A stretch of 64,000 nt of DNA from Odontocerum albicorne (taxonomy: Eukaryota > Arthropoda > Insecta > Trichoptera > Odontoceridae), in the NCBI GenBank assembly GCA_949825065.1, contig OX463845.1:22280516-22344515 (forward strand). Direction: 5' to 3'. Shown one piece after another: positions 1-64,000 of this stretch (position 1 is the first letter of the stretch; every line of letters begins with the position of its first letter). The position numbers and the translations under genes were made by a program. A model generated the notes under the pieces. It was not told where the DNA came from. It saw only the letters and a program-made list of their open reading frames with translations, and did no database searches.

Positions 1-157
1 TTTGTAAAGATGAATCATCATTTAAATAGATTCTATCAACCATGTAACTTCCTCTTTTCCCTTTTTGTCTGGCTGGTTGGAAGAGATTGCCACTTGGCAA
101 TACGCCCGACTATTTTGCTTTATAGTGAAATGTTATATAAATACATAAATAAAATCT
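1..157 (+). mobile_element. 3' end of CR1-like LINE (LINE-CR)
   Basis: Only the 3' UTR tail is present, cut by the window edge. It carries the CCATGTAACTT word, then GGCTGGTTGGAAGAGATTGCC and a short AAATA-type tail. The same words in the same order end the longer LINE-CR copy at 32557-32664, which has reverse-transcriptase sequence upstream. The tail also resembles SINE-A tails, but the CCATGTAACTT stretch is shared with the LINE and not the SINE, which decides the call. No coding sequence remains. Confidence 0.6.
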
Positions 158-222
158 GGCACTGTCCTCTCTGCGTACCCCAGCAGTGAATCGGCGCGAT
201 GACATGTCTTTTTTATATTGCA
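158..222 (+). mobile_element. LINE-A 3' tail fragment
   Basis: About 65 bases matching the LINE-A tail pattern CTCTCTGCGTACCCC followed by a GGCGCGATGACATG block. Comparable tails occur at 15104-15165, 16088-16140 and 55780-55830. It directly follows the LINE-CR tail, so one element probably landed beside the other. Confidence 0.45.
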
Positions 223-1595
223 TTGTTTTTTTATTTACATCAATAATTTAAACACCCCACCTTTAACCTAAATTTTTGTAAATAATTGTATGGTTGGTTG
301 GAAGGTGATGAAAATGATGTTGATAGATATGGAAATTGTTAGGATTTTTTACCAAGTTTGTTAAACATTTCATTATCACTATGTTAGGAAATTGACTCGT
401 TGTAAATCTTGCATCTATCGGAAACAGTTGAAAAATTTAGAAAGGCACACAATATCTTTACAAAAGTGAATATAAAGACATAAATATATCCAGATACTAA
501 TAAACAGAGTTTTTCTTTAAAGTATGTCATAATTGAATATTTCGACTTCAGCACCAACTAGTAGATGGCGTTGGAGACATAATGTATAAAAAATAATTAT
601 AACAATGTATGAGCGGATTTAAAAGACTCGAACATTTTTTCCTAAATGCGCTAAACTAGATTGATTGGGATCGTTAATTCGACAACTTCATCAAATGAAA
701 TATATTGATAATTTTGAAGTTGAATGAACGAAAAGAAGTATGTGAGTAAATAATGCATGCATGAATTAATTATGCAACGCTTTGATTTTCCTCTTTAAAA
801 TTTGATGCATACGTGCAATGGCAAGACCGCACCTGCGTGAGAAGCAATAAAACCGAGTTGGAACGCAAGAAACACTTATTTACGCCAGTCGATCAACACT
901 TTTACAACTTTGACCCTGAATCCTCTTGGAAATTGAATGACACAACCACACATGAAGCGCTTATTCTTAAGGTTTGAAAACGTTAACATTAAGCAGAAAA
1001 ATGTTGCACCGCAATTGAAAAATTCAAACCAACCAGAATTTTGCATTTCAAAGCAATGATCTGACCTGGTACTCTTCCCCCAACTATCTTCTCCTGGAGC
1101 TTCAGAAAACTAATATTTTATGCCAACATTAATATTTTATAACAACATAAGTTCAAAACAGGAGGAATCAATTACTTATTGTAAAAACTAATCACAATTC
1201 TAATTTAATTATATTACGTAACGAAATAAGAGATGAAGAAATAATAGTAACACATTTCTAATTGTATTTATATAAATATTGTTATTGTTATTCAGTAAAC
1301 AATCCAACAGGTCATTGGTTTTTTAGTTAATCTATTTACAAAATAAATAGTACCACCGATTGTACTCGTATAATCACATTCAATAGAGCAATTCATTCAA
1401 CTCAAAATTATCAATGTACTCGTACGGGCCCTTACATCAGTTAATATGGTTCAGATCACAGTCTCGTTATATGTAAAATTAATCTTCGAAAACCTTAAAG
1501 AAAGAAGTCAATTCTAAAATATAATCCACCAAAAAACTTAATATTGAGGAAATGAAAGATGAAAGCACTTGCAAATTTTATGAATACAGAATATG
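223..1595. other. No gene seen
   Basis: No ORF with a recognisable domain, no tRNA-like box pair and no repeat matching elsewhere in the window. Two exact TACTCGTA octamers lie at 1363-1370 and 1417-1424. Confidence 0.5.
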
Positions 1596-1765
1596 AGGTG
1601 CATAGCCGCGCGGTAACGCACTGGACTTCCGTGCGGAAGGTCGTCAGTTCAAATCCCGCGCTGTGCTACTCCCCTCGAACCACACAGGCACTTTTTCCGC
1701 CTAGTGTTCGAGGGTATAAGGATACCTATGACTTCGGTCATATATATTCTTAAAAAAAAAAAACA
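1596..1765 (+). repeat. SINE-B, tRNA-headed, poly-A end
   Basis: The first ~70 bases resemble a tRNA gene: an A-box-like TAGCCGCGCGGTAACGCACT, a CTTCCGTGCGGAAG hairpin in the anticodon-arm position, and a B-box-like AGTTCAAATCCC. A ~75-base body follows, ending in a run of 12 A. The same head and body are found inverted at 44527-44692, and a diverged head at 26756-26853. It is a Pol III-type retroposon, not a functional tRNA: it continues past the acceptor position and has relatives with the same body. Confidence 0.75.
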
Positions 1766-1853
1766 TCAAATAATTATATTTTATAAGACGATACTGTAGA
1801 TGTGGCGTGCAAAATAAAAACGAATATAAAAAATGCTACATCAGAAGTAAGAA

Positions 1854-2649
1854 TTGAAGGCTATTGTGGAAGCGGATCCATCGCAAACCACGTCCGAGTT
1901 AGCTGCAGGCTGCGGTGTTAGTGATAAAACTGTTTTAATCCACTTGAAGCAAATTGGGAAGGTGGAAAAACTTGAAAGGTGGGTACCTCACGAATTGAGT
2001 GAAGCAAATCAACAAACGCGCGTTGACTGCTGCGTTGCATTACTCAACCGGCACAATAATGAATCGAATCATTACCTGTGATGAAAAGTGGATCCTGTAT
2101 GATAATCGGAAGCGCTCATCGCAATGGCTGAACCCTGCCGAACCAGCCAAACCATGCCCCAAGCGAAAATTGACTCCAAAAAAGTTACTTGTGAGCGTTT
2201 GGTGGACTAGTGCTGGTGTCGTTCACTACAGCTTTCTTAAATCTGGCCAGACGATTACGGCAGATGTCTATTGTCAGCAACTGCAAACCATGATGGAAAA
2301 GCTAGCTGCTAAACAACCGAGGCTGGTTAATCGCTCTAGGCCACTGCTGCTTCATGATAACGCTAGACCACACACTGCACAACAGACGGCTACCAAATTA
2401 GAAGAGCTTCAATTGGAATGTCTAAGACATCCACCGTACTCTCCGGACCTTGCCCCAACAGATTACTATTTTTTTCGAAATTTGGATAACTTCTTGCAAG
2501 GGAAAAAATTCAACTCCGATGGGGCAGTCCAAACCGACTTCAAAGATTTTATTGATTCCCGTCCGAATGGTTTTTTTAGTAAAGGGATCGATGAACTACC
2601 TATGATATGGCAAAAGTGCATAGATAGCAATGGTACATACTTTGATTAA
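1854..2649 (+). pseudogene. Mariner transposase, cecropia/Hsmar1-like, broken
   Basis: This is a Tc1/mariner DD34D transposase, the enzyme that cuts and pastes its own element at TA sites. Frame one (1854-2081) gives the second helix-turn-helix region (TTSELAAGCGVSDKTVLIHL). A frameshift near 2050 moves the reading to 1999-2649, which holds the catalytic core: CDEKW (Asp28 of that ORF), HDNARPH (Asp120) and PDLAPTDYYFF (Asp155). The last two are separated by 34 residues. The C-terminus (WQKCIDSNGTYFD) is complete. The N-terminal ~100 residues are missing, so it is dead despite an intact catalytic triad. The core resembles the cecropia subfamily that includes human SETMAR/Hsmar1. Confidence 0.88.
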
Positions 2650-2697
2650 ATAAATATATTATATTAAAAAAAAATCAACTTTATGTTCCTCCCAAAC

Positions 2698-2727
2698 AAA
2701 ACGCCAATTTCATATGTAAGGACCTAA
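2698..2727 (+). repeat. 3' terminal inverted repeat of cecropia-type mariner
   Basis: About 48 bases after the transposase stop the sequence ends ..ATGTAAGGACCTAA, followed by TA. Read on the minus strand it starts TTAGGTCCTTACATATG, a typical mariner terminus. The matching 5' repeat is not found upstream, so only one end of the element survives. Confidence 0.7.
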
Positions 2728-2729
2728 TA

Positions 2730-3265
2730 TTATATATACAATATATACGAGTATATATGTTTGTTGGAAATGATAGAACATAATCTATTCTTAGAAGAAA
2801 AATATTCTCAACTTTTTTGCATTGATAATAAACTCCGGTGAACAAACATAGGACGTCTAGCCATATATGAAAATGCATTCGGTTATCTATAACACGTTAT
2901 GTTAAGTTTTGCAGATAGTGAAAATCGTAAAATTACATACAGGAATCGTATCAGCATAAACAATATTTGATATACGAGTACAACATACATACACATATGC
3001 TCGAACGTCAAATTGTGTAAATGGTCCAACAAACACTTACGCGTCATATGAAAAGTATTATCACTGGAAAATGTACAATTTCCTATTATTAAGAAAAAAA
3101 CTAGTGTTTAGAAGAAAAAACTTGATGAACAAGCTACTAGTTTATAAAAAATTAAGAGAAGGGTATTTAAAAAATCTATTTAAATGAAAATAGTATCTTT
3201 CACCTCAAACTTTTGTCAATAGATCAAGTATAAACGTCACGGCATCATTGATGAGCAAATACATG
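2730..3265. other. No gene seen
   Basis: AT-rich spacer between two mariner elements. It contains TACGAGTA at 2746-2753 and 2973-2980. No domain-bearing ORF and no repeat shared with the rest of the window was found. Confidence 0.5.
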
Positions 3266-3267
3266 TA

Positions 3268-4491
3268 ATACATCGATCAATAAGTCTCGAGACTAACCAA
3301 CAGGTGGCGTCTTTAATAACAAATACATACCATTCTTAGTTAGTACCAACCTTTAGAAGTTACTTTTGATATTTACAAAACAATGGAAAAAATCGAATTT
3401 CGTGTATTGATAAAACATTGCTTTTTAATGGGAAAAAATACCGTTCAAACTCAGCGATGGCTTGAAAAGTGTTATCCGGGCTCTGCTCCATCTAAAACAA
3501 ACATTTGTCGGTGGTATGCTAATTTCAAACGCGGTCGTACAGGCAAAAATGATGCTGAATACTTTGGTCGTCCAAATGAGGCTGTTACACCAGAAAACAT
3601 TAAAAAAACTCAAAATCGTGATGGAAAATCACAAGGTAAAGTTGTGTGAGATAGCTGACATCCTAAATATATCATTTGGTAGTGTTTACACTATTTCGCA
3701 TGAACATTTGGTCATGAAAAAGCTTTTTTCGAAATGGGTGCCGCGTTTGCTCACAATGGAACAGAAACAACAACGCATCGATTATTCAGAGCGCTGTTTG
3801 GCACTGTTTACGCGAAATAAACAGGAGTTTTTGCGTCGGTATGTGACAATGGATGAAACTTGGATCCACCACTATACTCCGGAATCAAATCGGCAGACAG
3901 CTGAGTGGAGAGCAGCCGGTGAAAGTCGTTCGAAGCGACCAAAAACTCAACAGTCGGCTGGGAAGGTTAGGGCCTCCGTATTTTGGGATGCGCATGGTAT
4001 AATATTCATCGATCACCTTGAAAAGGGAAAAAATATCAATAGCAAATATCACATAGCGTTATTGGAGCGTTTGAAGGCAGAAATTGCAAAAAAACGGCCC
4101 AATATGAAGAAGAAAAAAGTTCTCTTTCATCAAGGCAATGCACCGTGTCACAAGTCGATGGTAACGATGGCCAAATTGCACGAGTTGAACTTTGAATTGC
4201 TTCCGCACCCACCGTATTCTCCAGATTTGGCCTCCAGCGACTATTGGCTGTTCGCAGACCTCAAAAAGATGCTCCAGGGAAAGAGATTTGGCTCCAATGA
4301 AGAAGTGATTGCCGAAACTAACGCCTATTTTGAAACCAAAGATAAATCGTTATACACGGCTGGCATAGAAAAGTTAGGAAAGCGTTGGAATGAATGTATC
4401 GCTCTTGAAGGAGAGCATGTTGATGAATAAATAATTTTGTCAAACAAATGTTATTTTAGTAGTTAGTCCCGGGACTTATTGATCGATGTGT
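3268..4491 (+). mobile_element. Complete mariner element, irritans/Himar-like
   Basis: 1,224 bp, the usual mariner size. Terminal inverted repeats lie at 3268-3297 and 4462-4491, 30 bp each with 3 mismatches by eye. TA dinucleotides at 3266-3267 and 4492-4493 fit the TA target duplication. It carries one transposase gene (3383-4430). Both ends are present, so it could in principle be mobilised by a related active transposase, although its own gene is dead. Confidence 0.88.
3383..4430 (+). pseudogene. Mariner transposase (irritans-like) with frameshift and lost catalytic Asp
   Basis: The start MEKIEFRVLIKHCFLMGKN and the end IALEGEHVDE match the Himar1-type mariner transposase in both position and length (~345 residues when the two frames are joined). 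Frame one runs 3383-3649. The protein then continues in a second frame from about 3613 to 4430, implying one lost base near 3614. The core has TMDETW (first Asp) and SSDYWLF (third Asp), but the HQDNAPCH motif reads HQGNAPCH: the codon at 4134-4136 is GGC (Gly) in place of Asp. Either lesion alone should abolish activity. Confidence 0.92.
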
Positions 4492-4659
4492 TACATACGA
4501 GTATATGATACAGCTCGTATTCACTTGTATATCTTCTTAAGAACCGGGAAATGTGTTCGGACGCGTTGACGAAATATTCAGAATGCAATATTTACAGGCA
4601 TCCACGGGAAATGGGTAATTGTCCCCTGACGGACTTAGAATGCTGTGGAGCCAACAATA

Positions 4660-4930
4660 CATCCTCGCCTTCTTAGTCGTGTTGCTATGCTCTAAACATC
4701 GTGGTTCCCTGACAACCTGAAACCGAACGGATAATTCGGGTCCGCTCCTCCGGGTGCTGAGTCTACAATAAGTACAGCACTCAATGAGGAACTAGTCATC
4801 TCTTTGATTTGATCTATTCACCTTTCTGAGACCGTCCATGTCTCGTCTCACAGCTCCTCAACACTTCTTGTCTCAACCAGTTTCTCTAAACTGCCTTCAT
4901 CTTTTCTAGATACATGTCTGAAATATGAAA
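4660..4930 (-). mobile_element. LINE-R 3' fragment, diverged
   Basis: Read on the minus strand this aligns by eye with the 3' end of LINE-R at 36046-36200 and 46466-46560: an AACATCGTGGTTCC block, then the TTTGATTTGATCTATTCACC-type stretch corresponding to the RWTDQI region. No ORF survives. Divergence is high, so the limits are approximate. Confidence 0.4.
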
Positions 4931-4934
4931 GTAT

Positions 4935-5577
4935 TCTCTTCTGGCATGTCGTTAACATGTGCTTTAATTTCGTCTTGTTCTCAGCTCTTACTCCGAAAAG
5001 CGATCCTTTTGCTGATTTAAAACTTATAAAGAAATGTATCTATTATCTTTCATTTTCTCCTCCCTCCACCTCAACTTTCCTAATGGCATACAGAACATTA
5101 TGACTTAATTTTATTTGTATTTTCTTTCTGCTTCTTCGATTCTTTATGTTTATAATTATCATCCGCTATTTGATTTTGGTTTCATTTTAAATATCATACT
5201 TTATTTATAATTTTATTGTGCTAATAAGATCCTAAAAAATCTATAGTGGAGTCAAGGACAAGGTGTCGATTCTTTGCTGCCCCACAACTAACCGAATTTG
5301 GCTTAATTAATAGAACTTATTATATTGCTTACACTTTTTGCATATCAACTCGAAGGTACAGTATGTATAAAAAAATCTTTGCTGATACTTTAATCAGGTC
5401 TTGGAGTCAAAACCAAATAAGTAAATGATGATATATATTTATAAAGCAAAAAATTGTATCAACCCAACAATTAAAAACATGAGGAGGTAGTTAATACAGC
5501 GCTATTTGGAAATATTTTTTCACAGCATGTTTCTAGAAACTAACAGCACGGCCTATCAAAGTTGTATTGTGTTGTGC
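4935..5577. other. No gene seen
   Basis: AT-rich with several short T-runs. A 60-codon ORF at 5246-5428 has no recognisable domain and is probably chance. Confidence 0.45.
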
Positions 5578-5765
5578 TAAATCACTGTTGTATAGAGTAC
5601 AGCTTGGTGGGCTTATTGACATATGACTTTTTTTTTCAACCATTCAGAAAGATATTAAAAGCCGTTTTGTGAGAAAGAACATACGAAGAGTCATTGTTAT
5701 GGATACTGTTGGAAATTGAACCCGAAAACCTCTAGTTAGAATGCAAAGCTTTCTATCAACTAGGT
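5578..5765 (-). repeat. SINE-A, old diverged copy
   Basis: On the minus strand the order is tRNA-like head (remnant of the B-box near 5717-5728), T-rich linker, then the SINE-A body and tail (AAGCCCACCAAGCTGTACTC-like at 5600-5620). It is more diverged than the copies at 10869 and 11652. Confidence 0.55.
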
Positions 5766-6087
5766 ATGAAAATATGACAGCTGAATAATATATAGAGACT
5801 GTATTCATCGAAGAACAGGGAAACGACCGATCGATGGTATCGTTTCCCGAGAATCATATCATACCCCGGAAGTCAATATTATGATAAAAAATTATAGCAA
5901 TTCGCGATAAGATTCTTTTCCTGTTTTTAACGGATTGCACAAAGAATTCTCGCACTAGGATTGTCGTTGGTAGGTTCCGAGAATGTATTTCGTATATAAC
6001 ATACCAATAATAAGAATGTTTTCTATACGACCATCAGTAAAAGAATGTGTAAGTATTGGTAGTTCGTCAATATACAAATATATACCC
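5766..6087. other. No gene seen
   Basis: No recognisable coding or repeat sequence. Confidence 0.45.
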
Positions 6088-6265
6088 TTTTTTATTAATA
6101 GCCAATCCACTCAAACTATAGTATGATGATTTGTGTCATTAAATTCAAGTCATTATGCAATTATGAGACAATATAATAAAGCATTTTTTAAATGACAATT
6201 CTTGACAATTCAAAGTTTCAGCTGATTAAGCTTCAAAAATATAACAATCGATCTATATATTCCCG
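6088..6265. repeat. Dispersed repeat, copy 1 of 2
   Basis: About 180 bases that recur in the same orientation at 7647-7829. Shared landmarks are GATGATTTGTGTCA, TATGCAATTAT, GATTAAGCT and AACAATCGATCTATAT, in that order. No ORF and no clear terminal repeats. The two copies lie on either side of the 7324-7523 assembly gap. Confidence 0.7.
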
Positions 6266-6459
6266 TTATGGAAGCAAAAATTCACATTGATAAATGCTTC
6301 CCATTGTCGCATTTTTAGACTAGATATATAGCAAATATCATCATACGAGTATTAGTGTGATATGTGTCAAATTGTGAGTCAAGATTGCTTGTCTTGGGAC
6401 ATTTTTGATAATTTCATATTTGTTTTATCTCGATGTGAGTCATAAGGACGTGCTTCATA

Positions 6460-6810
6460 ATAATAATAAAAGGACCATTTATATAGCACCGTTTAAAGAG
6501 CAAACTCTCCTCAAGGACGCTCCAGTTCGGGGCTCGAACCAACTATTGTTGACAGATTGAAAAAAAATCGATATAAATATAAATAACTTAAGTGTAAGGA
6601 TAGGAAAGTACACCCATAAAATTATATACTTCCCTGCACCTGCGCGTATGTGTATAAAAACATAATTGGAAAGAAAACCGCAAAAAACTCACCAAGGAAA
6701 CACAAACTACAAAGAAACCTTTAAGATCATCCGATAAATGAAAGTCACACATTCGGATTTAGGTGTAGTGTAGTGTATGTGTATAGTGTTTATATCAGTG
6801 TTGCCACCCA
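6460..6810 (-). mobile_element. LINE-D 3' end, 5'-truncated
   Basis: On the minus strand this is the LINE-D 3' UTR, ending in GAGGAGAGTTTGC, a TTTAAACGGTGC block and a TTATTATTA-type tail (6462-6475 on the plus strand). The same UTR follows coding sequence in the copy at 47385-47990, which shows it belongs to a LINE rather than a SINE. No coding part is left here. Confidence 0.7.
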
Positions 6811-7323
6811 TCTCGCGCTCACCTTATTCATGACAATATGATATTTAATTTTCGATGATACAACCGCGCGATATTTATTTTTTTACATTTTAGAATATTA
6901 CGAAACAACACGTCTTATATCGGCTTTAGTTGACATACTACAGAAAGCGGAGGTTTCAAATTTTAACTGTAATATCGCCAGATCATGCGTTGGGTGTGTC
7001 CATACACACTCGAACTTACTCCGGACGGAAACTTTGGATTTTAGTGGTACATACGTGTATGTTAATTTTCATTTTATGATATATGCCAGCCTTGACGCCA
7101 TTACATCGTTGGTAATATTAGTGTTGGTCTTGTTAATTTTGAGTTGTTTCGTTAGTTCTCAGTTTTTAGGTCATTGTAGTCTGTTTTGGACCAAGTATGA
7201 TACCCACAGTATTCTATATTTGAAGTTCCACTCAAGTTAAATTATTTAAGTAATGTTATTGTAGTTGTCATAATCAACAATATTCATCATAAATTAAATT
7301 AAGCCAACGTAGCAAGCGTGTTA
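6811..7323. other. No gene seen, up to assembly gap
   Basis: The 68-codon ORF at 7034-7240 is hydrophobic (a LVILVLVLLILSCFV stretch) but lacks any recognisable family signature. Confidence 0.4.
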
Positions 7324-7523
7324 NNNNNNNNNNNNNNNNNNNNNNNNNNNNNNNNNNNNNNNNNNNNNNNNNNNNNNNNNNNNNNNNNNNNNNNNNNNNN
7401 NNNNNNNNNNNNNNNNNNNNNNNNNNNNNNNNNNNNNNNNNNNNNNNNNNNNNNNNNNNNNNNNNNNNNNNNNNNNNNNNNNNNNNNNNNNNNNNNNNNN
7501 NNNNNNNNNNNNNNNNNNNNNNN
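7324..7523. other. Assembly gap
   Basis: Run of 200 N. The round length suggests a placeholder rather than a measured size. Confidence 0.99.
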
Positions 7524-7646
7524 AAAAAGTGAAAGATTACAGAAAAAATAAAGATCCTCTGATATATGTTTGAGTATACAATTATTTGCATTTTTTATTA
7601 ATGTATTTTTGTCTTTTTGGAAATTGTTCTCCTTGAGAAATGGTAC

Positions 7647-7829
7647 TTTTTTTTAAATAGGTAATCCACCGAAACTGGGATGATTTGTGTCACCAAATTA
7701 AAGTAATTATGCAATTATATGAGTCAATATAATAAAACCAATCAATTTTAACAAATTACAATTCTAGATAATTCCAAGTTTTAATTGATTAAGCTACAAA
7801 ATATTAACAATCGATCTATATTGTGTATT
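7647..7829. repeat. Dispersed repeat, copy 2 of 2
   Basis: Partner of 6088-6265, same orientation, roughly 80% identical by eye with small indels. Confidence 0.7.
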
Positions 7830-7989
7830 AATAACACTAAGTAGTTAACAAGATTTTTGTAACAAGGGTGAAAACGGTCATTTTAGGTCAATTTTTGTGT
7901 GCTGATAATGAATATGAACTTGAAAATGTTCCATTACGTACCTTTTAAGAGAAAAACTTGAAATTTGTTTTTGACTGAAACTAAAACTT

Positions 7990-8431
7990 TTGAAAGATGA
8001 AAAGTTCGAAAAAAAATTAAGTGTTGAAGAACTAGAAGCTTGGAAAGCCTTTAGAAGAGTTGTTAGTGGTTTCCTAGGTAAAAATAAAGCTGATAATTAC
8101 GAACAGCTTGTACAAGAACTCCAGTTACCAGAAGCTAGGATGTCGAATGTCACTGAAAATACACTTTCTGCATTCCCATCTAGACGTTTTCCCAGATAAC
8201 TTAGGAGCTCTAAGTGGTAAACAAGGGGAAAGATTTCATCAGGATATTCACAGAATGGAACAACGATATCAAGGAAGGCGGGATTTTAGTATGATGGGGG
8301 ACAACTTTTGTTTTTTTTTAGAGAAGGTGACACAAAGTACAAGAGGAAAAAATAGCTGTATGTTAAGCATTTCATATTTTAACAAAAAAATGTTGCTAGT
8401 AATCTGTTTATGGCTGTTTACTGTAATGTAG
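7990..8431 (+). pseudogene. Conserved arthropod ORF of unknown function, frameshifted
   Basis: Frame one (7990-8199) reads LSVEELEAWKAFRRVVSGFLG..NYEQLVQELQ. The protein then continues in another frame (8108-8431) with GCRMSLKIHFLHSHLDVFP, then GERFHQDIHRMEQRYQGRR and MMGDNFCFF. I recognise this string (MSLKIHFLHSHLDFFP / GERFHQDI / RYQG) as recurring in many arthropod genomes, usually multicopy and probably tied to a mobile element, but I cannot assign a function. The frameshift near 8130 and the degenerate end mark it as a remnant. Confidence 0.65.
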
Positions 8432-9548
8432 GGGCTTCTAAGTTATCGAATTTGAGTTTTTATTCAATTTAATATACAACCTTTAAAAAAATTGTTGATA
8501 CGATCAAATTTATAAAAAGGCTATTTAAAAAAAAAAAATTGGTATATAAGGTAAATTTTTCTTATAGTAATTATTTTTTATTCTGCTTTTTTTATTTTCC
8601 TACGTAACAACATTGTATTCTGTGTCTAAATATAATATTTAAGGAATTTATTTATTTTCATTGTTGTAATTACGACTTTTGAAATCCGCAAAAACGTACT
8701 TATTTTATTAAAACACTCCCCCTTCTGTTACACAAAAATGTTACGTGTTACACTTTTCGCTACGATTTTCGTAATCAGCAGGGTCGATTTAGTAATAATT
8801 AGATAATTTAATCTCTGTTACAGACAAAAAGTTAAAAATTGTTAACTAGTGTAATTAGTAATATTTGGAATTATATATTGAAATCGTGTTTCAGAACCGC
8901 TTAACTTTTTCAATATTGTTTGACAGCTGTCACTTCTTGATATGATTATAAGGTATAAGATAACAATGGCAATGAATAAAAAAATATTTTCAAAATATAT
9001 TTTAGTTTGCGATTTAGATCCATCATTATTGCAAGGATTATTGCTAGTTATACAATAAAAACGAATGTCAAGATAAATATGTGAGTTAATTTTGCGAAAA
9101 TTGTGAGCTTGTAATGACTGTTAACGGAAATCTGGAAAATAATTCGGAAAAGGGATTTAGGGTGATTACGTATGTACTTTCTTTTAAAAATAGAAATAGA
9201 GCTTAGGAAAAATAGCGAAAAACACTTGTTCTTACTAAATACTCGTAGTTAAATAATACTATAATTCTAGGGACATGCTTGCTCATATAATTATCTCTAG
9301 AAGCACGGATAGTTTCTATGTTCCAAGATATAGGCCGAATACTTATGGAAATTTTGTTATTAAGCTAAGCAGTTGTAGAATTTTTAATCAGAGGCAAAAC
9401 AGGAATGATAATTACGAGTACACTGTATAATTTAGAAAAAATGCCGAAACGAAGAGCAGATTTACTATACGAATGTTCTAATTTTGAAATAGATTATGCT
9501 GTTGAAGTAAACACTCGGTAGGAAGCTAGGTCGGCGTCAATTAGGTGC
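8432..9548. other. No gene seen
   Basis: AT-rich, with TACTCGTA at 9240-9247 and TACGAGTA at 9413-9420. No recognised coding sequence or repeat. Confidence 0.5.
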
Positions 9549-9782
9549 ATGCATTATAAAATAGTCAAATGTTTACAAAACAACAAATTTACAAAACAAA
9601 TGAAAATAGCTTTGTCATTCCCATTCAGAGTACACACACTGAAAATTTGTCCAACAAATACTAAGCAATATTTAGTTAACGCTATTGATATTTTTAGCGC
9701 TGAGGACATCAGTACAGATCTGCCTTTCACGCTTGACAGAAGACAGTTTTCTGTGAAGTTAGCCTTTACAATTGACAGTTAA
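9549..9782 (+). pseudogene. Possible Helitron / PIF1-like helicase C-terminal remnant
   Basis: The last ~25 residues of this 77-codon ORF read DLPFTLDRRQFSVKLAFTIDS. That resembles the LPF-x-RRQFPVxLAFAMTINKSQGQ block of Helitron and PIF1-family helicases, stopping just before the MTINKSQGQ motif. The upstream half shows no clear match. It is too short to be certain and could be chance resemblance. Confidence 0.4.
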
Positions 9783-10384
9783 CAAGTCTTAATAATTATT
9801 ACTGTGATATATAAAAGACCCTTAAGTGTCGTTTATTTTCTGTCAATAAATAAATAATTTAAACAAATAGGTGCAATATATCATATTGTATGAGCATAGT
9901 TAATTTATGTCTAGATAAATGGTTTTTTCATATATGTACCTGTATGTTTCTAAATAAATAAATAAATAAGAGAAAAACACATATAGAGGACAGCAATTTT
10001 CGATTTCAAATGTACTCGTAAGTTAAATACTTTCGATGCACGGATTTCAACCGTTGAAACTCAAATCATAAAGTTTATTGAAAAACATCACGAACGGCTA
10101 GACGGTAAAATTAGGTGAGTTAAAATACTGTAATTATGGAAAGCAATAAAGGCAAAACAAAAGGTTATTAAAATTTCCAGGAGACAGACAATGACAATTA
10201 TCTTTAGACATGTTTTACCTTTACCCGGAGTATCTAGCAGACCTAATTATCGCCATTTCTAATGGTTGTCAGCCTGTGAAATTGCTGGTTCTTAATATAT
10301 AATTTTAGTATCATCATCATCCACACCATTCTTACCCTACAGCACGAATATATTTAGTGTGTGCTTTCCATACATATGTAACAT
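9783..10384. other. No gene seen; AAAT microsatellite
   Basis: Contains an AAATAAATAAATAAATAAG run at 9954-9970, probably a retroposon tail whose body is not recognisable, and TACTCGTA at 10013-10020. Confidence 0.5.
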
Positions 10385-10690
10385 ATGTAACACCAAGCAT
10401 ACATATGTAACACCACGCTATTTCCCTGTCATGTTGGAAGAAAGGGCAAAACGTCAGACATTTCTATTATGACATACGAATTTCGCCTCCTTTACATCCA
10501 TACACCTTTTCGTACAGCTCTTACGATTTCTCAGACATTTTACATTTTCTCCTTTAAAACTATTATTCACTTGACCCAACCATAATTTTCTTGGTATTCT
10601 TTAATCATATTCACGTGTTATATTTGTTTTATCTTTCTTCATTCATTCTACAAAATGAAATCATCTAGAAAATTAAACAAAAAAAAACCA
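10385..10690 (-). mobile_element. LINE-A 3' end
   Basis: On the minus strand it matches the LINE-A 3' region at 33715-33890: a TATGGTTGGGTCAAGTGAAT block, then AGCTGTACG, then GTGTATGGATGTAAAGGAGG, then the tail GGGAAATAGCGTGGTG. Coding potential is lost. Confidence 0.65.
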
Positions 10691-10868
10691 AGTATGAAAA
10701 CATTTTAAGAAAGAAAAATATACATTCTAATATTAAAAATGCCTAACTATTATCATAAAATTTTCCAATAAGTCAACAAATCTGAATTTTTTTTTCTAAA
10801 ATAAATCCATTTCAATGATGTCGACAACACCAGATCTATCATATATCCTATCAGCCCTGAATGTCAAC

Positions 10869-11086
10869 ATCCGTGGCCTAGTTGGTAAGACGCCTGTCTC
10901 CCAACCCGGTTGGTGGCTGGTTCAAATTCCACTCTAGCCCAGTTGTTTTTAAAAAGGATTCCAGTCTGGTTTTCACTTAATGCCTCTTTAACAGCTTTCT
11001 GGCTGGTTGGAAAATATTGTCACATGGCATTAAGCCCGCCAGGTTGTACTGTATACAACAAAAGTGTAATACAATACAGTACAAAG
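10869..11086 (+). repeat. SINE-A, complete
   Basis: The order is tRNA-like head (A-box-like TGGCCTAGTTGGTAAGACGC at 10874; B-box-like GGTTCAAATTCC at 10919), an A-rich linker, an AAGGATTCCAGTCTGG body, a CTGGCTGGTTGG tail that resembles the LINE-CR 3' end, and an AATACAATACAGT terminus. This is one of the best-preserved copies. Confidence 0.85.
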
Positions 11087-11651
11087 ATGCAACTTCGATG
11101 TATGGCTGTCATAATAAGATAAAATAATCAAATTTTACCAAATAATGAATACATTTTTGCATAGCAGAAGCTAACATTTATTTATGTTCTTTCATCCAAG
11201 GTCGATTCCGACTTGAAAATTTCATATAATCTTATGATTTTTTATGCAACCAACAATCAAGCTATCAAATATACAATTTGAATGGAATATAGATAGCATT
11301 ATGTCTAACGCGCATTAGAGTGAGATTGAGGACATTTATGTACATATGAAGGGAAGGCTGAATATCGTTCAATACGTTATTTGGTTCATGAAAAATATCT
11401 GAAATTGAAAATAGTTTACAGCATTATTTCAGTGCCAACATTGAAGTATGCTAGCGAGCCCTAAAAGTAGAAAAAGACTGACGGGAGTAGAATAAATGGT
11501 GTAGAAATGCATGAAAAAATACAATTTATTATAAGTACAATAACAGTAAAGGAACTGAACCTTCAAGTTCTTTATACATTATTATGAGTGCTGAACAACC
11601 CCAATTCTACCTCGAATCTTCGCAAAAATATTAATAAAAATAAAAACGACA
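11087..11651. other. No gene seen
   Basis: Spacer between two same-orientation SINE-A copies. No recognisable coding sequence. Confidence 0.5.
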
Positions 11652-11868
11652 ACCTCCGTGGCCTAGTTTAATAGACGCTTGTCTCCCAGCCCGAGGGTTG
11701 CGGGTTCGATTCCCGTTGAAACTCAGTTAAAAAAAGGATTCCAGTCTGCTTTCACTAAAGGCCTCTTTAACATGTTTTTGGTTGATTGGAAGATATTGCC
11801 ACTTGACAATAAACCCGCCAGCTTATGTTGTATACAACGAAAGTGTAAAACAACAATACAATACAGCG
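11652..11868 (+). repeat. SINE-A, complete
   Basis: Head CCTCCGTGGCCTAGTTTAAT with B-box GGGTTCGATTCCC at 11701, then the body and tail as in the copy at 10869, ending in ACAATACAATACAG. The B-box is closer to consensus than in the neighbouring copy. Confidence 0.87.
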
Positions 11869-12059
11869 ATCTTCCAAGAGCTTTCAGATGTACGTCATCC
11901 TTTGATTTCCTTTCTTTTTCTTGAACGAATCCTTTACTTCTACTATTATTTGACTTGATATTAACGAATATTTTTTTGTAAAATCTGTTACGGATTAAAA
12001 CAGTTTAATAGTTGGAAGAAATTGCTTCACAGCAAAACCATCAACACAATTCTTTTAAA

Positions 12060-12425
12060 TAAATAAATGTGTAACAGAATACGGAATGGAGTGATTAAAG
12101 ACGAATATGAACTTAAGACTGATGTATTAAATGGGATTACGAAGAGCGCTCTGAGATGGAATAGGCATGGAGAACGAAAGAATGAATACACACTGAAAAA
12201 ACAAATATCCAGTGCAAATGTCAATGAAAGACGCGGTAGACTAAGAAAAGTTTGATGATCAAGGGAATGATATTTGAGAGAAGAAAAGTAACAATTCGTT
12301 GGGAGGTATGAGGTATACGTATGTATATATAGGTGGCGAAAGATATTTATCGTGACTTGAAAGTGTGGTACTCTGATCTCTCTACCTACCCTGAAAGAAA
12401 AATGGCGTGATAGTATATACAAGTA
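12060..12425 (+). mobile_element. LINE-A 3' end
   Basis: Starts within the C-terminal coding region (CAGAATACGGAATGGAGTG, matching 22880 and 33555), runs through AAGAGCGCTCTGAGATGG and AACAAATATCCAGTGCAAAT, and ends in the tail ATCTCTCTACCTACCC..ATGGCGTGATAG. The reading frame is broken. The copy lacks the TACTCGTA octamer that the 33.7 kb copy has at the corresponding place. Confidence 0.7.
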
Positions 12426-12487
12426 TATACTTCTATGTATATTTCAACCCCCAATAATTTCAAAAGAGCGCTAAGATTCAGATGAAG

Positions 12488-12585
12488 AAAGTATGGTACA
12501 CACCATATTCAGCCTGTAGAGGTAACAATATGGGTTCTTTGCCCTACTCAGACATTAAAAAGGCATGATGGTATTACAATAATAA
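12488..12585 (+). mobile_element. LINE-A tail fragment
   Basis: A short second tail, TTTGCCCTACTCAGACAT..GGCATGATGG, directly downstream of the previous one. Confidence 0.4.
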
Positions 12586-12898
12586 TAGTAAAACGAAAAT
12601 TTATACAGCGCTGTCGACTTTATAATTGCTTTCTTACTCGGAAATCGAACCCATAATTGTTGACAGATTAAAATTACAAAAAATAAATATGGAGAATGAA
12701 AGATAGGAAAGTGGTGGCTGCGTTCGTTAGTTTTGGTACATCCCCGCACCTGTATATGTTTATAAAACCATTTATGCCGAAGAAAACATGGACAAACAAC
12801 TACAAAGAAATCTTTGTATTATAAATCTTTCCAAAATGTACTCTTAATACATTCGGCTTTAGGTGGAATGAAGTGTATGTGTGCAGTGTTTGTATTGT
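12586..12898 (-). mobile_element. LINE-D 3' end, 5'-truncated
   Basis: The minus strand carries the LINE-D UTR: the ACATTCGGCTTTAGGTGGAA counterpart near 12850, AACTACAAAGAAATC near 12800 and AATCGAACCCATAATTG near 12645. It resembles 6460-6810 and 47385-47755. It abuts SINE-A on its right. Confidence 0.65.
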
Positions 12899-13100
12899 GT
12901 TACACTTTTGTTGTATACAATACAACCTGGCGGGCGTATTGCCATGTGGCAATCTCATCCAATCAACCAGAAAGATATTAAAGAGGTCTTAAGTAAAAAC
13001 CAGACTGGAATCCTTTTTTTTAATCTGGCTTCCAGCGGGATTTGAACCCGCAACCTCCGGGAGGGAAACAAGCGTCTTAGCAACTAGACCACGGAGTGGT
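12899..13100 (-). repeat. SINE-A, complete, minus strand
   Basis: Reading the minus strand from 13100: head CCGTGGTCTAGTTGCTAAGA, B-box GGGTTCAAATCCC (13043-13055), T/A linker, body, then tail ending near 12899. The head is well preserved. Confidence 0.85.
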
Positions 13101-13594
13101 TATAATTGTATAATCATACATTTTGTTAAGACCCCCCAAAAAGGGTTTGCTTTAATAAACGTCAAATTATAAATTAAGAAATGTAAATAAAATTAGTGAA
13201 AAATTATTGGGCAAAGACGTTTTAATATTAATTATTATTAATTTCTCGAGTTATCTTTATTTCTATTGGCCTTGGAGTTTGGCCCCATTATCGCGTGGAA
13301 TATGTAGCATTATCATGTTTTACTTAATGCTCTATATTTCATTAATAATCACAAATTACAATAATTCGGAAACTCCATTTAAATGGTTGTTGCCATACAA
13401 AAATTATGTACAGAATAACACTGCGATGGCATGAGTCTGAAGAACGAGTGAATGGTGCTTAAAGAAAAATATTGAAGCCGCTCGTAAATAGAACTAATAC
13501 TCGTACAAGCAACCGGATATTATTAGTTGCAGAGTAAAAAAAATACTTTGCGATGGTTTGAACACATTAGTTGTAAAAAAATAATAAAGATCTC
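13101..13594. other. No gene assigned
   Basis: The 75-codon ORF at 13207-13434 is hydrophobic with two possible membrane segments but has no recognisable family. TACTCGTA lies at 13498-13505. Confidence 0.4.
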
Positions 13595-13771
13595 ACGAGG
13601 GTTGCGGATTCCAGTTGGTTTCCGAGGTTTTTTTTTTTAAAAAAAAGGTCTTGGCCTGTTTTTCATTTAAGGCCTCATTAAAACCTTCTCGGTTAGACGG
13701 AAAAGATTGCCACATGGCAATTCACCGCCGGGTTGTACTGTATACAACGAAATTGTAATTAAATACAAAAC
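13595..13771 (+). repeat. SINE-A, head partly lost
   Basis: Begins at the anticodon-side remnant of the head (CGAGGGTTGCGGATTCCAG), then a T/A linker, body and tail through GCCGGGTTGTACTGTATAC. It is the first of three tails arranged in tandem up to 14400. Confidence 0.7.
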
Positions 13772-13781
13772 CTGAAATTGT

Positions 13782-13902
13782 TTTTTTTATATTATTTATA
13801 GTAAAGGCATTAACATTGTGGAGATTTAAAGACATTGTAATTTGTTTTATCAAACACAAACAAAAAGTGGAATAAACAGTGTTTGATAAAACAAATAACA
13901 AA
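13782..13902. mobile_element. FB-E foldback, short copy with 10-bp target duplication
   Basis: A 121-base insertion flanked by CTGAAATTGT at 13772-13781 and 13903-13912, which I read as a 10-bp target-site duplication. Internally it has 17-bp perfect inverted arms (13841-13857 and 13879-13895). Its outer part (AAGGCATTAACATTGTG) matches the FB-E copies at 53.5 kb and 57.1 kb. No coding capacity, so any mobility would need proteins from elsewhere. Confidence 0.65.
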
Positions 13903-14024
13903 CTGAAATTGTAATTTAATACAACTGGTATTTAAAATAAACTAAATTCTTTGTGGCCATTTTGTAACCACTATTCCTATAGTTTCGGACACTATTCCAA
14001 CTTTCTTGCTGAAACCATATTATT

Positions 14025-14170
14025 TTAAAAAAGGATTCCAATTTGGTTTTCATTTAAGATCCCTTTAAATTTAATTCTGGTTAAATGGAAAAGCTTGCCA
14101 CATGGCAATTCATAGCCGGGTTGTGCTGTATATAACAAAATTATAATTAAATACAAAAACTGGATTATTG
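14025..14170 (+). repeat. SINE-A 3' half, tandem unit 2
   Basis: Starts at the A-rich linker (AAAAAAGGATTCCAATTTGG) without any tRNA head and ends GCCGGGTTGTGCTG. It shares its left flank (TAAACTAAATTCTTTGTGG) with the next unit, so the array arose by segmental duplication rather than independent insertion. Confidence 0.65.
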
Positions 14171-14244
14171 TATAAAAAATAAACTAAATTCTTTGTGGTC
14201 ACTTTGTAACAGGTTTCGTACTCCATTCAACTTTCTCGTTATAC

Positions 14245-14400
14245 CATATTTAAAAAAAAAAGGATTCCAATTTTTTTTTCACTTAAGGTCTCTTTAAAGT
14301 CATTCTGGTTGGTTGGAAAAGACTGCCACATTACAATGTGGCAATAAACCCACCAGATTGTACGGTATATAACGAAATTGTAATTTAATATATTAAAAAT
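14245..14400 (+). repeat. SINE-A 3' half, tandem unit 3
   Basis: Same structure and same left flank as 14025-14170, about 236 bases downstream. It has an extra ATTACAATGTGGCA duplication in the tail. Confidence 0.65.
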
Positions 14401-14561
14401 GAACATCTAGATGGTTTGAATACGTTGAGATTTAGTTACAAAAAAAATATAAGTGTCAAAAATGGAAAAAGAAGGTAAAGGAAACAATGGAGGAACAAAT
14501 GGAAGAAAATTGTAACTAGGGAAACGGTGTAAATTATTTCAAAAACAAAAGAACATGCTTT

Positions 14562-14862
14562 TTCATTAGTATGGTACCTTATTTGATTTAGAAATATTGA
14601 AGAGCGTGATTGAGAGACAACTTTTTCTTGGACCCCATTAATCGAGCCTTGGAATTTAAAGTTCGCCATCGTATGTGCCAGTAATAATATCCTGCTCGTG
14701 AAGAAGCAACAATATTCCCCCAAGTCTAGCGTGTTTAAGTATTATTATTACATTAATTATTATTTTAACAGACTGCATCCATTTTTTTCGGTTACCATAG
14801 TGAATGGAAGACGAACCCTTTGGGTTGAAATCAAGCGTTTTGCCAACAAGGCCACAGAAGTT
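14562..14862 (-). repeat. SINE-C, minus strand, diverged
   Basis: Plus-strand landmarks are TATGGTACC, TTGAAGAGCGTG, CCCATTAATCGAGCCTTGG, and then a tRNA-like head remnant (GAAATCAAGCGTTTTGCC) at 14827-14844. The order and words follow the SINE-C copy at 43736-44031. Confidence 0.6.
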
Positions 14863-15000
14863 GACAAAAGAGCATGCGTAACCAATATATGGATGTGGAC
14901 GAGGCAAAAACGGTGCGCGTGGACGGGAAAGGTTTGGTGATTAGTCCTTACTGTCTACCTACGTCATAAGGGACACGACGTGATGGTATTTCTGTGTATG
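14863..15000 (+). mobile_element. LINE-A tail
   Basis: Tail landmarks ATATGGATGTGGACGAGGC, ACTGTCTACCTACGTC and GGGACACGACGTGATGG. Confidence 0.55.
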
Positions 15001-15009
15001 TAAAACATG

Positions 15010-15165
15010 TATGATTAAATAAGATTGCATGACGAGGTGTATAGACGTGGCAGAATATAATGAAGTGAATGTATGCCATATGGACAAAATGAAGTGGAAA
15101 CCTGTTCTCTCTCTCTACCCCATACGGACATGGAGTGATGGAAATGTTATTTTATTTTATTTTTC
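15010..15165 (+). mobile_element. LINE-A tail
   Basis: A second tail immediately downstream: GTGTATAGACGTGGC, then TTCTCTCTCTCTACCCC and GGACATGGAGTGATGG. Two tails in a row suggest repeated insertion or tandem duplication. Confidence 0.55.
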
Positions 15166-15794
15166 TTACAAGAGTTTTGAAAAAGCACAGTATAAAAAAA
15201 TATTACAAGTACATTGCATGCACGTGTATAGCAAAATAGCTCGCCAATAAAGAGCTCAGTTCTTGTGATTGAAAAAAAACAAGTTTATATGATACTAGTT
15301 CTCAACTATTACAAATAAAAAATATTTAAATAATTAGTACCTTAATTATATGTGATTCAGAATATTGACCACATACATCAATCTGTTTTTTTACTATACT
15401 CGTGTATGTATGTAAATTAATCGTCCGTCAGGGATAAACTGACTTTTGCACTTCTTTTAGAACGGATTAGTATGTAACATTCGTTAATTCGATTGCAATG
15501 TTGAACCACGTTAATAAATAAACAAAAAGGCACTCTGTGAAATATTGAGACATATCTTGTTAGAGAGTTTTCTTTCCAATTAAGTAAAACCTCGACTTGA
15601 TTCAAGCCCCACTGAGTTGAGCTGGATATTAATCGCCGAATAAATAATCATTTGACAGTGCATAATAGTGTTGGTGCCTATCTTGGCGAATGGAAGTGAA
15701 GCTTGGATTTGGCAAAATAATAAAAGTAAGATTAATGTTGTGAAAATTCGTGCACTAAGAAAAAATGTCAAGTGCCAATATATGAAATAAGACG
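15166..15794. other. No gene seen
   Basis: Small chance ORFs only. No domain or repeat recognised. Confidence 0.45.
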
Positions 15795-16140
15795 GAAGGA
15801 AGACAGAAATAAAAGCATTGATAAAATGGATGTTTTAAGTAAGATGAAGAAATGAGCGTTAAGATAGTTTGGACACGTGAAGAGGATAAATGACTAAGCG
15901 ATCATACAAGTCAGAAGTATAAGGTGTATGTAGACGATATGTACGGCGAATACGTGAATGGAACAAGCAGACCCGATTTTCAAAGGCGAAATGAGAAGTA
16001 TGAATAACAGAATATTATGCATGATGAGATGTATGAAGGTGGAGGAGGTGAAAGTTTTATGGATATATAGAAAAGTATGAAGATCTGTTTTCTCTGCCTA
16101 CCTAGCAAAGGACACGGCGCTATGATATGTATATGTGTTT
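15795..16140 (+). mobile_element. LINE-A 3' end
   Basis: C-terminal coding remnant (AAGATGAAGAAATGAGCG, TTTGGACACGTGAAGAGG) followed by GATGTATGAAGGTGGAGG and the tail TTTTCTCTGCCTACC..GGACACGGCGCTATGATATG. Reading frames are broken. Confidence 0.65.
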
Positions 16141-16197
16141 TTATAATTCAATGAAAACAAAAATATAATTTGCATATACCCGTCTATTATTTGATAA

Positions 16198-16560
16198 CAG
16201 TGTACAACTTGACTCGCAACCGGCGAGACAAAGAGGCCCGCAGCCGGCGGAGAAGTAGTGAGTAATGTATACAAATATAAGTACATGTGTGTACATGGTA
16301 GTGTGTACTCCACTACGACTATGTAATCGTATCATCGCGCAGGCAAGCGCGCGCAGAAATGGCGCGAAACAACATACTCGTACTCGCGCCATTATCAGCG
16401 AATTTTGGCGCCAATCCAAGCCACGCGGCGGAGTAAGGTATTGCAAACAGTATTTATGATAATATTGTTGCAAATAACGTGTGTGCAGGTATAACGTTTA
16501 CCCGTGTTATCAAGTAAACATTTTATAGGTGCCGGTTTTTCCCGCCTTTTTCGCGGAAAA
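16198..16560. promoter_or_regulatory. CpG-rich patch with E2F-like words, candidate promoter
   Basis: Much richer in G+C and CpG than its surroundings. It contains GGCGCGAAAC (16361-16370, complement of the E2F core TTTCGCGC), ATTTTGGCGCCAAT (16402-16415, containing TTTGGCGC) and TTTTTCCCGCC followed by TTTTTCGCGGAAAA (16535-16560). Clustered E2F/DREAM-type sites are typical of cell-cycle gene promoters. No adjacent first exon was recognised on either strand, so the promoter call is inference from motif clustering only. Confidence 0.35.
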
Positions 16561-16784
16561 TTGAATATCGAGTTTCAAACACGTTAGAGGTGTTGCATAA
16601 AAGTAAATTCAATATTATGCTGCAAAACATTATCCATTAGAAATTACATACATTCAGTAATATGAATTTGAACCATAAATATTTATGTAAACTTTGAATC
16701 GGAAAATTTAAGTTTCATGGAAAACAGAATTTTAGAAAAAGTTGAAATGGTTCTTACGATTTCACACATGATTTTGAATAACAT

Positions 16785-16835
16785 TTCCGTTGTACAGTCC
16801 AACTTGGCGGGGAATTTCTCTTAACAACACATATT
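16785..16835 (-). repeat. SINE-A tail scrap
   Basis: TTGTACAGTCCAACTTGGCGG resembles the inverted SINE-A tail at 12912-12935. Only ~50 bases survive. Confidence 0.35.
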
Positions 16836-17264
16836 TTGGTTTTGGGGTTTCATGTGTATGAATGAATATGTGCATGAATATACGAGTATACTGGTATTTG
16901 ATTAAAAAAAATTAAGTGTCTTTAGAAATAAGCCTTGGATGATATTTGAATAAACACTTAACATTTATTTTTTCTCTGTTTTTTTTTGTATAATATGAAG
17001 GTGTGAGCTGAAAAACATATGTGATGCCTCCCTCCAGTAGAGATTCCTCTTCATACTAGGGTGATGCCTGATCGAGGTGGGGGGAGAGGTCGTAAAATAT
17101 GAGTCCAGACCTTATGATAGCACCCAATTCAAATGATTTCTTGTGAATTGCGAGTATGCGAAACCCATATTAATGTATTTTCATAAATATTTTTCCATCT
17201 ACTATTACTTAGCATTTACTATCAAATAAAAGTTAATTGTTATTATTAGTTATTATTAAATATG
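16836..17264. other. No gene seen
   Basis: Spacer with TACGAGTA at 16881-16888. No recognised coding sequence. Confidence 0.45.
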
Positions 17265-17684
17265 TTAAAAGGCCTTATTTGAAAACCCGACTACGATTTC
17301 TTTATTAAGGTTCCATCAGAAATCGAACCTGAAACTTCCAGGCTGGAAATCAAGCGTTCTACTCTCTAGGCCAGGGGTTCCCAACCTTTTTGTACTCTAG
17401 AGCACATTCTAAAATATCGGTAGGGTGGCGGGCACCACCTATTTTTAATCGACAAACTCCTTCCATAACTTCTCATTTTCCCGTAATTTATTTTTTTATA
17501 TTCATAATTTATTAATAAATAATAAACAAAAATGTTTCAAAATAATAAAATTATTATTCAAATTGCATACACACAGAGAAATGTATTTACAAAACGTAAA
17601 CAAAGTAAACATAAATACAAAGAAAACATTTTATAAAAAAAATAATATCAATATGTCAATGTGATCTTTGGCATTGCATATCAT

Positions 17685-17950
17685 TGGCCAGTGCCTCATA
17701 ATTAGGAGAGTATGATGATAGCAGATAATCCTGTTAGCAAACAATCATAAAGATGCTCATCGGTGAGTCGAGATCTATATCTTGATTTTATTAAGTTCAT
17801 GTTTGAAAACATTGGCCAGTGCCTCATACTCATAATTAGGAGAGTATGACGATAGCAGATAATCCTGTTAGCAAACAATCATAAAGATGCTCATCGGTGA
17901 GTCGAGATCTATAGTATATCTTGATTTTATTCAGTTCATGTTTGAAATCA
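17685..17950 (-). repeat. Tandem duplication of hAT dimerisation-domain sequence
   Basis: Two ~130-base units (from about 17685 and 17811) each contain ATTGGCCAGTGCCTCATA, AACAATCATAAAGATGCTCA and GGTGAGTCGAGATCTATA. On the minus strand these encode the C-terminal end of the hAT protein (LTDEHLYDCLL-like), so the dimerisation-domain tail is duplicated. Confidence 0.75.
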
Positions 17951-18041
17951 ATGATTCGCATAAATATGTCGAACCGAAAAATTATTCTATTTTATATGCC
18001 GCTTTTTTCAAAAATGGGAACTTTTCTCTGTCCACTGTATT

Positions 18042-19520
18042 CTAAAAGTCCTCTGATATTAAGGATTTTAGCAAAATATCATTCTTAAGGTCCAAAATTT
18101 CTAACTCTAGTTCTTCTGTCTTACCTTGAACAAAATCTGCAATACATGCGGCCATTTCCATTACATTTATTTGGCAAGTAAAAGGATTGGTACAGAAGGA
18201 AACAATTGGCTCGATATGTGTAAACTGCAAAAATCTCTCTTCAAACTGTTTTTTTAACACTTGAAGATGCTTAATAAATAATGACCCGTTTAATTCATAG
18301 TTACGTAGCATTCTCTTCATATGTGGGAAATGCACGAGAGAATTGATCTGCAGATGTGATATCAACAAATCCAATTTAGCTTTAAATGACTTTACAGAGC
18401 TTATCATTTCAGCTATGTTTTTGTCTTTCCCCTGCAACTCCAAATTTAAAGAATTCAATTTTACAATGATGTCTGTGAGAAATCCCAAATCAATCAGCCA
18501 GCGAGAGTCAGCTAGTTCATCATAATTTTCCTTTTTATCGTTTATAAATGTTTTTATTTCTTCAATTAAACTCACAAATCTTGTAAGAACCTTTCCTTTA
18601 CTGAGCCAACGTACTTCAGTATGCAGAATAAGATCATGTTCTTTATCTTCAGTATCTTCTAACAGGGCCTTGAAAAGTCGGTGTTGCAAAGGAGCTGCTC
18701 GAATAGAATTGATTATTTTTGTAACTATTTTCATAACGTGTTCAAATGGCAATATTTTACAACACAGAGCTTCCTGGTGGATAATACAATGGTAGGACAT
18801 AAAGTTTGAAAATGATTCATCCTTCTTGCAGAGGGCAATAAATCCTTTGTTTTTACCTACCATTGCTGGTGCCCCATCGGTGGTTATCGCAGACAGCTTG
18901 TGCAAAGGCATATTTATTGACTTGGCGTATGTTCTGAATGTATTATAAATATCCTCACTCCTTGTCTGTCCTTTCATAGTTAATATTTGCAACATATCTT
19001 CTTTTACTGTGAAGTTACTAAATACCATTCTCACCATAACTGCTAACTGTGCGGTGTCTGATATATCTGTTGACTCGTCAAATTGTAGCGAGAACCAGTC
19101 ACATATTTCCAAGTCAGTCTTTAACTGAGTTTGTATGTCTGTTGAAATTGCATCTATTCTGCTTGTGACGGTGTTATTTGACAACTGTAAGTCTTGTTGT
19201 ATTGCTGAGACAATCTCACGTTTGTTAGAAAATCCATCAAACAAACAATCGGCACCAGTCAAAAATAGTTCTTTAAACAACTCACCATCAATGAAAGGTT
19301 TCTTCTTTTTTGCAAGCATGTGAGAAATTTTGAAAGAAGCAATGGTGGCCTTTTTAGAATTTTCCACATCTCTAGTGAAAACAGTATGTTGTGCAGTTAG
19401 ACTTGATTTTAGTTGACATATTATTTTCTTTCTTACTTCAGATTTAAGTGGATAATTCACATCAAAAGTGGCATGAATTGTCTGAAAGTGTCGTTCAGCA
19501 TTGTTTTTTCGGCACTGCAA
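18042..19520 (-). pseudogene. hAT transposase-like protein (ZBED5/FAM200/GTF2IRD2-type), truncated
   Basis: A 492-codon ORF. It starts inside the N-terminal half (HFQTIHATFDVNYPLKSEVRKK), with the BED zinc finger missing upstream. Then come the RNase-H-like core with FDESTDISDTAQLAV, TTDGAPAMVG and CIIHQEALC, and the EVRWLSKGKVLTRF motif. These are hallmarks of the ZBED5/FAM200-type hAT group. It stops at 18042 where the family continues with a Trp-rich dimerisation segment. In-frame relatives of that segment follow downstream on the minus strand, so the stop is probably a nonsense change. The long ORF suggests fairly recent activity. Confidence 0.88.
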
Positions 19521-19792
19521 TACTACTACTACACGGGGTTGGGAACCTCTGCTCTAGGCCATGAAAATCATTGGAGCCCATGATAATGTTTGTTATGAAA
19601 ACATTAAGCAAATATATACATATTATAATATACGAGTATATACATTATGCATGGGAAAGAAAAAGAATGTAGTGGCTGGATCAAGTTGAACGTATTATAT
19701 TTAGAAAATATTAAGTATGAAGAACAATCAGAGAATTGTGCTAGACGCGATTCTAGATTAGTGGGAAGAAGTATACTATATTTAGATAAAGA

Positions 19793-20010
19793 TGAACGTG
19801 TTATTATCACCATATCAGAAGATCTACAAAGGTTTCTTTGTAGTTCGTCTTCCCTTGGGAGGTTTTTTTGCGGTTTTCTTACTAAATATGTTATTCTGAA
19901 CATACTCGTATGTATGCAGATGCGAGGGAATACCTTATCTGATGGTCGCAGCCACTGCCTTATTATTATATTCATATCCTTACAATTGACTTTATATCCT
20001 CGTATATTTA
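19793..20010 (+). mobile_element. LINE-D 3' UTR fragment
   Basis: Plus-strand landmarks ACAAAGGTTTCTTTGTAG, TGCGGTTTTCTTACTAAATA, CAGCCACTGCCTTA and CATATCCTTACAATTGA follow the order seen on the minus strand at 47755-47500. It carries TACTCGTA at 19903-19910 where related copies have no such sequence. Confidence 0.6.
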
Positions 20011-20035
20011 TTATGTAATATTTTTAATGACAATA

Positions 20036-20690
20036 ATAGCGGGTCCGAGTCGCGAGCTAAATGCGAGCGTATGAGTTTGTGAAAATCAAATTTGGTCAAC
20101 ACTCGAATGTCAAACTGCGAAATGCGATATTTTTTTCATAGCAGCGGTAGTACAAACTATTTCAACTTATACAATGTGAACGTGATTTGGGGAAATAACA
20201 TGTTGTTTGAATAAGCTGTAACACAAAATCGATTGTAAACCGAGCTTTATTTGCACCGACTTCTTTGTCGGCGTTCTCAAGTCATACACAAACTAAATCG
20301 AATTGGAGACCCACAACTCCAGTTCATAAAGACAAGTCAGTTGAAAGGCTGCCAAAATGCTAGACGAATAACATCATGAATGCAGCGGGATCCAGACGGG
20401 TACCCACCATTGGAGAGCCATGGGGATACATACATCCAGTTGTGTATGAAAAGTGACAGCAGAAAAGAGTACGAAACTCTTAAAGTGAAAATATCTAAGT
20501 ATACGCATCTTTATGAAAGGCAGTCGAGGGAAAAATTGAACTCAAACTAGTGAAGTGGAGAAATTTCGCCATTTTGAATCGAATTTCGGTGAATCTGCCA
20601 AGGATCTGATGTCTATATCGGCGAGCAGGTGCCACTGAGATAATAAGATTACACTCCAATTGGATAAGACGCCCCCCCCGCCAAGCTGAG
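20036..20690. other. No gene seen
   Basis: Moderate GC, no recognised ORF. A GCCCCCCCCG run sits at 20671-20680, just before the hairpin below. Confidence 0.45.
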
Positions 20691-20699
20691 CGTCGACTA

Positions 20700-20757
20700 C
20701 CGAGAGAGAGATTACCGGACCAGTGGCGAAACTAACCGACGGTAATCTCTCGCTCGG
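20700..20757. repeat. Strong inverted repeat (hairpin)
   Basis: Arms 20700-20716 and 20741-20757, 17 bp each with one mismatch (CCGAGAGAGAGATTACC against its complement), separated by a 24-base loop. No neighbouring gene explains it as a terminator or processing site. Confidence 0.7.
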
Positions 20758-20934
20758 TTTACTGAATTGCTATGTATCTTTAACGTCGATTAGATACAGG
20801 GGTTTATTGCACGGCGTTTTTCAATCATGTTGAAAAATAGTTATTCTTTGACTAATTAAATTTCTGTTACGAAACATATCTGCGAAATGTTTCAGAAAAG
20901 GGTATTTTGTGCATTTGAGAATTTTGTGCATTGT

Positions 20935-21130
20935 CGACTTAGAGAAAGCGCATGATCATGTATGAGAGGAATTGTGGGACGTATACTTATTGAGTTTTTT
21001 GAAATTACTAAAGGGTTAAACAAGGGTATGTAATGTCAACTTGGTTGTTTAATTTATATATAAATTTGTGTTTCCACTATTTAAAACATGATAGGAGAGG
21101 TGTAAGAATTGTATTACAGATTTCTGCAGC
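20935..21130 (+). pseudogene. RT fragment, LINE-A-like
   Basis: Translation with frame jumps gives VDLEKAHDHV, matching the FVDLEKAYDRV box of RTE-like reverse transcriptases. A GLNKGM..CQLGCL string follows that corresponds to the KGVRQGCVMSPWLFN region. Confidence 0.5.
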
Positions 21131-21589
21131 CCCTTTATTGCAGAGTATAGATTTAATCCATGACTCTATCTCCCATTTTTTATGGATTTGCTTGGATGTT
21201 AAACGTTAGATGAGATCTACTTACCTGTTTTTTTTAAATACTCGTATACGTCAAATGCTAACAGGAAAAAAAACTTACCCCTTGTTGATTTGTTCAATGT
21301 ACTGGACAATTATTTACGCTATCATGAATTACGATTGTTTTCGGTGCAATATTCACGAACTGAGCTGACTGAAATAATGACTTCTGACACCGTTGTCTTC
21401 CATATTACTGTGGATAAATTAAGGAAAGAACCTCTTAATAAACATTGTAAGCATAACTAAGTATCTTCATAAGAGTGTTATTGCTTAAACGCATGAGTGT
21501 AATTGACCCTGTTGTCATTATGTTGAATTTAGTATTTTATTTTATTTTTCTTATTATTTGTTGTAAAATGGTTAACCCTTATCAAATAA
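21131..21589. other. No gene seen
   Basis: Contains TACTCGTA at 21239-21246. No coding signature recognised. Confidence 0.4.
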
Positions 21590-21690
21590 TAAGTAAATTA
21601 ACAAAAAATATGAGAAAATTATGGATAGACCAAGCTAATGAAATTTTAAAAAAATATGAAAAGTCAGATAAACCAAAGGAGATTTATTAA
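21590..21690 (+). mobile_element. Possible LINE-A C-terminal scrap
   Basis: KLWIDQANEILKKYEK (end of the ORF at 21475-21690) resembles AKIWLNQVNDILKEVKN at the LINE-A C-terminus near 33740-33780. Short and weak. Confidence 0.3.
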
Positions 21691-21699
21691 TTAAGAGGG

Positions 21700-22125
21700 G
21701 ACGTAAAATAAACATCGCAATATAAAAATATGCAGCTCGGCGCTCTCTACCTATTACAATAATAAAAATAGCGGTAGAACTCGTATATATTAATTTTTGG
21801 ATTTTTTAAATATCTTTATTTAAATACCTCTCGTCCAAGATTTGTTTAAAATTTGATTAATCAAGAAATTTTTATCACATATTATAAAAAGATTATTTAC
21901 AATTTCAACAATTATTTGATTAACTTATCAAGTATGTAATACATTTGCTCCGAACACTCGAATACGTCCGGTTTTTTAATAAATCATTAACAGCGATAAT
22001 ATCAATACCAAATCAAAACAAATAAACATAATTGCGATGGGTTACACCTATAAACGTCACAATTCGAAGAATACAATATAACCTGTACGAATCGTTCGAT
22101 ATGTTTCAACTGCAATTTTTTTTCA
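21700..22125. other. No gene seen
   Basis: AT-rich spacer before LINE-A. No recognised features. Confidence 0.45.
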
Positions 22126-22129
22126 ATAA

Positions 22130-23155
22130 GATAGTCGAGTGAACTCTATGGGGAAAAATGATAGGTGAGAGGAAAGGCTGAAAAGAAAGTGTGCAATCAA
22201 TACTTAGAGTGCCTTCTTAAGTGAAGGAAGATGCGTTGGTCAGATTTTACCTCCTCGTATGGTTGTAGAAAAATATATGGCAAAAAATAAGAAACTTGAC
22301 AGTGCATTTGTGGACTTGGAAAAAGCATATTACCGAGTGATAAAAGATGAGATATGGAAAATATTGAAAGAATATGGTTTTGAATGTAAATTAATACATA
22401 GCATTGCGTCATTATGTGCTGAAATAAGAGCATTTATTAGTGTTAATGGTACATTGGCTGAATAGTTTAATTTTTCGAAAGAGATAAAACAAGGATGTGT
22501 TATGTCACCCTAGTTGTTCAATATTTATATAGATTCGTGGGTGAACGAACTACAGATGTAAATGGGTGGCATTCAAATGGGAATATGCGAGGATTGATAT
22601 ATGCTGATGACATGGTAGTGTTAGCGAAGAATGAGGATAAATTGTATGAGGGATACGAAGAGAAAGATCTGAGAATTAATGTTGCGAAATCTAAAGTCAT
22701 GGTGAATGAAAAGTGTGCCAAGGAAAGTAAACATGATATATGGATAAACAATTAAAGATTACAGCAAGTTGAATAATTTTGCATTTAAAGTACTAGTATT
22801 TTGCAATATAGATAGTACTTTAAGACTTACGAAGAATATCGAACGGGGTGTAGCGATAACAAACAAAGTTAATAAGCCATGACAGAATACGGAACGAAGT
22901 GATTAGGAATGAATGTAAATTTAAAGCTGATGTGTTGAGTAAGATGAAGAAGAGCACTGTGACATGATTTGGGCACGTGAAATGAAGAAATGAAGATATT
23001 CTAACCAAACAAATATACAGTGAAAATGTGAGTAGAAGGCGTGATAGTGGAAGTCCGATGAAAGTACGGTTTGATCGAATGAACGACATTGTAAAAGAGG
23101 TTTAAAAAAATCGTAGGAGCTTTATAAGAAGGTGTATGGGTGTGGAAGAGGGATA
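22130..23155 (+). mobile_element. LINE-A, RT and C-terminal part, decayed
   Basis: RTE-like non-LTR retrotransposon. ORF pieces give MAKNKKLDSAFVDLEKAYYRV (22259-22465; the usual Asp of EKAYDRV is Tyr), IKQGCVMSP at ~22483 and LIYADDMVVLAKNEDKL (22590-22640, the YADD active-site box). A C-terminal stretch beginning near 22875 matches the other copies. Several frameshifts and stops (for example after GTLAE) make it inactive. The 5' part and endonuclease are missing. Confidence 0.8.
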
Positions 23156-23159
23156 TTTT

Positions 23160-24239
23160 TTTCTTTTTATCCTCGAATTATAATTGTTCAAAGTCTTTAC
23201 TTTATTTGACCGTTTTTCTACCTATAAACGAAAATTTTATAATAATGGTGAATATTTATTGTTTCAATGATATTTTGGAATATACCATGTTGCTACTAAT
23301 TGTATTTTAAGTTCAAATTTGAAATAAAAAATTGACTCGTCTTTAAATCGAATGAAGAAAACGAAAAATATGACTTTATGTACAAAAAGTATTATATAAA
23401 AAAAAGGTATTGTAACCCATATCCATTTCTGGAAAAAAGCTAAATTAAGATTTTGAAAAACATTGTACAATACAGAAAAATAGTAATCGTACTTACTGCA
23501 TTTTTAAATTTAGGAATAAGGTTCTTATATTCTGCAAAAAGTTAATCATATTATCGATTTCAAGTTTTGAAGTATCCTCGACACCGATTGGATGACAAAA
23601 TAAACTTCTTATTAAAAATGCAAAATGTTTTCAACATGCAGCATTAATGTTGAAAAAAATAATGATGTTTCTATGGATTATTTTATCATAATAACATAGA
23701 TAAAAAATCTTTTTGGTGAAATATTTTCACCCCAACCATACGTAGAAATTACTCGCATTTCATTTAAAATACGAATCAGTGTCTTAAATAGGATATTTTC
23801 GGTTCTCAATTACAAGAAAGACACAACAGAATTCGAAAAGTATCTTGAACACTGGTATGAAGCGAGATGGAATTTCCAAACTATTTATTCCAATCCTATT
23901 GCACCCACCCAGGCATGTCTAAGAGAACACCTCCACGCCTGATTCTCATTCATCAAAGTCAGTATATATACATCATTACAATTCTAATTACTTAATATTA
24001 TTTGTTTTCAAGTGGGTGTCATGAGGTCTTGAACAAACGGATTGAGTAATCAAGCAATAAATCATGAGCTGGTTGAGAGCGATGTGTATTGTATTAAGAT
24101 GATTCAAAGAGTCAATACAGGTATTCAAATTGAAGTGCGTCGCTAATTACTAATTTATTGTATTTTTATATGAATCAAAAATTTAAACATGTACTTTTAT
24201 AACGTTTAATTCTGTGAAATCTGGAAAAGCTGTAAATTG
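23160..24239. other. No gene seen
   Basis: Searched on the minus strand for a further TRIT1 exon without success. No repeat family recognised. Confidence 0.4.
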
Positions 24240-24345
24240 AGGATGCTTTATCAATCTTTAGACTATTTGAGATAGATGTCTGTCCTCTCTGCCTCTCCCA
24301 AAAGGACATGATGAGATGGGATGTATATGTGTGTATAATGGATAG
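24240..24345 (+). mobile_element. LINE-A tail fragment
   Basis: GTCCTCTCTGCCTCTCCC then GGACATGATGAGATGGGATG, the LINE-A tail pattern. It lies downstream of the second TRIT1 exon, on the opposite strand. Confidence 0.5.
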
Positions 24346-24873
24346 TAAAATAAATAGAATTCGTGCTCTAAACTATAGCAAGAAAAAAATCATTAAAAAA
24401 ATATACTACATCGAAAGACCTGGGGAAAAGGCTTTACCATTCTGTCAAGAAGGTTCTGTATGGTCTCTTTCTCCGAAACCCCATCGGATCAAGATGAATC
24501 CATAAAAAGTTGGATGTTATGGAGATTTGTGGTCTCACCATGAGTGCAACCAACTGCAGGAAGAATGCTGCTGATAGTTGCAATAATGTAAGTATGCACG
24601 AGGGTCGAAATGCTAATGATGATAATGTACACCAGAGACATTTAAGTTCAAAACTTGTTTTGCACAAAAGTGCACATAATTTGCTATTCGTGGTTTAAAT
24701 TCATGTTTAAGAATTCTCTCTGCGATTCTTCATTAATATAACTTCTAAGACAAATAAATCCAAGTTTTCAGATAGGGCATTCTGTGGTGCTGGATCTGTT
24801 CTGTAAAAAAGTCCGCTTGCGGAGCTACGCGCTAAGTAACAACATCAGAATAATAAATAACATTGGATCAACA
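24346..24873. other. TRIT1 intron, no further exon recognised
   Basis: Follows the splice donor at 24874-24878. The ORFs here do not continue the TRIT1 protein: the expected SLQVFEETG-like segment is not seen. Confidence 0.45.
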
Positions 24874-24878
24874 CTTAC

Positions 24879-25291
24879 CTTAAGATTTTCCTTCTATTAT
24901 TGGGATGTAGTTTCTCTGCCATTTCCGGGTCCACCTCTTTCAATTTTGCATATATGTATTCATTGCTGTGTGGAGATTCGTTACTGAAGTCATCTATTTC
25001 ATTCACAGTCGATGTTTTGTCTCTTGCACAAGCACTTTTTGTTTTCAAGTCGCTTGCATCACTGACGCCTTGGTTATCTTGCTTAGATGTAGAACTTATT
25101 TCAGATGAGGCATGTGATTCCAGCTTTAACTTCTTGATATCCCGCTTCTCTTGATCACGTTCCGACACAAGTTTTGTTTCCCCTGAAGTATTCAATTCTT
25201 CGACGAGAATCTTCCAAAGAATAGACTCGATATAGTAATTTGTTCCTCCAACTACAATTGGAATCTTATTTTGTGATAGCATCTCATCAAT
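24879..25291 (-). CDS. TRIT1: tRNA dimethylallyltransferase (TRIT1/MiaA family), internal exon
   Basis: TRIT1 adds an isopentenyl group from dimethylallyl diphosphate to A37 of tRNAs reading UNN codons (i6A37), in cytosol, nucleus and mitochondria. This exon encodes IDEMLSQNKIPIVVGGTNYYIES, the family's conserved VVGGTNYY block, and ends with EVDPEMAEKLHPNNRRKILR, matching human VDPEMAAKLHPHDKRKVAR. Between them lies a low-complexity Ser/Lys/Asp-rich stretch (about 80 residues) longer than the human counterpart. The donor is a perfect GTAAGT just after ..ATCTTAAG. The acceptor is taken as AG at 25292-25293 because that gives the right spacing and phase 0 with the upstream exon. The P-loop exon and C-terminal half are not found here. 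Confidence 0.92.
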
Positions 25292-25376
25292 CTGATCTCA
25301 AGTTAAGGAATATTTTGAGAATAAAATTCTACTCGTATTAGAATACGTTATATTGTTCTGATTTCCATTTTCTTAC

Positions 25377-25830
25377 ATGGAGCGGAGACTTTCTTACCTG
25401 AACACTGAGAGCAAAAATGAGATAAAAGGTGGATGCATTCTAAATGTGGTGCTGCAAATGGATGCTGAGGATATCTTGGTCGCGCGTCGCACCAATGTAT
25501 CGATTCAACTTGGGATTCAGGACAGGCTGCCCACGATTTGTCTGCAACGAATACTCCAATTCTTTGACCATGTTGCACGCGGAGGAATGGAGAATTTGGA
25601 AAAAATCATGTTAACGGACAGTGTGGAAAGAAAACGAGGCAAAGGTAGATTATCAACCTGATGAACTCATCAAGTTATGATGCAACAGGGTACTTCATGA
25701 TGAAGCACTCCAAAAGGCTCAAAGTAGGGAGAGGTGGAGAATCGTCGTGGGCAGAGTTGGGAAGACGGACCGGAAAGATCACGACCTTCAGTAATGGGGG
25801 ATCAGGACTAACAAAAGACGATCGCTTCGT
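25377..25830 (+). mobile_element. LINE-R-like 3' end, antisense in TRIT1 intron
   Basis: ORF 25377-25661 reads ARRTNVSIQLGIQDRL then LQRILQFFDHVARGGMENLEKIM and ERKRGKGR, matching the C-terminal GHIARR..NLEKL..GKRxRGR region of RTE-type LINEs. A continuing remnant ends near VMGDQD at 25793. It lies in the intron, opposite to TRIT1 transcription. Confidence 0.75.
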
Positions 25831-25984
25831 ATAACCTTAAGTACGTTATTTCGAAAACTTTATTTTATTTTAATGAATATTTCCACGTAAAAATTATAAC
25901 CATTGTAATATATACAAAATATGGATGTTTAAAAAGGGCGAGAGACATTTTTTAACGGCAAAATTAGAATGTGTATGGATCACT

Positions 25985-26420
25985 GCTACATCAGCTTAAC
26001 TCAATGGAATGGAGGCGTGGATACTGAACCAGGACATATTACGTAGGATCGAGACTTTTGAGATGTGGATCTACAAACACTTCCCCAAAATTATCTAGAT
26101 AGATCGCGTTACAAATATGTAAGTACTTGCTCGTATGAATAAAAGCCTAGAACTGCTTAAAATTGCGGTTTGCAAGTTGCTTTATCACGGTGACAAAATG
26201 AAAGGCACAAGATGCATTATAACACAATTTATCATCGAGGGGGAAATAAACGGTATTTGAGGCAGATATAGATGCCTAATCTTTTAGCTTAAGAACTTGC
26301 TGGAATGGTTTGCATGCAGTACAACTGAGTTGTTCCAGGCTGCAGTGAACAAGATAAAGATTGCCATGATGATGGTTAACCTCGAATAAGAGACGGCACC
26401 TCGAGAAGAAGGCAAAATTG
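25985..26420 (+). mobile_element. LINE 3' end, second antisense copy in TRIT1 intron
   Basis: Broken translation gives RIETFEMWIYKHFPKI, IDRVTNM, LKNLLEWFACSTTELFQAAVNKIKIAMM and ETAPREE. This is the C-terminal pattern (AFEMWIYRRxLKISWxDRVTN..LFRAAVNKxxIAMMIANLR) of insect endonuclease/RT retrotransposons. It is a different family from LINE-R. Confidence 0.65.
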
Positions 26421-26580
26421 TCTATCGATATTGGGTTAATATAAATATGACAATTTTCGGCCTAAGTATAAATTTCTTTTTTAGAGCAAATAAAAATAAT
26501 AAAGTATTTCTTTTTTCCAGTAAAATTATCTAAAAATACTTCGACATAGGACATTTATATATTTTAAAAGGAAATTAGAG

Positions 26581-26611
26581 TACCAAATGTATTTAACAAA
26601 TACATTTGGTA
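26581..26611. repeat. Perfect short hairpin in TRIT1 intron
   Basis: TACCAAATGTATTT at 26581-26594 and its exact complement at 26598-26611 with a 3-base loop (AAC). Confidence 0.75.
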
Positions 26612-26755
26612 TTTTAATTTCATTTAATGTTCATAAAATAATAACACATCGCCAAAATATAGGTTCGCAAAGTTTTATTACAAATATATGTAATTATAAT
26701 AAATTCAACCTGAATCGTGGGCATTCTTATAATCCTGTAAATTAGGTGGTAAAAA

Positions 26756-26853
26756 TAGTCGGGCTTTGCGAGATATGTAGCCTGTGTCGAGCCTCGAACT
26801 AGCTTCTATTTGCAGTTAAGTCCAGCATGTTAACCGTAAAACCCAGCTCCAAT
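26756..26853 (-). repeat. SINE-B-like head, diverged
   Basis: On the minus strand ACGGTTAACATGCTGGACTT and AGTTCGAGGCTC align with the SINE-B A- and B-box regions (CGGTAACGCACTGGACTT, AGTTCAAATCCC). The body is not recognised. A true tRNA gene is unlikely because the acceptor arms do not pair convincingly. Confidence 0.4.
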
Positions 26854-26983
26854 ATTTTTTTAGAATGCTTCTAACTAATGCTACACATCTATTTTCAAGA
26901 AGAAAAAAAAATACATATTAACAGCATACAACGTTCAGGTTCGGTCCTTCGCAAGACATGGTAAGACAGATCATAGAGGATAC

Positions 26984-27121
26984 AATTTTAATTGCAGCAT
27001 TTCTGAAATCGATAACCGTATAGGTCTGGTGAGGCTGAAGAAAATCGATGATGTGATGAGGCACTCTGGATCTCTCATCGACAGTAGCTTTGGCACTTAC
27101 AATGTCCAAACCTTTGTAGAT
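26984..27121 (-). CDS. TRIT1: tRNA dimethylallyltransferase (TRIT1/MiaA family), upstream exon
   Basis: Exon of 138 bp, 46 codons, phase 0 at both ends. It encodes IYKGLDIVSAKATVDERSRV, PHHIIDFLQPHQTYTVIDFR and NAAIKI. This corresponds to human TRIT1 [34 protein letters not shown], the substrate-binding region just after the P-loop domain. The acceptor is TTTTGTTTCAG (AG at 27122-27123). The donor GTATCC at 26978-26983 is weak but is the only position giving the right length and frame with the next exon. The intron to the next exon is 1,692 bp. Upstream exons were not found between here and 30 kb. Confidence 0.9.
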
Positions 27122-27124
27122 CTG

Positions 27125-28554
27125 AAACAAAATGGATAAATTAATTCATAAGCTTCTTCGAACCATATGGAATGTCAAACTATTACTATGATCACGTGTC
27201 ATTTTAATTATTCAAAACAAGGAAGCGTTTTGTCCTTATTATTTTGCGTGTTTGACAATCCCAACCCTCATTCAGATCTTCGTGAAAAACTCAATTTCTT
27301 TCTGAGCATGGACTATTCCTCCAATCTGGTGACGACAAGATTCTTTATAAATCATTGTAACCACACATAATTCTAACATCTGCATTCGCAATACACTCGG
27401 TGCGACTTCCTTAATCGCAATCAAGAGAGAATTGAAAAAAATATTGCATTACACAGTATTCACATTCATTCTTATTTGCCTTATATTTGAACGAATTATT
27501 TTCCTGTATTTCCTACCTTGACTGTTCCGAGATAAGATTTTTTATTTGAATTTTAGTAAATATTTTCAAATGTTTACTATGAATTCGGCCCTTCGTAGTA
27601 ATTTCCGATTTAGAAACAAACCTCAGAAATTAGCCCAAAGGGTGGGCCCTTGCCCTGGGCATTTCTGCTTCTGAACGAAAGTTCAGCATTGCACATAGAG
27701 AATAATTGTTGTAAACTGATTTCATAGTTTGTTAAAAATATTAAAACGATTTATTTGTATTCTTTATGTACACATCCAATATTTATTTATTGAGTTAGGT
27801 CGTTTACCTTTATGATGTTTATATTTTTTTTGATAAGTACGAGTAATGAGATAAGCTGCATTAATAAAACGGGAATTTCTAGTTAGTTAACAAGCACGTA
27901 AAAATAACTAGATAAAATAAAGAAGTGAAAGAAGAAGGAATATCATTTGATTCAAATATGTTATTTAAAGTGCTATTTATATTAATTATCGTTCAACTAA
28001 TATTTTTCTCTCTATTGATAATATTGTTGAAATCTTAAAGATACATACACCCATTAGTATAATCAATTACATTGGTAATTTAAAAACTACCTTCAATTGA
28101 CGTTTACTTCCTATTCTTCCGGAAGCATGTTTATTTGGTTTGTTGACCCTTTTTATTTAACATTCTATTTTAATTTATATGTACTCTTATTTTTCGGAAA
28201 ACAAAGCGCATTGCGTGTCATGTAAAGGGGAAACATTGGAAATAATTGTAACTAAGGTATGAATTAAACAACTCCCCTCAATGTCCTACATATCGAGGCA
28301 CCATTGTCCTTAAATTTCTTTCTGGGGAAAATAATAATTGACTTTTTCTATATATGTCAATTCGTACCACTCTTTCTGATATTTATGAATACACCTCGAG
28401 CCAACGTTCTAGAAAGGGGTAAAGACCCTTTTTATTATTTTGAAGACGATAGTTAAAATAGGGTGTTTTGCCTTGAAAAGAACTTAAACAAAATTACAAT
28501 TATTGTTGAGACCTTGGGCACTATTTGAAATTAAAAATATGATATACTATACAT
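27125..28554. other. Probable TRIT1 upstream intron, no exon recognised
   Basis: No P-loop (GxTGTGKS) coding sequence was seen on the minus strand. TACGAGTA at 27838-27845. No repeat family recognised. Confidence 0.4.
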
Positions 28555-29100
28555 AACATGATATTCAATATTTTTCAAAATTAGGTTAAATAAGTTTTAG
28601 AAAGCTATCGTTGAATGTCGAAATTACAGCAAATTCCATTTAAGGCTTTCTAACTTTGGAATTAAAAATGTATATAAAATTATATATAATACGGAAATCC
28701 CCAGTTTAACCCTCAAAACGAGATCGACTTATTTTTAGGAAGCTATTCTGTAAAATTCCTAGATTACGGCGATTTCATTTTTTTAATTTTGAGATTCAAA
28801 AAATATATAAAATGATATTTAATATGGAAATAGTCAATATACTATCTCAAAATAAGGTTAACTTATTTCGAACAAGCTATTGTAGAGTGCCTGAAGTGCG
28901 GTAAATCACATTAATAATACCTTTTGCCTTTGAAATCAAAACGATATACAAAGTGATATTCAATATGGAAATCGTAAGTATGACATCTCTAAATAAAATT
29001 TACTTATATTTAGGAAGCTACTGTAGAATGTCTCAATTACGCAAAATCACATTTTATTTCCCCGATACCTTCAAAATTACACGTTTTCAAAGTTTGCAGG
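28555..29100. repeat. Degenerate tandem repeat, ~138-bp period, 4 units
   Basis: An AAGCTAT/AAGCTAC landmark recurs at 28602, 28740, 28874 and 29015 (spacings 138, 134, 141). Each is preceded by a GATATTCAATATGGAAAT-like block and followed by ..GTAGAATG..ATTACG..AAATCACATTT. The units are well diverged, so the array is old. The 103-codon ORF at 28953-29264 starts inside it. Confidence 0.7.
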
Positions 29101-29406
29101 CAGATTGGAAGGAACGTATAAGACCTACTTTAATATACAGGAATGAAATAGTGCTTTTTCATGACACCCGTCAACCCAAAAACAGTTCAAGAATTTCTGA
29201 AGCAGGTTCTAAGCGCCAGAATAACAATACAAACCCGATGAAAAATATCCTTGTTCTCCTATAATTAAATAAAATTTCATAATTTAGAACTAAGTGAGGC
29301 TTATAGATTATATTTTATAAGTTTCCGACACATTGAAAAATATAATTCCTCAATTACAATAACTTGAAAGAATATTTTTAACTGGACTATTGAAATTGTA
29401 TATAAT

Positions 29407-29880
29407 AAGAACAATTCACCCAACGTAGTATATATTCTATAGTTTATATCTAATTCAATTAGTCTGAATCCAGAATTGCATTGAATAAGAACAATTCACC
29501 CAACGTAGTATATATTCTATAGTTTATATCTAATTCAATTAGTCTGAATCCAGAATTGCATTGAATAAGAACAATTCACCCAACGTAGTATATATTCTAT
29601 AGTTTATATCTAATTCAATTAGTCTGAATCCAGAATTGCATTGAATAAGAACAATTCACCCAACGTAGTATATATTCTATAGTTTATATCTAATTCAATT
29701 AGTCTGAATCCAGAATTGTATTGAATAAGAACAATTCACCCAACGTAGTATATATTCTATAGTTTATATCTAATTCAATTAGTCTAAATCCAGAATTGTA
29801 TTGAATAAGAACAATTCACCCAACGTAGTATATATTCTATAGTTTATATCTAATTCAATTAGTCTGAATCCATAATTGAG
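29407..29880. repeat. Tandem repeat, 80-bp period, about 6 units
   Basis: AAGAACAATTCACCCAACG recurs at 29407, 29487, 29567, 29647, 29727 and 29807, exactly 80 bases apart, with only a few substitutions between units. No ORF spans it. The near-identity points to recent expansion. Confidence 0.97.
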
Positions 29881-30111
29881 TTGAAAAAATAAGTTAAAAA
29901 CCAAAGTTTTACCCCGCTTACTACTTCAACTATTACCAGCTGATGTCCATCCCATGCATGGTTCAAGTCATGCAACTCCTTAGTCGACTATCGGTTGATC
30001 CTACACATCTAATTCGAGCCAGACACTCACAAACAATCTCGTACCTGTGTCTCATGGCCAAACTACCAAAACTCCTGGGCTCTGTTCGTGGTCTGCATTG
30101 TAGTACCTTGA

Positions 30112-30335
30112 TAACCTCCATGGAATAGTTGGTATGACGCCAATCTACCAATACATACGAGTAGGTGGCAGACTCGATTACCGTTGGTACGCATTTTTTT
30201 TAAAAAAGGTTTCATACTAGTTTTCCACTTAAGGCCTCTCTTATTTTTTTCTGTTAGGTTAGAAGAGATTGTCATATCAAAACAAATCCGCTAGGATGTA
30301 CAGTATACAACGAAAGTGCAGTACAATACAATATT
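30112..30335 (+). repeat. SINE-A with internal 6-bp insertion
   Basis: Head remnant ACCTCCATGGAATAGTTGGT, B-box-like ACTCGATTACC, AAAAAAGG body start, tail TAGAAGAGATTGTCATATCA and terminus AGTACAATACAAT. TACGAGTA at 30156-30163 lengthens the head by about 6 bases relative to the copy at 10869. Confidence 0.65.
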
Positions 30336-31009
30336 TCGTTATAATACAGTGCAGACACATACTTCATTTAAACGTATACAATGACTTTGATAAAATCTTT
30401 GAAATGTTTACTCGCCAAATAAGTATGCATGAATGTGTTAAAAAAACAATACAGTAGTTGTTATTAGATACTTTTAAAAGCCACTTATTCAACTCAAAGA
30501 AACTTGATGACTTCCTAAAATATATACATACAAACCCATTTAAACTAATATTACTCAAAAATTATACTTTTTTCGTTCCATTACCATTGCTTCACAGCTT
30601 GAATACTAATATACTGTTAATTTTTCGTTATCAAGATTTTACAATATTGAGGTACTTATGCTGTACTTATATTTTGCTTCAAGAATCATCACTTAAGATC
30701 GGTCGCAGATTAATAATTGAAGTCAAGCAACTATTTACTACCTTAAGTAAGCCAAACAGGTAACGTTGAAAATGACATAAATTTACAATGTTATGACAGC
30801 AAGGCAATAATAAATGCCGCATCTTAAATCTTAACATTTCTTACTTGATGCAATTTAGATACTCGTATATACGCGGAAAGCTTAGCTAACTAGTGTATGC
30901 ATTAACGTATTCCGAAATGAATTGCGTTTCTCAGAAAAAGCAGCGTTTGTCAAACAATATGATGCCATGTCAAAAAAATACCGAACAATTTAAACAAAAA
31001 AATCAAATA
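30336..31009. other. No gene assigned
   Basis: A 101-codon ORF at 30458-30763 has no recognisable domain. TACTCGTA at 30860-30867. Confidence 0.4.
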
Positions 31010-31450
31010 ATTATATTAAATAAATTAGGAGAATATTGATTGAAGATGACGAAGACAGTTGTTGAGTATGAATGCGGAAGGAAATTTGAAAATATTTTGG
31101 ATAAAAGTAAGCAAAATGCAAGGAATAAATAGTACGGGTGGTACGAGTGGAATCAAAGGATTTTATCAGAAGAAGGAATGGTTCATTCGAAATGAAAGGA
31201 ATATTTCGAAGAACTGTACGAGTGGATAGTAGTAGAAACAACGGTGTTTCTGATACTGGGGTTATGTGAATGTGATTTGTCTTGAAGGATGGGGGTTAGC
31301 AAATGATCGAGTGACAGACAATTTTTCAACAAATGTTGTAAATCTGACTACAGATCGAAATAATGGCTGAGTACAGTGATTGTTCCATTATGTAAAGGTA
31401 CAAGAATAGAAAGAGGAAGTGACAAAACCATTAGCTTACTGAGTGTAGTA
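31010..31450 (+). mobile_element. LINE-A, 5' part of RT, interrupted
   Basis: Degenerate coding sequence ending VPLCKGTRIERGSDKTISLLSVV (31380-31450). This matches the RT fingers motif IPLYKGKG..NYRGISLLSV of RTE-like elements. Coding then breaks off and resumes after 32664, so the intervening DNA is an insertion. Confidence 0.6.
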
Positions 31451-32664
31451 CCCCTCTTTTTTTCTATAGTCCTCAACCCAATAACATCATATCTTAAGTG
31501 TTCTTATCATATGTATGCGGATGACATGCATATATAAGTTTATTTTGATCCAAATTACTTTCACATGACATTTAACGATCTAAATGCGGACCTTCAATTG
31601 ATCTCCGAGTGGACTAGGGATGGCTTACTCATTAATCGTACGAAGTCTCAAGCGATCTTCATTAGCAACCCTCAGCTCCTCGGTAAATTCAACACTGACG
31701 TACTCCCTCCAATATAACTTGGTGGTTCTATCATACCATTACATAAAAGTAATAAAAACCTAGGAGTGCTAATAGATGTGCTCTCCCATGGCGAGATCAA
31801 ATAAATGAGGTAAGTCGAAGGATCTTCTTCAGCCTTCATTCCCTTAAAGTGTTGGAAAGATTCCTGCCTACTAAAACCAAACTTTTACTCGCGCAATCTC
31901 TGCTCTTTACGATTGTAGACTATACGGACGTATGTTACTTGGATGTTACAGAGGAACAGCTGGACAAATTACATCATCTTCAAAATGTTTGTCTAACATT
32001 TATTTTTAACTCACGAAAGTACGATCATATAACTTCATACCAGAAGGCATTGAACTAGTTCAACGTTAGAAATAGACGCCAAATTCACATATTGTATCTA
32101 TTATAGAATACACCTAACTGTCCCGCCACCCCCTCTTATCTTGCCGAAAATTTTCAGCGTCTTTTCGATCATGGATTAGCACTACACTTAAACAGATTGT
32201 TTATTAGCCTAGCCAGTTCACCGCTCCTCTTTTTTTTACGTCGTCCTCTACTGTCCATGCAGTGAGATTCTGGAATCAGTTACAAATTAATGTTAGACTC
32301 GTTCCGTCCTTGGCATGCTTTAAGAAGCGACTGAAAAAACTCTTAATTTCTAGTCAGTAATATAACGTGTTTCATTCCTGATTTTTTTTCCTCTCCACCA
32401 TCCCTACTTTTCCTTTGATTGATGATATCTTATCTCACTTTATATGAAAAGGAATGTAAGGGCGATTGTCCGTCTTTGTGGGGTTTGTGGACATATGCTC
32501 ACGTATGTGTTCATGGATTTCGTGGGGATATTTAGTCATTTGAATGTTTTTGCGACCATGTAACTTGCTTAATTTACTTTTGTTTGGTTGGTTGGATGAG
32601 AGTGCCGCCTGGCAACGAGCCCGCCAGATTGTATTGCGATAAAAGTGTTAAATAAATAAGTAAA
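31451..32664 (+). mobile_element. LINE-CR (CR1-like), 5'-truncated, inserted in LINE-A
   Basis: Begins with the RT active-site box YADDMHIY (31512), then DLNADLQLISEWTRDGLLIN, KNLGVLIDV and, in the ORF 31849-32058, MLERFLPTKTKLLLAQSLLF and LDKLHHLQNVCLTFIF. A C-terminal remnant follows to ~32360. The 3' UTR ends with CCATGTAACTTG, the GGTTGGTTGGATGAGAGTGCC block and an AAATAAATAAG tail. Stops and frameshifts make it inactive. The 3' tail resembles SINE-A tails closely enough to suggest this family mobilised SINE-A. Confidence 0.8.
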
Positions 32665-33905
32665 CTGTACAGAATTTTTTTTACAAAAAGAGTGAGTAGA
32701 AAGACTGAAAAGAAAATGTGGATGCTCAGGGTGCCCTTCTAAGTGGGAGTGTGTGAATCAAATTTTCTCTTAGCGTATGGTTGTGGATAAATATATGGCA
32801 AAAAATAAGAAACTGTATGGTGCATTTGTGGAGAAAAAAACATATGACCGCACGATAAGAGGCAAGATATGAAAAATATTAAATAATTATGGTGTTGAAT
32901 GAGATTGATACATGGTATTGCGTTATTGTATGCCGAAATTAGAGTATGTATAAGAGTGGATGGTACCTTGATTGACAAGTTTAATATTTCTAAAAGGGTT
33001 AAGTAAGGATGTATCATAGCATCATGATTGTTTAATACAATATTTACAGATATTATTGTGTGAAGGAACTGCAGAGGTCAATGAACGGCATACAATGCTG
33101 AATGGGAATGTGTGCGGTTTATTGTATGATATGCTGATGACATGGTAGTATAAGCGGAAAATAAGGATGAATTATAGAGTCTGATAAGTAAATTATAAAG
33201 AGAAAAAAATGAGAATGACTATTACGAAATCTCAAATCATGGTGATAGAAAAGTGTGAAAGGAAAAGTATATGCGATATATGGGTGAGAAATGAAAGATT
33301 AGAGCAAGTTGAAGAATTATGCTATTTAGGTAGTATTTTCTTAGATGATGGAAGAGTAATGAGGGCCATCAAACAGAGAATAGCGATAGGAAAGAAAATC
33401 AATGGGATATTAAAATATATAAAGTCGAACCGAACAGTGTCAAAATGATGATAGTCCATAACAGTATTGTAGTACTAGTTTGATGTACGGGAGTTAAACG
33501 GTGAAGTGGAAAAGGCTTAAAAGACCTGAATAAATTATCTAGAAGAATACATGGTGTGACAGAATACGGAAATAAGGGATTAGGGGTGAATGTGAACGTA
33601 AGTTTGATGTGTTGAGTAAGATGAAGAAGAGTACTCTGGACGTGGAACAAATGAACGAAAAAAGACTAACAAAACAAATATACTCGTACATTGCAAATGT
33701 GAGTAAAAAGCGTGATAGTGGAAGTCCGGCGAAAATATGGTTGAATCAAGTGAATGACATTTTGAAAGAAGTAAAAAATCATAGGAACTGTATGTGAAGT
33801 TGTATGGATGTGGAAGAGGCGAAATATGTGTGTCGCGATAGAACGCGATCTCCTTTATGTCTACACCAACAGGGAAACGGCGTAATGATATGTATAATAT
33901 ATACA
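32665..33905 (+). mobile_element. LINE-A, 3' continuation after LINE-CR insertion
   Basis: Resumes at AGAAAGACTGAAAAGAAAATG (matching 22170-22195) and includes MVVDKYMAKNKKLYGAFVEKKTYDRT. Then come an ADD remnant near 33130, KVEELCYLGSIFLDDGR in the ORF at 33209-33448, and KIWLNQVNDILKE. The 3' end is the tail ATGTCTACACCAACAGGG..GGCGTAATGATATG. TACTCGTA at 33681-33688 is an insertion relative to 22999 and 12200. Confidence 0.8.
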
Positions 33906-34182
33906 AGAATATTTTGCAATCGCAGTTGATTGATTATACACTTTTGAAGCATAGTTTCATATAAAAAATTGCTAAAATTTGGCCACTAACAGTCATTTAT
34001 TTTTTCAATATTTCTTCAAACAATGCCACCAAAAGGAGTCGATACCATGATTGAAACACAATTATTTAAAATGTTACCATGACGATGTGAAACATATATA
34101 CAAAAGATACAAGCATATTTTTGCATGTTTGCAATAAATTATGTTCGGTCATTTACATATTTCATTTGAAACAGTTAATGAG

Positions 34183-34602
34183 TTACTCCGATATTGGTGA
34201 AAATATAAATAAAATATAAAAAGATGGGATTAAGGCCAAAATATTATGGAAGCAGTGATTAAAGCAGGTAGATGCAATTTGTATATATCGGATGAAATAA
34301 GCATAACAGATTATTATTGTGGTAATGTTATAAGTTTTTATCTGATTGTATTCCATTTGAGAGACTCTCGCAAAACAGTTAAATTGAAGTCTTTTCCGTT
34401 TTCCGGAAGTTTTTGAATCGAACAAGTGTTTATCATTTAGCCATTTTATGTATGAGTATATTGATAGAAGTCCATTCAAGTATTCTTGTTCGCGGCATTG
34501 ACATTCTGTTTCTATATATCCTACAAACTTAAATACTATCGTTGATAACTGGGACAACCGTAAGATGTTACGAGTGTCAAAATATTGAATGATTTTCTTC
34601 AT
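34183..34602 (-). CDS. Unassigned ORF, 139 codons
   Basis: Reads MKKIIQYFDTRNILRLSQL, then YIETECQCREQEYLNGLLSI, SGKRKRLQFNCFARVSQME and a hydrophobic, Ile-rich end. I do not recognise the family. The middle has mixed, protein-like composition unlike the AT-driven chance ORFs around it. A possible acceptor (TTTTTTTTGCAAATCGCAAG) lies just upstream of the ATG, so it may be an exon rather than a whole gene. It is equally possible that it is chance or a decayed element. Confidence 0.25.
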   Translation of the reverse strand: MKKIIQYFDTRNILRLSQLSTIVFKFVGYIETECQCREQEYLNGLLSIYSYIKWLNDKHLFDSKTSGKRKRLQFNCFARVSQMEYNQIKTYNITTIIICYAYFIRYIQIASTCFNHCFHNILALIPSFYILFIFSPISE

Positions 34603-34764
34603 TTCATCAAGTTCAATCTTGCGATTTGCAAAAAAAAATTCAAGTAAATAGTACTCATAAGTTTAACACGACAAACGGGTTTCTTAGATAAAACTAAAAA
34701 AAATATTTCAAGAGAAATTTCATCAATTAGAAAGACAGGTGATTTTAAAAAAAAGGAAGAATGC

Positions 34765-34830
34765 ACAGTACACACATACATACGTCATCTTGCTTTCGGG
34801 GTAGGCAGAGACGACTCATCGCCAGACTTT
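34765..34830 (-). mobile_element. LINE-A tail fragment
   Basis: CATACATACGTCATC then GGGGTAGGCAGAGACGA, the inverted LINE-A tail. Confidence 0.45.
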
Positions 34831-35685
34831 CCGATTTCGACAAAGATCCGTAGTCTCCACCACTTATATACAAGTTCTACGAATGCACGGTATTACCGTC
34901 AAAAATACGTCAGAATATCGAAGATAAATTTTATATTCTGTTAGCCGTTGTTTTGAACATGCCCTAAGGCAAGCAACACTAGCTTAAGGACTCGTATTAC
35001 TCGTTGTAGAGACTAACGGCATACAAAATACAAGGACAAAAGTAAAAGCGGTGAACTTGAAAACCTAAGGATAAATATTGCTTGAACTCAGCGAGACAAT
35101 GAGAATTTTCGGCGAGATATGAAAGGGTATCGAAACAGTTAGGGATATTGCCCAAAAATTACGGTGAATTCATTAAGTATGGTGAGTGAAAATTATTTAA
35201 AAAAACGTATATTATGTTCAATTAGCATTACGAGTATAACATAAAACATGCTTAAATAGTCGCATCAAAGAGTATTTAAATATGTCTAAATCATATGATT
35301 TCAAAATAATTTAAAAGAACTTGACTAAGCTTTGATGACGCTAACTGTATAACTTACGTTTAAAAAAAACAAATAATGCAATTAATCACTATTTTCAAAT
35401 ACAAAACAAGTTGATAGAAAAATAAACATTCATACTTTGTTTCATATACGTTTCCCACTTCAGAGAGTGTGTCTGTAAATATTTAACAATAAACCACTCC
35501 GTCGGGCCGCATCGTGGCCTTCGTGAGGTCTCAGCTTGTTTCAGTTATTTCAGGAAGCTCAATGAGCAAACAGTGAGACTGGTAATGCTAGGTTTATCAG
35601 TATTATAACGGTTTTATTGTAATTTCGAATGAGAAACAATTTAGTAATTTAATTGTTTCATATGATTTTAACACATAAAAACATA
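34831..35685. other. No gene seen
   Basis: TACGAGTA at 35229-35236. No recognised coding sequence or repeat. Confidence 0.45.
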
Positions 35686-36039
35686 CATATTATCACGCTG
35701 TGTCCCTTGCAGGGTAGGCAGATAGACTAGATCTCCATTTTTTGTATTCAAGCAAACAACTTTCGCTTCCTCCACATTCATACCTTCTATTATTCATAAT
35801 TCTTTATTTACCTTCTTTCAAAATCTGGTCTACTTGATCCAGTCACATTTTTCCATGTGCACTTTGCACTTGTAATAAGAATTCTCGCGTAGTCAATCTT
35901 TCCGCATTCACTTTCTCCACGTGTACAAACCGTCTTAAAGTTCCATTTTTTCATATTGCTCAAAACATACATTTTATCCATCTGACGTCTTCGTTCCATT
36001 TTCTTTATAAAATTGATACACCACCTCCAAACGTTATTC
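35686..36039 (-). mobile_element. LINE-A 3' end
   Basis: The plus strand shows CACGCTGTGTCCCTTGCAGG and GTAGGCAGATAGAC, the inverted tail. Minus-strand coding remnants include RRRQMDKMYVLSNMKKWNFK, corresponding to the ADVLSKMKKSTV-type region of LINE-A. Confidence 0.55.
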
Positions 36040-37830
36040 ATCGCATCATCAATGCTGAGCGTCGTGATCCTCTGGTATATCTCGATCTCGGTGGTGCACG
36101 AACTGTCTCCATAATTCTCGGTTTTGGGAAAATGTTGAATACAGCGCTTAAAGAGGATCCTGTTAACTCTTTTATTTGATCCGTCCGTCTCATAGAACGC
36201 CTTTCTCTTGCTCGCTTTCCTTCAACTGTTTTCGCGAATTTTCTTCAACTGTTTCACCAGCTTCTCCAAACTTTTATAATGCTTTCTAGCAACATACCCA
36301 ATGTACGTTAGGATTATTTTTCTGCATATCAAGTCATTCGGTAATTTCCAATTCTCGGATGAGAGAAACTTTGGCATGCAGAGGGATGGCGTAAGGGGCA
36401 TTTACCTCCAGCCCCATATTTCGAAGGCACCTGTCATGTTTATTTCCTTCCTTCTCATCGTCCATGTTTCCCCTCCATGCAGTGCTATGGAGAATACTAG
36501 AAGCTTAACTAGACGAATTTTGGTTCTTCTGAGTATAGATCGGTTAGTCCATATCTTTGTCAGACTTCTCATACATGATTTCCCTATTCCAGTTAGTCTT
36601 CAGATCTCTGTTCCGCATCCTCAATTTCACGAAATAGGAACCTAGGAAGATAAACTCATTATCTTTTTCGTAATCCCTTAGCGAGTCAGATCTCGAGTCT
36701 CGAATTGGTCCACGTTAAGAACTTTGTTTTACCGTTGTTTATTTTTAGTCCTAGTTGGCGGCTTTCTATATCAACTCTATGAAGGAGGTCAGCCATCTCA
36801 TATTCGTCGTTGGTTACAGCGTTCTATAGTCTGCGAATCTTATATTGGATATTTTACGACCGCCTATGACAAAACCACCTGCCCACCCGCCTATTTTTCT
36901 CTGCGGCCTGGGATTTCTAGTATCAGAAATATGGATGGTATGTGCAACTTTAGGAAGCACTTAAAGACAATCCTTTTCGGAAGGTCTTATCAAAATTAAT
37001 GAGTGGGTTCGAATCCTGAGTTGGAGCGCCCTTGAGGAGAGTTTGCTTTCTAAGCGGTGGTACATAAATTATCATTTTATTATTATTATTATAATGTACT
37101 CTCCATATATGTGTATGTTGAATAAATCAAAGAATAGTATGCAGCCTTCACGTACTCTTTTCTACATCTGGAACAGTTCTGAGAGGAACTCGTCTAGTTA
37201 TTATCGCCTTTATCAACATTTCATCGTATGTTCAAAATTTGTTCCCGTGTGCCTCTGTCTTTTACAAACTCAGCTTGTGCTATTAGTATTGACAGTCTAG
37301 ATAATATTTTAATTTTCTTTCTATTATATGTAGGACTATTTTGCTGGTAGGAGAGATAAGTGAGACAATTCTACAGTTTTCACATTTTTGCGTCGATCCC
37401 TTCTTGTGTATAAATAAACACATTCTCTACCCAGTATTTTTGCCGTTCTCCGGTTCTCCAAATTGAGTTGCATATGTCAATCATCTTTTTAATGCCATCA
37501 CAAGTCATATTTTTGAGAAACCTAGCTTGGATTTCATATTTTCCGGATGTCTTGAAAGTTTTTAGCTTCGTCATGGCGATTTCGACTACTTGTAGGATTA
37601 TGGCAGGTAAGATTCTCTAAGGTAGATTCTATGTATTTTTCCTGGACTTGCACACTGTTATCTTTGTACACTTGTGCGTAATATTATTTTCATATTTTGA
37701 TGAGCATGTAAATTTCGTTGGTTTCCCTGGTTGTCTTCAATATTCCACGTTTGAGGTTCGAACTTTTGTAGAGTAAATTAACTTTAAGTCTTTCTTAACG
37801 TTAAAACATGTTTGTCTCGAGTATGATTGG
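36040..37830 (-). mobile_element. LINE-R (RTE-like), RT and C-terminus, interrupted
   Basis: Minus-strand order: TSGKYEIQARFLKNMTCDG and CNSIWRTGERQKYWVE (ORF 37380-37574, RT fingers), REGCILFFDLFN (~37160), then an insertion. It resumes with IRFADYRTL, the decayed FADD box, at ~36840, then ESRQLGLKINNGKTK, FIFLGSYF and a C-terminal remnant, ending GATGATG near 36040. The organisation is RTE-like with many stops. Endonuclease not seen. Confidence 0.75.
36850..37097 (+). mobile_element. LINE-D 3' end inserted in LINE-R
   Basis: ORF tail CNFRKHLKTILFGRSYQN ends at 36999, matching FKKHLKTAVFERTYQN of the LINE-D copy at 47.7 kb. It is followed directly by the LINE-D 3' terminus CCTTGAGGAGAGTTTGC (37029-37045) and a TTATTATTATTATTATAAT tail. 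The antisense LINE-R reading frame is interrupted at both edges. Confidence 0.7.
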
Positions 37831-38292
37831 TGGGTCATGGCTCTCGATCTCCTCTCAAACTGCGCTTCCGTTACAATAAAGATCTCGCAAATATTGTTTA
37901 CTATTTGTAGGACTATAGAAACGTATTCGAGGCTTACATGTTATAAGACAATGTCAGTTTATTTGCATATTTTATGCGATGATACTACGTATGACCAATC
38001 GAGTTAACCAGGCAGTTCATACTCGGATACCTAACAGATCTGAGGGCACCACGCCTTGCCTTCTAGGGGGCACGATTGCTCTATTAATTTCTAAATTATA
38101 CTCAATCATTAAATTATTTCTGTAAAATGAGGTAAATATTATATGTTGTACAGAAAATAGTTTCATATTTCTGAGATATTTGTTAGGACCAAATATTCGT
38201 TGTAAACATCATTCCAAACAAGCTGTATCTATATTATTATTATGAAAAGTAATAGTTTAGCACATTTTTTGGACAATGTTTACCAAAATTAA
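37831..38292. other. No gene seen
   Basis: Spacer between LINE-R and LINE-F with no recognised coding sequence. Confidence 0.4.
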
Positions 38293-38522
38293 TTGAGAAA
38301 ATTTTTTGAGCTAATTAATAGCGTTGTTGAGCTAATTAAAAGCGTTGGCCGGAATAAGCTGACCACCAACTTTCGTCTGTTGTTTAGGGCACCCTCTTGT
38401 CCTGGAGAAGTAAATAATCTCCAAAGGTGGAAGAACTTTAGTGGTCAACGGTATAGGATGTGGAAAGAAACGGGAAACTACCACATTAAAGGCCCAAGTG
38501 GCATCCCAAGAACCAGCAAAAC

Positions 38523-40256
38523 ATGATTCAATCTCAAGTAAAATTCTCCGGAGGTAAAATAGTCCCCCGTTCGGATCTCCGGGTGGGGACTGCTCGAGAT
38601 GGTGGATTCACAAAATCAACGATGAAACCAAAGAAACCAAATAAAAAAAACCAAATAGCGAGATGGGCAACGTGGAATGTCCGCACATTACTGCAAAACA
38701 GCAAACTGGATAATCTGAAAGTCGAAATGCAAAACAAAAATTTGAATGCTCTAGGTATAGCAGAGATGAGATGGCCCGATTGTGGAGATTTCTGGAGTGG
38801 TGACTACAGAATCATACACACAGGATGCATAAAGGACAGACCTGGTCAAGGAGGAGTGGGCGTTGTGCTATGCAAGGAGTGGGGAAGAAGGGTTAAAGGA
38901 TACGTGCAATATAGTGGAAGAATTGTTCTAGTCAAAATAGAAACTAAGCCCGTTGACACTGTAATTATCCAAGTATATATGCCAACATCGGGTCATAGCG
39001 ACGAAGAGGTGGAAGATGTATACAGTGCGCTAGATAACATTATATTAGAGATAAATGCAGGCGAAAATCTGATTCTCCTAGGGGATTGGAATGCTGTTGT
39101 AGGAGTAGGAAGTGAAAGAACTTGCGTAGGGCCCTTTGGGCTAGGTACAAGAAATGATAGAGGAAACAGATTAACAGAATTCTGCGAAAAACACAAATTA
39201 GTGATAGCAAACACTTGTTTTCAACACCACCCAAGACAGCGATACACCTGGAAATCCCCTGGAGACCGACAAAGACTGCAAATAGATTATATAATAGTTA
39301 GACATAGATTTAAGAACCAAATAAAAGACTGCAGAAGTTATTCCGGCCCAGATATAGATAGTGATCATAATATGGTAATGGCCAAAAGTCTTCTAAAACT
39401 GAAAAAATTAAAGATGCGAAATAATTTCAAATGGGATACAAAGGTATTAAAGATAAAAGAGGTCAGTGACAATTTTAGGGAAAAGACACAAGAGTGTAAC
39501 CTAATGGAAGAGGATAACGTGAATGCTATGTGGGGAGAGATAAAGTCGAAGATAAAAACTACGGCAGAGGAAATTATAGGTAAGGAAAGACCCCAAGCAA
39601 GGAAGGAATGGATTACCGATGAAATTCTCAATATGATAAAAGAAAGAAGAGAGCTCAAAAATGATAAAAGAGATGAATCACAAGAGAAATACAAAATGCT
39701 AAGAAACAAAATAAATAGAGAGTCAAGAATAGCAAAAGAAACATACTATCAGAATAAATGCGTTGAGATAAATGACGACCTCAAGAGAGGAAATGTAGAA
39801 AGAGCTCACGCTGCGGTGAAGGACTTCTTTGGGATGAGAATCGGAAAGAGCAATGCAATAGAAGGAGAAGACGGCAAAATACTATTCGAAAATGACCAAA
39901 TAAGAGAGAGATGGAAAAGATATCTCGAAATGCTGTACAATGGCAAGGGAAATATTGACAGTGAAGCATTGATAGAGAGAGAAAATGAGGTAGACGCGGA
40001 TGATCTGGGAGACCCAATCATTAGAGAAGAGTTCGACCTCGCACTGAAAAACCTCAAAAACGGGAAAGCACCCGGAATCGATGACGTTCCGGCCGAACTA
40101 ATTAAGGCAGCAGGAAAAGGAATCACAGATGCCCTGTTTAAAATGATACAGACAATATATAAGACCGGAAAGATACCAGAGGACTTCGAGAAATGCCTAA
40201 GTGTCACATTACCAAAGAAGGCAGGTACGACAAAATGTGAGCAACACAGAACTTAG
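38523..40256 (+). pseudogene. LINE-F ORF, endonuclease and RT N-terminal half
   Basis: 577 codons. The APE-type endonuclease (nicks the target to prime reverse transcription) shows WATWNVRTL (~48), GIAEMRW (~79), VYMPTSGHSDEEVEDVY (~150), LLGDWNAVVG (~185), IDYIIVRHRF (~255) and SDHNMVMAK (~281). A basic linker follows, then RT fingers LKNLKNGKAPGIDDVPAEL and GKIPEDFEKCLSVTLPKK. The frame is lost at CEQHRT, where one base appears to be missing just before 40256; the protein continues in the frame of 40201-41517. Confidence 0.88.
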
Positions 40257-41517
40257 CCTAATATCCCATGCCTCAAAAATACTGACTAATATCATTCTAA
40301 AGAGAATTGAACCAAAAGTAGAGAACATCCTTTCCAGAGACCAGCATGGCTTCAGAAGAGGTGTGGGAACCAGAGAAGCAGTACTGTCTCTACGAATACT
40401 ACTAGAAAATAGAATAAGAAGAAACCAAAACACATACATCGCATTCATAGACCTGGAGAAAGCTTTTGACAAAGTAGAATGGAAAAGACTCTTCGAGATT
40501 TTGAAGAGAATTGATATCAAATACAGAGATAGACGTATAATCCAGGCGCTATACAAGAATGAGGCCGCTATAATCAGATGTGACGAGGACACAAAGGAAG
40601 CCAATATAAGACAAGGGGTAAGGCAGGGATGCTCTCTGTCACCTGTTCTTTTTAACGCCTATATACAGAGCGCGATTGACGACTTGAGAGAAAGAATGAG
40701 TCACAGAGAAGGTGTAAAGATACACGGGCAAAAGGTGGATATGATAAGGTTCGCTGACGATATTGCTATGGTTGCTGAAAGTGAAGAGGAACTACAAGAG
40801 GCCTTAACAACTATGGAAAGCATTCTTCAAAATAACTACAGTATGAAGATAAATAAAGACAAAACAAAGCTGCTGACTGTAGGCCGAGCGCAGCACCAGA
40901 TGAGAATAGTGATGTCGGGTAAACCACTAAAGAACACCAAGGAGTTTGTCTAACTCGGGAGCAAAATAACATGGGACGGTCGGTCCAAGAGCGAGGTCGA
41001 CAGCCGTATACATCAGGTTAGACTTGCATTTAATAAAAGGTCGAAAATAATAGAATCAAATAATATAGACCTAAAACTGAGAATACTCCTCATCAAGACC
41101 TATGTATGGAGTATCTTGATGTACGGCTGCGAGACATGGTGCCTATCCGAAAGAGATAGACGAAGACTAGAGGCTTTTGAGATGTGGTCCTATAGAAGAC
41201 TATTAGGAATTTCCTGGAGAGACCGCATCACAAATGAAGAGGTTCTCCAACGAGTCGAAGGAGGAAGGCACCTGCTCAGGATCCTGTCTGAAAGGCGTGC
41301 AAGATGGATCGGTCATATAATACGACAAGAGGGGCTCTTGCATGCCATAATGGAGGGTATGACCGAGGGGACAAACTCTAGGGGACGCCCACGCCGAGAG
41401 TACCTGGAGGACCTGTTGGTGGACGTGCGCTGCTCAACATATATAGATTTAAAAAGAGCCGCACAGGACAGGGGGGAATGGAGGAGAAGAGTTGAAATTG
41501 CTGCAAACCAGTCTTAG
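40201..41517 (+). pseudogene. LINE-F ORF, RT palm to C-terminus, one in-frame stop
   Basis: Continuation of the RT: LSLISHASKILTNIIL, AFIDLEKAFDKVEW (first catalytic Asp), GVRQGCSLSPVLFN, IRFADDIAMVAES (FADD box) and MKINKDKTK. A TAA at 40951-40953 interrupts the FVYLGS-type motif (FV*LGSKIT). After it the frame runs on with ILMYGCETW, FEMWSYRRLLGISW, RRARWIGHIIRQ and a C-terminal RRVEIAANQS. Apart from the frameshift and this stop the gene looks intact. Confidence 0.88.
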
Positions 41518-41564
41518 GACTGCAACCACGGAGAGAGAGAATTAATAAAAGCTCTTAAGGTGAT

Positions 41565-42545
41565 TAGGAAACAGCACTTCACAAAATTATCAATAAAAAC
41601 ATGTTTTTTTGGTACATGAAGTTTTTTACTACCGCCAAGAAAAATATGAGACACAAACCAAAAAGAATAATATGTACAGTGTATAGTGACGATAACAATC
41701 GTGTGTGTCAAATCTAATTTAAAAAATCCGTAATAGTAACACGATACTCGAAGGTTGTGTCCGCTCTGGAAAGCTAATTATCACCAAAAACGGCCAAAAC
41801 AAAGCTTTAATAAAAAATAACAAACAATCTGCGACTCAGAAGCTTGCTGAGGTGCAGAAAATATTGAAAAACAACCGTCATCGAGCCTTTTGTGAAGCTG
41901 GTTGCGTGAATTGTTACGATGTTTGGGAACCGTATGGTTTGAGCGAAAAAAATATAGTATATATATCGGGTCTTCGTCAGCTATTGACTGCAAAAACGCA
42001 ACGAAAACGAACAATTTTTGAAACGAATAGCAACGGGAAATGAAAAGTGGGTCGTCTAATAATGTTGAGCCAGGGAGGTCGTGGAGCAAACAAAGTGAAC
42101 CACCATGAAGGCTCGTCTTTATCCGAAAAAGGTAATGCTGTATCGTCAGGATTCGAAAGGAATCATCTACTACGAGTTAGTACCAACCAACCAGACGAAC
42201 GATTCGGAGAAATACTGCTTGCAATTGGACCAATTGAAGGTAGCAATTGATCTAAAGGGTTAAAAATTAGCCAATATGAAGGGCGTCATATTTCACCAGG
42301 ACAACGCTAGCCTCATGTACTCGTATATTTGCAACCTAAAAAAATGGTAAAACTAGACTAGGATATCCGACACCATCCGCCGTAGTCGCCACTTATTTCG
42401 ATCCCTACAGAATTTTCTTAAGGGGAAGAATCTCACTTTCACGGAGGCCCGCAAAAGTTATCTGATAACGACCAAGTCAAAGCTTTAATCGATACTAACC
42501 AGCGTTCTACAACACCAGAGATTGTGGAGGTAATAAAAGTATCGT
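41565..42545 (+). pseudogene. Mariner transposase, heavily decayed
   Basis: N-terminal remnant near 41634-41710 (YFRKGKN-like, then a NRVCQIWFKK counterpart). Then come FLKRIATGNEKWVV (42015-42050; the expected catalytic Asp of GDEKW reads Asn), IIYYELVPTNQ, YCLQLDQLKVAID, GVIFHQDNA (42275-42310; second Asp kept) and an HHPP-SP remnant at ~42370. Many stops and frameshifts. It belongs to a mariner group different from the two at the left end. TACTCGTA at 42318-42325 adds two codons relative to the family pattern. Confidence 0.8.
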
Positions 42546-42560
42546 AAACTGCCGTCCACA

Positions 42561-43735
42561 AGCATTTAGCGTAATTTTGCGTTCAAATTTTACCTAAAAA
42601 TATAAATTTACTTTCTGGAAAATATAAATATAGTCGAATTATTGTCAAACTCGTAAAATTAAAAACATTATTTTGCGCTCATCGGATTTAAAAACGTCAT
42701 TTAAGGGGAAAACACTTAATTTTTTTTCCCCAGTTAAGTTAATTTACAATACCAAAAAAAAAAATATTTTTCGAGTATAGGTTTACCAATTTAATGGTTT
42801 TGTATCAATGAACATCCTCATAAATCACTTGAATGGGTAAAAAGTAAGTGGAATAATATAAAACACAATTCTTTGTTAATTTTTATACATTACGGATTTC
42901 CGCAAAACATTTCCAGCCGAAAAACGTGCAAAAGTTAATTAAGGCTTCAGTCTATCTTCATGGTGTTTCTATCCAGGAAGCTGAGCATTTTTGCAGTCTC
43001 GGCATCTTCTTTCCAATATTCGGATACCTCTACAGCGTCTGGACAGCTACATCTAAAGCATCTAGCTAGATCTTGCTCACATGATATGAGGATATAAGAA
43101 ACCATAGTTTACCTTTAGTCAAACTCGATCACTTCCTTCGGTGGTAGAAACAGATTGTTTAACTCTCTTAAGAGCGCAACGCCAACCCCATTTCATAGCC
43201 TCTTGAGGCTTTCCATATTTCGTATTCAAGGATTGTACCCTGATAGCAGTCTATCCTGATAACTGGTTAGTCCGTTTTGTGATAACAGAAAACTCTGATG
43301 GTAATTCAACATTTTCCTTACAAAGGTTTTCGAAATGCGTATATTCAGTATTGAATCTTTTATTTACCTATAAAGATTCCATTTATTTCAGCTGTTCCAG
43401 AAAAGTTTTCGTATTAATGAATTTATCTTCTCGATAGTAAATTTATCAACATTATTCCGGTACATTTGTTACCGTGAGAGAAATTCCCCCACATTGGCCA
43501 ACTCCACGATAAATGTTGACCTTACTGGGTACCTGTAATCACACTCGTAGCTCGCGTAGTCATTGCACCAGACAAACTTATTCGGTCAACACAATTGCTA
43601 AACGTGACCGAAAACACAATTTGAAAATATGCGAAAGTTGAATGAAAATTAAGGTCCCAGATTTTATAACTGATTTTATAATTTATTTTATATTGCAGGA
43701 CTGACCCGTAACAAGCACTCATTTGTTTTCCATAT
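42561..43735. other. No gene recognised
   Basis: The part at 42950-43300 has moderate GC and looks like decayed coding sequence on the minus strand (for example KEDAETAKMLSFLDRNTMKI), but no family was recognised. Confidence 0.4.
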
Positions 43736-44031
43736 GGTACCCTACAACATATTTAACAGGTTGAAGAGCGTGGACGGGAGACAATATTGTCTTCGGTCAC
43801 TATAATCAAGCCTTTGAGTTTAAAACCACTCAAGAAAGTACGAAACTCGTGGTTCGTCATTCCACGTGTTGCTAACAATACCGCACAAGAAGAAATAATA
43901 ACACTCACACACGCACTCGGCGTGTGCGAGTACTGATACCTAACGAACTCATACCATATTGAGAGCGGGAATCGAACTCAAAACCCCTGGGTGGAAGTCA
44001 AGCGTCTTACCAACTAAGCCACGGAGGTCGT
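43736..44031 (-). repeat. SINE-C, minus strand
   Basis: Plus-strand order: tail GGTACCCTACAACATA, GAAGAGCGTGGACGGGAGAC, GTCTTCGGTC, CGTGGTTCGTCATTCC, then the tRNA-like head (GGGAATCGAACTC B-box complement at 43970; AAGCCACGGAGGTCG at 44014). The head is SINE-A-like, the body is not. Confidence 0.75.
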
Positions 44032-44189
44032 CAGCAAGCACTTGTTCAATGACATATCTTCTTTAATCTCAATTTGTAAAAAGCATTCAGACGAAGAGGT
44101 TGTCTAGCTATAGCTCTTGCAATTGAGTCATGTAACATACTGACTTTTCGACGGTGCGATTTAAACATTGTGCTGTGATTGCATTTCAC

Positions 44190-44902
44190 ACAATTGAAGG
44201 CATTGCTCCAATTTTTATTTTCGTATGGTACCCTTCAATATATCGGAATTGGTGTTTCGGGCATATTGAATAGCGTGTCCGGGAGAGAATATTGTCTTCG
44301 GTCCCAGTAAGCGAGCCTTCGGATTTCGTGGTTGTTGGGCCTTAGTGTAGTCGAGGATCCCCTTGCCATTCCAACGTCAATTCAGTTGGAAAGCGAAGCT
44401 GTGCCGTGGAGATAGCTTTTTAGTAAGTGAGTCGTTGCACACCAGCAAACTCACCGGCCACACTGCTATAATGGATCCGATGACACACCGAAGTGAGACG
44501 ATTGGAGCACAACATCATGTTTTTCCTTTTTTTGAAAGAATACATATAAGCAAAGTCATAGATATTTTTATACCCCCGAATACTAGACGAAAAAATGCCT
44601 GTACCATTCGAGTAGAGTAGCACAGTGCGGGGTCGAACCGGTGATCTTCCGCACGGGTGGCCAGTGCGTTACCGCGCGGCCATACACCTCACATTTCGGG
44701 TTTAAAGCCTCTAAAGTAGGCACGGAACTCGCGGTTCATCATTGAACGTGTTGGAAACTCTACAGCTCGGCGCATGCAAATATAACCAGACGTACTCTTT
44801 TTACCAGACTGGCACCCTTTGTTTTTTTTAATACCATCGGGAATCGAACCCGAAACCCCCGGGTGGAAGTCAATAATGTTACAATTAGGCTACGGAGGTC
44901 GG
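44190..44902 (-). repeat. SINE-C, minus strand, interrupted
   Basis: Body 44225-44328 (GGTACCCTTCAATATATC, GAGAGAATATTGTCTTCGG, GCGAGCCTTCGG) and continuation 44693-44902 (AAGCCTCTAAAGTAGGCACG, GCGGTTCATCATTGAACG, head GGGAATCGAACCCG and GGCTACGGAGGTCGG). Together they make one copy split by the insertion at 44329-44692. Confidence 0.75.
44329..44692 (-). mobile_element. Composite insertion containing SINE-B, with 6-bp target duplication
   Basis: Flanked by ATTTCG at 44323-44328 and 44693-44698. The right half (44527-44692), read on the minus strand, is SINE-B: head GGCCGCGCGGTAACGCACTG, B-box GGTTCGACCCC, body through TATTCGGGGGTATAAAAAT and an A-rich end. The left half (44329-44515) is unrecognised sequence that may be a 3' extension of a long SINE-B variant or an older neighbour carried along. 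Confidence 0.65.
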
Positions 44903-44935
44903 CTAGTGGTAACTCCAATTAAAATTCACTAACGT

Positions 44936-45316
44936 TTGTTTCTTTATTTTGAATGTATTGATATGAGTACTGTGCAAATAAATGCAAAGATTGCGAACCA
45001 GAAGAGTGAATTGTGTGATAAGAAACGAAGTGCACGTTGTGTGACAACAACAGATGATACGCACACCAGTTTGATGAACTCACACAGAATAATTGAGGGA
45101 TCACTCAAAAGGAAATCGTTTACATACATAACATATCATAAGAACGTGTGTGCTACATTTATTCAAGTTTTGAAATATCAGAAGACTGATTTAAAAAATA
45201 AAAAACCGACCAGAAATTTGCCAACAAGTGTCCTGAATTCCTTCAGAATCGTGACACCTGATCAAAGAAACACCTTCGGGACCATCAGTTTGAAATCAAC
45301 AATGACCTGGAAATGA
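44936..45316 (+). CDS. Unassigned ORF, 126 codons
   Basis: Reads MFLYFECIDMSTVQINAKIANQ, rich in Lys, Thr and Ser with an even composition. Later parts include RIIEGSLKRKSFTYITYHKN and NLPTSVLNSFRIVTPDQR. I recognise no family, signal peptide or membrane segment. It starts just after a SINE-C head. It could be chance or a decayed element. Confidence 0.2.
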   Translation: MFLYFECIDMSTVQINAKIANQKSELCDKKRSARCVTTTDDTHTSLMNSHRIIEGSLKRKSFTYITYHKNVCATFIQVLKYQKTDLKNKKPTRNLPTSVLNSFRIVTPDQRNTFGTISLKSTMTWK

Positions 45317-46104
45317 GTGTGAGGAAGTATCTAAAGACAAGATATGTCAGTTTTTTTTGTGACAGCTTTTTGAAACGCGGCCATCGTTGAGAGAAATATA
45401 TGACGAACGAAGGCGAATATGTGAATGTAAAAATTAAATATTACAAATGAAAGAGTAAGTTTCAAGGAATGTTTTTTTTTCATTTATTATTACAGAAGTT
45501 ACGAGTATGTTATAAACTTAGAGGCTTTAGTTTTCATTCAACTCTTGTTTAAGATCCAAGTGAATAACGAGGTACTATAAAAATGTTGCAAACCCAGGAA
45601 GAAAGGAAATGGGGAAGAGGTTTCGTAGATACGTATGGTTTATGTCTTGGATTTGACCATATACATAGATAAGAATGATTTTGTTTCATGTATGAGATTA
45701 ACCGGTCAAACAGAACTAGTTACCTCGATATGTTTTTCTGAATAATTTATCATATTACAAGGAATAAACAATACTGCCTCCACAGGTTTAGAAGCCTAGT
45801 AGCAAAGAAGCTTTTAAGAGACTTCTTAAACTAGTAGTTTTTGAATAACATTACACGTGCGTTTACAGCACGGCCTAACTGACTTGTACGAGTATCCCGT
45901 AAGAAAAAAGTCTTTCAACAAATCAGGAAGGTGTGAAAAGACATTCACCCTTTTTTGGAATTCATATAACTGGATTAACCTTTTTTCTTCTACAAAAAAT
46001 ATACCACATTCTTCCAACAGGATCACATAGATAAATAAAATAAATGCAAATATAAAAATAGTAAATATTCGTAGTAACTATTTGAACTAAAAAGATTCAC
46101 TGAT
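45317..46104. other. No gene seen
   Basis: TACGAGTA at 45500-45507 and 45887-45894. No recognised coding sequence. Confidence 0.45.
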
Positions 46105-46340
46105 TAATAATAATAATAAAGAATCTGCGAGTGTCACCCCATGTTGGTATAATCCCATGTTGCTATCAGGATAGGCAGAGGGAACACAACCCCACTTCGT
46201 TCTAGCCTGGCTCACATATTTCATAAACCACACACCTCTACCGAATTAGATTAATTTGATCGTGTCACGTTTTCAAAGGTCTTTCCAAATTTCTCCTACC
46301 TTCTATAAGACGTAAAAAGATTATTTTAATAAATATTTCA
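46105..46340 (-). mobile_element. LINE-A tail region
   Basis: Plus-strand AGGATAGGCAGAGGGAACAC plus a preceding CCCATGTTG repeat, the inverted LINE-A tail with an AATAATAATAAAG run to its left. Confidence 0.45.
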
Positions 46341-46439
46341 CCTTTTTTCTACGAGGTCAAACCATTGCAATCCTCCCATCTTCATTTTAAGCACAGCATC
46401 ATCATTCATTACGTATTACTTCCTAATGTCCTAATTTTA

Positions 46440-46850
46440 TATTCTGTCAAATTTTGTATTTCAAATATTTCATCATCATCCTGTCGTGTAGTTCATGACT
46501 GAGCATCGTGAATCCCGTAATAGCCTCTGACGACTCCTCTCCCCCACCCCACCCCCTGCATTCCGCGGCTCGAAGGGCAGTTGCGAAGGGTAGTACACTT
46601 GCATCTCTCACTTGGTCAGTCCAACGCATTAAGATTCTTGCTCTTGTGCATCGTCCTTCCAAGCTTCCAGTAACCACAAACCTCTCACAACTGTCTCCTT
46701 GGCCACGAACAATGTGCCAAAAGAATCATAGGACTCGTCGAAGGCATATCGTCGACAATATGTCCGTGATTCTCAATCCTTCGAGAATGGAGGCGTTAGT
46801 TCGTCTTACTGTCCATGGAATCAAATATTTACCGATATAATAATAAAGAT
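46440..46850 (-). mobile_element. LINE-R 3' end
   Basis: Minus-strand ORF 46447-46677 reads VTGSLEGRCTRARILMRWTD, QVRDASVLPFATALRAAECR and GWG. This matches the GKLEGKRxRGRxPMRWTDQ..A..R..WR C-terminal motif of RTE-like LINEs. It is followed by ..LSHELHDRMMM and a GATGATGATGAAAT tail. Confidence 0.75.
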
Positions 46851-47384
46851 ACCAATAAATAGTTATTCAACATCTTAATGTCACAATAATAATTAAAAGG
46901 TCGATTTGTCTCAATAATAACGGTGTTGAACGAGGAAAAATGTAGTGAAATCCTTTTCGAAGAATACACTCTGGGAAGTTATTACTTTTCAATAAATCTA
47001 TTAGCATACTTCAGATGATTAAGATTAATATTAATATTCCCAAGGTCTTGTGGCGGCCATCGCCGTTATCATCGAATTTCCCTTTCCACGAGAGGGAATT
47101 CCGAGACAAGAAAAATACAGTTTCAAATGATTTTATTCTTGCATATTTACTTAGTTTCAATTCAGCTTAAAAAAGGTGACAAAAATATTTTACTACATCA
47201 AGCGGTATTATACTGGATCGCATTGTTTAACCAGTGGGGGGTGTTTATTATGTATTGATCTTTCAAAAAGGTAAGTCAGATATAATATAATTTTTTATAC
47301 TCTTGGAAAAAAATAAAAAAGCTTCCACTTGAAAGTGATGTGTAAGTTCTCAAAAATCTGAGTTCTTAGACATTAAGGTATTAA
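46851..47384. other. No gene seen
   Basis: No recognised repeat or coding sequence. Confidence 0.45.
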
Positions 47385-47990
47385 TAATAAAGGGAAAAAT
47401 TATATAGTGCCGTTTAGACAGCCGACTCTCCTCAAGGGCGTTCTAACTCGGGGTTCAAACCTAATATTATTGAAAAATAAAAATATTAGAAATAAAAGTA
47501 AAAAAATCAAGCGTAAGGATAGGAAGGCAGTGGTTGCGGTCATTTGATAAGGTACTTTTCTGCATTTTCATATGTTTAGAAAAATATATTAAGTAAGAAA
47601 GCCACTTACCACGTACCACGGGTAGACGTACTACAAAGAAACTTTTGTACTTCCAATATGTGCTAGTAACACGTTCGGCTTTCGGTGTAGTGTAGTGTAC
47701 GAATATGTGTGAAGTGTTCATATATTATCATACATTTTGATAAGTTCTCTCAAAAACAGCTGTCTTCAAGTGCTTCTTAAAGCTGTACACGCCACCCATA
47801 TACTTAGAGGCAGACAATTCCACGCCACAGGACCAGCAACGGTAAAAGCTCTATCATAATACCCCGCACTATCGGATCGATTCGGAAAAGTCAATTTATT
47901 CAATGAAAACGAAATCAACCTAAAAGTTATACAACGGAGACATCCTAAGGTAAAGATCCAAGTATCCAAACTCATTTCAAACGTCAATCA
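47385..47990 (-). mobile_element. LINE-D 3' end with end of ORF
   Basis: Minus-strand ORF 47766-47987 gives LISFSLNKLTFPNRSDSAGYYDRAFTVAG.. with AFTVAGPVAWNCLPLSI. This is the conserved C-terminal RAFSVAGPxLWNxLP motif of CR1/jockey-like RTs. After a frame jump it ends FKKHLKTAVFERTYQNV and a stop near 47720. The remaining ~330 bases are the LINE-D 3' UTR and TTATTAATACC tail. This copy ties the widespread non-coding LINE-D fragments to a LINE. Confidence 0.82.
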
Positions 47991-48049
47991 ATCTCTTTTT
48001 GGAATTGAAATCAATAAATAGCAACTTATTTATCTTCCGATTAATGATA

Positions 48050-48260
48050 CTCGTAATAACTAAGCACTGACTGTTTACTGGCAATGAAGGATGCCTCGAT
48101 GACTTAGTGTATTAAGAATAATTTTTAATTTTCTTCTGAAAAGCTCTAGATTTTCCTCGACGAGAACCTCCACAGGTAGAACGTTTCATTTGCCAGGTCC
48201 CGTAACACGTAAAACATTAACGGAACACTTCATCTCATTTACCATATTTGGACCAAAGAC
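48050..48260 (-). mobile_element. LINE C-terminal scrap (CR1/jockey-like)
   Basis: Minus-strand translation with stops reads VLRVTGPGK.NVLPVEVLVEENLELFRRKLK. This resembles the VTGPxLWNxLPxEIR..LxxFKxKLK end of non-LTR RTs. Confidence 0.5.
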
Positions 48261-49419
48261 TATGTCCTGATTATTGTCCATATTACAGTGTCCAAAAACA
48301 TCACAAATCAATTATTATGTGACAAACCTATAACTGTATGATTTAAGGTTTGACTCATTTTTATTGAAAACATAAACGGCATTTAAGTGTCATTAAAATC
48401 CATACCAACATTTACTAAATAAAATATCAACAAATTTAAAAATCACTAATGAAAAAATAACACTGAAAGAAAAAACGGATAAATACAGTAAAAAATATGA
48501 AATTTATTAAATTACAAAAAACATATATGAAAAAATGAAAATTAAATGATCAGTCTCGCAGTAAAATCCAGGAAACCCCGGAGAAGGACCCTACTGAACT
48601 CAACATAAGTGTATCTACCAAACTAGACAAGCAGACACCCAATTGTTGTATTCTTACATAGATTCCCGAATCACAGCGTGCAACTGTCGTTAACAAATTG
48701 CTATTGACATATTTGAATTGCGAAACATTTGGTGTGTTTCTAGCAGTATGAATATCATTTTGAGCTAATATATCGGCGTTATCAACGATATTGTGAATAA
48801 AATTGTAAAAAAAACACCAAAATGAATATAATTCTTCGTTTAGAGAGTTTAATTAAGGAGGCAAGTGTAATTCAAGCAAAATAATCCAAAATCAAACTGA
48901 TAGTTATTCGATATCTAACAATGAATACATTTATGAGAATAACATATTATAGAAGTATGAACTCAGTAGGCTGGTTCAAAATAGACAAAGTACTCGTATG
49001 TTATGTATTACAAACCGAACGTGATAGTGATAGTAGGTTAGTCTCATTTTGCTCAATGCCTAACTCCAAGTATAAATAGTATTTTAACTGACCGAAGTTC
49101 TATGTTATCCAGTTGCTATGTCGTTTTGAAGAGTCAAATTGAAGACGGAATTATTTGATCACATTAAATTTAATACTACAGTTCTTGTTTCAAATAGAAT
49201 CGAAAAAAGATGATAAAATTTTCAAGGAAATTTTCAAACTTTTGCTAGTAATATACTGATTTTGATACACTTTCTTTATTTTAAGATTATGTGTAATAGT
49301 GTTTAAAAAACAATTATTCAATCTTGTAGATGGATTAACAAACAATGGAGAGTTAAATTAAAATTGCTAAATGAACTACAATATATTATGTGTAAACCGA
49401 TAAGTATAGAATACCACAA
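48261..49419. other. No gene seen
   Basis: Very AT-rich. TACTCGTA at 48991-48998. Confidence 0.5.
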
Positions 49420-49433
49420 AAATAAAATACTAC

Positions 49434-49773
49434 GATCTCTGTGGCATAGTTGGTAAGACACATGACTTCCACCCGGGGGTTTGAGGTTCAATTCCGATGG
49501 TACCCGAAAAAAGGATCTCAGTTTGTAACAACACTCGCACAAATATCAAGTCTTACGCATATGCGTTAGACTTGAAACTCACGCATGTTGTTACCTCTTC
49601 AAGTGCGAGATAGTATTATCAATATGTGCGATGACGAACGGTGAGTAACGTACCTACTCCAGTGGTTATAAACCCGAAAGCTCGGGCTGGTTTTTTTTTT
49701 TTCTCCCAGCCACGTTCTTCAATTTGTCCGAATCGCCTATCGGATGTATTGAAGGGTGTCATACGAATGAAAG
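49434..49773 (+). repeat. SINE-C, complete, perfect 14-bp target duplication
   Basis: 340 bp. It has a tRNA-like head (A-box-like TGGCATAGTTGGTAAGACAC at 49442, B-box GGTTCAATTCC at ~49487), a near-palindrome around ACGCATATGCGT in the middle, a T-rich stretch at 49691-49703 and a tail ending GGGTGTCATACGAATGAAAG. The sequence AAATAAAATACTAC occurs exactly at 49420-49433 and again at 49774-49787, the signature of target-primed insertion. It is the reference copy for SINE-C here. Confidence 0.92.
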
Positions 49774-49787
49774 AAATAAAATACTAC

Positions 49788-50498
49788 ATACAAGTTTTCA
49801 ATGGCATAAAAACATTCAAAATTGTAACAAGTTACATTTGATTCAATTACTTGGAATGTTTTTATTTAAAAAAATATATCCACTATTTATTACTTGAACA
49901 TCATACTCGTACTATTAATAAAGGTAAGAGGGTCAAGCACCTAAATTTTCATGATTTTGTTAACAAGCAGATTTCTGAGAGCATTACGAGTATGTAGAAT
50001 TCAAAAGAGACTAACATACAGTTGTGTCATTCTGAAAATATGTTAGCTCATTTTTATGTTGGTTATTCGATGAAGATATTACTAAAACTAATATATTGTT
50101 TCCATTTTTCGATAACCAAGAAGATGTGTTACTGACGAGTGCCCACTGAGGTGTTTTGGAATCGATGGATGTCATATTTTGGCCATGAGTGACTGAAGTT
50201 GTTAATGCTACGGACTGTACATAAAATTGTAAAATTTCCCAAGGATAACATCAGCATTTTCCACCTAGTTATCGAATTGCGATTTTATTTATTCAAAAAG
50301 GGATGTTAAAAGGGGCATGACTTAAGACATGCAGAAACTAGAATCAGACTGCTATTTTTTCATAATAATTTATCAAAGGTTCCTGCTTTGACGTTGTGTA
50401 GCTCCGTATTAGAATATTAAAGAATAAATTACTTACTTATTCCACTAATTACATTGATCCGCGCAACATGTATTTCTGCCTCCTATATCGAGACTCTC
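49788..50498. other. No gene seen
   Basis: TACTCGTA at 49904-49911 and TACGAGTA at 49985-49992. No recognised coding sequence. Confidence 0.45.
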
Positions 50499-50696
50499 TT
50501 CAGACGGAATGATCCCAATTCGTTACGAAATCAATGCTTCAGCCTAACTGGTGTCATGTTTTATTGGAAGTGTGTGTGGTCTAGTGATAAAGAAAAAAAA
50601 ATCTTTGGGTCAATAGACAACACACTTCGGATGAAACATGATACTAATTAAACCTGAGCATTGCTCTTGTAACAAACTTGGATCATTCCGTCTGAA
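50499..50696. repeat. Long inverted repeat, ~78-bp arms
   Basis: Left arm 50499-50577 starts TTCAGACGGAATGATCC. Right arm 50619-50696 ends GGATCATTCCGTCTGAA. The arms pair along almost their whole length with scattered mismatches, leaving a ~40-base loop. No coding capacity. It could be a small foldback/MITE or the template for a hairpin RNA. Confidence 0.8.
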
Positions 50697-50998
50697 AAAA
50701 CACTTGTGATACGAGATAGAAACACTTGTCGCGGAGATTAATGTAATTAGTTAAATAACAGTAATTTATTATAAAATAAACATATACTTACTTTTCTTGT
50801 TTGAAATCTTGATTGAGATTTTGAAAAAGGATACTTCTGTGAAAAGATAACAGTGGTATTACGAGTATGAAGGCGTTATGTAACCCAAGACTGTTACAAG
50901 TACTAGCGAGGCCGCGTGAACTTCGGATTGTCACCGGGACCCGAATGGGCGGACTTTTATTTGCATAATGTAATGCCTCTCGGAGGTTCGCCTAGCGC

Positions 50999-51065
50999 AG
51001 AGGTCGGCAAAGTGCGGCTCCGGAGCCGCATGCGGCTCTTTGGAAGTTTCCGCGGGAAAACATCG
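50999..51065 (+). mobile_element. hAT-type terminus, solo end
   Basis: CAGAGGTCGGCAAAGTGCGG followed by CTCCGGAGCCGCATGCGGCTCTTT is typical of the inverted repeat of a hAT family in animals. The opposite end (..CCGACCTCTG) was not found downstream, so only one end is present. Confidence 0.6.
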
Positions 51066-51264
51066 TATTTTGATCATTGTTCGTTGTTTAACTCACTGTT
51101 GCGGTAACTGTAAATGAAAAATATTGGTTAATTATGGACTCAAGAGACATCTGCAAAATAAATTCATGTAGATAGACGAAGAGAACTATTGTTATGACAA
51201 CTGAATTTGATCCATTTTAAATTGAGGGGGGTTACGTTTGGTGCGATATTTCTATGGAGACTCC

Positions 51265-51480
51265 TGAATAATCAGATTTATTTATTTATTATTACACATG
51301 ACAAGAAATATACACAATTTGAGAAAAAACAACAGGTAATTTGATTTGGACATATAATTTTAATGGATCTGGGTTTGTTGCCTTTCATTTGTCGTATCCC
51401 CAGTAAACTAGGCTTTTGCCTGTATCTCACTGAGGATATTTAGCATGAAAAAATAAATCGATACTTCTTTCCGATTTTTG
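51265..51480 (-). repeat. Dispersed repeat pair, copy 1 (LINE/SINE 3' end?)
   Basis: Shares ~215 bases with 54568-54785: AACAACAGGTAATT, GGATCTGGGTTTGTTGCC, TTTCATTTGTCGT and AATAAATCGATACT in the same order. The plus strand begins with a TTTATTTATTTATT run, so on the minus strand it ends in an AAAT-type tail as retroposons do. Source element unknown. Confidence 0.7.
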
Positions 51481-52639
51481 ATAACACAAAAAACCCCGTT
51501 GCACGCTCTCATCAACCTGACAAACAGTGACACTCAACTACAACTGGAAACATCTTGCGAAACTCAACTCCTCACACATTATCACTCCAGAAAGACCAAA
51601 AATATTCATCCCACAATATACCGCACACAATCATAAGAATAAAAATCAAAACAAATCCAAAACAAAAAAAAAAAAAAAAGAAAAACACACAGAAACACAA
51701 ATACAAAAACAACCAAAATTAAAACAACAAGAAGAGACCCACACTCACGAGCTCACATAAATCCTTTCCACTCGTCATTTATCCTGAAAGCCCAAGTACT
51801 CAAAATCCTGTCGCAATAACAACCACGCTCCGATCGACTGTCTAAATGGTTTTATTATCTGTGAAGAACTCATATCAAAGATATCTCTCAATGTTTTAGA
51901 CAGATTGTTTCATGTTAACATGGTCTTCAGGGAAGGGGTTTATACCACTAATTATGGATTTTTCTTGTCCTTTGCACGACAACACATACTGTGGAATACA
52001 ATGGATGTGGACATTTTCAATTGCTCTTAGGGGAAGCTGAAATCAGGAATATTTAAAATTTCTCTTTACTATTTTTTTATTGCTTAGAAAAAGTGTTTAG
52101 CTGAAAAGCGCAATTTGAATTATTGGTTTAGATATATGTACTTGCGCCTTATTTTTTGTTCTGCTTTATACATAAATAATTTTCTATTTGAATTATGTAA
52201 TCAAATTTTGACGTTTTTTTTTAATTTTGTTGTTGATTTCCATTTTTGTTTTGTGACACGTTTTAAAGTTTATTTGAATTTTTCCATTTGAATTTCGTTT
52301 ATTTTTTGTATGATTATTATTGAATTTTCATTTATTCGTATAGGCTGCGGCCGTTAACAATACACATTTATGGATGATGAAAGTTTATTTTTAATTTTGA
52401 CAGCTTTAAATATTGCATTAAAAGGTTCTAATATAATGCATTCTCGAACGCATCCATTGAAATTGTTTATTGAAATTTAGTTTATTAATAATTCACATCA
52501 GTCAGATTTAGGCGAAGATTTCGTGAAAAATATCGTTTATCATATACAATAATGACGCATACTCATTATTGTATTAACTTTTTCATTGATAAATTTGATT
52601 AAACAAGCTTGTACAGAAAATCCCGAGTTAATCTGCGAA
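51481..52639. other. No gene seen; strand-asymmetric A-rich stretch
   Basis: 51600-51760 is almost free of T and G on the plus strand, with a 17-A run near 51663. The ORF at 51527-51760 over it is Lys/Gln/Asn-rich low complexity. Confidence 0.5.
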
Positions 52640-52994
52640 AATAATACTAAGTTAAGCAAGTCTAATATTTCTCACAGACCTTGAAATGTCTTAGTGTTCA
52701 CGACAAACAAAATAATACTAAGTTAAGCAAGTCTAATATTTCTCACAGACCTTGAAATGTCTTAGTGTTCACGACAAACAAAATAATACTAAGTTAAGCA
52801 AGTCTAATATTTCTCACAGACCTTGAAATGTCTTATTGTTCACGACAAACAAAATAATACTAAGTTAAGCAAGTCTAATATTTCTCACATACCTTGAAAT
52901 GTCTTAGTGTTCACGACAAACGAAATAATACTAAGTTAAGCAAGTCTTATATTTCTCACAGACCTTGAAATATCTTAGTATTCACGATAACCGA
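52640..52994. repeat. Tandem repeat, 71-bp period, 5 units
   Basis: AATAATACTAAGTTAAGCAA recurs at 52640, 52711, 52782, 52853 and 52924. Each unit also has TCTCACAGACCTTGAAATG. The first four units are nearly identical and the last is more diverged. Confidence 0.97.
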
Positions 52995-53504
52995 AATTTA
53001 TTTAAAATAATGACAACTTTTTAATATGATATTCAATATTACCACATTCCCAATGGTAGAAAATTTATATCAGAACCTTAATTGAAAACATTACGCTTAC
53101 TTCTTGATTATTGTTCATCAATTTCTGCGAGATCGTCATCATATTCAAAGGCTTTGTGTCGTGTCGTTTGAAAAACACCAACTGACTCATTCTCAAACTC
53201 AAATAGCCTTTTTCACAAATACGTTAAATAGCAGGGATGATATGAGGTCTTCCTGACCCTGTCCAGCGTTAACATCAAAGGTGATGTTCACAAGTTTTCC
53301 TTAGGACTCCGATTTAACAAAATGCAATAAAGAAAATATATACAGTATAAGTAATGACAGAAAAATATAACAACGCGGGAGAAATGCCAATTCAGAGGTG
53401 CATGATGACGGGTGTGGGTCACTGTGTTCATAGAGGCCGTTGTGTAATACATAACACGCCCACTCTGCAAGCAGAGGAAAGAACACTTAACATCAATAAT
53501 AGAA
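52995..53504. other. No gene seen
   Basis: No recognised coding sequence. Short overlapping ORFs near 53288-53486 look like chance. Confidence 0.4.
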
Positions 53505-53890
53505 GAATATATTATTTATAGTTAAGGCATTAACATTGTGCAGGTTTAAAGACATTGTTATTTGCTTTATTAAACACTGTTTATTCCACTTTTTTGTATC
53601 GGTATAACCCTACCGGTTTCAAGGCTTTCACCTCATCATCAGAGGAGCACAAACAAGACTGAGTTCTGTTCGAACTGGTACCGAGATACACACTTTTAAC
53701 GGTTAACATTCGGGTTGAGGACTGGGGGTGAAGGGAGGGATGAGACAATCTCGGCAAGCAGCGGAGATTCTTGGGATATATGTGTTTCCCCTGAAGAGGT
53801 GAAAGCCTCGAAACCGGTAGGGTTATACCGTTACAAAAAAATTGGAATAAATAGTGTTTGATAAAACAAATTACAAAATACAAGAATAGT
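53505..53890. mobile_element. FB-E foldback, long copy
   Basis: Outer part AAGGCATTAACATTGTG (53526) and a TTTATTAAACACTGTTTATTCC stretch lead into two inverted blocks: 53596-53648 (complement) and 53786-53835. Both contain GAGGTGAAAGCCT, GAAACCGGTAGGG and TTATACCG. Only the left side keeps the outermost extension. No ORF. Confidence 0.7.
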
Positions 53891-54334
53891 TGTATTGAAG
53901 AAAAACAACTCATCATCAACCTATCAGAAGTGGACATTGTCGCTGATAGTTATCATATTTGCAAAAAATTCAAACACATGCATACAATACAGCCTGACGT
54001 TAAAGGAGTAACAATTTAAAAACAGCAGATATCTTTATTTATGTGGCCGCGTACAAAAATACTTCGCAGGATAATTACATGGTAGTCGCAAACCAGCTGT
54101 TTTAAAGACACGCTATCCCTTTTGTTAGTCTGAGTGGCTACAGCTTAATTGTTGGCGGATGTTTTGATTCAAATTTATTTCCCATTCATCAAAACATACA
54201 TACAACCACGCTGTTCCCCCGAGAGGGAAAAATATAAGAAATGCAAAACTGTTATAATTTTTAAAAGTATTTACAAATAAACTAAACTAAATTTTAATTT
54301 CTGTTGCATGATTCAAAATCTAATCATTAACGAG
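53891..54334. other. No gene; LINE-A tail scrap at 54185-54240
   Basis: CATACATACAACCACGCTGT then CCCCGAGAGGG at 54202-54232 resembles an inverted LINE-A tail. Otherwise nothing recognised. Confidence 0.35.
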
Positions 54335-54525
54335 AACCTCCGCGGTATATTTGGTAAAAGGCATGTCATCCAGCCCGGGGTTGCGGGTTATTGATTAAAA
54401 AAAAAAGAATTCCAGTTAGTTTTCACTCAAGGCCTGATTAACATCTTTTTGGTGGCATGGAAGAGATAACTACATAGCAATGAGCCCGTCAGCTTTTACA
54501 GTATACAATGAAAGTGTAAAATAAT
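54335..54525 (+). repeat. SINE-A
   Basis: Head GAACCTCCGCGGTATATTTG, B-box remnant TTGCGGGTTATTGA, AAAAAAAAAGAATTCCAG body, and tail GAGCCCGTCAGCTTTTACAG. Confidence 0.75.
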
Positions 54526-54567
54526 ATTTTTTTCATAATTCAAAATTTTAAAAATCAATTAACTTTT

Positions 54568-54785
54568 ATTTTTATTTATTTATTTTATTTATTTATTACG
54601 ATAGACAAGAAATATACATAATTTGCGAAAAAACAACAGGTAATTAATTTGGACATACAATTTTAACGGATCTGGGTTTGTTGCCTTTCATTTGTCGTGT
54701 CCCAAGTAAACTAGGTTTTTGTCTGTATCTCACTGAAGATATTTAGCATGAAAAAATAAATCGATACTCCTTTCCGATTTTCGGA
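54568..54785 (-). repeat. Dispersed repeat pair, copy 2
   Basis: Partner of 51265-51480, same orientation, again with the TTTATTTATTTATTA run at its left edge. It starts close to the end of the SINE-A copy. Confidence 0.7.
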
Positions 54786-55364
54786 ACTATGTTTTTATGA
54801 GTTGTGACAGTCTGACATAAAAGTTACAATAAAAGATATATCAAAATCTGATTAAACCAATTTAATATTTCTAATTGCTTCCAATCCAATCCCCCTTCTC
54901 CTTAATAATATTCCTGAAATTAAATTCATAAAATTAAAATTATCAATTGAAAGTGTACAATATATTTTTTATATCCCTTACCGCAAGAGAGCATGTAATT
55001 GTAAGATAATCTTATTATTTGAAAATAATAAATGCACTCGCGTGTGCAATCACGATAATGCACGTATTGGAAGTGCAACAGACGATGGAAGGATTGATAA
55101 TTCATTGCCACACATGAACTGCAGTGATAACACACATCTCAAATTTCCCTATAAATTGATTTAGAATCATTTTCTTGAACTCCGTGGGTGATTATTTGAT
55201 ATATCATATACAATACAACAGGTGTTGTGTTAGGCATGTTTTATATTGGATAGGCCTGAAAACGTTTAGTTTTTCTCGGATAGATAGCGTTAAGAAAAGC
55301 ATTGCTAAGTTTATTCCACACGTGCTGAATGTATTATAATAGTTTAGAGCATTTTTGGGGATTG
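54786..55364. other. No gene seen
   Basis: No recognised coding sequence or shared repeat. Confidence 0.45.
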
Positions 55365-55444
55365 TTTAGCCAAATTGCTTGAGCGGTTTGTTCGGCGTCA
55401 TTTTGAAGATAAGTTGTTATTCGGTCAAATAAGATTATTTTTTA

Positions 55445-55553
55445 CTTCCGCAAAGAAAAAAAATGCGATATTTAAAAAAAGAGGTATGTACAGCGTATGG
55501 CAACGATGCAGTAAGCGATCGTGTGTGTCAAACGTGGTTTAAAAAATCGTAAT
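55445..55553 (+). mobile_element. Mariner 5' fragment
   Basis: ~110 bases closely matching 41626-41735: ATGTACAGCGTATGGCAACG and CGTGTGTGTCAAACGTGG. This is the N-terminal coding end of the decayed mariner family at 41.6 kb. It ends abruptly at AAAAAATCGTAAT. Confidence 0.65.
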
Positions 55554-55599
55554 GATGATGTTAATACAGCATACGGAAAAAAACACAAAACAATAATCC

Positions 55600-55830
55600 A
55601 TCAGTCAATTCAGTCACCATCATCCTTCACTTTGACAGTGTTGAACTGAATATGAGTATGTCCACATCTGTCAGCTACGGCATCGTACGAGTACTCTCGG
55701 CACATTCTCACTAATGGGTTATGGAAGCCAATGTTAATCCGTAAAAGATATGTCGCGGTAGGAAAGTTTGGTGACCTGTTCTCTCTGCCTACCCCGATAG
55801 AGATACGACGTGATGGTAAATACATATCTA
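55600..55830 (+). mobile_element. LINE-A 3' end
   Basis: Ends with GACCTGTTCTCTCTGCCTAC, CCCGATAG and ATACGACGTGATGGTAAATA, a well-preserved LINE-A tail. TACGAGTA at 55686-55693 lies within it. Confidence 0.6.
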
Positions 55831-56324
55831 AAAGGTTATATATTTAATTTGGATTAAAATCGAAGAGCAACTAAGGTGAAGATCATTTCATTCTTGCACG
55901 TAAAAAAACTTAACGGGCTATTTCGATTATATTTCGGTGACTATACTGAAGAGAGCCACAAAAATAATCAAACCGGTAAGGCCAATATTTTCAACGAAGG
56001 AATTGATGACTTTCGATAAATCACGTTACTTTGCAACGTTCACAAAACAGTACAGCTGGGAGTTAACAGCAGCAGATCGAGCAAAATGGCGTAAAAATGT
56101 TGCTTTGGCTCGATCTGCCTCTCTAAGTATCAGGGACTTAATGTAAAAACAAAATGCAGACAGCTGCAACAACTGAAGCTCGTTGCCCTATATGTAACAG
56201 GATCAAAAATGGACTTACATAGTCTTCTACGGTGGTTTCAACATCAAGTACCCTCATTCCCCCACTTTGTATTGTGCCTTCTATTATGAATTATCTTTAA
56301 AAATCATATAGTACATAACAGACG
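55831..56324. other. No gene assigned
   Basis: ORF 55937-56146 ends WELTAADRAKWRKNVALARS, faintly like LINE C-termini (A.DR.KWR), but the match is too weak to call. Confidence 0.3.
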
Positions 56325-56535
56325 ACCTCCGTGGCCTAGTTAGTAAAATATTTGTCTTCCACCCCGGAGGTTATAGGTTCGATTCCCGTTGGTCGCCAGG
56401 TTATTTAAAAGGTTTTGAATCTGGTTTTCACTTAAAACTTGTTTAATACCTTTCCGGTCGGTTGGAAGAGATTGCCATAAAGCAATAAACTCGCCAAGTT
56501 ATACTGTACACAGCGAAATTGTAATATTACTAAAC
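56325..56535 (+). repeat. SINE-A, complete
   Basis: Head GACCTCCGTGGCCTAGTTAG, B-box GGTTCGATTCCC at 56376, body from TTTAAAAGG, and tail CGGTCGGTTGGAAGAGATTG. The head is well preserved. Confidence 0.85.
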
Positions 56536-56959
56536 AATAACCTCGGTCTCAGACTAAGGAAGGATATGCAAAATTTGCGATTATATTTTTTTCTTAACGT
56601 GCGTTATGTATTATTTAACCAAAATGAAAAAAAAGTAAGCTATAGAAATGAATTGATATGACTGATGTAAAGCTCAAGTAACTTGTAGTGCTTGGCACCT
56701 GCAGGATGCGTCTCCTCATGACAGAGGCGGGGCAACCCAAATAATAACGGGGTTCATCTCTCCAGGTGTGATGTTGAACACCTAATGCGTGAGAACCCTT
56801 TATTACAGCAAATACACTTTATTAAAAATTATACCATGACCTGTGTCGAAGTGGTTGCATACTCAACACACTTTATTATATTACACTAACGTTGAATATT
56901 TTACAGCTTGAAGAAGTCATTACAATGTGCGCATTCAAACTAAAAAATGTATATTTTTT
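56536..56959. other. No gene seen
   Basis: No recognised coding sequence. Confidence 0.45.
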
Positions 56960-57205
56960 AGTCCAATACTGTTTATTCCACTTTATATAACGGTATAACC
57001 CTACCGGTTTCGAGGTTTTCCCCTCATCATCAGAGGAGCACAAACAAGGATTATTTTTTATGTTCCCTGATGATCAGGTGAAAACCTCGAAACAGCCAGG
57101 GTTATACCGTTATATAAAGTGGAATAAACTGTTTGACTAAACAAATGACAATTTCTTTAAACCTTCACAGTGTTAATGCCTGAACTATAAATAATATACG
57201 TCCGA
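56960..57205. mobile_element. FB-E foldback, second long copy
   Basis: Inverted blocks 56968-57040 and 57060-57135 both carry TATATAAAGTGGAATAAA, GGTTATACCG and the GAAAC/CTGATGA words. The right side keeps the outer extension (CAGTGTTAATGCCTGAACT at ~57167), complementary to the left outer part of the 53.5 kb copy. Confidence 0.72.
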
Positions 57206-57214
57206 AAATATATT

Positions 57215-57330
57215 TAAGAGGACCTAAGTGAAAATATGACTGGGATCCTTTTTTTAGAAATGTAGGTTTCCATAGGAATAAAACCCGCAAACTACAAGGT
57301 TGGATGAACATCTAGACCGAAGAGATCGTT
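57215..57330 (-). repeat. SINE-A head and body start, minus strand
   Basis: TGACTGGGATCCTTTTTTTA, AATAAAACCCGCAAACTACA and GATGAACATCTAGACC represent, inverted, the body start, B-box and A-box of SINE-A. The tail is missing. Confidence 0.55.
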
Positions 57331-57695
57331 TTTAGATTAATAAATAAATCTTTGGTTTCATCACTTGTTTTGGAGACGAGCCACGCTGTCAGGTTCAATT
57401 TTGACTTGAGTGTCAAAAAACAAAGGAAGTACGTCACTAAATAAAAACACTTTTTAGTATCTTAATATATTATAAATAAATAGGAACTGAATTAATTTGA
57501 ATTTTAGTGTGCAGATTAGAAATCCTAGTGCAGTGTATAAAAAATAATACAAGGCCTCATAAGAGCAATTACGTAACGCCTGTCACTCCAAGAGGGATCA
57601 ATAAATGCATGTTAGTAGCTACTAAGCTACTTATCATCTTAAAATTAAATTTATATTGTTTTTTTTTAAATTCCAACAAAACGTTCAATCATTAA
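57331..57695. other. No gene seen
   Basis: No recognised coding sequence before the RT fragment. Confidence 0.4.
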
Positions 57696-57697
57696 AA

Positions 57698-57996
57698 TAT
57701 AGACCCTATTTCCCCAAAATTATTCACAGCTACACTGGAATACATATTTAAAAAACTAGAATGGGAAAATAAAAGGCTGGCGATTGATGGAAAATACCTG
57801 AGCCATTTCAGATTTGCAGACGATATCGTTATATTCTCACAAAACCCGAATGATCTTCAGCACCAACTGCAAGAATTGGCAGAGGTCACCAAAGGAGTTG
57901 GTTTAAAAATGAATATTTCAAAAACCAAATATATGATGAACGGCTTTGCTACCCCAAAACCAATAAACGTAGATAGAAAGCCGCTAGAACTTGTCC
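57698..57996 (+). pseudogene. RT fragment, RTE-like
   Basis: Clean translation: DPISPKLFTATLEYIFKKLE, WENKRLAIDGKYLSHFRFAD, DIVIFSQNPNDLQHQLQELA, EVTKGVGLKMNISKTKYMMN. This covers the QGDPISPKLF box, the FADD active site and the GLKMNxxKTK motif of HmRTE-type retrotransposons. It is abruptly cut at 57996 by the start of the inverted-repeat structure. No stop lies within the fragment, so the insertion may be fairly recent. Confidence 0.88.
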
Positions 57997-58943
57997 TATT
58001 TTAGGTTTTCAGTTACTTCGCGAACTGTAAATATTGGATCCTGACATCAGATCTACCTGGAGATCCATCAGCAGCTTCCTTACAGCATTTTTATTATTTT
58101 TATTTTTTGGCCTGGATGACTCTTTAGTAACACAGTTCTCTGTTTTGGATATACAGGAGACGGTATCTATTTTAATTGGTATTTTGTGGGCTTATGACCA
58201 CCTTTGAAGGCTGAGTTAAGTGTTCACTTTATGCCTAGGCAACATTCCTCATTATACCATAGATTCATCTCTATACATCATTTAAATGTTTTTATTCTTA
58301 GTGCAGACAAGATGGTTTTTAGTCTTTATGCCATTTGTTGACGAACAATGGTAAGATTTTTTAAAAGATGTTGAGTAAACCTCTTTATTCTGTCAATACC
58401 TCATCATTGTTTGTTATACAAGCCGGATATTTTTTGGCTTTTGACAAAGCCCATTACACTTCTGTAGAGGGTAATATGTGATTTTTTGTTTGGTTTTAGC
58501 GAAGGGTTATATATGTTTATTTTAGGTTTTCAGTTACTTCGCGAACTGTAAATATTGGATTCTGACATCAGATCTACCTGGAGATCTATCAGCAGCTTCC
58601 TTACAGCATTTTTATTTTTTTATTTTTAAAGAGGTTTCCTCAACATCTGTTAAAAAATCTTAGCATTGTTCGTCAACAAATGGCATAAAGACTAAAAACT
58701 ATCTTGTCTGCACTAAGAATAAAAACATTTAAATGATGTATAGAGATGAATCTATGGTATAATGAGGAATGTTGCCTAGGCATAAAGTGAGCACTTAACT
58801 CAGCCTGCAAAGGTGGTCATAAGCCCACAAAATACCAATTAAAACTGATACCGTCTCCTGTATATCCAAAACAGAGAACTATGTTACTAAATAGTCATCC
58901 AGGCAAAAAATAAAAAATACTGTAAGGAAGCTGCTGATGGATC
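57997..58943. mobile_element. Large inverted-repeat (foldback) element running into a gap
   Basis: A ~98-base block A (TTTAGGTTTTCAGTTACTTC..) occurs at 57997-58096 and again, same orientation, at 58518-58616. Arms of ~320 bases, 58062-58387 and 58626-58943, are inverted copies of each other (for example GCCTAGGCAACATTCCTCAT against its complement). The right arm stops at the gap, inside the complement of block A. No ORF. It is probably a non-autonomous foldback transposon. Confidence 0.82.
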
Positions 58944-59143
58944 NNNNNNNNNNNNNNNNNNNNNNNNNNNNNNNNNNNNNNNNNNNNNNNNNNNNNNNNN
59001 NNNNNNNNNNNNNNNNNNNNNNNNNNNNNNNNNNNNNNNNNNNNNNNNNNNNNNNNNNNNNNNNNNNNNNNNNNNNNNNNNNNNNNNNNNNNNNNNNNNN
59101 NNNNNNNNNNNNNNNNNNNNNNNNNNNNNNNNNNNNNNNNNNN
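58944..59143. other. Assembly gap
   Basis: 200 N, interrupting the right arm of the palindrome, where short-read assembly commonly fails. Confidence 0.99.
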
Positions 59144-59854
59144 AATTAACAAAATGCACTAAATTGGTAGGTTAAATTCTGGTTTATTATTTTACGACTT
59201 TATTGATTTAATCAAATAAAAAAGAGATATTAACAAATTGATTTCTTCCATTTATAATATTCAGTCTTTTTTCTCACTCTTTTAAGGATTCACAAGTTAA
59301 AAAGTAATCGAAGAGAGTTTTTTGCGAAATCTTACAACTATTACGCAACAGGAATCGACTGTAAAAAGTGGCCATTAAAGAAAAGAGAGTAAAGCGACTG
59401 CCTCGCATTGCATCTACCCACATGTGCATTACTTGCGATGAATTAATAAATGCAGAATGCACATTCTTTCCGGTGCATTGTTCCCAGGCCGTCTCTGTAG
59501 CGTGTGTCTGCGGTCTTGGTATTCAATATGAGTTAAGACTTAAAACGCTTTTGCAACTTTTACGATACTCGAGGGTGATTGACATAAAACTATTATTTCT
59601 TATCCAGGTTGTTTATCGCCAAGTACTTTTTATTATTGTTAATGTTGCCCTCACGGCGTATTTACTTTAACGTGATAAATTTATATAATTTATTACTCAA
59701 ATTCTTTTTATTTTTGTTATGCCAACTTTAATGCGAAAAGGCAGCGAAGATTGAATAAGATATAAAGAATACAGAAGAGCAAGAATGCATAGTTTACGAA
59801 ACCCACATTGCTATAGAGTTCGTACCTCATTTGACTTTTTAATTTTTTTTTCAT
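59144..59854. other. No gene seen
   Basis: The 100-codon ORF at 59368-59670 has no recognised domain. Confidence 0.4.
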
Positions 59855-60210
59855 TCGTACAGTGCCCTTCAACGTATCTGAACTAGTAACTCGGACATAT
59901 TGAATAGTGTGGTTAGGAGACGACATTTTCTTCAGCCCCATTAATCAAATCTTAGGGTTAGAAACTACTAGAGTACACAGAGAACTTGCGATTTGTCATC
60001 ACATGTTTTGGCATACTACTTCGCAACACTTGACCGAGGAGACGACAACACTCGACGGAGGGTCTACGAGTATCTCGTGCAGGCATTGTTACCAGATATT
60101 TTTTTACTAGACACGGGTTCTTTTAGTTAATTTTTTTTTTTTTTTTTTTTTTTATCCACTTTGCACGGACTTCTCCTGTTACACAAAGAGGGTTTGCTTC
60201 TAGCGTTAGC

Positions 60211-60522
60211 TTATTCGTTAGGAATAATATCAGCCACGATTCTTCTCATACTGCTAGACGGTACCGAGAATATATCAACCGTGTCATTCAGTTGGTTCAA
60301 TATCTCTATACCACGGGTGACTGAGTGTTTAGCCATGATATTCGTCCTGTAGGTTGGTATGTAGAACAGAGGGTGATTCCTTGCACGGATATATTTATTG
60401 GGTACATATAAACTTAGTGCTTCTAGAATCGCGGGACAGTTAAAGGAACCTTGGAAAACCTTTATTAGGAATATCGCAATGGATTCTTGCCTTCTTGTTT
60501 CAAGGCTTCTATAGTTACACAC
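60211..60522 (-). pseudogene. LINE-J RT C-terminal domain
   Basis: NYRSLETRRQESIAIFLIKVFQG then CPAILEALSLYVPNKYIRAR and NPLFYIPTYRTN-like text: the C-terminal region found after the RT in jockey/CR1-type proteins. It is linked to the upstream piece through a frame-shifted stretch at 60523-60694 (YRTKGDYPKYAHHAELL in another frame). Confidence 0.75.
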
Positions 60523-60694
60523 CGTGAGAAGTTCGGCATGGTGAGCATATTTTGGGTAATCGCCCTTTGTTCTGTACCATAGATATCTGAGGAATTTTTT
60601 TTTGTATTTGTTCTATATTGTTTTTGTATTTGAGCTGGTGAGGAGCCCAAACCGTAGATGCATATTCTAATTTGGTTCTAATTAGATAATTATA

Positions 60695-61495
60695 TCAGTT
60701 TCGGAGGATATCGGTGCTGTTAAATTCTCTTGATATTCTCATTACAAAACCGAGTAGTTTGTAACAGTCCGATATCAAACGTGAGACATGGTTAACGAAC
60801 GTGAGTCCGACATCGAAGGTTACGCCCAAATCCTTGAATTCAGAAACTCTGTTTAGTGCCACTCCCTGTATAGTATACTGATGGTGGATTGGTGAAAACG
60901 ATCGACTATAAGATACACAGACACATTTATTAATGTTGAACAGAAAATGATTTTGCTCACTCCAGGAGACTAGGGAGTCTAGGTCCTGTTGTAACTGTGC
61001 ACAGTCCTGAGGTGAATTGATCTTTTTGAATATTTTCAAGTCGTCAGCGAACAATAAACATGTCGAGAGACTTATGGAATTTTGAATGTCGTCTATTAAT
61101 ATGAGGAATAGTAGGGGACCTAAATTGGATCCTTGTGGTATACCAGATCTTGCGATAAATTCCACAGAAGACTTGTTACGGATTGTTACGTATTGAGATC
61201 TTTCTTTTAGGTAAGATGCAAATAATCCAATTAGATTATCGCTGAAGCCAAGTTTGTGCATTTTCTTAAGTAATATATCGTGATCAACTTTGTCGAAAGC
61301 TTTCTGAAAGTCTGTATATATTACGTCCGTTTGTGAAAGTTCGTCTAAGTTTGACGCAATCTGTTGTGTGAGAGAGAGAAGATTAGTAACAGTCGATCGT
61401 TTTGGCAAAAAGCCATGCTGGTTTCCAATAAGTCTTGTAGATACTTGGTGGGTCAATTGGTTGCACAGTACAGTTTCGAAAATTTTTGGAAGCAA
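60695..61495 (-). pseudogene. LINE-J reverse transcriptase core
   Basis: 266 codons. LLPKIFETVLCNQL leads into IGNQHGFLPKRSTVTNLLSL, VIYTDFQKAFDKVDHDILL (first catalytic Asp), SGIPQGSNLGPLLFLILIDD and CLLFADDLKIFKKI (FADD box). Then come WSEQNHFLFNINKCVCVSYS and VSEFKDLGVTFD. The catalytic boxes are intact, but the flanking frameshifts break the full protein. Confidence 0.9.
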
Positions 61496-62379
61496 AGAGA
61501 GAACAGCTACAGGTCTGTAATTATGAGAGTCTAACGGGTCTCCCGATTTGAAGACAGACCCTGGTTGTCTTCCAGCTTACGGGAAATGTATTGGTATTTA
61601 TGCTCAAGTTAAATATGTAGCAGATGGGATCACACACGTATTTCGCACAGACTTTGAAAATGTCGGCTGATAACCCATCTGGTCCGATTACTTTGTCGGT
61701 TTGCAAGGAGTTTATGCTTTTCAGCACGTCTTCCTTAGAAATGGAATGGAGCGATATGCTTCTGCTGTCTGATGAACTGTTTAAAATATTTTTTGTGTCA
61801 TATTTGGCCGCTGAATCTACGTAAACTGATTGAAAATATTGTGCAAAGTTTTCTGCAATCTTTTGGGAGTCTTCGGTTATACTGTCTCCCAGTTTCATAG
61901 ATTTGAAGCTAGTTTTATTCGTTTTTCTATTTTTTACATGATTCCAAAGATTCGAAGGGTTTCCTCGGATGTCGGTCTCTATCTTGGCTAAATACTCATG
62001 GCGCGATTGTTTTATTTGAGTTTTTAATTTGGCTCTCAGCCTCGAGTATTCTAAGTAATCAGCCTGGTTTCTGCTTTGAAGATAATTGTTATGAAGTTTG
62101 TTTTTATTTTTGAGATCTCGGATTATATCGACATTCTGGAATCGATCTCGAAACCTCCGAGTGTAAATCAAGTGTCAAACTAACTAGGTCATAAGAGGTC
62201 GTTACTTTTTCAGTAAAATACGATCAGAATCGCATTTCTGAATGAAATAAGTACATGAGAGTGACAGTAGATGGTAATGACTACTAGAAATCTTCTACCT
62301 TTTAAAAAAATATACCAAAAAAACAGCGTGGTACAGAGGGTCATAGAAAATAATGCTGAATATCTCATTACGGGACTAA

Positions 62380-62685
62380 AAGACGAATAAATGTATAAGA
62401 CAGCAGACGAAAATCGCAGATGTCACTGAGAGGGTTACCACCCAGAAATAGAACTAGGCAGAGCACACTACTAGATGTACCAATTAAAGGTGGACCCAGA
62501 AAATGCTGGAGTGACGACCAAAGAACGGAGAAAACAAGTATGGGAAGACCCCAAGCAAGATGGTCGCATAACATAAGAAAAGTAGCCAAGAGCAATCGGA
62601 AGTAACGTGTCCATGATAGGAACGAGTGAGAGGGGAGGGTAGAACTACATCCAACACTGGAGTCAATCGGGTTGATGATGATGAT
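62380..62685 (+). mobile_element. LINE 3' end with GAT tail
   Basis: Broken coding (LRGLPPRNRTRQSTLLDV, TSMGRPQARWSHNIRKVAKS, then HDRNEWERRVELHPTLESIG in another frame), followed by TTGATGATGATGATATA. The RPQxRWSxDIRKVA..R..W pattern and GAT-repeat end are those of RTE-like LINEs. Confidence 0.7.
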
Positions 62686-63589
62686 ATATACTATATAACT
62701 TCTGAAAAAGTTTAAAAAGCGTTTTCTCAACGTTGATTTGCAAATAGTTTTATACCTTGTCAACTCAGTCTGAACTATAGGCACATTTCTATTATTCATG
62801 CAGGAACATGCAACCGTCAGTCTTGTATTCGATCCTGGGGTTTCCCCAAGCAATGTGTGGTGCACATGTAATACTCGTAGGTTGAAATATTATGTCGGAC
62901 GCACTGTTCCCACATTTCATCAATGAAGAGTGACAAACTCACAATTTTACGAGAGTAGTGAAGTGCAGACGACTCAACACATGTCATTTCCACGCCTTCC
63001 GGGAATCCTGCAGTCGGATTGATATTGCACTAACTTTTGTGAGAAACTTAAACTTAACTTGTGACGAGATCAATATGAGAGAAAATCATTGATTATTATT
63101 AGTCGTCTTATCTGTGGAAATAATCAGTCCACGTCGATCAGGCAAATTTTACGTTCGCTAGATTTTATCCAAACGTATTACTAAACCCTATCTTACTCGT
63201 ACTTCTTGGATTCCAGATATCTGCTGCAAATCCAGATCAGAGGCTACTATCTACTAATCTAAGTGTTATCTAGAAAACATTATGCAAAGTACCAACGCTA
63301 ATAATAAGTTATTTCTGATAAGTTACATTTTTTTATTTTATAGTTCATGTAGTTTCAAACACTTTTTCCTCTGAATATTAACCATAAGCCACTAAAATGG
63401 GTCAATTTACCTCAAATAATCATTTGTCTGCAATTACTGTTTTTAAATTGAATTTAAAAACCAAAATCCATAAAAAATACTGGTCCCCGTCAAATTCTTA
63501 ACATTACAAAAAGTGAACTACATACTTGAATACATTTTTCGGGATACCAAATATCCGCCTCCATGAAAATATTGAAAAATTAAACGTAG
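62686..63589. other. No gene seen
   Basis: TACTCGTA at 62872-62879 and 63194-63201. No recognised coding sequence. Confidence 0.45.
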
Positions 63590-64000
63590 AGAGAGGTGTG
63601 CGACAGGGAGGTGTTATATCACGCTGGTTTTTTATTTGAGGTCCTAGAATATGCTTTTAAATATGTGTAATTGAAAAACAAAGGCATATAAACATAGATA
63701 ACATTGCCTTAAAATAAAAAATGATTAATGCAACGATCAAAATGATTGAGTAGTAAAAATCATTTTCAAAATTTGGTAAGCCAAAAATAATGACCAATGC
63801 TGATACAAATAACCGGAACCTGCGTGGAAGAGGAGGTACTTTTATTTATCTCGGCCACAAAATAACAGCTGGTAGAGATAACCAAACTATCGAAATAGAA
63901 AGGAGAATAAATATCTCTTGGGAACGAATATTTCAGAGCAATAATATATCGAATTTACTGCGAGTCGGGGTATTTGATCAACGCATCACATCTGAGTATA
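63590..64000 (+). pseudogene. RTE-like RT fragment, runs off the window
   Basis: NVERGVRQGGVIS (~63585-63630) is the GVRQGDVISP box. After a degenerate stretch, KPKIMTNADTNNRNLRGRGG, TFIYLGHKITAGRDNQTIEI and ERRINISWERIFQSNN match the YLGHxIxLGRDNQTxEIxRRIxxSW region of HmRTE-type elements. VGVFDQRITSEY follows to the edge. The active-site box between them is lost. Confidence 0.8.

What the first reader, a model, noticed from the sequence alone, without database searches (positions are those of the whole stretch)
19897..42325. The octamer behaves as a 6-bp insertion at TA: candidate excision footprint TA-CTCG-TA
In four element copies with relatives in this window or a coding frame to compare, the octamer looks inserted. 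LINE-A at 33681 has it where 22999 and 12200 read directly AAATATAC-AGTG / AAATATCC-AGTG. LINE-D at 19903 has it where 47.57 kb reads AACATATGAAAATGCAG. SINE-A at 30156 is ~6 bases longer than the 10.9 kb copy there. The 41.6 kb mariner at 42318 gains exactly two codons between HV and YLQ. A TA target becoming TA-CTCG-TA or TA-CGAG-TA, in both orientations, is how Tc1/mariner-superfamily excision scars look (TA, a few terminal bases, TA). No element starting CTCG or CGAG next to TA was seen here. If genome-wide, it would record a huge number of excisions of an unseen element, or an unknown insertion process.
Basis: partly seen in the sequence, partly recalled or inferred. Interest (0 to 1): 0.88.

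Follow-up and report, generated by a model that had tools for sequence, protein, structure and literature searches.

The report
Genome-wide scars of a jumping mariner
The eight-letter word TACTCGTA, seen about 380,000 times in this animal genome, looks like the scar left when a cut-and-paste mariner transposon ending in CGAG jumps out of a TA site, so it may be a countable record of several hundred thousand transposon departures.

Summary
The octamer TACTCGTA/TACGAGTA is real and hugely over-represented: 33 in the window against 1.6 expected; 190,749 + 190,753 genome-wide against 15,070 + 15,081 for the reversed word. It behaves as a 6-bp insertion at TA: of 8 octamer sites with an aligned relative, 4 best relatives lack exactly six bases and none matches in length; of 444 control TA-NNNN-TA sites, 8 lack six and 283 match. 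Decayed variants are not in excess, so the insertions are young. Its target flanks resemble one side of the scars and its exact-ended copies are about 2% diverged. Best reading: excision footprints from a 4-nt CGAG overhang, about 350,000 in one genome. Against it: published mariner cuts are 2-3 nt inside; scar flanks are asymmetric; both randomly sampled copies have a changed left end. Not shown: one locus both filled and scarred, or an intact transposase.

The parts
1363..1370 (+). octamer TACTCGTA
1417..1424 (+). octamer TACTCGTA
2746..2753 (-). octamer TACTCGTA
2973..2980 (-). octamer TACTCGTA
4496..4503 (-). octamer TACTCGTA
6344..6351 (-). octamer TACTCGTA
9240..9247 (+). octamer TACTCGTA
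9413..9420 (-). octamer TACTCGTA
10013..10020 (+). octamer TACTCGTA
13498..13505 (+). octamer TACTCGTA
16375..16382 (+). octamer TACTCGTA
16881..16888 (-). octamer TACTCGTA
19631..19638 (-). octamer TACTCGTA
19903..19910 (+). octamer in LINE-D; four relatives lack ten bases here (by eye six plus a TATG duplication)
21239..21246 (+). octamer TACTCGTA
25330..25337 (+). octamer TACTCGTA
27838..27845 (-). octamer TACTCGTA
30156..30163 (-). octamer in SINE-A; alignment to the 10.9 kb copy is not clean
30860..30867 (+). octamer TACTCGTA
33681..33688 (+). octamer in LINE-A; the best relative lacks exactly six bases
35229..35236 (-). octamer TACTCGTA
42318..42325 (+). octamer in a decayed mariner coding relic; two-codon gain not verifiable
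45500..45507 (-). octamer TACTCGTA
45887..45894 (-). octamer TACTCGTA
48048..48055 (+). octamer TACTCGTA
48991..48998 (+). octamer TACTCGTA
49904..49911 (+). octamer TACTCGTA
49985..49992 (-). octamer TACTCGTA
50860..50867 (-). octamer TACTCGTA
55686..55693 (-). octamer TACTCGTA
60065..60072 (-). octamer TACTCGTA
62872..62879 (+). octamer TACTCGTA
63194..63201 (+). octamer TACTCGTA
57701..57996 (+). unscarred copy of a LINE fragment; its relative L003:1065 carries the octamer where this one reads TA

Best explanation
The octamer is the repaired excision site of a mariner transposon. A mariner with inverted repeats beginning 5'-CGAGG inserted at a TA, duplicating it (shown for fetched copies, TA-CGAGGCG...GCCTCG-TA). 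Its transposase later cut it out, cutting the transposon's 5' strands four bases inside each end, so each flank kept a 3' overhang CGAG (inferred from the scar). The two CGAG overhangs pair through their outer C:G and G:C with two G.A mismatches in between (inferred; that such tandem G.A pairs are stable is recalled) and are ligated. Replication or one-tract mismatch repair then gives TA-CGAG-TA or TA-CTCG-TA: one word in two orientations, without mixed words (TACTAGTA and TACGCGTA are not enriched: shown). About 350,000 such scars have accumulated recently (mean divergence at most about 3%).
For: 6-bp insertion at TA in relatives, with 2,200 control sites of which 444 had relatives. Exact word only: 24 one-mismatch neighbours 132 seen, 129 expected, 137 seen, 141-156 expected; TACTAGTA 6 vs 6.8, TACGCGTA 2 vs 2.5; no excess for the 3-nt word TATCGTA (23 vs 33) or for TACGTA (47 vs 48). 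Source family present: 10,377 exact ends TACGAGGCNTATCCAGAAAGTAA, control 0; a looser pattern gives 10,528, and 10 of the first 100 listed belong to a sister family CGAGGGTC. Seven copies fetched because both ends matched exactly are flanked by TA on both sides. Flanks: element ends have A/G at -1 in 88 of 100 and A at -3 in 69; the TACTCGTA side of the scars has A/G in 71 of 78 and A at -3 in 46 (p = 0.13 for a difference at -1). Age: seven elements 1.6-3.0% from majority; scars -0.7% (95% -4.5 to 3.3%). Transposase: PF01359 4.3e-19, HTH_48 3.2e-07, nearest solved relative Mos1 2e-33, DD34D spacing counted by eye. Minos leaves a 6-bp footprint (PMC10992017, passage).
Against: Published mariner and Sleeping Beauty nicks lie three bases inside (PMC4505599, PMC7827188, passages), Tc1/mariner 'two to three' (PMC2170065, passages). 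Scars outnumber elements roughly 10- to 70-fold. The flank on the other side of the scar (left of TACGAGTA) has C/T at -1 in 29 of 93 against 10 of 93 (p = 0.001) and differs from element flanks (p = 0.004); a symmetric heteroduplex does not explain this. The two copies met at random (L009, L016) have left ends CTAG and CTAT, not CGAG; their excision would predict other scars, which are not enriched. Only 14 of the first 100 listed exact ends have an exact partner, so much of the family is more decayed than the exact-ended copies whose age I measured. No intact transposase was seen among the copies read (L009, L016, L031). No locus was seen both filled and scarred.
Confidence: 0.74

Rival explanations
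1. The scars were left by another CGAG-ended Tc1-like element (Minos-like, 4-nt scar) that is now rare or lost, and the abundant mariner is a bystander sharing the CGAG terminus.
For: Minos is known for a 6-bp footprint and its inverted repeat begins CGAG (recalled). Mariners usually leave 3 nt. One flank side of the scars differs from mariner flanks. Both randomly met mariner copies have a changed left end.
Against: The Minos terminus TACGAGCCCCAAC occurs 7 times genome-wide, control 2. Of the eight best Minos-like transposase loci fetched none shows CGAG ends: L024, L025, L026, L028 and L030 have inverted repeats beginning TACACTAGCGG or TACACTGGCGG, L023 shares the inner part of that repeat (its very ends were not printed), L027 begins TAGTCTG, and L029 gave none. 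In the fetched loci an ungapped scan for TA-CGAG inverted ends found the two mariners and one stretch inside a longer inverted repeat of L022.
Confidence: 0.14
2. A non-excision process inserts CTCGTA/TACTCG directly at TA (an ultrashort insertion, for instance templated or oligonucleotide capture), without any element ever being there.
For: Scars far outnumber elements; flank asymmetry suggests an oriented event; no filled/scarred pair seen.
Against: The inserted bases are exactly the terminal tetranucleotide of a very abundant TA-targeting mariner, with similar target flanks on one side and a compatible age.
Confidence: 0.07
3. The word is a selected functional motif, an ancestral part of repeats, or an assembly artefact.
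For: It is dispersed and shows no excess of one-step variants.
Against: It lies in decayed repeats of several kinds and in coding relics, absent from their relatives; flanks in the window look unrelated by eye; ATA-R-TA flanks typical of a transposon target would not be expected of an artefact.
Confidence: 0.04

Closest known systems
Minos (Drosophila hydei, Tc1-like) excision footprint
   Same: TA target; 6-bp scar (PMC10992017, passage). That Minos ends in CGAG and that its scar reads TACGAGTA/TACTCGTA is recalled, not seen in a call.
   Different: Minos termini are essentially absent here (7 hits, control 2); the candidate here is a DD34D mariner; I know Minos scars from experiments, not as hundreds of thousands in one genome (recalled).
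Mos1 and other mariners (DD34D)
   Same: Transposase family (PF01359, HTH_48, Mos1 best in PDB), TA duplication, about 1.27 kb for the longest copy, imperfect inverted repeats.
   Different: Mos1 leaves a 3-base overhang (PMC4505599, passages); here the scar keeps four bases.
Hsmar2-type mariners with CGAGGG termini
   Same: Hsmar2 inverted repeats contain CGAGGG (PMC3770610, a supplementary figure legend); a sister family here begins CGAGGGTC.
   Different: The reconstructed Hsmar2 transposase gave non-canonical, variable footprints (PMC3770610, passages).
DNA transposon excision sites in rice
   Same: Genome comparison of excision sites of DNA transposons, Mariner included (PMC4423477, passages).
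   Different: There only 8 of 94 excisions were 'perfect' (only the target duplication left); the rest had deletions, filler or both. Here one exact 6-bp scar dominates.

Membership tests
Tc1/mariner-type excision footprint | Extra bases sit at a TA that is single in unscarred relatives and double in the scar | tested here: met
   (5 of 10 loci exactly; 2 with ten bases; 3 otherwise)
Tc1/mariner-type excision footprint | Inserted bases equal the terminal bases of a TA-flanked element in the same genome | tested here: met
   both ends in 7 copies chosen for exact ends; but L009 and L016 have changed left ends
Tc1/mariner-type excision footprint | Both orientations occur, without preference | tested here: inconclusive
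   38 and 40 of 78 on the two strands; relative to the target there is a flank bias
Tc1/mariner-type excision footprint | Same site seen filled in another allele or species | not testable with these tools
   no second genome or reads
mariner (DD34D) as the source element | DD34D transposase with Mos1-type helix-turn-helix | tested here: met
   L016 ORFs: PF01359 4.3e-19, HTH_48 3.2e-07, Mos1 2e-33; 34 residues between the second and third D counted by eye
mariner (DD34D) as the source element | Scar of three bases | tested here: not met
   3-base word TATCGTA 23 seen, 33 expected; the 4-base word is the one enriched
mariner (DD34D) as the source element | Intact transposase present | tested here: inconclusive
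   L031 has an in-frame stop; the genome search for other copies did not complete
Minos | Inverted repeat CGAGCCCCAAC next to TA | tested here: not met
   7 exact hits in 1.29 Gb, control 2; the terminus is recalled

The most novel reading that the evidence does not exclude
One lineage of mariner with self-pairing CGAG overhangs has been cleared from roughly 350,000 TA sites almost without error, either by a very rapid germline wave or by programmed excision in the body whose tissue was sequenced, so that scars outnumber surviving elements by tens to one.
Probability: 0.13. Interest if true: 0.95.

Novelty: new variant of a known kind. Interest (0 to 1): 0.74.

Why it matters
Excision scars are known from experiments and from comparative sets such as 94 events in rice (PMC4423477). 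A genome in which about 350,000 identical 6-bp scars can be counted would be a direct ledger of cut-and-paste events, letting excision rate, target choice and end-joining fidelity be measured genome-wide. The scars would amount to about 2 Mb of added sequence, and six bases keep a reading frame. The case points to a mariner with a four-base stagger and very clean repair.

Tried and rejected
Minos itself as source: terminus practically absent. Tc1-like loci nearest Minos: no CGAG ends among the eight fetched. An 836-bp TA-CTCG inverted repeat in L019 proved to be a patchwork of repeat fragments shared with many other loci, not an element; a TACGAG match in L022 lies inside a longer inverted repeat. 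Mixed-repair words TACTAGTA/TACGCGTA and 3-nt scars: not enriched. Rfam on the window: 0 matches at gathering threshold. Literature: the octamer strings occur in 0 papers of the held open-licence library (whole words); phrases for 4- or 6-bp footprints gave 7 papers, none on a genome-scale mariner scar by title and start of abstract (listing only); 'excision footprints' with mariner gave 62 papers, 15 listed. A search for the stable tandem G.A pairing of CGAG found nothing, so that point is recalled. A paper on Minos tools that I wanted is not held. L016 and L032 (9.7 and 6.6% from majority) were left out of the 1.6-3.0% range: L016 has a different deletion that the alignment misplaced (blastn gives 96-97% between L009 and L016) and L032 has an extra 241 alignment columns. 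An earlier count said 8 of 9 copies share one deletion; the right count is 7 of 9. From the enrichment and flank counts I left out L001-L008 (chromosome end, overlapping loci) and, the first 470 bases of L021 (satellite); searches kept some chromosome-end loci (L003, L004; one search also L008, whose self-overlap with L004 gave 18 spurious rows with the octamer on both sides, not used). A mismatch-tolerant search for the mariner ends and genome-wide counts of TACTCGTAA were tried many times and never answered.
Full report
Observation. TACTCGTA (with its complement TACGAGTA) occurs 33 times in the window, 1.58 expected, none of 100 shuffles reaching 33. The window lies in a 1.287-Gb genome of 1,241 contigs, where the word occurs 190,749 + 190,753 times; read backwards it occurs 15,070 + 15,081 times. 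The excess is about 351,000, one per 3.7 kb (one octamer of any origin per 3.4 kb). In 234 kb (window plus L009-L030) there are 78 copies against 4.8-5.8 expected; among TA-NNNN-TA words it stands at z = 30, the next at 6.6. With three more 10-kb loci the count is 93 in 263.9 kb. Flanks of the window copies look unrelated to each other by eye.

Insertion. Of 91 octamers in the sequence used for, 8 had an alignable relative spanning the site. In none of the 8 did the best relative have the same length there; four lacked exactly six bases, one lacked ten, three showed other differences (for one of these, L022:1864, four of seven relatives lack six). Of 2,200 control TA-NNNN-TA sites, 444 had a relative: 283 with no net difference, 8 lacking exactly six. 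Of 15 octamers in three further loci two had relatives: one lacks six, one ten. The cleanest pairs are L021:6470 (93% identity), L015:1846 (88%) and L003:1065 (84%); the last, read by eye, lies in a reverse transcriptase relic next to its ADD motif. Of the four cases in the finding, 33681 is clean, 19903 lacks ten bases in its relatives, 30156 is not clean, and 42318 cannot be read as a gain of two codons, because related mariners have about six residues where this copy has two.

Age. All 24 one-mismatch neighbours together are at background (132 seen, 129 expected; 137 seen, 141-156 expected by model); the implied mean divergence of the scars is -0.7% (95% interval -4.5 to 3.3%). The eight transition neighbours alone are up (69 against 51-56), so some decay is possible. 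A steady ancient process would have left about as many one-step decayed copies as exact ones (my inference); that is not seen.

The element. In the loci fetched by place, two copies of a mariner (L009:7732-8687, L016:1904-2866) have right ends that read TACGAGGCATATCCAGAAAGTAAG; their left ends read TACTAGGCG and TACTATGCG. Genome-wide the terminus TACGAGGCNTATCCAGAAAGTAA occurs 5,174 + 5,203 times, reversed control 0; a looser pattern with flanks gives 5,233 + 5,295. Of the first 100 places listed (all on one contig, C1), 43 are CGAGGCG, 42 CGAGGCA and 15 others, 10 of these CGAGGGTC. Seven copies chosen because both ends match exactly read TA-CGAGGCG...GCCTCG-TA; the longest (L031) is 1,271 bp between the TAs. 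Compared with L009 and L016, seven of the nine copies (L009, L032-L037) share one internal deletion, so most of this small set belong to a non-autonomous subfamily; L016 has another deletion. Seven of the nine lie 1.6-3.0% from the majority; L032 and L016 are higher because of alignment trouble; L009 and L016 are 96-97% identical. Copies with exact ends are a young-biased choice. None of the nine contains an octamer. The coding relic in L016 matches Transposase_1 (PF01359, 4.3e-19) and the Mos1 helix-turn-helix (HTH_48), with Mos1 the nearest solved protein (2e-33) and DD34D spacing by eye. L031 carries an in-frame stop, so an intact source copy was not seen.

Linking the two. The inserted four bases are exactly the terminal CGAG of this family. 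At the base before TA, element ends have A 59, G 29, C 8, T 4 of 100; scars read on the TACTCGTA side have A 56, G 15, C 2, T 5 of 78 (p = 0.13); position -3 is mainly A in both; background TA sites have A 0.37, T 0.33 before TA. Tc1-like copies of this genome also have a purine there in 8 of 10 ends read by eye, so the match supports a TA-targeting transposon of this superfamily more than this family alone.

Mechanism. A four-base 3' overhang CGAG on each flank pairs with its twin through C:G and G:C with two G.A mismatches between. That such tandem G.A pairs are stable is recalled; a literature search did not find it. Replication of the joined heteroduplex yields CGAG on one strand and CTCG on the other, which explains one word in both orientations and the lack of mixed words TACTAGTA and TACGCGTA. 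A three-base overhang predicts TACGATA/TATCGTA or TACGTA, which are not in excess. Steps shown: insertion at TA, identity with the element terminus, similar targets on one side, compatible age. Steps inferred: four-base cut, annealing, resolution.

What does not fit. The flank left of TACGAGTA has a pyrimidine at -1 in 29 of 93 scars, the other flank in 10 of 93 (p = 0.001; 26 against 7 discordant sites), whereas the two element ends have alike flanks (p = 0.83). Some step must tie the orientation of the scar to the asymmetry of the target. Both copies met at random have left ends CTAG or CTAT; the scars that such ends would add are not enriched, so excising copies must have had CGAG at both ends or the right-end bases must prevail. 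Scars outnumber elements: in 234 kb of window and loci fetched by place there are two copies of this mariner and 89 octamers (74, 15), which suggests some 11,000 elements; exact ends alone suggest about 5,000; and the share of exact ends with an exact partner (7 pairs among the 100 ends listed) would allow up to about 37,000 if the two ends decay independently. That is about 10 to 70 scars per element, which needs repeated jumps per lineage or loss of most elements. At 2% divergence and an assumed insect mutation rate (recalled, about 3e-9 per site and generation) this is well under one new scar per genome per generation, so no exotic rate is needed.

Comparison. Sleeping Beauty and mariner nick three bases inside (PMC7827188, PMC4505599, passages), Tc1/mariner generally two to three (PMC2170065, passages). 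Minos leaves six extra bases (PMC10992017, passage); that its scar is TACGAGTA/TACTCGTA is recalled. In rice 8 of 94 excisions were clean (PMC4423477, passages). The octamer itself is in no paper of the held library.

Species. Unnamed. Fourteen of the 20 contigs first asked for are 44-64 Mb long, which suggests about 30 chromosomes in all; the first hit with an organism name for a Tc1 protein of this genome is the caddisfly Arctopsyche grandis (57% over 79%), and for the mariner relic the aphids Cinara cedri and Uroleucon formosanum (74% and 82%). An insect, perhaps a caddisfly, is a guess.

Noticed in passing
G000:C1:1-150,000 (L001-L008): Octamers are about four times denser at this chromosome end than genome-wide (the first 100 plus-strand hits fall within 150 kb), partly at regular 66- and 99-bp spacing, and L003/L004 also hold near-variants around ACTCGT.
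   Followed up: no
fetched loci and window, 93 octamers: Target flanks are asymmetric relative to the orientation of the octamer (pyrimidine at -1 in 29 of 93 against 10 of 93); unexplained.
   Followed up: partly
G000:C1, e.g. 246572-246602: A second mariner family with termini CGAGGGTC (10 of the first 100 ends listed) shares the CGAG end and could contribute scars.
   Followed up: no
G000:C43:6570395-6656570: Cluster of Tc1-like transposase matches, several without stops; not fetched. Five fetched relatives on other contigs have inverted repeats beginning TACACTAGCGG or TACACTGGCGG.
   Followed up: no
window 29404-29885 and 52638-52987: Tandem arrays: 80-bp unit x 6 (98% matches) and 71-bp unit x 4.9 (97%).
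   Followed up: no
window 58150-58864: Long, nearly perfect inverted repeat beginning TATACAGGAGACGG.
   Followed up: no
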